This document shows positions 1 through 64,000 of a stretch of DNA of 64,000 nucleotides, piece by piece (positions within the stretch are counted from its first letter, which is position 1; each line of letters starts with the position of its first letter). Below the pieces are notes generated by a model that saw only the letters and a program-made list of their open reading frames with translations, was not told the origin of the DNA and made no database searches. Position numbers and translations under genes: made by a program. This DNA comes from Hericium rajendrae. Its lineage: Eukaryota > Basidiomycota > Agaricomycetes > Russulales > Hericiaceae. The stretch lies in the NCBI GenBank assembly GCA_033439255.1, contig CM065883.1:2976001-3040000 (forward strand). The letters are read 5' to 3'.

Positions 1-2262
1 GGCATCTCGAGCGCACGAGCAGAGCGGGCCCTGTAAGGCAACTGATAGATGTACTCTATTAGGCTGCGGTCAGAAGCACCATCTGGAGGAATCAGAGATC
101 GACCAGGTCACATTTCTTTTCTTGTCAATTGGTCTGCCTTTGAGAGACGGTTAGGGCAGAGGAAAGTGTGCAGTGCGTACATCGCTGACATGCTAGTCAC
201 GTTGACCGCCGCTTCGATAGGAGTTGATCAGACGAATGAACCTGAATGTTCTGTGGACGTTATACGGAATGGACGAAGGTCTAGATGTGCGCACAAACAG
301 ATTTTACAGATACGAACAACTACACCTTAGTGAAGTCCGTTCTCTGGGTCACCGGCGAAGACTGCGCCCTAGTAGATGTCAAGGACTGCCGCTTCACATC
401 CGGTCGGGAATCGTGATACGTGTCATTGCGTAGCAAGGTGTGAGCTGAGGATCCTCATATTCGTGGAAGAAATTCGCCAGGGATACGTCAGGGTCGACTC
501 GCCGAGAGTTCTTGCTACGATGTGCTTCGGACCCGCGGCCATCGCGGCCTGCTTTCCATCCGTCCGCGGAATAACTTGTTCTTCTCAGTGGATGCCGTCA
601 CAGATACAGATAGGGGGGTTTCCAACTGTCGAAGCTGGATCACAAGGGCTCATATCCATGTTGCGTGATACTAAGATGCGATGATTGAGTAGTTGGACGT
701 TATAAAGAAAGGAGGACACACACCTGATTGCTTCCGTTTCCTCCCTTGGAGAAAGCGTCATGGAGCACTTCTTAGCATTTATGCACTGTGCCCTTCGGAA
801 GATTGAAGAAGTTGTCGGGACCACTGAGCCTACGCCAACATCATCGAACAGATTCGAGTGCCTTGAAAAGGCCGCGGCGGCCATGGTTCGACATACGTTG
901 GTAATTCAGATCTTCCTCTTCGCGAACACTGCTGAAGAAGGGTAAAGTGACCGGTGAGAAATATGAGGCAGAACTATGTGATGGAAGCTCTCGGTCCGAA
1001 AAGGGTCAGTACGTGGCAGTAGGGGCGGGTTGGGACACAGGCCGACGCACATGGAGGCCAGAGAAGTACGTGGAGTAGCTTGGGCTGCTCTTTCGTCATA
1101 TCGAGGCGGCAGGGCTATGCGGATAAATGGTGACGAGGTGATGAGACCTTGGAAGGTCTGCGCGAGAAAATGTGATGTACTCACCAGTCAGCGATTGTAG
1201 GGGCTATATTGTGAACAGTTCCTGAAGCGGGCTGGCGACGGTGGCCGAGGCTACAAGACCGAGCCAAGGTAATGTCAATGACGCTGCTGCACATTTTCCA
1301 GCGAACATCAAGTTTTCAGGCTGGTGCCGTGCTCTGGGAAACAAACCAAACGTGTTTTGAACGAAGGCGATGCCAGCTTCAACTTGATACAGAGGCAAAT
1401 CGCCATCGGTAAGTCCGACGAAAGGCAGGTGCGACTATGTGAGTGTATGCACTTTCCAAGCTAGCACAGCATGCGTCTTGCCGTGTTCGACATCAATTCT
1501 TCTGCGCAACGTTACTGGAAAGAGGAGGGAATGGCCGGAAGACGGGATATGAGGCCGCGAGCGCGAACATCGGCTGCCTGTGGTCACTCTAGAGTGACGT
1601 CCAGTACTTACATATGACTCTCGTCCGCATCTTATCATGGTTCACTCAACGTTCTTGGAGTGGTAATGGAATCGATATGGCGGTCAGAGTGATGCTGTAT
1701 GATGCAACAGCATCCTTTATGAAATTGTTGGCAGATTATAGCGACTGAAGACTGTTGGCGGTCGAATAAGTGTCCAAATTGAACCAACTGAAAGCACAGT
1801 AGCTTACTTTATATACTAGAGGCCACAGTAATGCCTCCGATCCAGCCCGTGTCAAGCATCACCCATGCATGCATGCATGCACTAAGTATTCATATGCACG
1901 GATATCATCGTAAAAGTTTTGCCTCTGGCCAGTATGCAGACATTGCTGGGCCCCTTCGAATTAAAATGCCATTCAGGGCAAATTTAGGAGGCTTGAGGAT
2001 TTTCATCAACATCGTACAGAACCCGTAAGACTCTGATTATCTTCCTGTTAACGTCCAGATTTTTCCACCACACATGGCCATGCATGCTCAACAGCTGGCC
2101 TTCTGTTGGCAATGTCGTGTCGGCAGTCAAAGGCAGATCACGGATGAGTTTCGGCGGTTCGAGGATCTTCAAAAAGCGTAGTACCATCGCATGTTTGCCC
2201 CGGTGTTCTGGCAGTGTTGATCGCTCGAAACGGCAGAGAACCGAACCCTCTGTAACACAAGA
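1..2262. other. No confident gene; possible decayed exons
   Basis: I see no reading frame here that I would call a gene. On the minus strand at about 1,640-900 there are short open stretches (for example 1,398-1,204) separated by plausible GT...AG pairs. They could be exons of a small or decayed gene, but no domain is recognisable and I do not model it. A short CATG microsatellite (about four units) sits near 1,864-1,880. Confidence 0.4.
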
Positions 2263-2985
2263 TTAGGTCAGAAAGTCAGTTCCACAGAGACACGCAAAAA
2301 GACGCGGCCCACCATCATAGAGCCTCTCGGGGTGCGTACGGAGCACGAATTCATGTCTCTTCCCTGCAACATGGACCATAATTGACTGGCGATATTTCGC
2401 AAGATCGAGTAAGAAAGGCTCGCTCAGGCTGCTGATGGACCGTCGTAGTCGGGCACGGGGCCAGCTGCCCGGACTACGGAAGTTAGAGATGGCTTTGGTG
2501 TCGATCAGCCTGTCGTGGATGAGGAGAGGCAGAAGGGCACTTTTCAAGGACCTCGCGATAACTGCGACAGACAGGTGCCAGATGAAGCCCTTGTCGAAAG
2601 TGAGATCGTATCCGCGGGAGAAATTTGCCGGGTCGCTGTCTTCTTTCACACGGAAGCGTATCTGTGGGTACGATGGGCTCTGCGGGTTGACATAATAGTA
2701 TAGAAATCCGTGGGTACCAGCGGGGAATGGTGCACGACGTCTGCATGTACGGCTGCCGGCGAGGACGTCTTGATCATGGTAGACAGTTTTAAAAGACTGC
2801 GGATAGACTTGATCCGGGAGCGATATGTGTACCCTGGGGGCGATAATATCTGAGATGTCCATAAAGCATTTGGGATCGAGACGTTTGGGGTCAAGGGTAG
2901 TGATAATCCTGCTCCGCTCTGGCTGCGACGGTCGGCCTACTCTCCTTGCTGGCAGTGCTTTCGAACGAGGAGCTGTGTTATCCAT
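2263..2985 (-). CDS. Unknown basidiomycete protein, paralogue of the gene at the right edge
   Basis: A single-exon frame of 240 residues. The open frame extends 18 nt further upstream, but the first ATG is at 2,985. I do not recognise a named family. It is clearly homologous to the partial gene at 63,381-64,000. Both begin with a variable basic stretch followed by ITTLDP, then a CF(M/V)DIS motif, a PxGTHGFLY(Y/F) motif, IRFRV, a DSDPA(N/S)F(S/A)RG motif and (F/Y)DKG(F/Y)(I/V)W(H/Y)LSV. Conservation in two separate loci argues that it is a real gene. No signal peptide, membrane segment or catalytic motif is apparent. The two paralogues face outward from the transposon block (minus on the left, plus on the right). 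Confidence 0.7.
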   Translation of the reverse strand: MDNTAPRSKALPARRVGRPSQPERSRIITTLDPKRLDPKCFMDISDIIAPRVHISLPDQVYPQSFKTVYHDQDVLAGSRTCRRRAPFPAGTHGFLYYYVNPQSPSYPQIRFRVKEDSDPANFSRGYDLTFDKGFIWHLSVAVIARSLKSALLPLLIHDRLIDTKAISNFRSPGSWPRARLRRSISSLSEPFLLDLAKYRQSIMVHVAGKRHEFVLRTHPERLYDGGPRLFACLCGTDFLT

Positions 2986-4095
2986 TGCCTGCTTTGAGAA
3001 CAATTACGCGTCATCAGTTTTCACAGCTTCTTGAGATGTATGTGAGACCGTACTGGGTGTTTTTCTACACCGGCAGTGCGAAACGATTCTACGTTGCCAT
3101 CGCTTTGTAGAGTTTGCGACGAGGCAGGGACGGAAAGTCCACGATGCAATACAATGCTTCTAGGAGACAGAAATGAAGGAGATACTAGTAATAGTCGCGA
3201 TGACTGCAGCCGAAATCTTGCGCTCAAGTTCATCGCAAAAGGTACAGCTTGAATATTGAGCTTGAAGCCGTACATGCTCTTGAGGACCTAATGACAATGC
3301 TAATAGTGCTGCACGCGACAATTCGGCTATGATTTGGAGATATTCAGTATTTCTAGAGATATGATCTTGTCCACATTATACGTGCTTACCTCGCACTCTT
3401 GATGGCGACGATCAATGCTAACAACCACGTCGGTGAAGGTTAACAACGTTTGGCAGCCGCTTTGCGTCTCGGACAGCGACGAACTTCGAACTGCAGGTAT
3501 CGCCGGCGCCGGCATGACGGAGCCGGCTGCTCGTACTCTCGGCCGGGCTTCAGCTTACTAAGCAGCTCGGTCTTCATCAGTTCTTCATCGGGCGACTGTC
3601 AGTTCTGCGACTCCGAGTGCTGCACCGACTTCAAGTTCGTCCGACTCTGCACACTGACAAGCTATCCGAAGCTGAAGCTTGAGGCATATTAGCTGATTCA
3701 TTTATGGCACGTTTCGCATTTTGGGACAGACCGCTCCTGAATGCACGGAAAATATCTTCGATTCTCAGCGATCTCAGGCCGCAGGCCAATCCATACTGAC
3801 TATAGTCCAGTGCTCAGTCATCTTGTAACGCAGCAACCTCCTCAATCCTATCTTTATACTGACGGGCATGAGAAATCTGTGCTTTATGACTGTTTGTCCA
3901 CGACATGACAGCTTGATTTAGCTCGATGACAGGTACTCTTCACTGCTATCCCGAGCCAGAGATGATTAATGTGATTCGGTGTCATGGCCGCGATTACTTA
4001 TAGTGTCGGGTGGGCGTTGATAACGAGGGCCCCCCTCTTGCTAGACTTTTCAAGCCTTAATCTTTCACCCACATCGATATCCTTGAGGTGAGCCT
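2986..4095. other. Intergenic, upstream of two divergent genes
   Basis: About 1.1 kb between the divergent starts of the unknown gene at 2,985 and the F-box gene at 4,096. Short open frames exist on both strands but none has a recognisable motif. It presumably holds both promoters; no clear TATA box was identified. Confidence 0.4.
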
Positions 4096-5865
4096 ATGTC
4101 TAATTCTTCTATTTTGCCGTCTTTCATACAGCTATCAGGTATCTCGCGTGGTATTTGTGAAGTCTTGAATCCGACTCAGTACGTCGCGCGTATTCCTCCG
4201 CCTTATGCGAACAAAAGGTCTGAGCGCAAAGAAACCATGTCTGGGTATGTACTGGCCGAACCCCCATGAGACAAAACAGCTCATCTCGGATTTGTTTGCA
4301 GGTCCCGGGCTCGGTCTGCAGTCCGTCTTCCCACCGAGATCATTGCTCAGATCATCGCTTTTGCTTCCCATGAGCACTTTCCAGATTGCTTTCTTGATGA
4401 TTTCCACTGCCCGCGTCGCACGCTCGCCTTATCCCATGTTTCTCGCCAATGGAAGGACATCACGCTAGGTTCATCACCGTTATGGGCAAGCATTCACAGC
4501 GATTACAGCTTCGACCTGATGACGGCATGTCTCACTCGTTCGCGTTCGGCACCTTTACGAATTTGTATCGATCTGCCTATCGCGGTCGAAAGAGAATGGT
4601 TCCTGGATCTACTCCGTCCGGTTACACATCGAATTGCTTCTCTTTCCATCCAACAGAAAGTGTGTGGAAAGGGCCCGGGTATACTTCTGAATGACATCTT
4701 ACGCGCAGCCAGTACAGAAGCCACCCGCCTGGAAACACTTTACGTTGATGTCTCCAGGCAAGGTGCCACGGACACGGACATCCCGATTTTTTTCAGCGAC
4801 TCCACTCCAGCCCTTCGACATCTGACTCTACGCGGTATTCCACACACCCCGGGCAATGTATTCAAGAATCTCACGCATCTACATCTCTACCCTAGAGACC
4901 AGATGCAAAGTCGCGATCTATACGACATCATCCGCAACAGCCCGGATCTCGAGATCCTCCACTTACAGGGCGCGATCACGTCTATCCTTCCATCGCAGCC
5001 CCGAATAACACTCAATCATCTGCAGAAGCTGAGCATCACCGAGTCTCTATGGCACATGGTGCACTCTTTCCTCGCCTGTCTCGACATCCCCGCCACCTGT
5101 AACTTCACCGTCCTTATCGCAAACCCTACCCCCCAATCCAACGACCACGTCATCACCTCCGCGCTCCCCGCCGACCTCACGCATCTCCGCCCCCTCCACG
5201 GCGCGACGAAGCTGCTCCTCGGCGCCCCCGGCACGATGGCCCTCTGCGGCAGCAACGGCCGCTCCACCTTCGAACTCTTCTCGACCTGGGTCGTCGACGC
5301 CCCGCTTTTCTTCGAACACTCGCTCCTCGCACTCGCGCACGCCTTCCCGCTCTCCGCCGTGCGCGAGCTCTGGCTTGGGCCGCACGCCCCCGGCGCGTCA
5401 GTGCACATCGAGCCCGCGCGCGAGACGTGGGCCGCGCTCTTCGCCGCGCTGCCGCGCCTGCACACGCTCGTGCTCCTCCCGGGCTTCCACCTCCCCGACG
5501 TCCTCGACGCGCTCACGCCGCCCGTCGCGCCCGCGCTGCATACGCTGCGCATCGTGTGCGGCCGCTTCCACGCGCTGCTGCCGTGGTGCGTGCTGCGGGG
5601 CTTCGTGTGCGTGCGACGCGATGCCGGCGCGGGCCTCGCGCGCGTGTGGGTGCAGGATCTGCATGCGCAGATGGGGCGGCCGCCCGGGCGCGGGGAGTGG
5701 GGCGGCGTGCTGCGCTATGAGTGCGAGGTCACGGGGGCGTGCGCGTGTCCGGTGCGCGCGAACGATGCGTATGTCGTCTGGAGCCAGGCACTGGGTGCAC
5801 GACCCAATTCTATCCGTGACAAAATGTTGAAAAAAAGGATAGAAAAGGACATAATAAGGAATTGA
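4096..5865 (+). CDS. F-box protein with leucine-rich repeat-like C-terminal region
   Basis: Two exons, 4,096-4,244 and 4,302-5,865, joined across a 57-nt GTATGT...CAG intron, give 570 residues in a continuous frame. Just after the intron comes an F-box: LPTEIIAQIIAFAS, then LALSHVSRQWKDITLGSSPLW, the typical basidiomycete form. The rest has LRR-like spacing (LRHLTLRGI, LTHLHLY, LEILHLQG, LHTLVLLPGF). Such proteins usually act as substrate adaptors of SCF ubiquitin ligases by binding Skp1 through the F-box; the substrate here is unknown. GC content rises sharply in the 3' half (about 5,150-5,760), which creates long shadow frames on both strands. The last 25 codons lie inside a MITE (5,789-6,047). 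Without the MITE and one copy of its AGG duplication the frame would end eight codons later, at a TAG at 6,074. Confidence 0.8.
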
Positions 5866-6047
5866 TAAGTCCGAGCTCAAAAATCTGAGCATATTGGTAA
5901 CAAATTTCAATCAAAGCATTCCAATCTGAATTTTGTTACCAATATGGTCAGATTTTTGGGCCCGGACTTATTGATTCATTATTATGTCCTTCTCTACCTT
6001 TTTTGTCATCATTTTGCCATGGATAAAATTGGGTCATGCACCCAGTG
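5789..6047. mobile_element. 259-bp MITE with long terminal inverted repeats
   Basis: A nearly perfect palindrome. The left end CACTGGGTGCACGACCCAAT pairs with the right end (reverse complement CACTGGGTGCATGACCCAAT), and similarity continues for about 110 bp on each arm to a short loop near 5,910-5,930. It encodes no protein of its own. A 3-bp direct repeat AGG flanks it (5,786-5,788 and 6,048-6,050). It inserted in the last codons of the F-box gene and now supplies that gene's stop codon. No source element for it was seen in the window. Confidence 0.85.
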
Positions 6048-7190
6048 AGGGGCTAAAGGACGTGTTGGCGATGTAGTAGGGCAGGCGCACATCACATGCT
6101 GTGGTCGTAAGGCACGTGAACGTGCCAGAGATGTGAGCTTTGAGTTTGGTTCATGTTTTTTTGGGATGATTGTGGTTAACATTGTGCGTTTCTGGATCTG
6201 ACTGTTCGCTTTCGCCCATTGTATTTCCCTGTTTCAGCCAACGGTGCCGATACAATATGATGCATACTGCTTATGCACAAAAATATGTGTTGTGCATTAA
6301 CGTTGCTGCCTATTGCGCCCGTTCGGTCTGCCAGCCAATTCGAGCCAATCTGCGGACGGTCGAGTTCCTCGGCGTTGAGCTAATGATGCTCCTGCCATTC
6401 ATTTTGCGATAAGTGAAAGGTACTTATGAGCGTCTCAGCAAAATTGTGATTTTGTTTTAAAGAAAAAAAAAAGGGGGATACCGTTCGGGTGAGATACAGA
6501 TGGGCTTGAGTGAAGTGAGTTCTAACGGGCTTCATGCGACCCGAAGCTTAAATTGAAAGTGAAATGAGCACGATGTCGTCAAAGTCGCATTGAACGCGTT
6601 CAAGTCAACAGTCATACTAATTTAGTAAACTGAAGCCGGGCCGGCGAGGCCGCATACAATTCGTTCGAGGTGGCAGCCGCGTCATGCCAGGAGTGGTCCC
6701 CTTGGGACCGAACGTGACCGTGTGCGACCGTTGCGACCGTCTGCGACCGTAGGACCGTAGGGGCGCAGCCACGCGAAAACGATGACGATTCCGTCACGTG
6801 ACTTCGCGTAAGCACCTTAACGAGAGCGGACGACATTTCTTGCTAAGTCGAAAGGGGCGTCATCAGCGTCGTCGGCGGTGTCGCGCGCGCGCGCGCGCCA
6901 TCGGCGGCGCCCTCTTTCACCACGGCGGGGTGGGTTGAGCACAATAGTATTAGATGAGTGTAAAATACATGGAAAACGCGAGCCATAAAGTCGAGAAAAG
7001 CAAAAAAGCGTCGAGAATGTCATGGAATTTGGCAAGAATAATCCTCAAGGCGGCGCACGGGCGGCGGCGGCGGTGGCGGCGGTGGCGGCATGGTCAGCAA
7101 CGGCGCAGCTACTGCACGAGGGATGCGCCTGAATGTGCCCGACGTCCCGAGTGGCGCGCAACATCGGGAGACCATCGCCAGTGCCGCCAC
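6048..7190. other. Intergenic with simple repeats
   Basis: Space between the F-box gene and the 3' end of the broken DUF6729-like gene. It contains a run of imperfect GCGACCGT octamers (about 6,707-6,757), a CG dinucleotide run (about 6,881-6,899) and a GGC/GGT trinucleotide run (about 7,054-7,089). I see no gene. Confidence 0.5.
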
Positions 7191-8945
7191 CTAGTTGCCG
7201 GCAGCAGTCGTCGTCGCGGCAGCAGCGCCATCTGCCAGCAGTGCATCGAGCCCCGCGGCATCGCTGTCCGAAAGGCAGTCGATGCGGAGGCATTTTTTGC
7301 CAGATGCATACTTGATCAGATTGTCAGCACGCGGCTGCAGCGTGAGGTTGTCGTAGAGGGGGAAGAGGACATCGCCGTCGCCGTCGACGAACATCCTGTC
7401 ACGCAGGAAGCTGCCAAATGCGACTTGCTCGAGCGACAACGAGGAGGGGTGGTCACCGCGCAGCACAAGCGCCTCGTAAAAGGTGCGGACCGTGGCGAAG
7501 AAGACATTGATGTGGAAGTACTTCCCCAGCGAGAAGATCCCCTCGGGCTGGGGCCACTTCAGAGGCTCATCGGCAACATCGAGGCACGAGCGCACACCAT
7601 CCGAGCAGTAATCGTGCCGGTGGTTCTCGACGCCGCGCACTCCGGAGACGTACTTGATCGTGCGGCAGCGCTTGCACGTCTGCGGCTGGCGTCGCTGGTG
7701 AAACGTAGATGAGCATGGCCAGATGTGCAATGCAGAGCACGATTTCGGAGCACACACCTTGCCTTCGCGATCACGACCAGCACCGCCGTCGATCACTGTC
7801 GTGAGGAGCGGCATGGCATAGCAGTGCTCCTTCCAGAATTTGTCGGAGGGGACCATCCCCGGTTTCTTGCTTCTGTTTGCTGGAGTGAAGAAGATTAGCA
7901 GCATGAATAAGAGCAGAAGCTGCAGCATCAGATACCACTTACAAATGAAATCACCCGAAATGAGTCGCTTGATGACCATGTCCTCGACATCAGGCAGCTT
8001 CTCGGACAGTGCAGATGGGTGCTTCAAAAATGGCTTTGGCTGTTTCTCCTCGGCGAACTTCTTTACGAGGTGCTCGTTGTACGTCTGCATCGCCGCTGCC
8101 CACTTGCGCCCGTTCATGTTGTATGTTGCCCACTGTTGGTCGGCGCGGACCTCCATGTACACGAAAAACTCCAAGCCACGCTCAATGACGAGCGCACGTG
8201 CATCGAGGAATGTAAACCTTGTCCACATCCGCTCCGATCGCGAGAGGCCGCGTGGCGTCACGGGAGCAGGCAAGCGTGTCGTGAGCGCGGCGGTCTGCGC
8301 AGTCGACGTGGACACAGAGGTGGCAGTCGGAGGGACATTGGTGGATGGGGCTGCATTACTTGCAGGGTTGGATGGCGCTTGCACCTCGTTTCCATCTGCT
8401 TGCACCTCGTTCCCGTCTGCCCCATTGCTGTCAGAGTCGGATGCAGGCGCGCCCTGGGAAGGAGGCTTCCGAGTTTTGTAGAAGGCGTGGATGGGCATTT
8501 GGCCCGCCCTTGTTGTTTGTACTGTTGATGCAGGCGGGGGCTGTCCTGTATAAGGTAGATGAAGAACCAATTAGTACAGATCTAAACATAACATACTATG
8601 AATAGACTCACTTTTCTTCCCTGGTTTCGAGTGGGTTTTCGAGTGGGTCTTCAAGTGGGTTTTTGGCCAGGTTGAACAGCAAGGCGGACCTTTTTAGGGA
8701 CAGGTCCGGCTGGCGCATCCGTTGTGGGCGCAGACCCTGGCTGCGCCTCCATCAGCTCGGCCTTTCGCTTCAACGGAGGAGCCTTTGAGCCCGTGCGAGA
8801 GGCCTGCTGTGAAGGGCGCTTCGCACTGGTGCTGCTCTGCTGTCCGTGCTCGCTGGCATCATCCACGTCAGACGTCAGGTCCTGCGATAATGAGCAGCAG
8901 TCAGTGAGGCAACGTGCAGAGAAACGACAGAACGACTCACGATGC
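7191..8945 (-). pseudogene. DUF6729-like protein, 3' segment (separated by TET-KDZ copy 1)
   Basis: C-terminal part of the gene that starts at 61,232. After the element's end there is a GTGAGT donor and an intron to about 8,882. Then comes an exon with low-complexity Ser/Ala/Pro sequence (from DLTSDVDDASEHGQQ), an intron of about 65 nt, and exons to the stop at 7,191. The last part contains MWTRFTFLDARALVIERG, several Cys (CKRCRTIKYVSGV, HRHDYCSDGV) that look zinc-binding, and IFSLGKYFHINVFFATVRTF. This Cys/His pattern is one I associate with uncharacterised basidiomycete proteins that carry DUF6729. An in-frame TGA occurs at 8,653-8,651 inside a threefold AAACCCACTCGA-type repeat whose other units read CGA, so a C-to-T nonsense change is likely. 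It cannot be expressed intact. Confidence 0.6.
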
Positions 8946-9007
8946 ACCACTAAGTGTAGCCATTTAACTAATTGTACAGTACCTGTCACCTGCCACAATG
9001 AAAAATC
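8946..9007 (+). repeat. Left terminal inverted repeat, TET-KDZ copy 1
   Basis: Pairs with 22,260-22,322. Shared blocks are AGTGTAGCCATTTA and CACCTGCCACAATGAAAAAT. The outermost eight bases (ACCACTAA) do not pair with the other end but resemble one end of element E3. Confidence 0.85.
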
Positions 9008-9935
9008 ATCGGCAGCCTACAATTGACAAGTTTTCGCAAATTTAGCTAAATGCCTACCTCTACACATTTAGCTAAATGCACTCAACTTATCTTCCAGGTC
9101 TGAAAGCCTCAATCTTATCAAATCTAATCACAAAAAAAATGTCGCATAAAAAACATATGTCGTGCGAAAAACATATGTCGTGTGAAAAACATATGCAAAA
9201 AAAAAAACACACCTTTTGAACTTGCCTGCAAATCCTGGTGAAGACACAGAGCGAGAAGCAAAAGGTTACTGACATTATAATGATGCAAGATCTCAAGGTA
9301 AGGTATCAAGTATAGCTGTTCGTTAAGGAGCAAAGCTGTGCGAAAGCGAGTAAGTGAGGATGTGATGATTCGGGAAATATGTCGATATATCTTCGTGACG
9401 CTGTGGAAGCGTAAGGCATGTACCAGGTGTCGCGAGTTGAGTCGAACCAAATAGAAGCACTGTTTCGCAGATTGAGGCGAAATAATAGGGCCTGGAGAGG
9501 AAAACACCTAGAGCAGAGATTAGTATGCACGAGTAGAGATAAACAAGGGGAGGCGATGAGATAAGAAATAATGCTACAGTATGGACCATGCAGTGAGCAT
9601 ATAATGCTGGAGAGTGAGAGTTATGAAAACAGTATGGTAGAAAGCTGTATGACGCAAGGGTATAAGACAATGCAATGAGATGTAAGTGGGAACAGATATG
9701 ATATAGATGCAATATTAGGCGTTGAGATTTGACCTGTAGGACCTTCGTGGAGCGTCGTGGAGCATCGTGGAATGTCGTCAGACAGAAAATATCATGAAGT
9801 GTCAGGTGGGGGCATCATGGAGGGAAAATGAGAGGCATGAGACGAATGTGTTGAAGAAGGAGGAGATAAATATGATCGATGTTTGAACAGTTGCATACGA
9901 GGCGCAGGAAGGGGCAGAGACGCTGCACACAAGAA
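9008..9935. other. Subterminal non-coding region, TET-KDZ copy 1
   Basis: No gene. Palindromic ATTTAGCTAAAT motifs lie at 9,040-9,052 and 9,065-9,078. Short tandem units follow: CATATGTCG with A runs (about 9,140-9,200) and GTGGAGCGTCGTGGAGCATC-like units (about 9,750-9,780). The open frames here are short, lack motifs, and look like chance. Confidence 0.6.
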
Positions 9936-12900
9936 TTAATTCCTGCGGCGCTTCTTGGGTCTAGTTGAGCCAGAGGGGAGCGGGGTGCTGATTGTTCACT
10001 TCAGCGCACCAACAGGCCAGTGAAAAGCAAGGTACAAACCTCTTTCGCTTCGCAGAGCCACCCTCACTATCCAGTTTCCACCTACGAATAGAGGTGAAGG
10101 CCAGGGTGACCTGAGCGACAGCATCCTGCCACTCCTGTGCCTGTTGCGAACTCACACCTCCCGCCTTGAAGACCTCAGCACCCCAGAAGGATAAGCTAAC
10201 GATGATGAGCACCAGGCCACAACTGGTAGTGACGTCCATGCAGGACCAATCCAAGTCCTCTGCCGGGGGACCTGGCCTACCCTTCCAGTTGACACCACGC
10301 TCTTGAGGCTGGCAGTCTCCCCACCAAGCCCACCATGCGCTCGAGTACGCCGTGAGACTTCCAACCGGTCGATCCTTGGCAGTTCTCTTGTAGGCAATCC
10401 ACCTGCCAACAGGCTCGGGGCGGGTCGTAGCAGAAAAGGCACCAACATTGGGGTTGGACTTAACGTCGACCTGTTTGACTGTTAGCTACAGTACTACCTT
10501 CCGTTCAAGCAATGCCAACTCACCGGAAATCCATCCAAACGCTCGATCTCGACCCACTCTGTCATGCAAGCCATCCAGCCCTCACCCCAGTCCTTTCCAT
10601 TGGTCAAGAATTTGTACAGCTCACGCATCTTGTCCGGCCAGGATGTGGTGTCCTTCTCAGCCATCACTATGGAGGTTGTGGTGGCAGCCACCAAGCTTCT
10701 TGCAGGACCCGTGACGGATGCAGCTGGCCGACGACGCCTTGCCATCTCTTCCATGGTTTGCAGTGCATTGGGAGGCGGTTGACTTGGTGGCCAAGATGAG
10801 CTCGGAGGAGGCCTCGTGGAAGGCAGCTTGGCTCTTTGCGAAGGCTCGGGGGAAGATGAGGCTTCAGCAAAGTGCTGAGTAAACGGAGGTGCTCCAGGAG
10901 AGAAGAGCGGCGACAACGGGCAAGGGGGCTTGTTTCGAATGCGTGCTTGACGCCTTGGAGTCCGAGAGGGTGTCTTTGGGATAGCGTCCACGTCCATGAA
11001 TGGATTCTCGGGTTCGTTACGCTCTCGATCCTGCTCACGGGTGCTACGCATTGCGTTCCATTCCATCTCCCGCTTGTCCTCCAGCAAGCTCCATGTGAGT
11101 TCCTCAAGCTCCCTCGCCGTCCCACTGCGCTGCGAGGGGAACGGCCTTCGCACGTATGGCTGCAGCATCCGACTGGCTGGCATATTTGAGAAACTCGGCG
11201 CGACGAGCGACTCGTCCTCGGGTATGAGGGGTGACAAGGGCGGGGTGTGTAGGCCGTCTGGCTCCTCGTGTTCATGATGTTCTCCTTCAGATGCTGACTG
11301 CACCTCAAGGCGCGGATCAATGGACATCTTCGTGCTCGCTGCAGGGTGATCCGTTTGCATAACAAAGCCAGGCGCAGGTTGAGACATCAACCGCCTGGAC
11401 GGCATGTTGACAGATGGTGCCACACGGGGTGCAGGCTGTGAAGCAGTCCGAGAGGGACGCGAGACAGAGGAGGAGGGTGGTGGCGGCGGCAGACGGCGAT
11501 GCAGACTAGTGTCCTGGGAAGGGCGATGACTCAGGTGGGCTGAAGCGGGGCTGGAGCTAGGCAGGAACAACGGGGTCCTGGCTGGACCATGAGCTTGCTT
11601 CGACGGCATGGCAGATCGGCTGGGCGCTGCGTGCAAGGGAGCGGCAGGCGTACGCGGTGGAGTGGGACTCGACGGCATGAAGGGAGGAGTGGGTGTGCGA
11701 TCCGGCGACTCTGAGACACGTGAAGGATAAGAACGGCCTTCACGAGGGGACAGTGCTGATGGTGTCCCACCAGCCTCCGGCGTTCGCATATGAGTTGACC
11801 CACCGATAGGTGGAGACCGGCTAGCATGAGGTGGGACTTCAGGCGGAGCAGTACCACGTAAAAAAGCAGCATCCTGCTGCTCGTCCGTCGCTTCCGTGGG
11901 CCTCGACGGCCCCTCGTCTGTTGACGTATCAACGCAGGAGCTCGACGCAACGCTTGGGAGAGCGCGCGCTGCACGCTCCTCCGGGGCTACGTAGGCAGGT
12001 CCATCAGTACGTAGACCACAGAACAGACACACATTACTCACTAAAACATTGCTCCCCAAATGCGCGCATCGATTTCACCATCGCCTCGCAGGCCTCCGGC
12101 TCGGCGTCCATCCACTCCAAGCTTGCGGGATCGTTTGTGGTCCCAACGTGAATACTGTGTACAACGTTAACTTGATACACGGCAGCACAACGGGAAAGAC
12201 GCACCTCTTCACACCGATCGCTCCCCTCGCGCTGAGATAGGGCCGTACACCATTATCGAAACATTCATGCCAAGCTTCTTCGACATGTGCTCGGCAAAGG
12301 GATATAGATAGTGAGGGGCTTTAGACTGCATCCTGCATGACGTGAATCAGCCTACAAGTCACCATGAGGAGTGACTGTACATACTCATGGTAGTACTCTG
12401 GCGTCTTCTCTGCGTCAGCAGAGTCCAAGAGCTGGCGATACGTGTCCATGGCCTTGTCATAAATGCCGTCTAACTCCTGCTTGAGGCTCTCCTTGAACTC
12501 GTCCGATTGCGAGCAGTACACCGCGCGGGTGAAAGCAGCCCGCAGTGTGACTTCAACCAGCTTGCCACCTTTCTTCGCGAAACTCTGACGCCAATTGTCA
12601 TAGACGTCCTGGAAGAGATCGTCGCCTTCAAACATCACGCCGGCAAGCAAGGCGAGCTGATCTTCTGAAGGTAAGCCTTCCATGCCCGGCTGTTGAGGGA
12701 TCGCCTGGGCAGCCACCCATGCTGAGGCGACGGTGCGGAAATGGGCATCGAAACGGTCTTTGACCATGGCGTCGTAGTGCTTCGTGGAGAAAAACTGATC
12801 CGCGTGGGCACGGCGAGGCTTCTCAGGAGCCATGTCGACCATGGCGTCGAACTTCTTGCTCAGTCCATCGCGAGGTTTCTTGCTCCCGGAGCTATTGCCG

Positions 12901-13377
12901 TTATTGCGGAACCAATGGGAAAGAGCCTATAAAGCAGGCAAGTCAGAATAAGCGAAGAGAGATGAGAAGGACGCGCACCTTTCGAAGAGCCTTCCGCTTC
13001 ACGCTCTTCTTCTGAGCGATCGCCTCCGCGCGAGCTGCATGAGCCGCGGTCTGGTCCCCTACTGGCCCGTCCTCGCCTGCAAAGTCCTCGGCGCCCTCGT
13101 CCTCGTCCACGTCATCGGGTAAAGGGATGATTCTCCCCTCTGCGTTGACGTCAAAATCGTACCCGATTTCTTGCAGATAGGTATTCGTGGTCTTGTCATA
13201 AAACGTGCTGGTCGTGGGAGGATCGGCGGCAGTGGCGTCTCGCCATGCTGATACGTGTCGCTGGCAGAACTCGACTCGGTGGCCGAGTAGGAAGGGCTTG
13301 CGGCCGCGAGGCTTCCCTAGACCAGCAAGGCGCGACTTGCGAACGCGTGGTTTGCCTGCGAGCGTCTTGCCAGCCAT
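9936..13377 (-). pseudogene. Gene A of TET-KDZ copy 1: large Trp-rich/disordered protein, frameshifted
   Basis: Seven exons by comparison with intact copy 2 (47,097-50,539). A C run of four at 12,223-12,226 (five in copy 2) breaks the frame in exon 3, so the product would end soon after SARGERSV. Everything else is kept: the basic N-terminus beginning MAGKTLAGKPRVRK, the KRKALRKALSHWFR segment, the Pro/Ser-rich middle, the WPDKMRELYKFLTNGKDW block, the Trp-rich block, and the basic C-terminal tail ending PKKRRRN. It is divergently arranged with gene B (starts 343 nt apart). It is an unknown family, homologous to the E3 gene at 39,136-45,540. Confidence 0.75.
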
Positions 13378-13637
13378 CGGGCTGTCTGCGGCGTCAATCA
13401 GGTGGGAGACGAATAGGGAGTGAACGAAGGAGTACAAACACCGACTCACAAGCCGGTTCCGGCCAGTTCCGGTCATTACCCGACGTAGCCGAACTTCAAC
13501 TATACGCACGTGATCAAAACGAACCGCGTTCAGGCTCGCGTTCTCGAGCGCGTAGAGGCCCTCTCGCACGTTCAGCGTAGGCTGCTCTGCGGCTCGACTT
13601 CCTTCGCTTCCTTCGCTGTGGCTGACGCCCCCCAGCC

Positions 13638-13645
13638 TATATAAA
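13638..13645 (+). promoter_or_regulatory. TATA box of gene B, copy 1
   Basis: TATATAAA lies 75 nt before the gene B ATG at 13,721, in the short space between the divergent genes A and B. It is preserved in copy 2. It is the only strong TATA box I see between the two genes. Confidence 0.6.
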
Positions 13646-13720
13646 CCCCTCTCAGCTCCTCGGTAATATTCACTCCCCTTTCCCCTCTTTTACTCGCCTC
13701 TATCTGTCGTGCTCGCGGGG

Positions 13721-14959
13721 ATGCTCTCGCCGCTGTGCATTCCCCCGCCGTCTGTGACCACCGCAGCCAGGACCCCATCGTCGTATGCTACGCCTTTGTC
13801 GTCGCGCCCGACGCCAACGTCGTCGTATGCGACGGACCCAGAGCTGGTCAGGCTTATGGGCCAGGTTGAGATTGACGCAGAAGGAAAGGCATGTAAGTGT
13901 TGTGCCTTTGGCCGGCGCGTCTTGTTCTTACTGTGAGGCTCATCGTGCAGACATCCCCGCTCGTGGCTCCTCATCTCCAACCTCTCCGCGTTCGTCTTCC
14001 CCTTTCCCGAGCAGTTGGTCCGCAAACGACGTCGATTCGGATGGTGCGCGTGATCATCATTCGCGTGTTGGATGCTACTCAAAACGATATAGATCTCATC
14101 GCTATGAATGGCCATCATTATCGTGTAGTTTCGGGCAAGCGTACGGGGTTCTTTTCACAGTGGTAAGCAGTAACTAGCGTAGGAGTAGAGTTAAATAGTG
14201 AAGTTTTGTCCTGTAGGTGGGAGGCTGGCGCCCTGAGCCAAGGCGTCCCACAAGGATTGGCCTATGCCTTTCGTGCCAGGAGTAGCAAGGGTCAGAAGGC
14301 CGGGCGGGCTCGCCGCCTTCACGTCCTACGCCATAACGCAGAAGAAGCCGGCGATGGTTCGGGTTGCGAGGGCGGGTCGTGGGTTAAAGCTTGGGTTGTC
14401 TTTAGGGGCTATTGCCCCGGGGTATACTACGATTTGTAAGTTTTGTCCCTATCGCAGTGGCCAGGAGCTCATTCCTATACGTAGGGCACGCGCAGAGGAG
14501 CAGGTTCGTGGATGCGCACAGCCGCTCTACATTGGTTTCCATGACTGCTGCGACGCATGGGCGGCGTGCCGTGCTCACTTCGAGCGTGGTCTGACGCACT
14601 TCTGCAAGGAAGGGTCGTTAGAGTGCCATCCTACTCTCGCGCCGTGGGTCCGTGCAGCTCCTGGCTCGACTCATAGTGATGCCAACAACGACGAAGGTGA
14701 CGGCATCACGTTAAGTCCTCAGCACAGTTCTGATGCAGGGCCTGCTTCGCAGTTTCATGATTTACCGGACGACCATGTAGGCCCCGTCTATGTTGTCTTC
14801 CAGGGAAAGAAGCCCGGGCTATATTCTTCGTATTGGTCGACGTTGAAGCAGGTTTGTGGGGTGTCGCTGAACAACTTTAGCAAATACAAGAATCTTTGTA
14901 TTGGTAGGCAGGCGTTTGCGGAGGCACTTGCGGCCGGCTGTGTGCGCGTACGGAATTAG
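13721..14959 (+). CDS. Gene B, copy 1: protein with three RNase H1 N-terminal (hybrid-binding)-like domains
   Basis: Five exons (13,721-13,892; 13,951-14,043; 14,093-14,162; 14,217-14,435; 14,458-14,959) give 351 residues with all phases consistent. A Ser/Pro/Thr-rich N-terminus is followed by three copies of the fold known as the caulimovirus viroplasmin/RNase H1 N-terminal domain. They begin YRVVSGKRTGFFSQW, WVVFRGYCPGVYYD and VYVVFQGKKPGLYSSYW. Each is followed by a G(V/C)...F segment and a downstream A-rich helix. In RNase H1 this domain binds RNA:DNA hybrid or dsRNA. No catalytic RNase H domain follows. The fourth intron (14,436-14,457) would be only 22 nt but is needed to keep the frame. 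A homologue lies in E3 (30,222-38,897), so the gene is a conserved partner of KDZ transposases. Confidence 0.7.
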
Positions 14960-15851
14960 CGTACCCATGACGATGTTGAGTCTGTGGCTCCTTGCAGGGG
15001 ATGAATCTTTGCTATCTTCGCTTTCCGGTCTTGTTACAATCCCACATGTGGTGTTACTTTTCTTACGCTCTCGGTCGCTTCTTACTCTGGATATGCAAAT
15101 GTTAAGTGTGTTGCCGCTGTCTTTGTTCCAGAGCATTTAATTTGTTTTCCTGTGCGTTTTATGGTGGCGTCATCAGCATTACTCATCCGCTTGTGCAATG
15201 TTGAGACTCCGCTTCATCGGGGTGTGAATTGTGAGGCCTGGCCTACATACCGCTTTCGGACGTGGCCAACTTGACCTCTCATCCCTTCCTCAGCGTGTTT
15301 TTCTCCTCTCTCCTTCTATCCACTCCTTTTTCTTCCTCTGGGTTGAGCCGTCTTGGTGAGCGGCTTGCCTTTTTCTTCTTGTCTTGGTGGTTCCGTCCGT
15401 CCTTCAAGTTGGGTCTCGCCAAGGCCCAGCAGCTGGACGGCGGAGCCGCAGGACGTCTTCTGCGTTTTATTTTGCCTCTCGACGCGATCTGACCTCGTTC
15501 GCACGCGTCTTTACCTAGGGCCGGCCGTTAGGACGACAAGCCCGCCTGGTTGACACGTCGTGCGCGTGTAACGCTCGCTGGTGAGTCGTTCCCTCTTCCA
15601 CGTCCCTTCCCAGAGGCTCCGTCTGTCCTTCAAGTTGGGTCTCGCCCAGGCCCAGCAGCTGGACGGCGGAGCTGCGGGACGCCTTTCTTCCCTCTGATTT
15701 GTCTGTCGACGCGATCTGACCTTACGCACGCGTTCCTACTCAGGGCGGCCCTCGCCAGGACGATTCCACTCTGACACGTCGAGCGCGCGCCTGGTACGTG
15801 ACACGTAGCCTCTTCGTGCCACGCACACTGATTGTCTTCTACACGCAGCAG
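14960..15851. other. Intergenic space before TET, copy 1
   Basis: About 890 bp between gene B and the TET gene. It contains a tandem duplication (separate entry) and pyrimidine-rich stretches. The short open frames have no motifs. It probably carries the TET promoter. Confidence 0.5.
15401..15766 (+). repeat. Tandem duplication upstream of TET, copy 1
   Basis: Two units of about 140 bp, 226 bp apart (15,401-15,540 and 15,627-15,766). Both contain CCTTCAAGTTGGGTCTCGCC, CAGCAGCTGGACGGCGGAGC and GACGCGATCTGACC. The same duplication is in copy 2 (52,562 and 52,787), so it predates their separation. Confidence 0.8.
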
Positions 15852-17679
15852 ATGGAGGGTGCCTGCTCCCCCGTGTTCACACGCCTGACTCGTTCCGGCC
15901 GCACGTTCAATCCTTTCGACCGCTCCCTAGCCTCCGTGCCGATCCGGGTGGCTCACAGGAAGGGCGACGTCAGCGCAGGGCTGTTGAAAGCCTTTGAAGA
16001 GGAGGATAGGCAGGACCAGGCTTCGGCGGCCGAGCAAGAGAGTGAGCAGCAGGCTGGCTGGCAGGATGCGGTCGGCGCACACAGTCCTTCCTTCTCTCCA
16101 GGCTCGTCCTCTTCGCTGTCGCGAAAGCGCGTGTTTTCCACTCCCCTCAACCCACTGATGTGGCCCGCACCTTGTTCGCGAAGCTCCTCGCCTTTATCAG
16201 AGGTCTCACGCAGCCCTTCGCCCACTCGTTGCCCCCCATCGGTGCCCTCGACTGCAGCCTCTCCCCCGGCGGCTGGCCACCCACCCCTCAGCCATAGCCC
16301 TGCTGCCCATCAACGCGCCTTCGAATTTTCAGAGGACGACATCCAACCCAGCGTTGCCTTCGACCCTGTGAAGCAACACCGTGCTAACTCGAAGACAAAG
16401 AGGAGGTGCAAGAAACGAGCGCGCCTTCGCCCAAAAGTCATCCAGCCAGGCAGCGGCGCCACGAAAGTCTGGTCTTCACTGTCTCGCCGTAGCCTCAAGG
16501 CCGTCGTGGTTCCAACCAGCTTCAATGCAGCTCGCTTGAGGAGGGATACCTGGAGCTACATTGGGGTGAGGTCAAAGCCATTGAAGGCAAGGCCGTGGAC
16601 CTATGATGAGCTCATTGCGCTGGGGTTTGAGGAGTTGGACTGGGACGAGTAGTGAGTGGAGGCTCTGTCTTTTGCACGCGCATGCTGACGAATCTCACCC
16701 CCTGCTCCTTAGCTCCCCCCATGCTCTCTGCGACCCGGAGGGCTGCATCGTGGCCTTTCTTCCGGGCAGGCCGCAGGGCGCTGACTGGGAGGCCGTGGTC
16801 GAGGAGGTTACAGTCACATTGGAGAGAGCAGAGCGGGAGAGCAGGAGATGGTCTACCAGAGGGCTTGTAGACCGACGGCGGGGCGACTTTCTTGCTCTCA
16901 ACACGGGGCCGTCGTACGGTGGAGGTCCCGAGGTGCGCTTTCTACTGTGTACTCTCTGCACCTCGGTCTCATTTGTCACACGCTTCAGCTTCCGCATAAT
17001 CTCGCGAACACTGGGCCCATGCAGAGGATACTAGACAAGCTTCTAGACAACTGGGCCATTCAGCGTGTGGCCGGCTTTGGCAGCAGTGAGTGTGTCCCTC
17101 CCGGAGATATCCATCTGTGCTAATGTTTTCACAGGCATATTTGCACTGTATGCTCCGAAGGTTTATGCATACTACGCGGAGAACTTCCAGAAGCTTTGCC
17201 ACCAGTTCCCCAGCCTTAAATGGCCATTCCAGAATAGCATTTTCCCCACCTCCACCTTTAACCTTGGCCCCGCCACCGTTTGCCACGATCATATCGACTG
17301 TACCAACGTGCCGCACGGATGGTGCGTCATCACGCCGTTCGGGCGTTTCGACCATAAGAAGGGTGGCCAGCTCGTGCTCTGGGAGTTTGGGTTGATTATC
17401 AACTTGCCTCCGGGGTCGAGCGCAGAGATTCCGTCCTCCTCGATAAGGCATGCCAATACTGCCATTGCGGAAGGGGAGACGCGCTTCTCCTTTACTCAAT
17501 ATTGTCCTGGAGGGTTGCTGCGGTACATGCGCCATGGGTTTCGCCCAGCGGGCACATTGTCCTATCAGGAGCGGGTGGAGATGGATGGTTTGCCCGAAGA
17601 ACGGTGGAGATGGGCTTTAACACTATTCTCAACTATTACAAGTCTCGTTTCAGACCGCCTTCAAGTTTTCGGAGGTTAG
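15852..17679 (+). CDS. TET/JBP-family 2-oxoglutarate/Fe(II) dioxygenase, copy 1
   Basis: Four exons (15,852-16,651; 16,713-16,932; 16,989-17,085; 17,135-17,679) give 553 residues with phases that all match. Family enzymes oxidise 5-methylcytosine to 5hmC and beyond in the nucleus. The N-terminal half is disordered, with a basic patch (KTKRRCKKRARLRPK). It is followed by DPEGCIVAFLPGRP and RRGDFLALNTGPSYGGG, typical of fungal TET/JBP proteins. The catalytic domain has FNLGPATVCHDHIDCTN with the H-x-D pair (17,290-17,298), GWCVITPFGRFD, GGQLVLWEFGLIINLPPGS, the distal His (17,449-17,451) and the 2OG-binding Arg (17,482-17,484). All metal and cosubstrate residues are present. The gene is intact here but has a stop in copy 2. 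Linkage of TET/JBP genes to KDZ transposons is known in Agaricomycetes. Confidence 0.85.
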
Positions 17680-17961
17680 GTTTTAGTCTGTCCTTTCTTG
17701 TGTATTAAAATGTTCGCTCCACGGCCTGTAACTGCTTGCTCTGGTCTTCGCAGAGTGGGGTCTAGACCAAGTCTTTTCGAAGTCGACGCGTGCTTATCCA
17801 ATGTTCCCACGCGCCTCGTCAAGGCGGCGCCTCGCATGCTGCCAGCGCTGTCGTCTCACCACCGTCACCTTCCCATCTCCCTCATCCTGCCCAAAGCCTG
17901 CACACATTGTCTTCAGCTTTCGATCCCCTATTCCCTTCTCGTCGCACGTCAGCTCTTCGCA

Positions 17962-20900
17962 ATGGCAAAGAACAAGTCCAAGAAACGCATTCGAGAAATG
18001 CATGATCACGACCAGCCTGCTATCATCTCGGAGGTCCTCTCCTTGGACAGCCGTCATCGTGTTCACATGAGAACAGACCACATCGCGCCAACGCCCATCA
18101 TCCCCCCGCCGCCAGATGCTGACCAAGCTGTCCCCGACGTCGACTTGCCTGAGGAACAGTTCTTCAAAACGCCGGAGGTCGCAGGATCGGCAGAGCCCGG
18201 GCTGGACGGCATTGAGTTAGTGCCAGCGAAGCGATATAGGAACTCAGTGAGCCAGCATCGATTGCTGAGCCTGACGGCATCTGACTTGTGGCCCAACAGG
18301 ACCTCCCTCTCTTAACCTGGAGGGAGTATGCGTCGGATTACTTGGATGAGGTGCTGAGGTTGGATGGGAGGGGTGAGGCCGCCTGTGAGACCAACTGCGG
18401 GGTAGAGAGCACTTGTGGGCTGTGTGGTGCCATTGGGTCTGCCTTTCGCTGCAGGGACTGTCACGGAGGGCAGCTTCTCTGCAAGGATTGCTTGCTGAAT
18501 GTTCACCGCGCACTCCCGCTGCATGTGGCCGAGGTGAGCCTCCTGTGTCCTGCCTTTTTTCTCTTCCACATCCTCACGCCCATTCCCTGCCTTGATAAGC
18601 AATGGCTCCATGGCCGCTTCCAGCAAGTTATGCTCTGTGACTTGGGCCTCCGAGTTCAAGTGGGGCATGCCTTTGCAGGCCCATGTCCTGCTCGCGAGGC
18701 CGCTCATAAGGATTTCATCGTTCTGCATACGAAGGGATCCACCCTGTCAGGGTCGACTTCTGTCGGTGCCCTGATAGCATGCCGTCCCGAATCCAACTCC
18801 TCCGCGCTGCCTGGTGGCCCGCTACGCCTCGCTCGCCACAAACGTGCGCAACCATGGCCTGTCTGCGCCAGTTTCACTCCTTGAATCTACAAGGAAAAAT
18901 CTCGGGGTATGACTACTACAAGTCACTCGAGCTCCTGACCAATGCTGCTGGGCTTTTGAAGATACCGGTGCGTCGGGCCATGGCCTTTGCTGTATGCTTG
19001 GCCCAAACGCTGATGGCTTTGCCCTTGTAGGATCGCCTTCCTATGCTCATGCTCATGATGCGTCAGTGGAGGTTCATCAAGATGCTGAAGCGTGCGGGTA
19101 GGGGCTTGGAGCCTAGTGGGATCGAGGGGACAAAGCCAGGGGAGCTCATTGTTCAGTGCCCGGCCTGCCCTCGCCCCGGGGTTAACCTCCCTTCTAACTG
19201 GCAGGATGCACCCCCTGAAACTGCGTGAGTTGATTCTACTCCGTGGGGAAGGTTTTTTGTCTGAAGCATACTTCGTAGCTTTTTGTACTGGCTTGTCCTA
19301 GCTATGGACGCAAATTTCAGACTCAAAAGTTGCCTTCGCACAAGTGAGGAGCACGACCCGTCGCTGGGCAGCGGCTTTGCATATTTCGTCGAGAGCAGGG
19401 GTTATGGGAAGTACGTGGTGGAGCATACCAGTGAGGAGGACGTGAGTGCACCGCGCCATCCCTATCAGCCACGAATTAATGTGGCTTCTGCAGATCAGCA
19501 CTTGTGTTGCATTTGCTGCCTTGGCGACGGCAAACTTGAAGAGGTCAACAGGGCTGGCTGCTACAGGGGTGGGCGCAGTCACCTGCGGCCGCCATCAGTT
19601 CTGGAGGCCAAATGGCATAGGGGATCTGCAGAAAGGTGAACGGTTAGTCTTCACATTGTGTTTATCTGCAGACCTAGTGCTGACTTGCTACAGCTATATC
19701 AACATGGACTACATCTTCCTGTCCACACTTATGGGGGTCATTATCAAGACGCTGGTCTCCTCTTACGACCTTGCCTGCCAGTGGGAGAAGAAATTCTGGC
19801 CTCGTATTGGTGACTTCCCTAGTGACATGCAGCAGTCCTTGGCTCAGGCCAACGTGATCTTCTTGGTTCCCGAATTCCACCTGCAGGCCCATGAGGAGTC
19901 TTGTCATAGCAAGTACTCATCGCGGCGAACCGTTGGGATGGGCCGCTCAGAGCTGGAGGGCCCAGAGAGGAATTGGGCATGGCTCAACGGGGCGGCGGCT
20001 AGCACTAAGGAGATGGGACCTGGTTCGAGGCGTGATACATTGGATGACTTCTGTGGGTTCTCCAATTGGAGGCGTGTGGTTGGAATGGGTATGTTTTTAC
20101 AAACTTTTCTTTCTGGCCCACTGTCTAAGACTCATCTTTAGGCTCATCTCTTCTTCGCAAGATGCTAGAGGCCATCCCGAATGCAATCAATTTTCGTTAC
20201 GCATTTGATCAGATGGTGGCTGGCTTCCGCGATAAGCGTCCAGAGGATCTCGAAGCCTGGGAGGCGATGTTTGCAGCATGGGATGCGGACAAGAAGAAAA
20301 AGCCGAGTCCTTTTGCGACCCCGCGCACCAGTGCGTCACCCTTTCTCCTTTATGCTGGCTTCAGACCCTGACCTTTTCGTAGAGAAGACGTTGGCGCAGA
20401 TAAAGCGGGAGCTCAAGGACGAGGAACAGGCTGCCTTGGGTGCTGCTGGAGAAGTAGAGGACGACACCAGCCCATCGTCTTTCCTTTTGCTGGGCATCGA
20501 GATCCAGCATACTCAGTGAGTTCTTTTATAATGAGGCCCCTTGCTTTTGCTGATTGTTTATTACAGGAGAATACTCCTTAGTGAAGTACGAGCAACAAAA
20601 TCTCCGACTACCCTTCAGCTCTCCGACATTGATGCTCATCGCCGTGCCTTGAGAAGAAAGATTAGACGTTTTCGCAGGCAGCAGGCCACTCATATGCCTG
20701 GGACCCAAGCTGCTGGCGTCAATGAAGCTGAAGACGGTGCGGCAATGGCTGCAGACCAGGCTCAGGCTGAGGAAGCAGAGCTGAAGATGCCATCAGACTT
20801 CGAGAGTGCAGAGACGCGACAGGCAGTATGTCCACCTGCTCTTGCTGCAGTCGAGGCTCGGCTGCGAATGGCAGAAGCGCAGGATGCATTGGAGGCGCTA

Positions 20901-21845
20901 CGGCGGCACCTACGCATGCGGACCTTCTTCAATGCCTTCAAAGTCAAGAACGTAGTCGGGCAACGCCCCAACACCAGAGCTAGGCAGACGCAAACCCGGG
21001 TCGACGACCGAGTGAAGCTCTACAAGCTTCGGTACCAGCATGCGCACTGGGCCTTGATGCGCCTGACTGGAGGAGGAGCCTGGATGAACGACCTCCGCGA
21101 GCTCCGCGACAAAGACGTTCGGTCACTCAACGAAGATCTATTGGATGTTATTGCCTTGCCAGGAGATGAAGGCGACGATGATGCTCACTCGCAGGGCATG
21201 CAGGGGGGGAGCCAAGGTAGGGGGCGACGAGGGAGGCAGATGGAAAGGAGTCAGGCCAGCCAGGGGAGAGGGAGTCGGGCGAGCCGTAAAAAGGCTCCAT
21301 CCACAGTGTCGTGGATCTGGCAGCTTGTCCCTATCACATCAGATGAGACAGACCCAGATCTCCAGGAGGGTAAGTCGTCTCAGCTATTGCCTTGTGGCCT
21401 TATTGTCTTACGCTTTTGTTCAGCTCTTCGCGTGGAATGGGCAAAGTCGAAGGTGCGCGCTGCTCGATGGCACGAAGAAGTTCAGCGTCTGGAAGAGGAG
21501 ATGAGGTGTGTGCTTGAGACATTCGCCACGGAGGCCTCACTTTGGGAAGACCGGTCGGCCAGGCGTGACGCTGCTCTTGACGGAGAGGGCAACATTGACG
21601 AACCAGGCAATTTAGCCCTGAAGGAAGGCCTCCATGCCTATGCTGCTGAGCAAGCAGCAATGTATCGTTGTCTGGCTGCTCAGTTCGGTGAGCGTTGGGC
21701 TGCGGTGAGAAGCAAGGCAAAGCCTGTGCTAGATGGGACAGCGTACCAGTGGGATGATGGGGATGAAGGTCTAGACGCACCCCCAGTAACTCAGATCGAG
21801 GTTGAGGTTGAGGTGCAAGAGGAGGATGACTTCTGGCTTGGCTGA
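17962..21845 (+). pseudogene. KDZ transposase with CxC2 cysteine cluster, copy 1 (frameshifted)
   Basis: About eleven exons separated by short introns. The N-terminus is basic (MAKNKSKKRIRE). The cysteine cluster reads CGLCGAIGSAFRCRDCHGGQ, then LLCKDCLLNVHRALPLH. The RNase H-like core follows, with MDANFRLK, SYDLACQWEKKFWP and GPERNWAWLNGAAASTKEMG holding the likely catalytic D, D, E. A long helical C-terminal part ends EEDDFWLG. One C is missing between 18,733 and 18,734 compared with copy 2 (ACGAAGGG against ACGAACGGG), so this copy loses its frame after IVLHT and before the catalytic core. Copy 2 (55,122-59,005) shows the intact form. Confidence 0.85.
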
Positions 21846-22259
21846 GGTGTGTAGATTCCTCTATTGTCTTCAGCCCCTATTGCTTCACAGCCTCTGCCAT
21901 TCTCATGTTCATTTTGTTGAGCTTGCTGTTCCTCTCCTGCCCTGATCATTTCGATCTAGATCCTGCATGCCTTCTTGAACATCTTATGACGTAGTATTTT
22001 GCCTCTGTTATCTTATCGCACTATCCGGCAAAATCATAGAATACCTCCATTTTTGAACGCAATATCATGTTTTTGTCCTTTTCAGTATTTGTTTGATGTT
22101 CTGTTTCGGAAGAGGGCTGTGACGAACAGATTAGATTATGAGTCTTTAGGCAAGATAAGACCAACGCTTTTAGTTAAATGGCACTTGGACATTTAGCTAA
22201 ATGTACATATGTACATTTAACTAAATACATGGCAATTTACCAATGGTGGATCACCGACC
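21846..22259. other. Right subterminal region, TET-KDZ copy 1
   Basis: Non-coding stretch after the transposase stop. Palindromic CATTTAGCTAAATG-type motifs occur at 22,190-22,203 and 22,214-22,226 (here CATTTAACTAAAT), and again at 22,293-22,306 inside the inverted repeat. They mirror those at the left end and are candidate transposase-binding sites. Confidence 0.6.
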
Positions 22260-22322
22260 ATTTTTCATTGTGGCAGGTGGCACCTACCAATACATTTAGC
22301 TAAATGGCTACACTCACGCCTG
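22260..22322 (-). repeat. Right terminal inverted repeat, TET-KDZ copy 1
   Basis: Reverse complement matches 8,946-9,007 over AGTGTAGCCATTTA and CACCTGCCACAATGAAAAAT. The outer end reads CAGGCGTG on the minus strand, similar to the GAGGCGTC end of E3. Confidence 0.85.
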
Positions 22323-24122
22323 AACTTGACTTAGCGCTCCGTGCTGATGTGTTTCCGGCAGTGGCGCCGGCTGTGCTCAGCACCGGTCGCTGTGCTGGCA
22401 CCTTCGACGTCTTCGTGGCGAAGCTGGGATCGGTGGTGACTGGAGTATGTGAGGCACGCGAGTTAGACAATATCGCACTCAAGGGCCCCGTTGCAGATGT
22501 CGTCTCAGGCGCCATCGACGCTGAAGCGTCCGGCGCTGCGCAAGCTGCGGATGTCGCAACCGGTGCTGCAAAGGGCACGGGCATCGTTGAGCCTGGCGAT
22601 CTGCAAAATGCGGACATGTCAATACCCATCTCCCTGCTAATGGCTTCGCAGGGTGACATCTCGCCAGTTTCGCAGGCTTCGAGCTGCTCAAGCCAGTCGG
22701 GTTTGGGCTCGTCCTCCTCTTCCTTCATCCGGATGAGGCCACCGTAGCTCTCTGCATCGAATGAGCGCACGAGCCCGAATTTCTCTTTGCTCGGGACAAT
22801 GAGCATTTCTGGGCGTCGGGACACCTTGTTCATTTTTTGCTGATGCCCCCGTCGAGCCTTCGTCTTGACGAGCGAATTCCAAAGCTTTGCATTGTGGTTG
22901 ACTAAGTGAAGGTGGTGCGAGCCGTGAGTGGACAACACAAAGTTGGAGGTCTTGCCAGAAGACCACGCGATGCGAAGATTGCGGCGAAGTACGTGATCAA
23001 AACCCAGGGCGACGAAGACTTCGATGCCGCATGCGTGCGACCGCATGATCGCGTTCCAACCCTTGTGAGATCCCTCGATATGGCTGCCGTCTGAAGCGAC
23101 ATCCTGGACTGCTCGGGTTAAGCAGCCCTTCTTGACATGAAGCATCTGGGCGGCATGGACCTGTGGACACCCAACAGCCAGTGAGTATGGCTTGAAGAAC
23201 ACACAGAGCAATATATTCTACATACCGCCGCCGCCGCTGCCGACCAGATGCCGCGCATCGCCCACTTCGTATAGGCAGCCTCAAGCATCGACTCCTGGTC
23301 TTCCTTTGTCCGGTATTTTGCAGTCTCTTCTCCGTTGGCACCGCTGATCAGGATCGCGTCCTTGAGGTCCTTCGCGACGGCCGCGCGGTAAGGGTTGTTA
23401 GTGCCGCCCAATACGGTTGCCAGATACCTGTAAGACAATAGCAAAGAGAGGTGCTCGAGCTGAGCAAGCTAGTTCCGAAGCTTGATATGGACAGATACAA
23501 CGTACCTTTGCTGAAAATGGTGCACATCTAAGCCAATTGCTGCGTCCGGGAAGGCATTCTCAATTGCCCGTCTGATCTGACAGCAGTTATCTGCTGTCAC
23601 CTGCTTCACCCTCTGTGCAGGCGGCGCGCCCTCCTTGATATCGCGGAGCAACAGACCATTCACGAGAAGTTCAGGGTCACACTCGCACGGATCTGTGTCG
23701 CTCTGCGACCCGTTCGCAATCGCGTCACGACGCATTGCGGCGGCGATCATATTGTGGTGGAGGTCGATCCTCTTGCTCATGCCGGTGAGCATCTGGCTGA
23801 TCTCTGCATTCGATTGAGACTGACACATTTGCTGGACACATGACGACGTGGGAGCGCTTCAGTCAGCAGGCTCCCCGACAGCATATGGAGGCAGAGTACA
23901 TACCCAGTCCGTGCACTGCCCGACCTCATTGATCGTAGTGAGTAATCCACCTTTCTTGTGTGGCATTGTCCGACTGCCGTCACTGCGAGTAATGGCGGCC
24001 TTCTTCATTGATTCGAATGTTGCGTCAATAGAGAGAGTAATTGCTTGGAAAAAGTTAAACACAGATCACCCTCGAGACACTGCAAGGTGAGTGACTTACC
24101 TGTCAGTGTCTTCATGTACTCA
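22323..24122 (-). pseudogene. DUF6729-like protein, middle segment (between E3 and TET-KDZ copy 1)
   Basis: Exons read continuously on the minus strand from the E3 target duplication (LSEYMKTLT, then ITLSIDATFESMKKAAITR) through KKGGLLTTINEVGQ, VKQVTADNCCQIR, AIGLDVHHFQQRYV, RYLATVLGGTNNPYRAAVAKD, VHAAQMLHVKKGCLTR and SDGSHIEGSHKGWN, to a low-complexity Ala/Ser/Pro tail entering the transposon at about 22,322. The order D (SIDATF), D (TADNCC), E (HIEGSHKGWN) resembles a DDE/RNase H-like catalytic triad. That suggests, as inference only, that this family may itself be transposase-derived. At least four introns are visible. Confidence 0.6.
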
Positions 24123-24130
24123 GATAACTC
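24123..24130. repeat. Left target-site duplication of E3
   Basis: GATAACTC, matching GATGACTC at 60,054-60,061 in 7 of 8 positions. Joining the flanks through one copy restores the frame of the DUF6729-like gene (DESS joined to EYMKTLT). That independently supports these limits. Confidence 0.75.
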
Positions 24131-24290
24131 GAGGCGTCCCAGTCATCAAAAAACTATATGTCCAGCAAATTGCCGGAGTCGCATTGCAATACATCCAGCA
24201 ACTCCGAGACCTTCAAGTTGCCGTGAAAATTATAACTCACAATTTCTTAGCCCACAATATAATGCAACGGGGCATAACCTGGGCTGTACC
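24131..24290 (+). repeat. Left inverted repeat of E3
   Basis: CATCAAA, AAATTGCCGGA, GCATTGCA and ACATCC blocks recur in the same order in the reverse complement of 59,890-60,053. I judge similarity at about 70-75 percent over some 120 bp. The extreme 13 bases (GAGGCGTCCCAGT) do not pair with the other end. Confidence 0.7.
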
Positions 24291-24394
24291 AGGTGCCGAA
24301 AAAAACATAAAAAAGGTCATGAAAAACATACGGGTAAAGATCTCAGCGATCTCGGCTGTCGACAATGCTCGGCACTGGGTCGGCTACGCGTGCC

Positions 24395-25030
24395 CTGCCG
24401 GCACCGCTGCACGCCCCGCCGCCGGCACCGCGCCCCGCCGCCGGCACCGCGCCCCACCGCCCCGCCGCCGGCACCGTGCCCCGCCGCCCCGCCGCCCGCA
24501 CCACGCCCCGCCGCCCGCACCGCGCCCGCTGTGCGCGCCTGCCGCTCCCTGCCGCCGGCGCTGCCCCCCCTCCCCGCCGCGCTGCTCGTTGATGGCACTG
24601 CCCCCACACTGGTGCTCATGGCTGGCGGGACCATGGGTAAGCGGGACAATCGCGCATCGCTGCGCGCCGCCGGCAGCCCGCCCGCCCGCACCGCCAATCG
24701 TTGCGCACGGGGCAGGACCGCCGCTCGTCCCGCGCGCCGCGGCTTTGCCTTCGCCACCACCGCACTTGACTGCAGGTGAGGGGGACAATTGCGTACCGCT
24801 GCGCGCTGCCTGCGTTGCATCCGCACCGCTGATCGTCGTGCGGGCGGGACCGCCGCTCATCCCGCGCACCGCCGCTCGTCCCGCGCGCCGCCGCTCGTCC
24901 CGCCATGCCTTCCACCTCTGCGGGGTAAGTCCGTTGCTGCCATGCAAACAGCGACCCACACACGTCCCACCCCCGACTTCCACCCAGCACAGCCCCCGCA
25001 GCACTCCACGCCGCCACCATTGCGTTGTTC
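24395..25030. repeat. GC-rich subterminal repeat, left side of E3
   Basis: Irregular units built on GCCCCGCCGCCGGCACCGC. They give spurious Pro/Arg/Ala-rich frames in several frames and both strands. A matching GC-rich minisatellite with the same GGCACCGC core stands beside the other inverted repeat (59,491-59,850), so this is a structural part of E3. It ends next to the transposase stop codon. Confidence 0.6.
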
Positions 25031-28000
25031 CTATTCATCTTCATTGTCGCTCTCTGCGACTGCGATTGGCCGGAGACCCGTCGTTATGTGACCATCGTTG
25101 TCATCGTCGTCGACCAGGTAAGATACATCGAGTTCACGTGATGCTGGGAGGGGGATGGAGCTGAGGCGCGAGATCACGCCTTCCTCCTGCTCAAGGGTGA
25201 TCATACCACCAAGGAACGCGGTGGCTTCTTGTTGGCATACCGCCCATAATACGGTGAAAGACTGGGATAGCTGGGAATACAAGTCGCACTGCTGTAGTGC
25301 GAAGGCGCGGAGGCCATCGTCCAATTGCTGGCGTGCCTGCGATAAGTCGTTGGCACATTCTCTCGCCCGCGGTAAGCTACTTGCACGCTCTTGCCACTGA
25401 CGTTGTTCATATGCGAATGACGCCGTAACGAGACCCATCTCGTGTTTGAGCCAGCGGACTTCTTCGCGCCATCGTGCCGACCGCGCGCGTGCCTTTGCCC
25501 ATTCAACACGGACAGCTGGAACACGATATCAGCGCTGAGTTCGTTTTAGATGTACAAAGAGCGAGACTGACCTTCATGCATAGTAGCATCACTGCTACTT
25601 CGAGGGGTAGCACCGAACCATATCCATGATACAGTACGGCACCCTTCGCTCACCACTTGCCCTTCATCCTCCTCCTCCTCGTCTTCCGTGCCCTCGTCGT
25701 CACGCATCCCAGACACAAGGCCCTCGATATCGATACCCGCATTCTCCTCTTTCTCGAGTTTCTTTAGGGTGGTGTTGCTAAGGCCTCGGACATCCTCATC
25801 TCTCAAGGGCTTCAGGACTTCCGCCCACGACCCCTCGCCGACCAGTGCCGCGTAGCAAGAGCGCACATGTCGATAGCGATGGACGCTGGCCCATATTTTC
25901 GTGACCACTGCATTTTGCAATGCTCGCGCGCGAGTGTTTGGGCCTTGTCCGGTGACGTATTTTGTCTTGTAGCGATGTACATATGAGGATACGCGAAGGT
26001 GATGACGGACTTTGTCCAGGGTTTCGTGGGCTTCTGCCTGTCTCAGTTTTGTCTCTGCATTGATGATGTTGGCATGGTAATATAGCACGCGAACGTCCGC
26101 GGTGAAAGACGAAGGTAGGGAAAGGGAGGTGCGTTCGGGGAATTGTGGATCTAGGCCGGTTCTCGAGGAGAGGGCGGGCGCGAGCCGTTTCTCATGCGCG
26201 CAGAAGCGCAGGATCTTCTTCGCAAGCCTGTTCCTTCGCTCCTGCAACGACGTGGCCTGAGATGCAGTAGCACTCTTCTGCAACCTGGCGGAATCTCTTA
26301 CGAGACCTCGTCTATACATAATCTGTCAGTGGGCTTCAAAGCAGATGTTTAGGTAAGACTTACTGAGTCTCTTCAATATCCATGGCTAAGGCAATAAACT
26401 CACCGGGGCTTAATAACGGCGGCGCGCTGGTCTCGGCATCGTCAATATCAATGGCACCCCTGTCCCGACTGTTATCTGCAGCGAGCTCCTGCCGGATCAC
26501 GGCAACCCGGAGGGCTGAAATGCCATGAGTAATACAGCTGATTCATACAAGAAAAACACTTACTAGACGCTGGAAGGTCATATGGACACGGCGCGCTATG
26601 ATCGTTCTCCCAAGCGACGACCATGCTTTCCCATTTCTCCAGAGTTCCTGGCATTTCTCGCTCGACAGCATTGTTGAAGTCGTCGAGTACTCCGGCATGA
26701 TGGATCGCTTCTGGGATCGCTGTGATCATGCGGCGAAGCAATGATCGACCTGAGGAAAACATCAGCCTCGCTCGTTATTCATTAATTAAAATCTTACCCA
26801 TATTGACCTTCTTCCTCCAATTCGCATGGCCGCAGTGGTCGTTCAAGGTATCCTGACGGGCACCAGGGCCCATCTCCTTCGTACTAGCCGCAGCCCCATT
26901 AAGATGGGCCCAGTTCCGTTCGACGCCTTCGCCGTCGGTGCGTCCGACACCGACAAGGTAATTAAGCGAGTACGGAGAATGACACAATGGCTTGTGGGCC
27001 GGAAGATGAAATTTGGGGATGGCGAACGTGAGGTTCGGCATTGTTGAAGGCCGAATACAGTCCGGCAGCGTCCATAGACGGTCTGCCAAGCCATCGCCCC
27101 ACTGACAGACAATATCGTACGACGCTAAGCTATTCTCGTTGCGGTGGTGAGAGTGGGCACTCCAGAATATAAAATCCATGTTACAATATCTGCGCAGTCA
27201 TTTGTCAATGGAAAGTGAAGCAACGAAATGCCGTACATACCTTTCGCCTTTTTGGAGATCACCAATACTGTTTGGCAGCCAAAATTCGTGCCGGCAAGTA
27301 CAGGCTCCGACCCCTGTACTCCGTAACCCTTTCGAACGCTTCTTATTGGCATTTGAAAGCGCCGCGAAGCCCGTGCATGTGCTCATCTAGGCGGTAACAC
27401 AATCATTAGGACAGATAATGAATGGCGAGGAAGCGAGATACATACATCATCTTGGGACACCGCTTTCAGAATATGCTGCGTGTAGCTTGTTTGGTCCACG
27501 AAGTAGGCCATGTTCCCTGTGAGGCTGTCGTCTACATGCCGGCTGGCCCGAAAGCGATTCTTCATGCGGAAATTCGCGTCGATGAGAAATATCTGGCGGT
27601 ACATAAATCTGACGAACATTTCAGTTTAATATAAAGCGGGAGAGTGTAATCAAACTCGTCTCACCTATCCTCAGATGGGATATCATCGAGCTCCGCGGGC
27701 ACATTAATGCCTAGAAGCGGACATGCCGGACATCGCACAGCAATCTCGCCGGGCTGCGTACCATCCGTCTTCGTCACTGAGTGACCGCGGCCTGCACGCT
27801 TCATGGCTTTCACATACCGCCATTCCCGAACCATGTTCATGAAGGCGGGCAAACGATCCTAATTGCATTTTTTCGTCAAACATTGTTACAGAAGAATATG
27901 TTTGACTTACCGGCGGAGGGTTTAAACCTGTGTTATCAGTCAGCAAGGAAAGCATATTGTAGAAATCGGTGGCATTTGTTTTGCCCTCCAGGGTGATCAG

Positions 28001-28910
28001 ATGGAACTGATGCAGAACGGCGAATGTCGCCACAGTGTGAGGCTCGAGGGCTGTCGCAGGCCACCATGCGTTCCTCATCAATTGCACTTGTGGATGGGGG
28101 TTATCGGCCAACTGACAGCCACAAAATTTCACGTCGACACGATGGATACCGTTGACATGAATGACGAGGAAGTCCTGGGGCCCATTCTGGGGGAATTGAC
28201 ACAGCTGGCCCGGTGGATGTCCTAGTTGGACAATGACCCCTAGTTCTCGCAGGGTAGTGCGCTCGAAAAAATGTCCGTTCCACGCCTGCATATGGGGAGT
28301 CAGTGATTTAACGTGAATGATCATCATGAACATGCGTACCTCGACCACATGCAATGGCAATCGACGATGACGACGAACCATGCATTTACTGCAAACCAGG
28401 TCCATCCCAGAGCAGTCTAAGCAGCGTAATATACCGCGCTCCTCCCGGCAGTCGGGACAAAGCACATCGATATGTTTACCGCGCCCTTCGAGACGAAGAC
28501 ATTCGTCTAAGTACTCATTGCAAAAGTGCCGCCAGGTATCAATGGGATAATCCTAAACATAAGTCAAAGACAAGCCTTGTACCGCTGAATAGAATGCTCA
28601 CGGAGTTCAACCGCCGCTTGCCTAGACCGGAGGCAGTGGGTTCAGATAGTGGATCCTCTTCGTCTGGACCTGCCACGTCGAAGTCCACGACGTGCTCCAC
28701 CGCGTCGGTCTCTAGATCTCTATTAACTACTACTGGCTTCTGTTGGCTGACGAAACGACGATTGTCGGCCAAAACTGAAAGATGGGTGACGGGGACAGAA
28801 TGTGGGACGTAGTATGGAATCTGGGCAGACGACGACGCAGCATTCAGAGAAAATCGCGCCTTCTTAAGTTGGAGGGACTTGAACGGCGCGTTGGCTTTCC
28901 GTGTGTTCAT
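25031..28910 (-). CDS. KDZ transposase with CxC2 cluster, element E3
   Basis: Multi-exon gene starting MNTRKANAPFKS and ending with an acidic tail (ESDNEDE). The CxC2 cluster reads CPDCREERGILRCLDCSGMD, then LVCSKCMVRRHRRLPLH. Next come GHFFERTTLRELGV, FCGCQLADNPHPQVQL, and the core with FLIDANFRMKN, SYDIVCQWGD and VGVGRTDGEGVERNW followed by AHLNGAAASTKEMGPGARQD. The C-terminal helical region contains YVTGQGPNTRARALQNAV, matching VVGQRPNTRARQTQTRV of the TET-KDZ transposase. Introns have canonical ends and I see no stop inside the exons, so it may be functional. It belongs to the same superfamily as the TET-KDZ enzyme but is strongly diverged. Confidence 0.8.
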
Positions 28911-30221
28911 GGTCGAGGCGAAAGAGAAGGGCGACAGAGGGTGTGGGGTTGCAAGCTCGACAGGGGACGCGGATGCGGTGGGTGGCGGAGGAAGACTGAG
29001 AGAAGCAGAGACTCGGAGGCTTCTTGCTGGCACAGTCAGGTGATCGCGATAATTACGTAATGCACATGATCAACAAGACGCGTTCTGCGGAAGACGCGAT
29101 TGCAGAGCGCGACAGAGGAACCTCCTTCAAATAGAAGGCAGTATATACATAAGTTATTACTAGAATTCAACTCTCCGTTAATAAACAGCTATGGTAAGCA
29201 GATGTTCCTGCCTTGCGAAGCCTAGGGTCCTATGTTCGCTTGCAGGCTACTTCTCCCGCCTCGTCTTCATGCATGCAGACTCCAACTCTCTGGAGCGATG
29301 ACTCCGTAACGGTAGCTCGTCGATAGGGACGTGAAGTAGCATCACAGTGATACTGATGAAGGGGTATCTAGTGATGTAGAGAAATAGATATTAGCATGTA
29401 ACGCGAGACACAAAGTTCTCGCAACTCGCCTTTTTACCTCAGTGATCTAACCATTACAGCCTAGCCCACTTGATACCTACGAGAATTTTCGCTTCACAGT
29501 ACTTTTCGTGGGTTGAGCAGGGAATGAATCGCCCTGAATGAAAGAAGGGAGGCGGACTGGGAATGACGGTGTAGGATGGTTGTGGTTTGGATGCACGCTT
29601 TCATATGCACGAAATCCGGCGCTCTACATGAGATATGCGAGATAATTAGCTGCCTGACGTAGATTTTCGAGACGGTAAAGAATTGCACACATGGGGCTCG
29701 TAGCCCAAAGCCATGCCCGCAATCGTCGTTTTGGCGAGTAACAACACTACTTAATTAACATATTGCACGGCGACTCACCGAGTTTCCGGCAGCCTATCGG
29801 CAGTTGGGAGGGAAGATATAGTATATGATATGTTGAAATGGAAAAGAGGTGGCGTATAGGGAGGAAGCAGGTAGATATCGCCGTGGATGGAGAGGATGGA
29901 GCTAGTGCTACGCCTGAGCTATGTCCATGCCGCGTCGTACCTGCAGCTAGGGTTTGACTTAGGGTTGGGTTGGGTTATCGTCGAAACTCTGTTCTTCAAG
30001 CTTCAAGGGTAGCTTGGCGCACGTCGAATAAAGCCCCAATATACTACGTTTTAGAAGTGTATATCGTATTTATTCAGTAAGGAAATATGGCATCGCTGGA
30101 TCTCTATTGCAGAGAATATACACGGTCTGTGCACACTGTGGATAAGAGCATTACGTCAAATCCGGAAATTGCCGTGTATTCAGGCGAGGTGTCCTCTCCT
30201 CTTCGCTCGCCTCTCACAACG
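28911..30221. other. Non-coding interior of E3 between divergent genes
   Basis: About 1.3 kb between the starts of the E3 transposase (minus) and the hybrid-binding-domain gene (plus). No gene recognised. It probably holds both promoters. A few TTAGGG/TTGGG-like hexamers near 29,940-29,970 are too few and irregular to be telomeric. Confidence 0.45.
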
Positions 30222-30794
30222 ATGGTCGCCGACATCGACACGGATCTCTTCGACCTCACTGCTGAGGAAATCGACTTCATCTTTGCTCCGTATGATTCTG
30301 GTACAGACTCTGGTACGTTCAGGTTCGCCCTCTCCCAGTTTTGTCTCTCACTAACTCCACGTCAGTGATCGATATGGCAAGCCTGCGTCTCGACGACAAC
30401 GAAATCCACGACAGCCGATCCCTTCCGCAAGCAATAGGAGATTCTTGGTTTACCGTGTTTGTAGGACGGAGGGTCGGTGTCTTCTCGAAACGGTGCGGTT
30501 CTTGCGGTGATCTTGTGTCGAGACGTCTTTATCCGTGCGCCGTGTAGATGGGAGGCTGAGGCGATGACACGTGGAGTAAGAGATGGCTTCTACTCCCACT
30601 TCAAGACAGAATACGACGCGATTAGTAACTTCAATGCTGCTGCACGTCAAGGGTCTGTATATGAGCTTGACGACGCCGGTTTGTCGCCGCAGACTCGAAC
30701 ACCTTGGGATGCAGACCATGCCGCCTTTTCTGCCAACCGGTCACTACCTCAAGCCATCGGAGACTCATGGTTTGCCGTATTCGTAGGTGATAGG

Positions 30795-30799
30795 ACCGG
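30795..30799. repeat. Left TSD of the Ty3 element
   Basis: ACCGG, repeated exactly at 37,902-37,906. Five bases is the usual Ty3/gypsy duplication. Confidence 0.95.
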
Positions 30800-31222
30800 T
30801 GTCAAGACTCGGTCGTAGACAGCAGAGAACCACCCAAGTCACCAGCGATGATGGGAGCGAGAGAGCAGAGAGCGACTAGCAGCGCAGTGACCTGTATTGG
30901 AGGTACAGTACGGTACAGACGAAATGGACAATCTAGGGAAATAGGCGAGCGACAGGGAGCCTATAAGTACTGGGACGACAATGGGAAAAGAACAATGGAC
31001 ACCATAACGGGTCGAACAATAGAGTGAGAACAATGGTGGCCAAAAGGAGAACAATGGGAGGGAGAACAATAGGATGTCCCAAAGGGGAACAAGGGCATGG
31101 GTGAAGGATAGCCCCAGGTCATGTGAGGAAGTGAACATGTGATGGGGCTGCTGGAGCACATGACCGACGCGATGCCTTGATGGCAGAGAAGAAGGCGGAG
31201 AGAAATGGAGCGATCCGTGACA
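30800..31222 (-). repeat. 3' LTR of the Ty3 element
   Basis: 423 bp, identical to the 5' LTR except at one base. The last 34 codons of pol lie inside it (stop at 31,119). It contains several ACAAT(G/A)G repeats (see 5' LTR). Confidence 0.95.
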
Positions 31223-34200
31223 TCACCCCCTCTCTAAGACGCACTTTCGCCTGGAGTGCGTGATGAGCATGGACGGGATCGAGGTAGATGAGTCCACGAA
31301 GATTGGGAGCCTTGAGTGCATGCGGATGGCGGGTGTAGAAGTCGGTGATTGCACCATGGGCATTGGAAAGGGAGGTACGTGAAAGCCACTGATTTTCTGA
31401 ATCAGGGTAGCCTGCCCATTTGACGAGATATTCAATGCCGCGTTTGTTCCGAGTGAGACGAGCATCGAGGACAGACTCAACTTCGTACTCTTCCTCGCCC
31501 TCCACAAGGTCAGGTGGAGGTGCAGGGAAGTTGGGACCATGAGCATCGGTTTCCTTGTAAGGGGACAACAGGGACGTGTGGAACACCGGGTGGATACGCC
31601 AGGTGGGTGGTAGCTTCAGTCGATAAGAGACTGGGCCCAGGACGTCAGTGACTTCGAAAGGTCCCAGGCGTCGATCAGCAAGCTTAGCTTTGGGTCGTGT
31701 GGTTTTGATGTTCTTGCCATCGAGCCAGACCTTGTCGCCAACCTGGAAGTGGATGGTGTCATGCATATGGTCCTGGTTGTTGCGCTTCATGAGATCAGCA
31801 GCTGTTTGAAGGCTGGCCTGGACCTCAGTGCGAAGTTGTTCGAGGTGACGGAAACGATCCTCGACGGCGGGTGTAGACGATGTGGGGTTGACAGTGGGGA
31901 TGGCAGTGGGAATATAGCCGAGGAGCATTTCAAATGGAGCTCGGTTAGTGGCGCTGTGGATACGGTGGTTGTGCGAGAACTCAGCGTAAGGGAGCCATTG
32001 GACCCAATCATCCTGACGGTAGTTGCAGAAGGTACGAAGGAACTGCTCGAGTTCTTGATTGACGCGTTCTGACTCGCCATCGGTCTGTGGATGATAGGCG
32101 GTGCTGAGGGAGGACTTGATACCAAGTTTGTCAAAGACGCCACGCATGACTTTGCCTGCATACTGTGGGCCACGATCAGAGATGAGGCGTTCCCAGAGGC
32201 CGTAGTTCCGATAAATCCTGTCAAAAAGGATGTCGACTGTGCCATCACTGGTAATGGTCTCGTTACAAGGAGTGAAGGAGACGTGCTTTGTAAAACGGTC
32301 GACGACCACATTGATGGAGTCATAGCCTTGGCATTCTGGGAGTTTGACGATGAAGTCCGAGGTAATGTCTTGGAAGGGACGGGTAGGGATGGCATTGGGG
32401 ATTGTTTCAACATGGGGGCGGTGATTTTGAACCTTGGTGGCCTGGCAGGTAGCACAGCCATCAACATAATCACGAACGAAGACAGACATACCGGGCCACC
32501 AGTAGTTGCGACTGAGGAGCTCATAGGTCTTGTAGCGTCCGGGGTGACCAGCCATGGGAGTGTCGTGATGCAGCTTGACGATATCTCGCCGAAGGTCCTT
32601 GTCAGCAGGGATGTAGACTTTGCCACGAAAGAGGATGAGGCCATCCTCGTAGTTCCATTCTTGGAGGTTCTTGACGAGGGAGCGAGGACCGTTGTTCAGG
32701 ATCACGTCAAGGGCTTGAACGACCTCAATATCCTTGGTCTTGGCATTGCGAATGCGTTGGCAAAGATCAGCATTGCCAATGGGCTTGACAGCGGCTGGAC
32801 GTGTAGCACGAATCTGGAAGTACTTGGGGTCGAGGAGGACACGATCTGAGTTGTCGTCGTCCACCCCCTCTCTATGGTCAGGTCGTCTCGACATGGCATC
32901 TGGCCGGTGATGAATACCAGGCTTGTGGATCAAGGTGAAGTCGAAACGAGTGAGGAAGAGAGCCCAGCGAGCCTGACGACGACTCAGCTTTTGGGCAGAC
33001 TTGAAGTATTCCAGGTTCTTATGGTCGGTCCAGATCTCTACAGTATGGGGAGAGCCTTCCAGGTAGTGCCGCCAGGCTTCGAGGGCACGGATGATGGCCA
33101 GGAGTTCCTTGTCATAAATGTCGTAGTTGCGTTCAGGGGCAGTGAAGGCCTTGGAGATGTAAGCAACAGGGTGCCATTGCTCGTCCTCCCCGCGCTGGGA
33201 TAGGATACCTCCTGTGGCATAGTCTGAGGCATCGACCTCAACCAAGTAGGGTTTGGACGGGTCAGGCATGATAAGGACTGGGGACGAGGTGAACGCAGCT
33301 TTAAGAGCCTCAAAGGCATGTTGACATTCGGCAGACCAGGCCCAAGGATGGTCTTTCTTGGTAAGGTCAAACATGGGACGGGCGACTTTGGAGAAGTCCT
33401 GGATGAAGCGTCGATAGAAGTTGCCAAAGCCAACAAAGGACTGGACATCCTTGACGTTACGGGGGGCAGGCCATTCAGCAATGCCTGCAACCTTGACGGG
33501 GTCCATGGCAAGCGTGTTATGGGAGACGATGAGACCGAGGAACTCAACGGAGGGCTGCTCGAAAGAGCACTTCTCTGGTTTGAGGAAGAGGTCATTGTCC
33601 TGGAGGCGTTGGAGGACCTTGCGCACAAGGTCGCGATGTTCTTCGAGGGTTTCGGTGAAAATGAGGATATCGTCCATGTAGATGACGACTTTGCCCGTGT
33701 CGATGAGATCCTTGAAAAGTTCATTCATCATTCCTTGGAACGTGGCAGGGGAGTTTGTAAGACCAAAAAACATCACCAGGGGTTCAAAGAGACCGCGGTT
33801 GGTTTTGAAGGCGGCTTTCCATTCGTCGCCCTCCTTGATGCGAACGTTGTTGTAACCCCAACGAACGTCCATCTTGGAGAAGACTTTGGCACCCTTGAGC
33901 TTGTCAACGAGTTCAGAGATGAGGGGCAGGGGATATTCATTCTTGATGGTGCCCTTGTTGAGGGTGCGATAGTCCTGGACGGGGCGTAGTTTTCCATCTT
34001 TTTTCTTGATAAAGAAGAAGGGACTCGCCATAGGGGATTTGGAAGGACGGATGTAGCCTTTTTTGACCTGGTCATCAAGGAACGAATCGAGGTCCTCCTG
34101 CTCAGTGGGAGCCATGGGATAGACCTTGCATGAACGGGGTTCAAAACCATCTTTCAGGTCAATGGCGTGATCCCAAGGGCGACGTTCAGGAAGGCGATGG

Positions 34201-35258
34201 GAGGATTCCTCATCGAAGACGGGTTGGAAATCCTGGTACTGAGGGGGAACCATCTCAGCAAAGGACTTCTCCGCAACATGGGCGGCCACACGCTCAGCCA
34301 GTTTCTGAGCATTGGTGAAAGAGCGACGGATACGGATGGTATGTTGGTAGTCTGGGTCGTCATCTGGAGGGGGTGGTGTGTCCCAGTCAGGGAGAACACC
34401 AGCTAGGCGAAGACCCTCTTCAACCCAGTCATCATCGACGTTAGGTCGCGGGTCATCATCCTCGGTAAACAGACGTGCAGGGACTTTGGACAGGTGGATG
34501 CGGCGAAGACGGACACCTTGGACTCGGCGAGCAGGGATCATGTATTTGGGAAGTGGGGCAGGAACAAATGGCGGGGGCAGTGGGAGCAATGGAGGGGGGC
34601 AAGGTGGGGGGAGCAGTACAGCAGCGGTACTGAGGACTGGTGGACGAGGGGCTGATTGGCGGCGTTCTGAGCGAGTGGACAGGTTTTTGACTGGGGGCTT
34701 ATTCAGGGTGCAAGAGGGAGGGCAGCGAGTCATGTCAACACGACGAGAGACCCAATCAATTTCAGGGTTGTGTTCCTGTAACCAATCGGTCCCAAGGATA
34801 ATGTCATAGTCGCCAATATCAACGAGATAGAACTCAGCTGTCTCCTCATGGAAGGACGTCGAGTCCTTGGCATAAATGCGGATGTTCTGGTTGACTGAAT
34901 AGCGGACCCAGCCCATGATGTTTTCGGAGTTGTCCACGTTGCGAACGGGAAAGGGTTTAGGGAGTTTCTTGAGGGGGAACTGGTGTTTCTTGGCAAACTC
35001 GGGGTGCATAATGATGCCTTCTGCACCACTATCGAGAAGTGCCTCAGCGTCGATTTGTTTCTTGATCGGGGCAGTGATAATCTTGGCCTGGAGCGTAATG
35101 GACGGTGTCTGACGGTTGGGTGTGATAGCGGACATGCGCAAAGACGATGGATACGATTGCTCACAGGGGTCGGATAGTACAGAGAAGCGATTCGACGGAT
35201 CAAAGAAATGTTTCTTGCCACCCACGGACGACGTGACCGGGGGGCGCTTTAAAAACCC
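31119..35258 (-). CDS. pol: Pol polyprotein of the Ty3 chromovirus
   Basis: Open for about 1,368 codons from a GTG at 35,225, and still open upstream to the proposed frameshift site at 35,258. Residue numbers here count from 35,225. Domains in order: aspartic protease (DSGA at about 65-68), reverse transcriptase (YMDD at about 516-519), RNase H (D665, E707, D734), integrase HHCC finger (about 886-927), integrase core with D957, D1017 and E1053 (35 residues between the last two), and a chromodomain (about 1,247-1,300, with EYEVESVLDARL and YLVKWAGYPDSENQWL). No ATG starts it, which fits expression as a Gag-Pol fusion. It is intact throughout. The chromodomain predicts targeting of new insertions to marked heterochromatin, in keeping with its location inside another transposon. 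Confidence 0.93.
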   Translation of the reverse strand, partial: GFLKRPPVTSSVGGKKHFFDPSNRFSVLSDPCEQSYPSSLRMSAITPNRQTPSITLQAKIITAPIKKQIDAEALLDSGAEGIIMHPEFAKKHQFPLKKLPKPFPVRNVDNSENIMGWVRYSVNQNIRIYAKDSTSFHEETAEFYLVDIGDYDIILGTDWLQEHNPEIDWVSRRVDMTRCPPSCTLNKPPVKNLSTRSERRQSAPRPPVLSTAAVLLPPPCPPPLLPLPPPFVPAPLPKYMIPARRVQGVRLRRIHLSKVPARLFTEDDDPRPNVDDDWVEEGLRLAGVLPDWDTPPPPDDDPDYQHTIRIRRSFTNAQKLAERVAAHVAEKSFAEMVPPQYQDFQPVFDEESSHRLPERRPWDHAIDLKDGFEPRSCKVYPMAPTEQEDLDSFLDDQVKKGYIRPSKSPMASPFFFIKKKDGKLRPVQDYRTLNKGTIKNEYPLPLISELVDKLKGAKVFSKMDVRWGYNNVRIKEGDEWKAAFKTNRGLFEPLVMFFGLTNSPATFQGMMNELFKDLIDTGKVVIYMDDILIFTETLEEHRDLVRKVLQRLQDNDLFLKPEKCSFEQPSVEFLGLIVSHNTLAMDPVKVAGIAEWPAPRNVKDVQSFVGFGNFYRRFIQDFSKVARPMFDLTKKDHPWAWSAECQHAFEALKAAFTSSPVLIMPDPSKPYLVEVDASDYATGGILSQRGEDEQWHPVAYISKAFTAPERNYDIYDKELLAIIRALEAWRHYLEGSPHTVEIWTDHKNLEYFKSAQKLSRRQARWALFLTRFDFTLIHKPGIHHRPDAMSRRPDHREGVDDDNSDRVLLDPKYFQIRATRPAAVKPIGNADLCQRIRNAKTKDIEVVQALDVILNNGPRSLVKNLQEWNYEDGLILFRGKVYIPADKDLRRDIVKLHHDTPMAGHPGRYKTYELLSRNYWWPGMSVFVRDYVDGCATCQATKVQNHRPHVETIPNAIPTRPFQDITSDFIVKLPECQGYDSINVVVDRFTKHVSFTPCNETITSDGTVDILFDRIYRNYGLWERLISDRGPQYAGKVMRGVFDKLGIKSSLSTAYHPQTDGESERVNQELEQFLRTFCNYRQDDWVQWLPYAEFSHNHRIHSATNRAPFEMLLGYIPTAIPTVNPTSSTPAVEDRFRHLEQLRTEVQASLQTAADLMKRNNQDHMHDTIHFQVGDKVWLDGKNIKTTRPKAKLADRRLGPFEVTDVLGPVSYRLKLPPTWRIHPVFHTSLLSPYKETDAHGPNFPAPPPDLVEGEEEYEVESVLDARLTRNKRGIEYLVKWAGYPDSENQWLSRTSLSNAHGAITDFYTRHPHALKAPNLRGLIYLDPVHAHHALQAKVRLREGVMSRIAPFLSAFFSAIKASRRSCAPAAPSHVHFLT
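31226..31235 (-). promoter_or_regulatory. Polypurine tract of the Ty3 element
   Basis: AGAGAGGGGG followed by TGA directly before the 3' LTR on the coding strand. This is the expected position of the plus-strand DNA primer. It lies inside the pol frame. Confidence 0.7.
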
Positions 35259-36239
35259 TCAACCACATCCTTTAATGCAGCCTTTGCCTCTTCCCTCTCT
35301 TCCTCGCTCAAGTCCTTCAACTGCGACGATAAGTCAGCGATGGACCTGTTGATGGCGGGAACAGCGAGGGCGGCGGCTGCATCTTCTGGAGCTACTCCCG
35401 GGGCAGAGCCGGTTTCTAGCGCTCGGACACGAGGGGTTGGGGCACGGGGGTTGGAGTCGGCATTGAGGGGGCAGTCGCGGAAGCCATGGCCCTTCTGGCG
35501 GCAGCGGAAGCAACCGCCCTCACGCCTGAGGCGCTCACGGTCAGGCTCCGAGAGTTTGGACAGTGGGGCACCTGTAGCAGCAACTGTGCGGGATCGGCCA
35601 GTAGATGTGGACTGAGGGGAGCGATTGCTCACCGGGGTGCGCCCAGTTGTAGGGCGGGGACTCTGGAACCGGGTGCGCATGAGGTAGGCAGCATTCCTGT
35701 CACGGGCCCTCGCCTTCCACTCAGCCAGGGTGGTGGGCGTGGGGGTAGCTGCGCTGGCAATCATCGCGCAGGGCGCTGTTGAGGCCATGCAGGAACCAGT
35801 CGATCAGGGCCACGTCATTGTAGCCGGTGCGAGGGGCGAAGGACTCAAACTCGGTGATGTAGTCGACTACCGGGCGCGTACCCATCTGGAGAGTCTGGAT
35901 AGCATGGGAGGCATCCTTGGAGTCGTCAAGGGGAGAGAAGTCCAAGTTGAAGCGAGTTCGAAGGGCGGTGAGGTTGGCGTAACGGGGAACATGAGCTGGA
36001 GATGTTTTTGCAGCCACGAGATCGTCATCCTCAAGGATCTCCTCGACGCGCTGGGTGGCCCACTGGCCGGCGATAGGGCCCTGGCAGAGGTCGAGGAAGA
36101 GGGAGATCTGGGCGGTATCATCTTTATACCGGGTGGAGTTGGTGCGAAGGAATAAGCGAATACGCAGCTGGAATTCCTTGGACTTGGAACGATCTCCCTC
36201 AAAGGGAGCAGGTTTGACGCCGATCTCAGGGTTGGACAT
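35249..36239 (-). pseudogene. gag: Gag of the Ty3 element, with an internal frame break
   Basis: First ATG at 36,239 (MSNPEIGVKPAPFEGDRSKS). The capsid part runs in one frame to FLHGLNSALRDDC. The continuation (TLAEWKARARDRNAAYLM) is in the next frame. A run of five C near 35,750 on the coding strand would need four for a continuous protein, so a one-base gain is likely. The nucleocapsid has one CCHC knuckle (CFRCRQKGHGFRDC), and the frame ends at TAA 35,251-35,249. Upstream of the ATG the same frame is open, without ATG, as far as 36,935, with a plausible protein-like sequence (for example SLVEESDLWFWQASTLFLTT). The true N-terminus may therefore lie further upstream. Confidence 0.75.
35252..35258 (-). 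promoter_or_regulatory. Putative -1 ribosomal frameshift site between gag and pol
   Basis: The heptamer G_GGT_TTT (in the gag frame) is immediately followed by the gag stop TAA. Slipping back one base gives GGG TTT TTA AAG and enters the pol frame, which is open from there. This is the classical X_XXY_YYZ pattern. Confidence 0.65.
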
Positions 36240-36925
36240 GTCGATGGATGGCTGAACAGGGGGGGCTGTGGCAATGGTTGGTTTGACGTTGACGGTGGAT
36301 GTCGATGCAACAGCGGCAACGGGTGGAGCAGGTGAGGGGACTGGTACTGGGGTAGGCGTCGAAACAGGTGGTGGTGGTGGGGCCCGAAGGGTATCGAGGC
36401 GGGTAGCTTGTTGCTGAGCGAGATTCTCTATAACTGCTTGAGAGAGTGCGAGTTCTGCAGTGGTTAAGAAGAGGGTACTGGCCTGCCAAAACCACAGGTC
36501 ACTTTCTTCTACGAGGCTGGGTCTCCAACTGACTACAAGCCGATTGGTGTCGGAGCGGTATGCGTAGTAGTTGTTGGTTACCGGGTTGAAGGTAATACCT
36601 GGGGGAACAACAAGTGGGGTGGTGCGAGCAGGGGGAGAATCTGCACTAGGAAGGGCGACGGTGGGAAGCGGCGGGGTAGCGGGGTGTTGGCGACGGTGTT
36701 CTGTAGCTGCGACGTCGAAGTCGTTAAGCTCGAGGTCTGCCTGGTCGTCACGATCGGCGAAGTACCACTGTGCGGGACCGTCGTCGTCCTCGTCCGGAGT
36801 GACGAAGTCTATTCGAACGATGCCAGAAAGGGTGTAGATGAAGTATTCGTCGAGCGAGGCGAAGACGCCGAGTGGGTATGGTTCTGTGGTCTGGAAACGG
36901 GGGTCGGTGGGATCAATGGTGAGGT

Positions 36926-37466
36926 CTAGAAGAAGTCAGCCGCAACTGGGCGACGACCAAGAGCACGAGGGTACAGGGGGTCCGAGTACGGGTTTCTGAG
37001 GAATCGGTGGCCGAGGCGTTCTCTGGCCCACACAGGCTCAGGTGAGGGTTCGGGGGTGAAGAGACCTAGTGTGCAAAAGGGGAACGAGGTCGATGGTAGG
37101 ATACTTGCAGGGGATCCTCGGTTGGGTTGGCGACAGTGGTAAGCGATATCCGAGGCACCGAACGTGAATTCTTGCAAGTCGACGTCAAAGGAAACTCGAA
37201 TTCGAACGTATAAGGCAATGGAGATAGCACCTGCACGTGGTTTCCACGACCTCAATCGAAACCAAACTCCTTCGGCTTCCCAACGCTTCACAGCACAATA
37301 GCGGAGGAGGGGGATGAGTGCACTGCCCTCGATGGTGTTGGCGATGGGAAAGGGGAGATGAGGTTGATGGAATGGATGTCGGGATTCGGTGAAGATGTCG
37401 GCGGTGAAGGGTTCAAAGAAGAAAGGTATGATGGGCGATAGTAGGGAGGTGAGGCGGGTGTATGAG
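36926..37466 (-). other. ATG-less open frame in the Ty3 leader
   Basis: From just inside the 5' LTR to a TAG at 36,928-36,926 there is an uninterrupted frame of about 180 codons with protein-like composition (for example RYCAVKRWEAEGVWFRLRSW and VDLQEFTFGASDIAYHCRQ). It has no ATG and is one frame away from the open stretch that leads into gag. The end has a branch-site-like CTGAC followed by TTCTTCTAG. It may be an N-terminal Gag extension broken by an indel or joined by splicing, or an untranslated relic. Confidence 0.4.
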
Positions 37467-37476
37467 AGATTGTCCA
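37467..37476 (-). promoter_or_regulatory. Primer-binding site, self-priming type
   Basis: TGGACAATCT on the coding strand, starting two bases after the 5' LTR. It does not match the initiator tRNA-Met end. It is exactly complementary to AGATTGTCCA inside the LTR (37,604-37,613), which lies about 30 nt after a TTATAG element and could be the transcript's 5' end. That is the arrangement of Tf1/sushi-type self-primed elements. Confidence 0.6.
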
Positions 37477-37478
37477 GG

Positions 37479-37901
37479 TGTCAAGACTCGGTCGTAGACA
37501 GCAGAGAACCACCCAAGTCACCAGCGATGATGGGAGCGAGAGAGCAGAGAGCGACTAGCAGCGCAGTGACCTGTATTGGAGGTACAGTACGGTACAGACG
37601 AAATGGACAATCTAGGGAAATAGGCGAGCGACAGGGAGCCTATAAGTACTGGGACGACAATGGGAAAAGAACAATGGACACCATAACGGGTCGAACAATA
37701 GAGTGAGAACAATGGTGGCCAAAAGGAGAACAATGGGAGGGAGAACAATAGGATGTCCCAAAGGGGAACAAGGGCATGGGTGAAGGATAGCCCCAGGTCA
37801 TGTGAGGAAGTGAACATGTGATGGGGCTGCTGGAGCACATGACCGACGCGATGCCTTGATGGCAGAGAAGAAGGCAGAGAGAAATGGAGCGATCCGTGAC
37901 A
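37479..37901 (-). repeat. 5' LTR of the Ty3 element
   Basis: 423 bp. In the U3 part (about 37,655-37,755, plus-strand sense) ACAAT(G/A)G occurs six times, four of them as AACAATG, an HMG-box-like site. TTATAG on the coding strand precedes the inferred transcription start near 37,613. Confidence 0.95.
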
Positions 37902-37906
37902 ACCGG
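37902..37906. repeat. Right TSD of the Ty3 element
   Basis: ACCGG, identical to 30,795-30,799. Confidence 0.95.
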
Positions 37907-39135
37907 TGTGGTGTCTAAAAGGTATGTCGCTTGCATTCGTGTTTTATCTTTTGGTGATATGACTATCCAGATGGGAGGCGATGTCCATGGTCCATGGTGT
38001 TACTGACGGGTTCTTCTCCGAATTCTTGACGGAAGCTGATGCGGTTGCTAATTACCGCGCAGCCTTCATGCAAGGTTTCACCGAGGAGCGCAGGCCCCCG
38101 TCTTGGCCGGTGCAGTCTGGCCCAAGCGAAGATTTGAGTGAAGTAGCTAGCGAAAGCGACATCTCCCTCTCGTTTGTCTCGTCCGCGGCCCCCTCGCAAC
38201 CACATACCAGGATATCGTCCATTTATGCCACTGCTACGGAAGGTAGTCGCGTTTCAATTAGTACTCTTCCGCACATGCCTCCTTCGTCTCCGCGCCGTCA
38301 ACCCAGACACCCGCGCCCAGCTACCTCGTTGCCTCCCCATTACAGGCCCGCTACGTCAGAACCCTGTCCCCCTGCATCTCCCACTGTACCACGTCCTCCT
38401 CCATCATATCCATCCCCGGCAGCAGCATCGCCATCGGCAAATACGTCACCCCCACATTTGTCTCAGCAGCATCCTGCGAGATCGTCGGCACCGCCAAGAT
38501 ACGCGCCCGCTACGCCTAGCTCAACTGCTGCCCCTCGATCAGCGACTCAATATCCTAATCCACTCTCTTCCCACCCGGATCGCCGTCGCTTTACGGGGTG
38601 GATCTACGACATCCTTCAAGACTTGTCTGGGTGCCCGGGAATGACTGAGTTCGACTCCCACAAGTATTACGCCGTTGCATGTGGCCGGGCGCCTGGCATC
38701 TACCCTACATGGTGAGTTAGTGTTTTCTTGTGCGCACATTTCTGACGACCGAACTGAACCACAGGGAGGATGCCAAAGTTGAAGTACGTGGTGTCCCGGG
38801 TGCGCTGCATAAGGGTTTTCGAAGCTATGCCGAGACTGAGGAGTGGCTACTCACGCGCCTTGCATGTCAATCTGTCCGTCGCGCTAGCATTGTTTAGATC
38901 TGTACTTCGTTATGTTTTGTTTTGCTGTGAAAATGCTATGATCATTGCTGTTGCCTCGTGTTTATCTGATCTGATGGATCTCTTATCTCGTGAGTAATAA
39001 TGAATGGTGTCCGAGGTCCAAACAATCGGAAGATGCCGGAGCGCGGTTCTGATGGAACGCTGGCAGCCAGCTCGTTCTCACCTCTCACCTTCCCATAGCC
39101 TAGCCCTTTTATATCTCTGCCTCGTTTTCGTCCAC

Positions 39136-42100
39136 ATGGCCAAGTCCAAAGGCAAGGGCAAGAGCAAGGGCAAGGGCAAAGCGAAGGATGACGACGAACC
39201 TCTCAAGCGCGGTCGCCACTCCTGGGCGAAAGGCTCGAAGTGGGACCTTCTCATGAAGGGCATGCCCAGCTACATCGAGGCTGCTGCCAGCGACGATAGC
39301 AATGCCACTGGCAACTTATATACGCGGGTCGCGAAACGTTTCTTCCTAAAGTACGGCTGGGTTCTTCCCATCGAGGAGGATGCGTCCGAGGCGATCGACG
39401 ATCCCCCTGAGACGAATCTAGATTCGTTGAATCCCATTGGTGACTCTGCGAACTTGGACGCCGCGGAGGTTGAAAGACGTCGGGTTCTATATAACAAGAC
39501 CCGCAAGGTGCGTTCATCATAGGGATCTGCAGGGGTAGGCATACCCCTGGGGGGTTGGGGGTAGGGGTACCAGGGGGTAGGGGTAGGGGTTAGTTTCTCG
39601 TGACCCTTCTACCCCTCAACCCCTACCCAAGGGTTAAGGTATATACCCTTCACCTCCAACTTGCACAACGAAGCTCCAGGGACAAGCACATTGCTCTTAT
39701 GATTTTTCCCAGTCCAACAATTACTTTAATATTCAATCGTAGCTCTCTGCGGGTCTGAGTCCTCCGTAAATAATGTGTAGTCATAACTATAAGAATTAAG
39801 TTTGTCTCCGTAACTCTAATTAAGTGTTACCATCAATACCATCTGCGGCTCTTGCTCTGCACATTCTCAGTCCACAATCATGCCTCCTAAAACCCGCGGA
39901 AGATCAGGTTCATCACGCTCGAGAAATAGCAAAAAGCGCAAGGCATCTAACTCACCTGCACCCACTCGATCTGCCAAGAAGCCCAAGGCACCCGAACATG
40001 CTGCTGCCGCGGGCACAACATCGACTTCTCAGGCTTCGAAAAGCCGCCAAAGCACGGTCCAGACCGAGGAAGACGACAACGCCTCGGTAGAATATATTGA
40101 TGTGGACAAAACTGACCAGGAGGCCGGCAACGCTGCCCAGTCGTCGGCCGGTGATGATGGTGATGCCGAGAATTCTGAGGCAGAGCTCGGTGAGACCATA
40201 GTCTTTGATCATGTATGAGAACTTACCATGTTACCTCCAGAGCGCCTGCTTGAGAATTGGTCTTCTCCAATCTATGCATTTTTCGAGCCGACGCCTGTAA
40301 TCGAGTACGTCAATGAGCGCCGTTCTCACGTCTTCAAGTGTGGGGCGAAGGGATGCAAGAAGACTGTAAGACGTTACCTCGATACCGGTGACGCAACGTC
40401 GACCGGAAACCTACGCAAGCACGTCGAGACTTGCTGGGGCAAAGATGTCCTGCGCAATGCGATGAGCGCGAAGACAGCGAAAATCGCGCGCGACCTGCTG
40501 AAGGGCGTCGAAGACTCCGGCTCCATCGCAGCTATCTTTGAGAGGGTCGGGAAAGGGAAGGCAACATACTCGCATAGGCAACATACATCAACACAAGCGA
40601 GGTTCGTGTCGATCATTGTGCACATCTTCTGATGGCTTGATTGATGATTGATACCTTCATGCAGGGCGGAGATCGTCCGCTGGGTTGCTGAAAGCAAGCG
40701 GCCATTCGAAGTGGTCGCGGACAGAGGATTTAAGTCCCTCATGAAGACCGGACGACCAGAATATTACATACCGTCGCCGGCAACGGTCTCTCGCGATGTG
40801 CGCTTGGTGTTCGTCAACGTGCGCAAGCGTATTGCGCGGATGCTCCAGGTGCGTTTACCGAGCTGTCTACGGGATCTGTCTTGATACCTTGTCTGCAGGA
40901 CTACGAAGGAGCGCTGCACTTTACTACAGATGCGTGGACCTCACCTAACCATCGCGCCTTCATTGCCGTATCTGTCCATATGGAGAACGATGGAGAACCG
41001 TTGAGTTTCGTATTAGACGTCGTCGAAGTGTCGAGCGTACGTACCATATTTATTATGCCCGACTTCCGAAGTTCCAGAAACGTAGTTAAATGTCTATTAG
41101 TCACATACTGGTTACACCTTGGCCGAAGAATTTGCAAAGATCCTTGAAGAGTTTGGTATTGCGCATAAAGTAAATGATTGTTAGTATATGCCATAGGGCC
41201 GAGCTAATCAGACTTACCATAGATCTTGAGCATAACCTGCGACAACGCCTCCAATAATGACACTATGGTCGCGGAGCTTGCGAAGCTGCTGGACAACTTC
41301 CCAGGAGAAGCCAATCGTACCCGATGCTTCCTACACATAGTTAATTTAGTCGCGAAGGGTCTCCTAAAGCAGTTCGACACACCGGAGAAGCGCACAGGCG
41401 CAGCAGCATCCGAGGCCGAGGCCGAGCTGGAGGCTTTGATGAAAGACCTTGATGAAGAGGAGATGGTGACAGAGAGGGAGATGGGCGCCACGGAAGGGAG
41501 TGAAGGAAATGACGATGTCGATGTCGAGATCAACGAAGAAGAGCTGCTGGGGGGAGAAGAGCTTACCGCGCTGCAAGACAACGTGCGGCCCGTACGCCTC
41601 GCACTCACAAAGGTCAGTGAATGAATGTCTAGCAGAATGGAAGTATACTCACTGTGTGCCCCGATGGTTTCAAGATTCGAAAACTCGCCTACAAGATCAT
41701 ACATTCGACGACCAAAGTCTTGCCAAAATGGCGAGAGTACGTGCTGGCGAACGAGTTAAGCAATCGACTGATGCCGCGGGATGTGGCAACCCGATGGAAT
41801 TCGACTTTTGATATGTTGGCCTTTGCTGTGGAGTACCGGAAAGCGATTGACGAGCTAACGGCCGATAGACGGATGGATTTGCGGATGTTCGAGTTGGGAG
41901 AGGACGAGTGGAAGGTTATAGGTCAGCTCCGCGATGTGCTACAGGTGCGTGTTCAACATGTTTGTATGCCTCAAACATGGACCCACAATGGCTTGCCGGC
42001 GTCTGTCTTCCTCGACACGTTTCTCATCGCTCGTCTCGCAGATACTGAAGGACGCCACCCTCTATTTCTCTCGCTCTACACCAAACCTCGCCATGGTAAT

Positions 42101-45100
42101 CCCTGCCATGGACCATATCGACGACATGTTGACCAAGGGCGCTGTGAATCGGGCATACGAGCCAGCTATTTGGGCATCACTCAGCGTCGCCAAACGGATT
42201 CTCAACAAGTACTACAACATTACCGACCACTCGGAGGTCTATCGGATCGCAATGGGTGCGTCAAGGCTATATTTAATATCTGTCTCAGTCTGTAACTAAC
42301 TTCTCAATATTCTTACAGTCCTTCATCCTCGCCATAAACTCGCGTACTTCAAGGCCGCACGCTGGGAGCCGGAATGGATCGCCGCGGCTGAGCAAATCGT
42401 ACGTGATGAATTCGAGCGTGCATACCAAGCGGAGAGCGACACCGATCAGGAGGTCATTGACAGAGATGCAGAGGAGCCTGGTGCTTTAGTAAGTACTAAG
42501 TTGTCAGTTTATTTCACGAATCATTGCTGATCTTCCATGGCCTGCAGGCAAAGAACGGAAATATCTTCGACCGTCTCCCCACGCTCGTGGCGCCCAAGCG
42601 CTCTGAGCTTCGAAACGAACTCGATGCGTATTTAAGCACCGATCCTGAAGCAGCGCCAGACGTCCTGAAGTGGTGGTCGGAGAAGCGTACAACATACCCG
42701 CGTTTATCGCGAATGGCGCTTGATTATTTATCTATTCCTGGTGCGTGTGTCTTCAAATGAATTGGCAAATGTCTCATTCTCTGCATTTAACTAGCTACAT
42801 CCGTTGACGTCGAACGGATCTTTAGCCAAGGCCGTCTTCTGCTTCCTTATATCCGTAACCGACTCTCTGCGCAGACGACGCGTGCTTTGCTTTGTCTCGG
42901 TACTTGGAGCCTGATGGGTCTTGTGATGGATAAAGACATCAAACCAGTTGCAATGATGCCAGAGGTTGCAGGGGATCCGACTGATGAGGAGCAGGAGTTT
43001 GACGATGGATGGGACCTGATCTCTCCGGTAAAAGATGTAGTTGATCTGTAAATATATATATCTAAATACATGCCAAACCCCTTGAATACCCTTCAAGGGT
43101 ACATACCCCTCCATACCCTCTGACCCCTGCTGCATACCCGTACCCTTCAGTACCCCCGGGTTCAGGGGTAGGGTATATGAGGGGTAAGGGTAAGGGTTGG
43201 ACCTCTGATACCCGGGGGTTTACCCCTGCAGAACCCTAGTTCATCATACGGTAATCTCGATCGAGCACCATTTGACGTCCCTCCAGAAGATTGGTGCCTG
43301 GTATCGTCATCACTGCAACAAGGTGCTGAAGACACAGGAAGGCAGCGCGAATGATACAGCTCCCTTCGTCATTGACGCCCCCCTGAAACCGCCGAAGAGA
43401 CCGGCCGCCTGGCAGGTATACTGGAAGAAGTACTTCGATACTCGTGTCGAAGGCGAGGCCCAGGCGCTCTACGAGTCCGAGGTCCAGAAGGCGAGGGATG
43501 CGGGTACGAAGCTGCCCGATCGATTTGGCATCTTCGCCCAAGCCACGCGACTCAAGTACGCAGCCGAAACGCCCGAGATCAAGGCTGAAATCGAGCAACT
43601 CGTCAACGAGCAGCACGATGCGGCTATGCAGGAGTATCAGAAGCTTTTAGAGCGGCCCAAGACCGCCCAGGATTACCAGCAGTAAGTTATGTATGTGCCT
43701 CGTCTTGATTTTATTCTGATTATTTTCAGGGGCCTGAATATGGTCGTCGCACAACTGCAGCCCTTCCTCGACAATGTCGCGCGTCAATTCGATCTGGTCG
43801 GGACCCTTATGCTGTCGGGTGCACTTCCCGAGAAGAAGGGACAACTCGGCATGATCACTCTTCACGCGGGTGAAACGGATGGTCTGGTGAGAAAGAATTG
43901 GGAAGCGTTCGACAAGATTGCTTTCGACGCTGCAGCGGCGGCGCACTTGAGGTTCGCAGATGCGGCTATCCGTAAGTAACTCCTTTTGGTCTACTTTTGT
44001 ATGTAAACTTATCAATCACGCATCTTTGCCTTTTTTAGCCGAGGAAATTCGTGCCAGACGGGCCGTGCCAGAAAATGAGACCACCGCCTCATCATCAACA
44101 GCTCACCCTTTGCCCCCACCACCCATGTCTGCGAGCGTCTCCTCCTCCGCTTCCAACACCCCCTCCCCGAAGTCTTCTTCACTCAACCTTACTGAAGCAC
44201 ATGTCCACGTCGAGGTGACTCACACTGCCTCCGCCGAATCGTCTACAACCACGGCAATGGCGGCGTCAACGACGTCAACGAAGACTTCACCATCCAGCAA
44301 AGTTTCGCCCTCATCCAGCGAGGCTGAAGTCCATGTTTCCGACGTCAGCCGTTCATCCCCTGGTGCGACAACCACACCTTCTGCCAACATAACCCAGTCT
44401 CCGTATATTTTCGTCAATGCATCTGCGACCTCTTCAACCACCGCCGCTCAACCATCAGCAAGCGGCAATGGTGCCGATTCTTATACCGAGTGGATGCGCG
44501 ACCTGACCCCCGAGCCCATTCACGACACAGCGACCGCCACCTCCGTTACTATCTCCATGGCTGGTCCGGCTAACGTTCAAGCTGTCGCCACCGCCAACGC
44601 GTCGCCCACTGCGTCGCCACCTCGACTTTCTCCGGGCTCGCAGGCAAGAGCTGAGGTCGCCTCGTCATTACCCTCTCCGACCACACAACTCCCTACTGTC
44701 GACGTCGTCGCCCCGGAGCCTGTCGCCCCGGAGCCCATCGTCCCGCAGCCCATCGTCCTGCAGCCCGTCGTCCCGCAGCCCGTCGTCCCGCAGCGTACCA
44801 CCGGCCAGTCGGCCGTCAGTTATAGCCAGGACAGTATCCAGTTCGATCGGGAGAAGTGGCCTGATTGGATGAAGGCGGCGGTTCATTATTTCTTCACGGT
44901 CAATGCAAGTGAGGAGTGGGTCGCGTGTATCGGGGCGTACCTGGACGTAGAACGTGCTGCCGGTTTCGTGGTAAGTGCTCAGTCAATTTCGGTACGCGTT
45001 TAGATGTTGACTTCGTTCTCAGACCAGTGGTGGTTCGCTTTCCACGGACGGCAGGCCGCCACTTATCGGCAAGTGGATCCAGTATGATCGCCCATACGAC

Positions 45101-45540
45101 AAGTTCTACCAGAAGTTCAAGGCTGACAGGATCTTGAATCCTGTCCTCGTGTCAGACCAGTTCGGACTCTGGTGGGCGAATCTTCAACCTGCGGGCCGCG
45201 TGCGCAACGAAGGCGGCCGTTGGCCACGTGATGGGAAGTCATATGACTGGAGCAAGTTCTCCAAGTACGGCAAGAACGGCTTGCTCAATATCATGGCCTG
45301 CCTCGCGTTCTGGAAGAAATGTGTTCCGGCGGGCCCGGACGACTGTGAACAGCGATGGAGAGATGCCGTCGCCGATGTCACCTATGTTTTCATCGCCCTC
45401 AAGGCGCAGGGGAAGGGTCAGAATAAGCGGACTGCTAGGTATGTAGGCTGCACGGCTTCGCCGTTATCTCATGGACTTACCTTTGGATTAGCACCGTCGC
45501 CGCGCCTTCTGGATCCGGCAAACGTCTCCGCATCCGTTGA
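39136..45540 (+). CDS. E3 gene A homologue: Trp-rich/disordered protein with a hAT element in intron 1
   Basis: Starts MAKSKGKGKSKGKGKAK, a lysine-rich N-terminus. Exon 1 ends at 39,507 (NKTRK). Exon 2 starts at 43,287 (KIGAWYRHHCNKV) and exon 3 at 43,730 (GLNMVVAQLQPFLDNVARQF). A long Ser/Thr/Ala/Pro-rich exon follows, then WPDWMKAAVHYFFTVNASEE with WVACIGAYLDVERAAGFV, and a Trp-rich end (GKWIQYDRPYDKFY, FGLWWANLQPAGR) with a basic tail. Each block aligns in order with gene A of TET-KDZ: for example GQLGMITLHAGETDG with GAIGVKSIHVGTTND, and WVACIGAYLDVER with WMACMTEWVEIER. The family is unknown to me. The hAT element lies four bases inside the intron and leaves both splice sites intact, so the gene could still be expressed if the 3.8-kb intron is removed. 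Confidence 0.65.
39512..39519. repeat. Left TSD of the hAT element
   Basis: GTTCATCA, identical to 43,239-43,246. Eight bases is diagnostic of hAT transposons. Confidence 0.95.
39520..43238 (+). mobile_element. hAT transposon (3.7 kb), apparently intact
   Basis: Perfect 8-bp target duplication. Terminal inverted repeats TAGGGATCTGCAGGGGTA and TAGGGTTCTGCAGGGGTA (17/18) are followed inside by longer imperfect arrays of AGGGGT/ACCCCT on both sides (about 39,530-39,650 and 43,075-43,230). It encodes one BED-finger hAT transposase in the same direction as the host gene. Confidence 0.95.
39880..43051 (+). CDS. hAT transposase with BED zinc finger
   Basis: Multi-exon gene. The basic N-terminus (MPPKTRGRSGSSRSRNSKKR) is followed by a BED-type finger (FKCGAKGCKKTVRRYLDTGD, then GNLRKHVETCW). 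The RNase H-like core has LHFTTDAWTSPNHRAFIAVS, ITCDNASNNDTM and RCFLHIVNLVAKGLL. Next comes an acidic insert, then MPRDVATRWNSTFDML. The C-terminal dimerisation region has WWSEKRTTYPRLSRMALDYL, then SVDVERIFSQGRLLL, with the catalytic Glu in DVER. Introns are short with canonical ends (for example a GTGAGA...CAG intron after the codon for Leu at about 40,187). I see no stop in the exons. It would cut and paste its own element in the nucleus. Confidence 0.88.
43239..43246. repeat. Right TSD of the hAT element
   Basis: GTTCATCA, identical to 39,512-39,519. Confidence 0.95.
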
Positions 45541-46098
45541 GTCGGCCCTCGTCGTCCTCTGCTGCCTTCTCTGTCCCTCCGCTTGATATCAACATTTCGC
45601 TCTCGCTATGAACTCGTGTACTGTGCTGTTGACTTTATTTGGATTTATGATGCTTACCAGTGGTCTTTGAACTTGTGTGAGTAAGTGTTGAAGTTGCAAG
45701 GCCACGACAATCACAAGACGACGGGGTGGCTGCCGCGCCGTGGACACAACAGCACATGATGACGCTGCTGCCCGACAACGATATCGTGGCCGCAACCTCG
45801 CCTTGGCCAGCAATCACGACAGCCGCCGCCACCCTATGACGATGCCGCGGACACAACGGCCAACGACGCTGCGGATACAATGGTCGACGATGACATCGCC
45901 ATGGCCGCAGCGACAGTGGTGCTGTCGGTAGGCGGCACAGCGGACATAACGGCCGTTGTCGTTGTCGACGCCGCCGCCGCCCGACGGCGACGGCGACGGC
46001 GAAGGTGCATGTGCCGCGAGGACGCATGGTAGCGCTGAGCAGCTGCGCGCGTCGTGTATCGCGAAGGCGCCCGGTTGGTACCGAGCAGGAGCGTGGTA
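45541..46098. other. GC-rich non-coding end of E3, left of TET-KDZ copy 2
   Basis: Non-coding stretch after the E3 gene A stop. It becomes GC-rich (GACGGCGACGGCGACGGCG near 45,980-46,000) towards the insertion point of TET-KDZ copy 2. Continuous with 59,491-60,053 before that insertion. No gene. Confidence 0.55.
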
Positions 46099-46106
46099 TA
46101 CGGTGC
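46099..46106. repeat. Probable left TSD of TET-KDZ copy 2
   Basis: TACGGTGC, compared with TACGGCGT at 59,483-59,490. Six of eight positions match and both differences are transitions. Plausible but not certain. Confidence 0.5.
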
Positions 46107-46168
46107 ACCACTAAGTGTAGCCATTTAACTAATTGTACAGTACCTGTCACCTGCCACAATGAAAAATC
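46107..46168 (+). repeat. Left terminal inverted repeat, TET-KDZ copy 2
   Basis: Identical in position and content to 8,946-9,007 of copy 1; pairs with 59,420-59,482. Confidence 0.85.
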
Positions 46169-47096
46169 ATCGGCAGCCTACAATTGACAAGTTTTCGCAA
46201 ATTTAGCTAAATGCCTACCTCTACACATTTAGCTAAATGCACTCAACTTATCTTCCAGGTCTGAAAGCCTCAATCTTATCAAATCTAATCACAAAAAAAA
46301 TGTCGCATAAAAAACATATGTCGTGCGAAAAACATATGTCGTGTGAAAAACATATGCAAAAAAAAAAACACACCTTTTGAACTTGCCTGCAAATCCTGGT
46401 GAAGACACAGAGCGAGAAGCAAAAGGTTACTGACATTATAATGATGCAAGATCTCAAGGTAAGGTATCAAGTATAGCTGTTCGTTAAGGAGCAAAGCTGT
46501 GCGAAAGCGAGTAAGTGAGGATGTGATGATTCGGGAAATATGTCGATATATCTTCGTGACGCTGTGGAAGCGTAAGGCATGTACCAGGTGTCGCGAGTTG
46601 AGTCGAACCAAATAGAAGCACTGTTTCACAGATTGAGGCGAAATAATAGGGCCTGGAGAGGAAAACACCTAGAGCAGAGATTAGTATGCACGAGTAGAGA
46701 TAAACAAGGGGAGGCGATGAGATAAGAAATAATGCTACAGTATGGACCATGCAGTGAGCATATAATGCTGGAGAGTGAGAGTTATGAAAACAGTATGGTA
46801 GAAAGCTGTATGACGCAAGGGTATAAGACAATGCAATGAGATGTAAGTGGGAACAGATATGATATAGATGCAATATTAGGCGTTGAGATTTGACCTGTAG
46901 GACCTTCGTGGAGCGTCGTGGAGCATCGTGGAATGTCGTCAGACAGAAAATATCATGAAGTGTCAGGTGGGGGCATCATGGAGGGAAAATGAGAGGCATG
47001 AGACGAATGTGTTGAAGAAGGAGGAGATAAATATGATCGATGTTTGAACAGTTGCATACGAGGCGCAGGAAGGGGCAGAGACGCTGCACACAAGAA
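46169..47096. other. Left subterminal region, TET-KDZ copy 2
   Basis: Non-coding, with the same palindromes and short tandem units as 9,008-9,935 in copy 1. Confidence 0.6.
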
Positions 47097-50000
47097 TTAA
47101 TTCCTGCGGCGCTTCTTGGGTCTAGTTGAGCCAGAGGGGAGCGGGGTGCTGATTGTTCACTTCAGCGCACCAACAGGCCAGTGAAAAGCAAGGTACAAAC
47201 CTCTTTCGCTTCGCAGAGCCACCCTCACTATCCAGTTTCCACCTACGAATAGAGGTGAAGGCCAGGGTGACCTGAGCGACAGCATCCTGCCACTCCTGTG
47301 CCTGTTGCGAACTCACACCTCCCGCCTTGAAGACCTCAGCACCCCAGAAGGATAAGCTAACGATGATGAGCACCAGGCCACAACTGGTAGTGACGTCCAT
47401 GCAGGACCAATCCAAGTCCTCTGCCGGGGGACCTGGCCTACCCTTCCGGTTGACACCACGCTCTTGAGGCTGGCAGTCTCCCCACCAAGCCCACCATGCG
47501 CTCGAGTACGCCGTGAGACTTCCAACCGGTCGATCCTTGGCAGTTCTCTTGTAGGCAATCCACCTGCCAACAGGCTCGGGGCGGGTCGTAGCAGAAAAGG
47601 CACCAACATTGGGGTTGGACTTAACGTCGACCTGTTTGACTGTTAGCTACAGTACTACCTTCCATTCAAGCAATGCCAACTCACCGGAAATCCATCCAAA
47701 CGCTCGATCTCGACCCACTCTGTCACGCAAGCCATCCAGCCCTCACCCCAGTCCTTTCCATTGGTCAAGAATTTGTACAGCTCACGCATCTTGTCCGGCC
47801 AGGATGTGGTGTCCTTCTCAGCCATCACTATGGAGGTTGTGGTGGCAGCCACCAAGCTTCTTGCAGGACCCGTGACGGATGCAGCTGGCCGATGACGCCT
47901 TGCCATCTCTTCCATGGTTTGCAGTGCATTGGGAGGCGGTTGACTTGGTGGCCAAGATGAGCTCGGAGGAGGCCTCGTGGAAGGCAGCTTGGCTCTTTGC
48001 GAAGGCTCGGGGGAAGATGAGGCTTCAGCAAAGCGCTGAGTAAACGGAGGTGCTCCAGGAGAGAAGAGCGGCGACAATGGGCAAGGGGGCTTGTTTCGAA
48101 TGCGTGCTTGACGCCTTGGAGTCCGAGAGGGTGTCTTTGGGATAGCGTCCACGTCCATGAATGGATTCTCGGGTTCGTTACGCTCTCGATCCTGCTCATG
48201 GGTGCTACGCATTGCGTTCCATTCCATCTCCCGCTTGTCCTCCAGCAAGCTCCATGTGAGTTCCTCAAGCTCCCTCGCCATCCCACTGCGCTGCGAGGGG
48301 AACGGCCTTCGCACGTATGGCTGCAGCATCTGACTGGCTGGCATATTTGAGAAACTCGGCGCGACGAGCGACTCGTCCTCGGGTATGAGGGGTGACAAGG
48401 GCGGGGTGTGTAGGCCGTCTGGCTCCTCATGTTCATGATGTTCTCCTTCAGATGCTGACTGCACCTCAAGGCGCGGATCAATGGACATCTTCGTGCTCAC
48501 TGCAGGGTGATCCGTTTGCATAACAAAGCCAGGCGCAGGTTGAGACATCAACCGCCTGGACGGCATGTTGACAGATGGTGCCACGCGGGGTGCAGGCTGT
48601 GAAGCAGTCCGAGAGGGACGCGAGACAGAGGAGGAGGGCGGTGGCGGCGGCAGACGGCGATGCAGACTAGTGTCCTGGGAAGGGCGATGACTCAGGTGGG
48701 CTGAAGCGGGGCTGGAGCTAGGCAGGAACAACGGGGTCCTGGCTGGACCATGAGCTTGCTTCGACGGCACGGCAGATCGGCTGGGCGCTGCGTGCAAGGG
48801 AGCGGCAGGCGTACGCGGTGGAGTGGGACTCGACGGCATGAAGGGAGGAGTGGGTGTGCGATCCGGCGACTCTGAGACACGTGAAGGATAAGAACGGCCT
48901 TCACGAGGGGACAGTGCTGATGGTGTCCCACCAGCCTCCGGCGTTCGCATATGAGTTGACCCACCGATAGGTGGAGACCGGCTAGCATGAGGTGGGACTT
49001 CAGGCGGAGCAGTACCACGTAAAAAAGCAGCATCCTGCTGCTCGTCCGTCGCTTCCGTGGGCCTCGACGGCCCCTCGTCTGTTGACATATCAACGCAGGA
49101 GCTCGACGCAACGCTTGGGAGAGCGCGCGCTGCACGCTCCTCCGGGGCTACGTAGGCAGGTCCATCAGTACGTAGACCACAGAACAGACACACATTACTC
49201 ACTAAAACATTGCTCCCCAAATGCGCGCATCGATTTCACCATCGCCTCGCAGGCCTCCGGCTCGGCGTCCATCCACTCCAAGCTTGCGGGATCGTTTGTG
49301 GTCCCAACGTGAATACTGTGTACAATGTTAACTTGATACACGGCAGCACAACGGGAAAGACGCACCTCTTCACACCGATCGCTCCCCCTCGCGCTGAGAT
49401 AGGGCCGTACACCATTATCGAAACATTCATGCCAAGCTTCTTCGACATGTGCTCGGCAAAGGGATATAGATAGTGAGGGGCTTTAGACTGCATCCTGCAT
49501 GACGTGAATCAGCCTACAAGTCACCATGAGGAGTGACTGTACATACTCATGGTAGTACTCTGGCGTCTTCTCTGCGTCAGCAGAGTCCAAGAGCTGGCGA
49601 TACGTGTCCATGGCCTTGTCATAAATGCCGTCTAACTCCTGCTTGAGGCTCTCCTTGAACTCGTCCGATTGCGAGCAGTACACCGCGCGGGTGAAAGCAG
49701 CCCGCAGTGTGACTTCAACCAGCTTGCCACCTTTCTTCGCGAAACTCTGACGCCAATTGTCATAGACGTCCTGGAAGAGATCGTCGCCTTCAAACATCAC
49801 GCCGGCAAGCAAGGCGAGCTGATCTTCTGAAGGTAAGCCTTCCATGCCCGGCTGTTGAGGGATCGCCTGGGCAGCCACCCATGCCGAGGCGACGGTGCGG
49901 AAATGGGCATCGAAACGGTCTTTGACCATGGCGTCGTAGTGCTTCGTGGAGAAAAACTGATCCGCGTGGGCACGGCGAGGCTTCTCAGGAGCCATGTCGA

Positions 50001-50539
50001 CCATGGCGTCGAACTTCTTGCTCAGTCCATCGCAAGGTTTCTTGCTCCCGGAGCTATTGCCGTTATTGCGGAACCAATGGGAAAGAGCCTATAAAGCAGG
50101 CAAGTCAGAATAAGCGAAGAGAGACGAGAAGGACGCGCACCTTTCGAAGAGCCTTCCGCTTCACGCTCTTCTTCTGAGCGATCGCCTCCGCGCGAGCTGC
50201 ATGAGCCGCGGTCTGGTCCCCTACTGGCCCGTCCTCGCCTGCAAAGTCCTCGGCGCCCTCGTCCTCGTCCACGTCATCGGGTAAAGGGATGATTCTCCCC
50301 TCTGCGTTGACGTCAAAATCGTACCCGATTTCTTGCAGATAGGTATTCGTGGTCTTGTCATAAAACGTGCTGGTCGTGGGAGGATCGGCGGCAGTGGCGT
50401 CTCGCCATGCTGATACGTGTCGCTGGCAGAACTCGACTCGGTGGCCGAGTAGGAAGGGCTTGCGGCCGCGAGGCTTCCCTAGACCAGCAAGGCGCGACTT
50501 GCGAACGCGTGGTTTGCCTGCGAGCGTCTTGCCAGCCAT
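47097..50539 (-). CDS. Gene A, copy 2 (intact): 1,033-residue Trp-rich/disordered protein of unknown function
   Basis: Seven exons (50,539-50,141; 50,088-49,547; 49,494-49,366; 49,315-49,203; 49,147-47,685; 47,631-47,201; 47,121-47,097), total 3,102 nt, with every phase consistent. The basic N-terminus (MAGKTLAGKPRVRKSRLAGL) is followed by a helical KRKALRKALSHWFRNN segment, an exon with RRAHADQFFSTKHYDAMVK, an SIHVGTTNDPASLEWMDAEP segment, then about 450 residues of Pro/Ser-rich disorder. The C-terminal part has SWPDKMRELYKFLTNGKDWG, GEGWMACVTEWVEIERLDGF, a Trp-rich segment (SAWWAWWGDC, DLDWSCMDVTTSCGLVLIIV) and a basic tail (SAKRKRPKKRRRN) that looks like a nuclear localisation signal. No known domain is recognised. 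Conservation with the E3 homologue marks it as a KDZ accessory protein; a DNA-binding or targeting role is inference. Confidence 0.75.
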
Positions 50540-50798
50540 CGGGCTGTCTGCAGCGTCAATCAGGTGGGAGACGAATAGGGAGTGAACGAAGGAGTACAAA
50601 CACCGACTCACAAGCCGGTTCCGGCCAGTTCCGGTCATTACCCGACGTAGCCGAACTTCAACTATACGCACGTGATCAAAACGAACCGCGTTCAGGCTCG
50701 CGTTCTCGAGCGCGTAGAGGCCCTCTCGCACGTTCAGCGTAGGCTGCTCTGCGGCTCGACTTCCTTCGCTTCCTTCGCTGTGGCTGACGCCCCCAGCC

Positions 50799-50806
50799 TA
50801 TATAAA
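50799..50806 (+). promoter_or_regulatory. TATA box of gene B, copy 2
   Basis: TATATAAA, 75 nt before the ATG at 50,882, as in copy 1. One C fewer precedes it than in copy 1. Confidence 0.6.
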
Positions 50807-50881
50807 CCCCTCTCAGCTCCTCGGTAATATTCACTCCCCTTTCCCCTCTTTTACTCGCCTCTATCTGTCGTGCTCGCGGGG

Positions 50882-52120
50882 ATGCTCTCGCCGCTGTGCA
50901 TTCCCCCGCCGTCTGAGACCACCGCAGCCAGGACCCCATCGTCGTATGCTACGCCTTTGTCGTCGCGCCCGACGCCAACGTCGTCGTATGCGACGGACCC
51001 AGAGCTGGTCAGGCTTATGGGCCAGGTTGAGATTGACGCAGAAGGAAAGGCATGTAAGTGTTGTGCCTTTGGCCGGCGCGTCTTGTTCTTACTGTGAGGC
51101 TCATCGTGCAGACATCCCCGCTCGTGGCTCCTCATCTCCAACCTCTCCGCGTTCGTCTTCCCCTTTCCCGAGCAGTTGGTCCGCAAACGATGTCGATTCG
51201 GATGGTGCGCGTGATCATCATTCGCGTGTTGGATGCTACTCAAAACGATATAGATCTCATTGCTATGAATGGCCATCATTATCGTGTAGTTTCGGGCAAG
51301 CGTACGGGGTTCTTTTCACAGTGGTAAGCAGTAACTAGCGTAGGAGTAGAGTTAAATAGTGAAGTTTTGTCCTGTAGGTGGGAGGCTGGCGCCCTGAGCC
51401 AAGGCGTCCCACAAGGATTGGCCTATGCCTTTCGTGCCAGGAGTAGCAAGGGTCAGAAGGCCGGGCGGGCTCGCCGCCTTCACGTCCTACGCCATAACGC
51501 AGAAGAAGCCGGCGATGGTTCGGGTTGCGAGGGCGGGTCGTGGGTTAAAGCTTGGGTTGTCTTTAGGGGCTATTGCCCTGGGGTATACTACGATTTGTAA
51601 GTTTTGTCCCTATCGCAGTGGCCAGGAGCTCATTCCTATACGTAGGGCACGCGCAGAGGAGCAGGTTCGTGGATGCGCACAGCCGCTCTACATTGGTTTC
51701 CATGACTGCTGCGACGCGTGGGCGGCGTGCCGTGCTCACTTCGAGCGTGGTCTGACGCACTTCTGCAAGGAAGGGTCGTTAGAGTGCCGTCCTACTCTCG
51801 CGCCGTGGGTCCGTGCAGCTCCTGGCTCGACTCATAGTGATGCCAACAACGACGAAGGTGACGGCGTCACGTTAAGTCCTCAGCACAGTCCTGATGCAGG
51901 GCCTGCTTCGCAGTTTCATGATTTACCGGACGACCATGTAGGCCCCGTCTATGTTGTCTTCCAGGGAAAGAAGCCCGGGCTATATTCTTCGTATTGGTCG
52001 ACGTTGAAGCAGGTTTGTGGGGTGTCGCTGAACAACTTTAGCAAATACAAGAATCTTTGTATTGGTAGGCAGGCGTTTGCGGAGGCACTTGCGGCCGGCT
52101 GTGTGCGCGTACGGAATTAG
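50882..52120 (+). CDS. Gene B, copy 2: triple RNase H1 N-terminal-like protein
   Basis: Same five-exon structure and 351 residues as copy 1 (13,721-14,959), including the 22-nt intron (51,597-51,618). A few substitutions, mostly at CpG, do not break the frame. One transversion near the start changes Val to Glu in the disordered N-terminus. Confidence 0.7.
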
Positions 52121-53011
52121 CGTACCCATGACGATGTTGAGTCTGTGGCTCCTTGCAGGGGATGAATCTTTGCTATCTTCGCTTTCCGGTCTTGTTACAA
52201 TCCCACATGTGGTGTTACTTTTCTTACGCTCTCGGTCGCTTCTTACTCTGGATATGCAAATGTTAAGTGTGTTGCCGCTGTCTTTGTTCCAGAGCATTTA
52301 ATTTGTTTTCCTGTGCGTTTTATGGTGGCGTCATCAGCATTACTCATCCGCTTGTGCAATGTTGAGACTCCGCTTCATCGGGGTGTGAATTGTGAGGCCT
52401 GGCCTACATACCGCTTTCGGACGTGGCCAACTTGACCTCTCATCCCTTCCTCAGCGTGTTTTTCTCCTCTCTCCTTCTATCCACTCCTTTTTCTTCCTCT
52501 GGGTTGAGCCGTCTTGGTGAGCGGCTTGCCTTTTTCTTCTTGTCTTGGTGGTTCCGTCCGTCCTTCAAGTTGGGTCTCGCCAAGGCCCAGCAGCTGGACG
52601 GCGGAGCCGCAGGACGTCTTCTGCGTTTTATTTTGCCTCTCGACGCGATCTGACCTCGTTCGCACGCGTCTTTACCTAGGGCCGGCCGTTAGGACGACAA
52701 GCCCGCCTGGTTGACACGTCGTGCGCGTGTAACGCTCGCTGGTGAGTCGTTCCTCTTCCACGTCCCTTCCCAGAGGCTCCGTCTGTCCTTCAAGTTGGGT
52801 CTCGCCCAGGCCCAGCAGCTGGACGGCGGAGCTGCGGGACGCCTTTCTTCCCTCTGATTTGTCTGTCGACGCGATCTGACCTTACGCACGCGTTCCTACT
52901 CAGGGCGGCCCTCGCCAGGACGATTCCACTCCGACACATCGAGCGCGCGCCTGGTACGTGACACGTAGCCTCTTCGTGCCACGCACACTGATTGTCTTCT
53001 ACACGCAGCAG
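52121..53011. other. Intergenic space before TET, copy 2
   Basis: Non-coding. It contains the tandem duplication at 52,562-52,926, as in copy 1. Confidence 0.5.
52562..52926 (+). repeat. Tandem duplication upstream of TET, copy 2
   Basis: Units begin at 52,562 and 52,787. The content equals 15,401-15,766 of copy 1, with one single-base deletion between the units. Confidence 0.8.
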
Positions 53012-54839
53012 ATGGAGGGTGCCTGCTCCCCCGTGTTCACATGCCTGACTCGTTCCGGCCGCACGTTCAATCCTTTCGACCGCTCCCTAGCCTCCGTGCC
53101 GATCCGGGTGGCTCACAGGAAGGGCGACGTCAGCGCAGGGCTGTTGAAAGCCTTTGAAGAGGAGGATAGGCAGGACCAGGCTTCGGCGGCCGAGCAAGAG
53201 AGTGAGCAGCAGGCTGGCTGGCAGGATGCGGTCGGCGCACACAGTCCTTCCTTCTCTCCAGGCTCGTCCTCTTCGCTGTCGCGAAAGCGCGTGTTTTCCA
53301 CTCCCCTCAACCCACTGACGTGGCCCGCACCTTGTTCGTGAAGCTCCTCGCCTTTATCAGAGGTCTCACGCAGCCCTTCGCCCACTCGTTGCCCCCCGTC
53401 GGTGCCCTCGACTGCAGCCTCTCCCCCGGCGGCTGGCCACCCACCCCTCAGCCATAGCCCTGCTGCCCATCAACGCGCCTTCGAATTTTCAGAGGACGAC
53501 ATCCAACCCAGCGTTGCCTTCGACCCTGTGAAGCAACACCGTGCTAACTCGAAGACAAAGAGGAGGTGCAAGAAACGAGCGCGCCTTCGCCCAAAAGTCA
53601 TCCAGCCAGGCAGCGGCACCACGAAAGTCCGGTCTTCACTGTCTCGCCGTAGCCTCAAGGCCGTCGTGGTTCCAACCAGCTTCAACGCAGCTCGCTTGAG
53701 GAGGGATACCTGGAGCTACATTGGGGTGAGGTCAAAGCCATTGAAGGCAAGGCCGTGGACCTATGATGAGCTCATTGCGCTGGGGTTTGAGGAGTTGGAC
53801 TGGGACGAGTAGTGAGTGGAGGCTCTGTCTTTTGCGCGCGCATGCTGACGAATCTCACCCCCTGCTCCTTAGCTCCCCCCATGCTCTCTGCGACCCGGAG
53901 GGCCGCATCGTGGCCTTTCTTCCGGGCAGGCCGCGGGGCGCTGACTGGGAGGCCGTGGTCGAGGAGGTTACAGTCGCATTGGAGAGAGCAGAGCGGGAGA
54001 GCAGGAGATGGTCTACCAGAGGGCTTGTAGACCGACGGCGGGGCGACTTTCTTGCTCTCAACACGGGGCCGTCGTACGGTGGAGGTCCCGAGGTGCGCTT
54101 TCTACTGTGTACTCTCTGCACCTCGGTCTCATTTGTCACACGCTTCAGCTTCCGCATAATCTCGCGAACACTGGGCCCATGCAGAGGATACTAGACAAGC
54201 TTCTAGACAACTGGGCCGTTCAGCGTGTGGCCGGCTTTGGCAGCAGTGAGTGTGTCCCTCCCGGAGATATCCATCTGTGCTAATGTTTTCACAGGCATAT
54301 TTGCACTGTATGCTCCGAAGGTTTATGCATACTACGCGGAGAACTTCCAGAAGCTTTGCCACCAGTTCCCCAGCCTTAAATGGCCGTTCCAGAATAGCAT
54401 TTTCCCCACCTCCACCTTTAACCTTGGCCCCGCCACCGTTTGCCACGATCATATTGACTGTACCAACGTGCCGCACGGATGGTGCGTCATCACGCCGTTC
54501 GGGCGTTTCGACCATAAGAAGGGTGGCCAGCTCGTGCTCTGGGAGTTTGGGTTGATTATCAACTTGCCTCCGGGGTCAAGCGCAGAGATTCCGTCCTCCT
54601 CGATAAGGCATGCCAATACTGCCATTGCGGAAGGGGAGACGCGCTTCTCCTTTACTCAATATTGTCCTGGAGGGTTGCTGCGGTACACGCGCCATGGGTT
54701 TCGCCCAGCGGGCACATTGTCCTATCAGGAGCGGGTGGAGATGGATGGTTTGCCCGAAGAACGGTGGAGATGGGCTTTAACACTATTCTCAACTATTACA
54801 AGTCTCGTTTCAGACCGCCTTCAAGTTTTCGGAGGTTAG
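53012..54839 (+). pseudogene. TET/JBP dioxygenase, copy 2 (premature stop)
   Basis: Same exon structure as 15,852-17,679. At 53,339-53,341 the codon is TGA where copy 1 has CGA (context TGTTCGTGAAGC against TGTTCGCGAAGC), so the protein ends in the disordered N-terminal part before the catalytic domain. The change is C to T at a CpG. The downstream catalytic sequence is otherwise preserved, including the H-x-D motif, the distal His and the Arg, so the lesion is recent. Internal re-initiation cannot be excluded, but no well-placed ATG is obvious. Confidence 0.85.
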
Positions 54840-55121
54840 GTTTTAGTCTGTCCTTTCTTGTGTATTAAAATGTTCGCTCCACGGCCTGTAACTGCTTGCT
54901 CTGGTCTTCGCAGAGTGGGGTCTAGACCAAGTCTTTTCGAAGTCGACGTGCGCTTATCCAATGTTCCCACGCGCCTCGTCAAGGCGGCGCCTCGCATGCT
55001 GCCAGCGCTGTCGTCTCACCACCGTCACCTTCCCATCTCCCTCATCCTGCCCAAAGCCTGCACACATTGTCTTCAGCTTTCGATCCCCTATTCCCTTCTC
55101 GTCGCACGTCAGCTCTTCGCA

Positions 55122-58100
55122 ATGGCAAAGAACAAGTCCAAGAAACGCATTCGAGAAATGCATGATCACGACCAGCCTGCTATCATCTCAGAGGTCCTCT
55201 CCTTGGACAGCCGTCATCGTGTTCACATGAGAACAGACCACATCGCGCCAACGCCCATCATCCCCCCGCCGCCAGATGCTGACCAAGCTGTCCCCGACGT
55301 CGACTTGCCTGAGGAACAGTTCTTCGAAACGCCGGAGGTCGCAGGATCGGCAGAGCCCGGGCTGGACGGCATCGAGTTAGTGCCAGCGAAGCGATATAGG
55401 AACTCAGTGAGCCAGCATCGATTGCTGAGCCTGACGGCATCTGACTTGTGGCCCAACAGGACCTCCCTCTCTTAACCTGGAGGGAGTATGTGTCGGATTA
55501 CTTGGATGAGGTGCTGAGGTTGGATGGGAGGGGTGAGGCCGCCTGTGAGACCAACTGCGGGGTAGAGAGCACTTGTGGGCTGTGTGGTGCCATTGGGTCT
55601 GCCTTTCGCTGCAGGGACTGTCACGGAGGGCAGCTTCTCTGCAAGGATTGCTTGCTGAATGTTCACCGCGCACTCCCGCTGCATGTGGCCGAGGTGAGCC
55701 TCCTGTGTCCTGCCTTTTTTCTCTTCCACATCCTCACGCCCATTCCCTGCCTTGATAAGCAATGGCTCCATGGCCACTTCCAGCAAGTTATGCTCTGTGA
55801 CTTGGGCCTCCGAGTTCAAGTGGGGCATGCCTTTGCAGGCCCATGTCCTGCTCGCGAGGCCGCTCATAAGGATTTCATCGTTCTGCATACGAACGGGATC
55901 CACCCTGTCAGGGTCGACTTCTGTCGGTGCCCTGATAGCATGCCGTCCCGAATCCAACTCCTCCGCGCTGCCTGGTGGCCCGCTACGCCTCGCTCGCCAC
56001 AAACGTGTGCAACCATGGCCTGTCTGCGCCAGTTTCACTCCTTGAATCTACAAGGAAAAATCTCGGGGTATGACTACTACAAGTCACTCGAGCTCCTGAC
56101 CAATGCTGCTGGGCTTTTGAAGATACCGGTGCGTCGGGCCATGGCCTTTGCTGTATGCTTGGCCCAAATGCTGATGGCTTTGCCCTTGTAGGATCGCCTT
56201 CCTATGCTCATGCTCATGATGCATCAGTGGAGGTTCATCAAGATGCTGAAGCGTGCGGGTAGGGGCTTGGTGCCTAGTGGGATCGAGGGGACAAAGCCAG
56301 GGGAGCTCGTTGTTCAGTGCCCGGCCTGCCCTTGCCCCGGGGTTAACCTCCCTTCTAACTGGCAGGATGCACCCCCTGAAACTGCGTGAGTTGATTCTAC
56401 TCTGTGGGGAAGGTTTTTTGTCTGAAGCATACTTCGTAGCTTTTTGTACTGGCTTGTCCTAGCTATGGACGCAAATTTCAGACTCAAAAGTCGCCTTCGC
56501 ACAAGTGAGGAGTGCGACCCGTCGCTGGGCAGCGGCTTTGCATATTTCGTCGAGAGCAGGGGTTATGGGAAGTACGTGGTGGAGCATACCAGTGAGGAGG
56601 ACGTGAGTGCACCGCGCCATCCCTATCAGCCACGAATTAATGTGGCTTCTGCAGATCAGCACTTGTGTTGCATTTGCTGCCTTGGCGACGGCAAACTTGA
56701 AGAGGTCAACAGGGCTGGCTGCTACAGGGGTGGGCGCAGTCACCTGCGGCCGCCATCAGTTCTGGAGGCCAAATGGCATAGGGGATCTGCAGAAAGGTGA
56801 ACGGTTAGTCTTCGCATTGTGTTTATCTGCAGACCTAGTGCTGACTTGCTACAGCTATATCAACATGGACTACATCTTCCTGTCCACGCTTATGGGGGTC
56901 ATCATCAAGACGCTGGTCTCCTCTTACGACCTTGCCTGCCAGTGGGAGAAGAAATTCTGGCCTCGTATTGGTGACTTCCCTAGTGACATGCAGCAGTCCT
57001 TGGCTCAGGCCAACGTGATCTTCTTGGTTCCCGAATTCCACCTGCAGGCCCATGAGGAGTCTTGTCATAGCAAGTACTCATCGCGGCGAACCGTTGGGAT
57101 GGGCCGCTCAGAGCTGGAGGGCCCAGAGAGGAATTGGGCATGGCTCAACGGGGCGGCGGCTAGCACTAAGGAGATGGGACCTGGTTCGAGGCGTGATACA
57201 TTGGATGACTTCTGTGGGTTCTCCAATTGGAGGCGTGTGGTTGGAATGGGTATGTTTTACAAACTTTTCTTTCTGGCCCACTGTCTAAGACTCATCTTTA
57301 GGCTCATCTCTTCTTCGCAAGATGCTAGAGGCCATCCCGAATGCAATCGATTTTCGTTACGCATTTGATCAGATGGTGGCTGGCTTCCGCGATAAGCGTC
57401 CAGAGGATCTCGAAGCCTGGGAGGCGATGTTTGCAGCATGGGATGCGGACAAGAAGAAAAAGCCGAGTCCTTTTGCAACCCCGCGCACCAGTGCGTCACC
57501 CTTTCTCCTTTATGCTGGCTTCAGACCCTGACCTTTTTGTAGAGAAGACGTTGGCGCAGATAAAGCGGGAGCTCAAGGACGAGGAACAGGCTGCCTTGGG
57601 TGCTGCTGGAGAAGTAGAGGACGACACCAGCCCATCGTCTTTCCTTTTGCTGGGCATCGAGATCCAGCATACTCAGTGAGTTCTTTTATAATGAGGCCCC
57701 TTGCTTTTGCTGATTGTTTATTACAGGAGAATACTCCTTAGTGAAGTATGAGCAACAAAATCTCCGACTACCCTTCAGCTCTCCGACATTGATGCTCATC
57801 GCCGTGCCTTGAGAAGAAAGATTAGACGTTTTCGCAGGCAGCAGGCCACTCATATGCCTGGGACCCAAGCTGCTGGCGTCAATGAAGCTGAAGACGGTGC
57901 GGCAATGGCTGCAGACCAGGCTCAGGCTGAGGAAGCAGAGCTGAAGATGCCATCAGACTTCGAGAGTGCAGAGACGCGACAGGCAGTATGTCCACCTGCT
58001 CTTGCTGCAGTCGAGGCTCGGCTGCGAATGGCAGAAGCGCAGGATGCATTGGAGGCGCTACGGCGGCACCTACGCATGCGGACCTTCTTCAATGCCTTCA

Positions 58101-59005
58101 AAGTCAAGAACGTAGTCGGGCAACGCCCCAACACCAGAGCTAGGCAGACGCAAACCCGGGTCGACGACCGAGTGAAGCTCTACAAGCTTCGGTACCAGCA
58201 TGCGCACTGGGCCTTGATGCGCCTGACTGGAGGAGGAGCCTGGATGAACGACCTCCGCGAGCTCCGTGACAAAGACGTTCGGTCACTCAACGAAGATCTA
58301 TTGGATGTTATTGCCTTGCCAGGAGATGAAGGCGACAATGATGCTCACTCGCAGGGCATGCAGGGGGGGAGCCAAGGTAGGGGGCGACGAGGGAGGCAGA
58401 TGGAAAGGAGTCAGGCCAGCCAGGGGAGAGGGAGTCGGGCGAGCCGTAAAAAGGCTCCATCCACAGTGTCGTGGATCTGGCAGCTTGTCCCTATCACATC
58501 AGATGAGACAGACCCAGATCTCCAGGAGGGTAAGTCGTCTCAGCTATTGCCTTGTGGCCTTATTGTCTTACGCTTTTGTTCAGCTCTTCGCGTGGAATGG
58601 GCAAAGTCGAAGGTGCACGCTGCTCGATGGCACGAAGAAGTTCAGCGTCTGGAAGAGGAGATGAGGTGTGTGCTTGAGACATTTGCCACGGAGGCCTCAC
58701 TTTGGGAAGACCGGTCGGCCAGGCGTGACGCTGCTCTTGACGGAGAGGGCAACATTGACGAACCAGGCAATTTAGCCCTGAAGGAAGGCCTCCATGCCTA
58801 TGCTGCTGAGCAAGCAGCAATGTATCGTTGTCTGGCTGCTCAGTTCGGTGAGCGTTGGGCTGCGGTGAGAAGCAAGGCAAAGCCTGTGCTAGATGGGACA
58901 GCGTACCAGTGGGATGATGGGGATGAAGGTCTAGACGCACCCCCAGTAACTCAGATCGAGGTTGAGGTTGAGGTGCGAGAGGAGGATGACTTCTGGCTTG
59001 GCTGA
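55122..59005 (+). CDS. KDZ transposase with CxC2 cluster, copy 2 (intact)
   Basis: About eleven exons, roughly 1,100 residues. The short introns have GT...AG ends and the phases were followed through the whole gene. The CxC2 cluster is CGLCGAIGSAFRCRDCHGGQ, then LLCKDCLLNVHRALPLH. It continues in frame through IVLHTNGIHPVRVDFCRCPD, where copy 1 is broken. The RNase H-like core has MDANFRLKSRL, SYDLACQWEKKFW and GPERNWAWLNGAAASTKE with the likely catalytic D, D, E. The C-terminal helical region has basic stretches and ends EEDDFWLG. It should recognise the element's terminal repeats and could mobilise both copies. Confidence 0.85.
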
Positions 59006-59419
59006 GGTGTGTAGATTCCTCTATTGTCTTCAGCCCCTATTGCTTCACAGCCTCTGCCATTCTCATGTTCATTTTGTTGAGCTTGCTGTTCCTCTCCTGC
59101 CCTGATCATTTCGATCTAGATCCTGCATGCCTTCTTGAACATCTTATGACGTAGTATTTTGCCTCTGTTATCTTATCGCACTATCCGGCAAAATCATAGA
59201 ATACCTCCATTTTTGAATGCAATATCATGTTTTTGTCCTTTTCAGTATTTGTTTGATGTTCTGTTTCGGAAGAGGGCTGTGACGAACAGATTAGATTATG
59301 AGTCTTTAGGCAAGATAAGACCAACGCTTTTAGTTAAATGGCACTTGGACATTTAGCTAAATGTACATATGTACATTTAACTAAATACATGGCAATTTAC
59401 CAATGGTGGATCACCGACC
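59006..59419. other. Right subterminal region, TET-KDZ copy 2
   Basis: Non-coding, equivalent to 21,846-22,259 and carrying the same CATTTAGCTAAATG-type palindromes. Confidence 0.6.
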
Positions 59420-59482
59420 ATTTTTCATTGTGGCAGGTGGCACCTACCAATACATTTAGCTAAATGGCTACACTCACGCCTG
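59420..59482 (-). repeat. Right terminal inverted repeat, TET-KDZ copy 2
   Basis: Same as 22,260-22,322 in copy 1; pairs with 46,107-46,168. Confidence 0.85.
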
Positions 59483-59490
59483 TACGGCGT
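59483..59490. repeat. Probable right TSD of TET-KDZ copy 2
   Basis: TACGGCGT, six of eight matches to TACGGTGC at 46,099-46,106. Confidence 0.5.
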
Positions 59491-59850
59491 GGTGCGTGGT
59501 GCCGAGGAACGCCCGGTGCGGAGGGAGGATGCGCGCAGTGCGGAAGGGGCGCGCGCCGCGTGGTGCTGGAGGAACGCGCCGCGCGGTGCCGCAGGGGGGC
59601 GCGCACGGTGCCGAAGGGGGCGCGCGCGGTGCCGAAGGGGGCGCGCGCGGTGCCGGAGGGGGAGCGCGCGGTGCCGGGGGGCGCGCGCGGTGCCGGAGGG
59701 GCGCGCGCGGTGCCGGGAGGGGCGCGCGCGGTGCCGGAGGGGGCGCGCGCGGTGCCGGAGGGGGGCACGCGTGGTGCCGGAGGGAAGCACGCACGGTGCC
59801 GGAGGGGGGCGCGCGCGGTGCCGAAGGGGGTGCCGGGATTGCCGAGAAAG
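59491..59850. repeat. GC-rich minisatellite, right side of E3
   Basis: About 15 units of roughly 20-22 bp built on GCGCGCGGTGCCGGAGGGG. The reverse complement shares GGCACCGCGC with the repeats at 24,395-24,560 beside the other E3 inverted repeat. Open frames on both strands are by-products of the repeat. Confidence 0.75.
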
Positions 59851-59889
59851 GCGCTGCGCGCTGGCGACGGTAGCGCGCGATGGTCGGCC

Positions 59890-60053
59890 CGGTAAGGGGC
59901 TATCTAAGTTTCCCGGGCGAGCATTGTATTGTGGTTTAAGTGTATGAGATATAATTTGCCCGGCAGCTTGAGGGCCTCTGAGTTGCCGGATGTACTGCAA
60001 TGCAGTTCCGGCAATTTTCTGGGTGAAATAATTATTTGATGGCTGTTACTGGT
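59890..60053 (-). repeat. Right inverted repeat of E3
   Basis: The reverse complement aligns with 24,131-24,290 (AAATTGCCGGA, GCATTGCAGTACATCC, CAAATTATA). The outermost bases read ACCAGTAA on the minus strand, close to ACCACTAA at the matching end of TET-KDZ. Confidence 0.7.
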
Positions 60054-60061
60054 GATGACTC
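60054..60061. repeat. Right target-site duplication of E3
   Basis: GATGACTC, 7/8 match with GATAACTC at 24,123-24,130. Confidence 0.75.
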
Positions 60062-61232
60062 ATCTTTCCGGGTGCGGCGGCTGTACTCGAGCAGGATCTC
60101 TGTGATCAACTCGGGCAAGATCGATCGACCGCTATAGCCGTCCACATCCCACGGGCCGGTGAAGTCTTCTAAAATACAACCATTGAACTCAGATTTGTCG
60201 AGCTTCTTGTAGCTCTCAAGAAACTCGAAGATTGCCTGATGGTACTCTAGAAGGTGAAGCTCTGCCAATTTTTTTAGCACACTCCGAAGTTAGATACGAG
60301 TCGGATGACGACTCACGCTTGATGTTCTCAGCAAGGCCGCCAGACGTGCTTGAGAGTCGAAGCTCAAGAACAAGATCGAGCAGCTCGTGCGTGACGGCGC
60401 ACTTGTGGAAGAAAATCGGCATGCCTCCTGGGACATCAGACAAATGATCAGAATCAGAAGGATGTCAGTCGGGGGAGTCAGCGATCAGGTGCGTGATGAA
60501 GATACTAAATATGTACGCGGCACCTGCCAGTACTCCCAGCCCTTCCAAAAGTCGGCGTTGGTTGTTACCCACGTGTGGTGGACGATATCCTTTTTGTCTA
60601 CGTTCGCAGGTTGGTTCTCCCTCTCTTTTTTACATGACTTGCACCTCAACTGATATCCCAGAGCAAGCTCAGGCTGTCGCACGCCGTATACCACACGCGG
60701 CCCCGTCGAGGTCCAACCATACCACAGGAAGTTATTCCCTCTGCAATGTGGGCAGACGCCAAGGCGAGAGGAGTAGAACGGGTGCACGATGTTGACGGCT
60801 TTCAGGTAGGCCATCTTTGGCTTGATCTCTGGGGTCGCTGACTGCTTCTCGAGCTGCAGATAACCAGGTGGAACAAAGCGCGGCCCGAGTATGGGCACTT
60901 GCAGCTTCGGCGGCGGCGGCTTCTTGCCCGCGGCTGCATTCCCGTGCACCCTGGTCCGAGTGAACATGAAGGATACATAGGCGACTACCTCAGCAATCCA
61001 TCGGAATTGCATGGGGGAAATCTTCTCATCGGCATGCACGTTGTCCTTTTCCCAGGCCTCGACATGCTCCTCAACCTGCGGCGCCGGAGATCAGAAAGGT
61101 ATGTCTTAGAGCACATAGCGCAATACGACTCACTGATTCAGACCACTTAGTTTGAACTGCCTTCCACTCGTCTTCATTATTTAGTGCATTTTGCACGATG
61201 GCGCGGATGACCTCGGGCTCGAAGGTGGACAT
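60062..61232 (-). pseudogene. DUF6729-like protein, 5' segment (cut by E3)
   Basis: Starts at ATG 61,232 (MSTFEPEVIRAIVQNALNNE). Exon 1 ends at 61,134 before a GTGAGT intron, and exon 2 starts at 61,075. It contains VPILGPRFVPPGYLQLEKQS, KPKMAYLKAVNIVHPFY, a zinc-ribbon-like pair (CPHCRGNNFLWYGWTSTG and LRCKSCKK), GGMPIFFHKCAVTHELLDLV and ELRLSSTSGGLAENIK. It ends at TRKDESS where E3 begins. The motifs and order are those of basidiomycete proteins annotated with DUF6729; the name is from memory. The frame continues exactly at 24,122 once E3 is removed. The promoter probably lies in 61,233-61,659. Confidence 0.6.
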
Positions 61233-61659
61233 GGCCGATGAGCGTAGGTGACACGGACTTGCAGTCAGTGGAAGGGGAGGACGAGTCGACGACAGGAGGG
61301 GCACGGAGGGAAGGCGTCACGTCGACTGGAATGGCCGCGACGGGAGCAAATCGTGCAGTGCGAGGCTGGCCGCCCCCGCTCGGCTCTGAACTTTATTTTT
61401 CGAATTGATCTTTTGCTGTTTCACACTTGCACGCGCTCACAGCAACAGCCGAGATGATATCGAAGCTAAGTATGGATACAGAAACTGGCCAGGCCCCCGA
61501 CTGTACATAAACACGAGAACGAGCCGATAAATCTGTGCACAATGCCGACAGCACCTCCAACAGGGAAGAGGAATTACGAGCTACGAATGAGACACTGTCA
61601 GTAAAGCTAAACATACAAGAATAAGCCATTTACAAGAGAGTGAAGACAACAAGAGTCTC
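61233..61659. other. Intergenic, promoter side of the DUF6729-like gene
   Basis: 427 bp between the stop of the gene at 61,660 and the DUF6729-like start at 61,232, both on the minus strand. No motif stands out. Confidence 0.4.
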
Positions 61660-62494
61660 TCAATCGAGGACATGCATGTATAAAATGCTTGCCCCGATGA
61701 CCGGCCCCTTCTTCTTTTCGATTGCAGGGTGCGATGCCAGCTGCAAGGTGAAACGGGCGCGAACCCGCTTGTCAAAGGGTACGCGCTCAGGCGAGGGAAT
61801 TTGAATGTGCTCGTGACTGGCGTTGAAGATGGGCAGAGCATCGAGCCCGAAAGAAGACTGAAGTGAGGAGCGAACCGAAATGAGCGCGTCACACCAAGAC
61901 CGATGTGCCACAAGAGAGACTTACCGGGGGTACCCAAGAAACTTGCAGAGATGCAGGTTTCTTTTTCGTGCTATATTTCTTACCCACACCACGAGGCTTG
62001 CTGCCTAGCGCGCGATTGGAGGGCTGCAGGAACTCGTCCATGCAAACCTCAGGATCAGCACGGCGGGCGATGCGACTCAACTGACGCAAGGCACGGTGCC
62101 ATACCTTCCGCTCCTCGGCCATGTCGCCAGGTGCCTCGAGCCAGCACGATGCGAAGTCCGCGCGCTCGCCGAGCGCCTCCTTGCTCGTATCGGGGTGACC
62201 GCGATCCCCATTTGTTGTAATGAAGCATAGCTCGCGTCCGATCTTGCCCGTGACCTCGAAAATGACGGCCGAGGCATCATATGAGATCCCACCATTTTGG
62301 ATCGAGGAGGGGGTGTTGTCACAGTAGATTAGTGAGCTGCAGCCCTCTCGGGCATGGAATGAGCAGTTGGTTGGTGCGGGATGAAGACCCAGGGGACTAA
62401 TCATAAAGTACGCTTCAGTCCGCTCGAAACGGCTGCGCACAGTCGACGGCTCGTAAGGTAAAACTGGAATTTGGGACGGCTGGATGATTGACAT
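61660..62494 (-). CDS. Unknown 255-residue protein
   Basis: Two exons (62,494-61,925 and 61,857-61,660) joined by a 67-nt GTAAGT...CAG intron, with phases matching. Recognisable stretches are MSIIQPSQIPVLPYEPSTVR, YDASAVIFEVTGKIGRELCF, KYSTKKKPASLQVSWVPP and RVRARFTLQLASHPAIEKKK. No known domain is recognised. The alternating hydrophobic pattern suggests beta-strands. It is tandem with the DUF6729-like gene, so it may belong to the same ancient unit, but nothing proves this. Confidence 0.6.
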
Positions 62495-63380
62495 ATTGAT
62501 GGCAGATGTCAGTCGTCGCGATGGTGCTCAAGAGAGAAAGAATATGTCCCTGTTTGCAGACGCGACTTGCATTTCGCCGCCACACATGCTCGGTGACCAC
62601 TGTCGACAAACATCTTTCTTTCTACATACACTCGATCTTAGTACTGATCTACCACCTCCCTGGGCGCGACGGCAGGCGAAGGCCCTACGGATTGGCTTGG
62701 GCGCTACCGACGGTCGGTCCCCATCAAAGGTACGCGAAGGAGTTTCGCCGACATGCCATGGACTCACCCTAGCGCGCCCGTGGACCTCTCTTGCCAACGG
62801 TCTGGCCGGAACCCGGAATCTCTCCGGGAAATTTTTCCGCCCGCCTGCGGCGGGACCTCTCCTGCTATGACCGTATTCTTTTCGAGGTGAATGTCGCTTG
62901 CCGTCGTTTACTAGCTTGAACCTCGTCGTTGTCAACGCCAGACGTTCACCTCCAACGTGCTTGGAGTGTTTGAAGTCAACGCTGACGGCCGCCGCCGACA
63001 GGCTGAAAGCGCAAGGTACGCGTAACTCATGGGTACATCGTTCTGTCAGACAGACTGACTCGGAGCACTTCAATCCATAGACACTCTCTCGCATGTTGTA
63101 TTAACATCTCAACTTTCAGGGTAGACGCTTTGCAATGAACCTGGCTGCATGCTTTTGGCGGCTTTCATCGCGGCTACTCTTCCCCTCATCCCTGACTCGC
63201 AGACTTGTTTCGTCGCGTCTTCCGCACACGCGTCCGCTTTCCATCCCTGCCTCCTTGTCCCGAACTCTAGAGCACGATGCCAACGCAGAATCATCATGTC
63301 CTACCAATACAGAAATGCACTCAGTAGGATCCCAAATGCACCCTCGGAATCTGCGAGCGTTAAAGACGCGCAATGGTCGA
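62495..63380. other. Intergenic
   Basis: Between the divergent starts of the unknown gene at 62,494 and the right-edge gene. Short frames on both strands lack motifs. An open frame continuous with the right-edge gene runs back to an ATG at 63,135, so that gene's N-terminus may be longer. Confidence 0.4.
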
Positions 63381-64000
63381 ATGCAAGATGCAATAGACCA
63401 CGCAGTTCCTTCCTCGGATGCACTGCCGCCACGACGGCCCCCAAACAGGACCATCACCACCCTCGATCCAGCGCGTCTTCACTCTGGGTGCTTCGTGGAC
63501 ATCTCAGGCGTTGCCGAGGCCAACATCTACGCGGCCTTCCCGGGCCAGGACTCCTACCCGGAATCCCATCCCCTCATCTACTACGAGAGACACCACAAAC
63601 GCGGCACCGCCGAGGCCGAGTACGACCGCATCGCGTTCCCGCCCGGCACGCACGGCTTCCTCTACTTCCACGCCAACCCGCAGCACGCGCAGATCCGCTT
63701 CCGCGTGACGCCGGACAGCGACCCGGCGAGCTTCGCGCGCGGGCACGACCTCCTCTACGACAAGGGCTACGTGTGGTACCTCTCCGTCGCGGCCATCGCC
63801 GCGCGCGCGCCGACCGATGCGCTGCTACGCACGCTGCTCCGCGACGGCCTGCTCGACGCGCAGCTCGTCGCGGAGCTGCGCGATTCGGCGAAAATTCATC
63901 GCGTGCGGCTCAGGCGCGCCATCGGCAGCTTGTGCGAGCCGTTCGTGATCAGCTTTGCGACGTACCAGCATCGGATCACAGTCGTGGGGGACGAATACCC
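63381..64000 (+). CDS. Unknown protein (partial), paralogue of the gene at 2,263-2,985
   Basis: Open to the end of the window, so truncated at its 3' end. I chose ATG 63,381 because it places the start as in the left paralogue; ATG 63,135 in the same frame is possible. Shared motifs with the left gene include TITTLDPARL, CFVDIS, FPPGTHGFLYF, IRFRV, DSDPASFARGHDLL and YDKGYVWYLSVAAIAARA. Third-position GC is very high, higher than in the left copy. Function unknown. Confidence 0.7.
   Translation, partial: MQDAIDHAVPSSDALPPRRPPNRTITTLDPARLHSGCFVDISGVAEANIYAAFPGQDSYPESHPLIYYERHHKRGTAEAEYDRIAFPPGTHGFLYFHANPQHAQIRFRVTPDSDPASFARGHDLLYDKGYVWYLSVAAIAARAPTDALLRTLLRDGLLDAQLVAELRDSAKIHRVRLRRAIGSLCEPFVISFATYQHRITVVGDEY

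Follow-up and report, generated by a model that had tools for sequence, protein, structure and literature searches.

A and B as regular parts of a KDZ transposon lineage with a remote TET/JBP relative in Hericium rajendrae

KDZ transposons that carry TET are a leading case of mobile DNA whose cargo enzyme is directed at an epigenetic mark of the host, and the name KDZ is said to have been coined by Iyer et al. in 2014. Among the closest described systems are the TET-carrying Kyakuja elements of Agaricomycetes, which have a KDZ transposase, CA..TG ends, 7-bp target duplications and a dioxygenase gene adjoining the transposase (Kojima 2025, PMC12730594). That paper describes AG-type TET, with Gly or Ser at the CcTET Gly331 position and Asp at Asp337, PE-type TET, in which HxE replaces HxD, and a PU type marked by residues of its own; it reports two Laccaria families without TIRs, and in the view it presents, transposon-borne TET counters silencing by methylation.

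In the window, the whole 64-kb stretch of DNA that we analysed, two Kyakuja-like KDZ transposons of about 13.4 kb, E1 and E2, are 99.4% identical. They share with the TET-carrying Kyakuja of PMC12730594, as described in its available part, the KDZ transposase, the CA..TG ends, the 7-bp duplication and the dioxygenase gene next to the transposase. Unlike those elements, E1 and E2 have a dioxygenase, T, that is neither AG nor PE type, and they carry two further genes, A and B, that go without mention for TET-carrying Kyakuja in that part of the paper. A 74-nt inverted pair, 72% complementary, starts 34 bases inside the ends of E1, a possible difference from the two Laccaria families. In KDZ1–KDZ3 of Cryptococcus the KDZ transposase likewise bears a CxC cysteine cluster, but these elements differ in their TIRs of 139–241 bp and duplications of 4–8 bp, with no A, B or T named in the available part of the source (PMC12810828). 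Judged by duplication length, the E1/E2 family and the second family described below, at 7 bp, fall outside Zisupton and Dileera, at 8 bp. A description of A or B was not found in openly searchable papers, including the available parts of PMC12730594, PMC12810828 and PMC9674265.

Element families and nested insertions

Contig C14 holds two further copies of the E1/E2 family, and all four copies have the termini CACCAC...CGCCTG and the same gene layout, with A on the minus strand and B, the 2OG dioxygenase T and the transposase on the plus strand. The 7-bp target duplication is exact in two of the four copies and matches at six of seven bases in E2; examination of the E1 flanks found none. The similar spacing of the copies (37.2 kb on C6, 37.4 kb on C14) raised the possibility of a segmental duplication, which we rejected, as the flanks gave no alignment at E 1e-20 other than a stretch of KDZ sequence next to a single copy. 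The four genes also lie between shared termini in a second, diverged family, on C3 and C4; of its three copies, one has an exact 7-bp duplication, one has flanks that do not match and in one the left end was not found. The termini of this family and of the third element of the window, E3, end in TC, not TG.

E2 and E3 are not mere neighbours, since E2 sits inside E3, which also holds an LTR retrotransposon and a hAT-like element (Table 1). Ends placed earlier for E3 at 23256 and 46011 were near chance expectation by our estimate and were replaced by ends matching the C3/C4 family. E3 keeps the order of A, B and transposase, but B is opposed to the transposase in E3 and co-oriented with it in E1 and E2; a search of E3 for T gave no match. 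KDZ elements were seen to cluster and nest in this genome.

Table 1. Positions of the elements, their genes and the nested insertions in the window
Feature	Position	Strand	Remarks
Element E1	8945..22322	+	13,378 bp; CACCAC...CGCCTG; target-site duplication absent
Gene A of E1	9961..13377	-	six exons predicted, one of them with a stop in this model
Gene B of E1	13721..14959	+	three RNase H1 N-terminal domains; domain test made on E2 version
Gene T of E1	15852..17679	+	553 aa; 2OG dioxygenase, remote TET/JBP relative
KDZ transposase of E1	17836..21845	+	
Element E2	46106..59482	+	13,377 bp; inside E3; flanks TACGGTG/TACGGCG
Gene A of E2	47122..50539	-	1051 aa model
Gene B of E2	50882..52120	+	342 aa model
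Gene T of E2	53012..54839	+	premature stop in N-terminal part in this model
KDZ transposase of E2	54996..59005	+	CxC2 cysteine cluster present
Element E3, including nested insertions	24131..60054	-	net 11.7 kb; flanks ATAACTC/ATGACTC; termini like C3/C4 family
KDZ transposase of E3	25031..29067	-	
Gene B of E3	30222..38897	+	split by LTR retrotransposon
LTR retrotransposon in E3 B	30800..37901	-	duplication ACCGG
Gene A of E3	39136..45540	+	interrupted by hAT element within intron
hAT-like element in E3 A	39520..43238	+	duplication GTTCATCA; hAT name from protein look and 8-bp duplication

The transposase, A, B and T

The transposase model of E2 has a KDZ domain well above the curated cut-off (E 1e-59, 202 bits versus 26.6), and its counterpart in E3 is recognisable with E 4e-131. 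The B proteins match PF01693 above the cut-off in both E2 (E 3.4e-13, three stretches) and E3 (E 2.5e-23). One domain of the E3 protein aligns over 45–51 residues with the hybrid-binding domains of yeast (1qhk) and human (3bsu) RNase H1, with which B shares the domain type. This type of domain binds RNA:DNA hybrids in relatives of B. B differs from RNase H1 in having three such domains per protein, and a search for the RNase H catalytic domain in B did not find one. For A, neither Pfam nor the solved structures gave a credible match. A cytochrome b562 domain (Pfam E 2.6e-4, in one of five members) was taken as chance. By eye A has an HMG-box-like look, for which the searches gave no support. 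The E3 genes are recognisable homologues for both A (E 1.3e-16) and B (E 4e-8).

The genome contains 46 matches to the TET profile PF12851, 38 of them above the cut-off, and none falls within the 64-kb window. Among five T proteins we found a single PF12851 match, with E 0.025, and none above the curated cut-off, so that T was rejected as an ordinary PF12851 TET. In a profile comparison, T matched the TET domains of this genome with E 4e-5 and a probability of 69%, in an alignment that spans HxD and the distal H. All five T proteins have HxD, where PE-type TET has HxE. They have Asn at the CcTET Gly331 position (5/5) and Cys at the Asp337 position in the four of five that cover it, and T is by this residue test not AG-type. 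Judged from its sequence, T is a remote TET/JBP relative at the superfamily level only.

These results bear out the original prediction in its description of two near-identical elements of 13.4 kb, each with a KDZ transposase, a B protein with three RNase H1 N-terminal-like domains and a large A of no known kind. The prediction had also given each element a TET/JBP dioxygenase, which holds for the superfamily but not for a canonical TET, and had E3 keep A, B and transposase in the same order without TET, which is right in order and in the absence of T but misses the reversed B. The similarity of the E3 A and B to those of E1 and E2 is significant, as had been expected.

Co-location across the genome and selection

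We scored co-location with 131 KDZ matches (150 of 172 were listed, and the 19 others are extra exons within about 1 kb of those kept), 46/46 TET matches (8 under the cut-off), 46/46 PF01693 matches (E values to 0.1, with several below the cut-off), 63/63 T matches and 83/153 A matches, the remainder of which overlap or belong to genes already counted. The controls were 1000 rotations, with the lengths of six contigs approximated. Among the matches listed, 34 of 41 A clusters are no more than 15 kb away from a KDZ gene (rotated mean 5.7), as do 29 of 39 B clusters (rotated mean 5.0), and 0/1000 rotations reached either count. Relative to the listed KDZ genes, linked A is upstream and opposed in 30/34 cases, linked B is upstream in 27/30 and linked T is upstream and co-oriented in 24/27; 29/56 T clusters are not near any KDZ gene among the matches listed. 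A and B are thus supported as regular parts of one KDZ lineage. That chance, or a shared pile-up in repeat-rich regions, has brought them close to KDZ genes is extremely improbable. KDZ elements do cluster and nest, but the rotation controls speak against it, as do the constant side and orientation and the finding that canonical TET in the same regions meets A or B at the rate expected by chance; this explanation would survive the controls only if the gene calls were at fault.

Canonical TET genes (PF12851) occupy the same slot and orientation as T, being upstream of and co-oriented with listed KDZ transposases in 36/38 cases. Unlike the T lineage, these elements have A and B only at chance level, as canonical TET meets A in 1/46 cases and B in 1/46, against a rotated mean of 1.6. 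In a small tree, three sampled transposases of TET elements formed a clade of their own. By match scores, many canonical-TET KDZ elements are near-identical copies.

All of A, B and T are present at 15 of 130 KDZ genes among the matches listed. These 15 four-gene elements were counted by eye from the co-location table, four belonging to the E1/E2 family and three to the C3/C4 family; C3:2518002, C7:2267190 and C7:2285288 were left out, because the A, B and T matches upstream of them are oriented as if they belonged to an adjacent element. Several listed KDZ genes are accompanied by A alone or by B alone in these searches, and the KDZ gene C3:3263981 has no T beside the transposase. Since T is missing there and in E3, and A or B stands alone elsewhere, these data do not mark any one of the accessory genes as indispensable.

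Between the two pairs of copies of the E1/E2 family, about 9% apart, dN/dS was 0.31 for A (omitting one exon, about 12205–12332), 0.25 for B, 0.24 for T and 0.15 for the transposase. With A, B and T lying between common termini and under purifying selection like the transposase, they therefore most likely serve the element. We consider it probable that the four-gene Kyakuja-type KDZ element is the selected unit and that E1, E2 and E3 belong to the same lineage, whose full form has A pointing outwards, followed by B, T and the transposase in fixed order. It is very improbable that A, B and T merely ride along and do nothing for the element: some copies carry stops, as in one exon of the E1 A and in the E2 T under the present gene models, and some elements lack T, but the dN/dS values of the accessory genes and the order kept across diverged elements argue against it.

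As a check, the original prediction had proposed to ask across Agaricomycete genomes whether A and B lie within 15 kb of KDZ transposases and inside the same inverted repeats, and would have been refuted by homologues mostly far from KDZ genes; in this genome most lie within 15 kb, and A and B are found inside the termini of two diverged families. It had also tied the A/B module to TET, and this failed for canonical TET. Its proposal that TET is removable agrees with the elements that lack T but sits poorly with the fixed place and orientation of T and the purifying selection on it.

Possible roles of the accessory genes

T may oxidise a modified base and so keep the DNA or promoter of the element active. 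B, through its three putative hybrid-binding domains, could bind RNA:DNA hybrids or double-stranded RNA made by the element, and would then either block RNA-guided silencing or bring T to transcribed copies. A would be a large partner working with B; some of the Mycena gene models join A and a B-type domain in one protein. Given such roles, the transposon would most likely carry the module as an apparatus for anti-silencing and support, a mechanism to which we give rather less than even odds. A stronger version, to which we give somewhat less credence, is a self-contained anti-silencing cassette of a major lineage of mushroom transposons. In it, a new TET-like type (T), a triple RNA:DNA-hybrid-binding protein (B) and a new family (A) would act together to find the copies being transcribed and to remove or block the silencing marks there, the cassette having evolved in parallel to the canonical TET-carrying Kyakuja of the same genome.

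A and B might instead be direct cofactors of transposition, acting in end binding, synapsis or target choice, with T a separate add-on and the module unrelated to silencing. This is a real possibility, though we would not bet on it: E3 and several other listed KDZ genes have A and B but gave no match to T, and A, having no known domain, could bind DNA. Canonical-TET KDZ elements, many of them near-identical, have no A or B beyond chance, and KDZ transposition as such therefore needs neither; the general knowledge that the B domain type binds RNA:DNA hybrids in relatives also weighs against a cofactor role. A further alternative, which we regard as rather unlikely, concerns T alone, as a 2OG dioxygenase for RNA, protein or a small molecule instead of methylated DNA bases, its TET likeness being only fold-deep. 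The lack of a PF12851 match above the cut-off, the Asn and Cys at the Gly331 and Asp337 positions (taken from the available part of PMC12730594) and the T clusters away from listed KDZ genes are consistent with such a substrate, but the TET profile match covers the catalytic residues, and T has the slot and orientation that the other lineage of KDZ elements gives to canonical TET.

This one genome offers a natural comparison for asking what a dioxygenase does for its element. It contains two sorts of KDZ element that keep a dioxygenase at the same position: the first has canonical TET and no A or B beyond chance, the second has the diverged T together with A and B. The comparison also asks whether RNA:DNA hybrids take part in the silencing of mushroom transposons or in its evasion. 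The lineage supplies a context for 'hypothetical proteins' of Mycena, Hericium and relatives; in Hericium alpestre, the locus tags of A and T are consecutive, and the two genes share a contig 19,658 bases long.

Gene content, selection and copies of the element

A single mobile unit carries four selected genes in fixed order. In the splice models of E1 and E2, two near-identical Kyakuja-like KDZ transposons, A lies on the minus strand and is followed by B, T, and the KDZ transposase, all on the plus strand; the predicted lengths are A 1051 aa (E2), B 342 aa, and T 553 aa (E1). B contains three RNase H1 N-terminal stretches and the E2 transposase has KDZ and CxC2 domains; domain searches found no credible known domain in A. 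The E1 model of A has a stop in one exon and the E2 model of T a premature stop. Read in the E1 frame, extra stops occur in A of both copies on contig C14, in T of E2 and both C14 copies, and in the transposase of E2 and one C14 copy. Comparison of E1/E2 with the C14 copies gives dN/dS values of 0.30–0.31 for A, 0.25 for B, 0.24–0.25 for T, and 0.15–0.16 for the transposase, and all four proteins have therefore been maintained by selection. Inside the copy pairs the values are 0.22–0.68, with few changes underlying them.

The analysed genome comprises 46.8 Mb in 19 contigs, and the window is C6:2976001–3040000. Protein matches in Hericium and Auriscalpium, the nearest relatives seen, place it probably in a mushroom of the Russulales. 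The two C14 copies are 98.5% identical to each other, and they have the borders CACCAC...CGCCTG in common with E1 and E2. Exact 7-bp target duplications flank the two C14 copies (CCTCATG; AGAAATC) and that of E2 matches at 6/7 positions (TACGGTG/TACGGCG). No target-site duplication was found at the borders of E1 (8945 and 22322), the sole such copy among the four compared, and recombination between copies could account for this. The 7-bp duplication and CA..TG ends agree with the description of Kyakuja elements in Kojima 2025 (PMC12730594).

Two of the four copies sit in related elements, E2 in the end region of E3, a diverged KDZ element, and C14:698733–712066 in or beside another KDZ gene, seen as a fragment. 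A 106-bp direct repeat, 73–78% alike, lies between B and T, upstream of T (E1 15354–15459 and 15580–15685; E2 52515–52620 and 52740–52845).

Positions of the elements and of the insertions nested in E3 (window coordinates unless a contig is named)
Feature	Position	Identity	Site	Duplication or flanks	Remark
E1	8945–22322	99.4% to E2			
E2	46106–59482	99.4% to E1			
Third copy	C14:661304–674666	~91% to E1/E2			
Fourth copy	C14:698733–712066	~91% to E1/E2			
E3	24131–60054			ATAACTC/ATGACTC (6/7)	Ends via comparison with C3/C4 family
LTR retrotransposon	30800–37901		B of E3	ACCGG	
hAT-like element	39520–43238		Intron of A of E3	GTTCATCA (8 bp)	

Linkage to KDZ genes and two sorts of element

Matches to KDZ, PF12851 (canonical TET), PF01693 (B), A, and T were collected genome-wide, and the rows used were merged into gene clusters: at least 130 KDZ, 46 TET, 39 B, 41 A, and 56 T. 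The original proposal was to test whether A and B co-occur within 15 kb of KDZ transposases, and in this genome 34/41 A and 29/39 B clusters do so, together with 27/56 T and 38/46 TET. When positions were rotated along the contigs, the means were 5.7 (A), 5.0 (B), 4.9 (T), and 5.2 (TET), and the observed counts were reached in 0/1000 trials. Side and orientation were scored against the closest KDZ gene, up to a distance of 16 kb: 30/34 A lie upstream and opposed, 27/30 B upstream (22 co-oriented, 5 opposed), 24/27 T upstream and co-oriented, and 36/38 TET upstream and co-oriented. T, B, and A lie jointly upstream of 15 of the 130 listed KDZ genes; at the C14:698373 KDZ gene T and A were matched and B was seen only via gene prediction.

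Canonical TET lies near A in 1/46 cases and near B in 1/46, a chance level (rotated mean 1.6) rather than a depletion. The linkage counts and this chance-level meeting mean that two sorts of KDZ element coexist in one genome: those with TET, and those with A/B, in which T may be present or absent. The TET/JBP gene originally described for A/B elements is borne out as the TET-like T but not as canonical TET. Three TET elements were sampled in a tree of 11 sequences, and their transposases group in one clade with support 1.0, other nodes being weaker. TET-carrying Kyakuja elements are already known (PMC12730594); in the searchable literature we found no description of the A/B/T module, nor of a diverged T with separate canonical TET elements alongside.

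We infer that T would modify or clear a base mark, that B may bind RNA:DNA hybrids or dsRNA, and that A may be the partner of B. The chief rival view is that these two proteins work in transposition itself. Elements with canonical TET have proliferated in this genome with neither A nor B nearby, and their spread mildly favours support or anti-silencing roles.

In Hericium alpestre, A (EWM64_g4745) and T (EWM64_g4744) each derive from a 19,658-base contig and, judging from the tags and this contig size, are neighbours. A profile search with A scored 7999 candidates and gave 94 homologues; among the matches listed, all are from Mycena and Favolaschia. PF01693 is precomputed for 4/94 and three more carry the name. 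The domain was found in 7/8 scanned A proteins, chosen by PF01693 (three), name (three), or length (two), and in 1/29 picked without regard to it. The A–B linkage is therefore not confined to this genome, and fused A–PF01693 models are a small minority.

Identity of T

The expected order of 2OG-Fe(II) dioxygenase residues is HxD, distal H, and R, and T has these residues in that order. T gave no TET profile match above cut-off, and sequence searches of solved structures found none. A T profile compared with the TET domains of this genome aligned at E 4e-5 and a probability of 69%, and the alignment covers the catalytic H and D as well as the distal H. At the places of CcTET Gly331 and Asp337, positions taken from PMC12730594, T has Asn at H+5 (5/5) and Cys at H+11 (4/4 covering), and the PE-type HxE is not present in the T proteins examined. 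The most fitting label for T is TET/JBP-like, of a separate type.

T occupies the slot that TET has in other elements, with median distances to KDZ of 2.0 and 2.8 kb, respectively, and common descent in place is possible. T also occurs in other settings, since 29/56 clusters have no listed KDZ gene nearby. Examples are C11:77052, C11:2255460, and C19:177524; three such homologues have the same match score and are perhaps carried by another repeat.

E3 and its nested insertions

By homology to E1, E3 contains the transposase on the minus strand and both B and A on the plus strand, and its net length without insertions is 11.7 kb. Its span encloses that of E2, which was therefore inserted within it. 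The claim that E3 keeps the order of A, B, and transposase stands for the genes but not for orientation, as B is inverted relative to E1; the same flip is seen at C3:3263981 and in the C3/C4 family, a second, diverged four-gene family of three copies. E3 was also said to lack TET, and the genome-wide T search gave no T match upstream of E3 or C3:3263981.

The C3/C4 family has the termini CACCAG...GACGCCTC. The TTCATGA duplication is exact in one copy and mismatched in a second, and the left end of the third was not found. The LTR retrotransposon in E3 has a 1379-aa open frame with RT, RNase H, integrase, and chromo domain, and its LTRs have one mismatch in the first 400 positions; the hAT-like element is bounded by an 18-nt inverted repeat. 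GC-rich tandem repeats of ~21 bp occupy 59559–59872 in the E3 end region, adjoining the E2 insertion, and the C3/C4 family also has repeats at the corresponding end.
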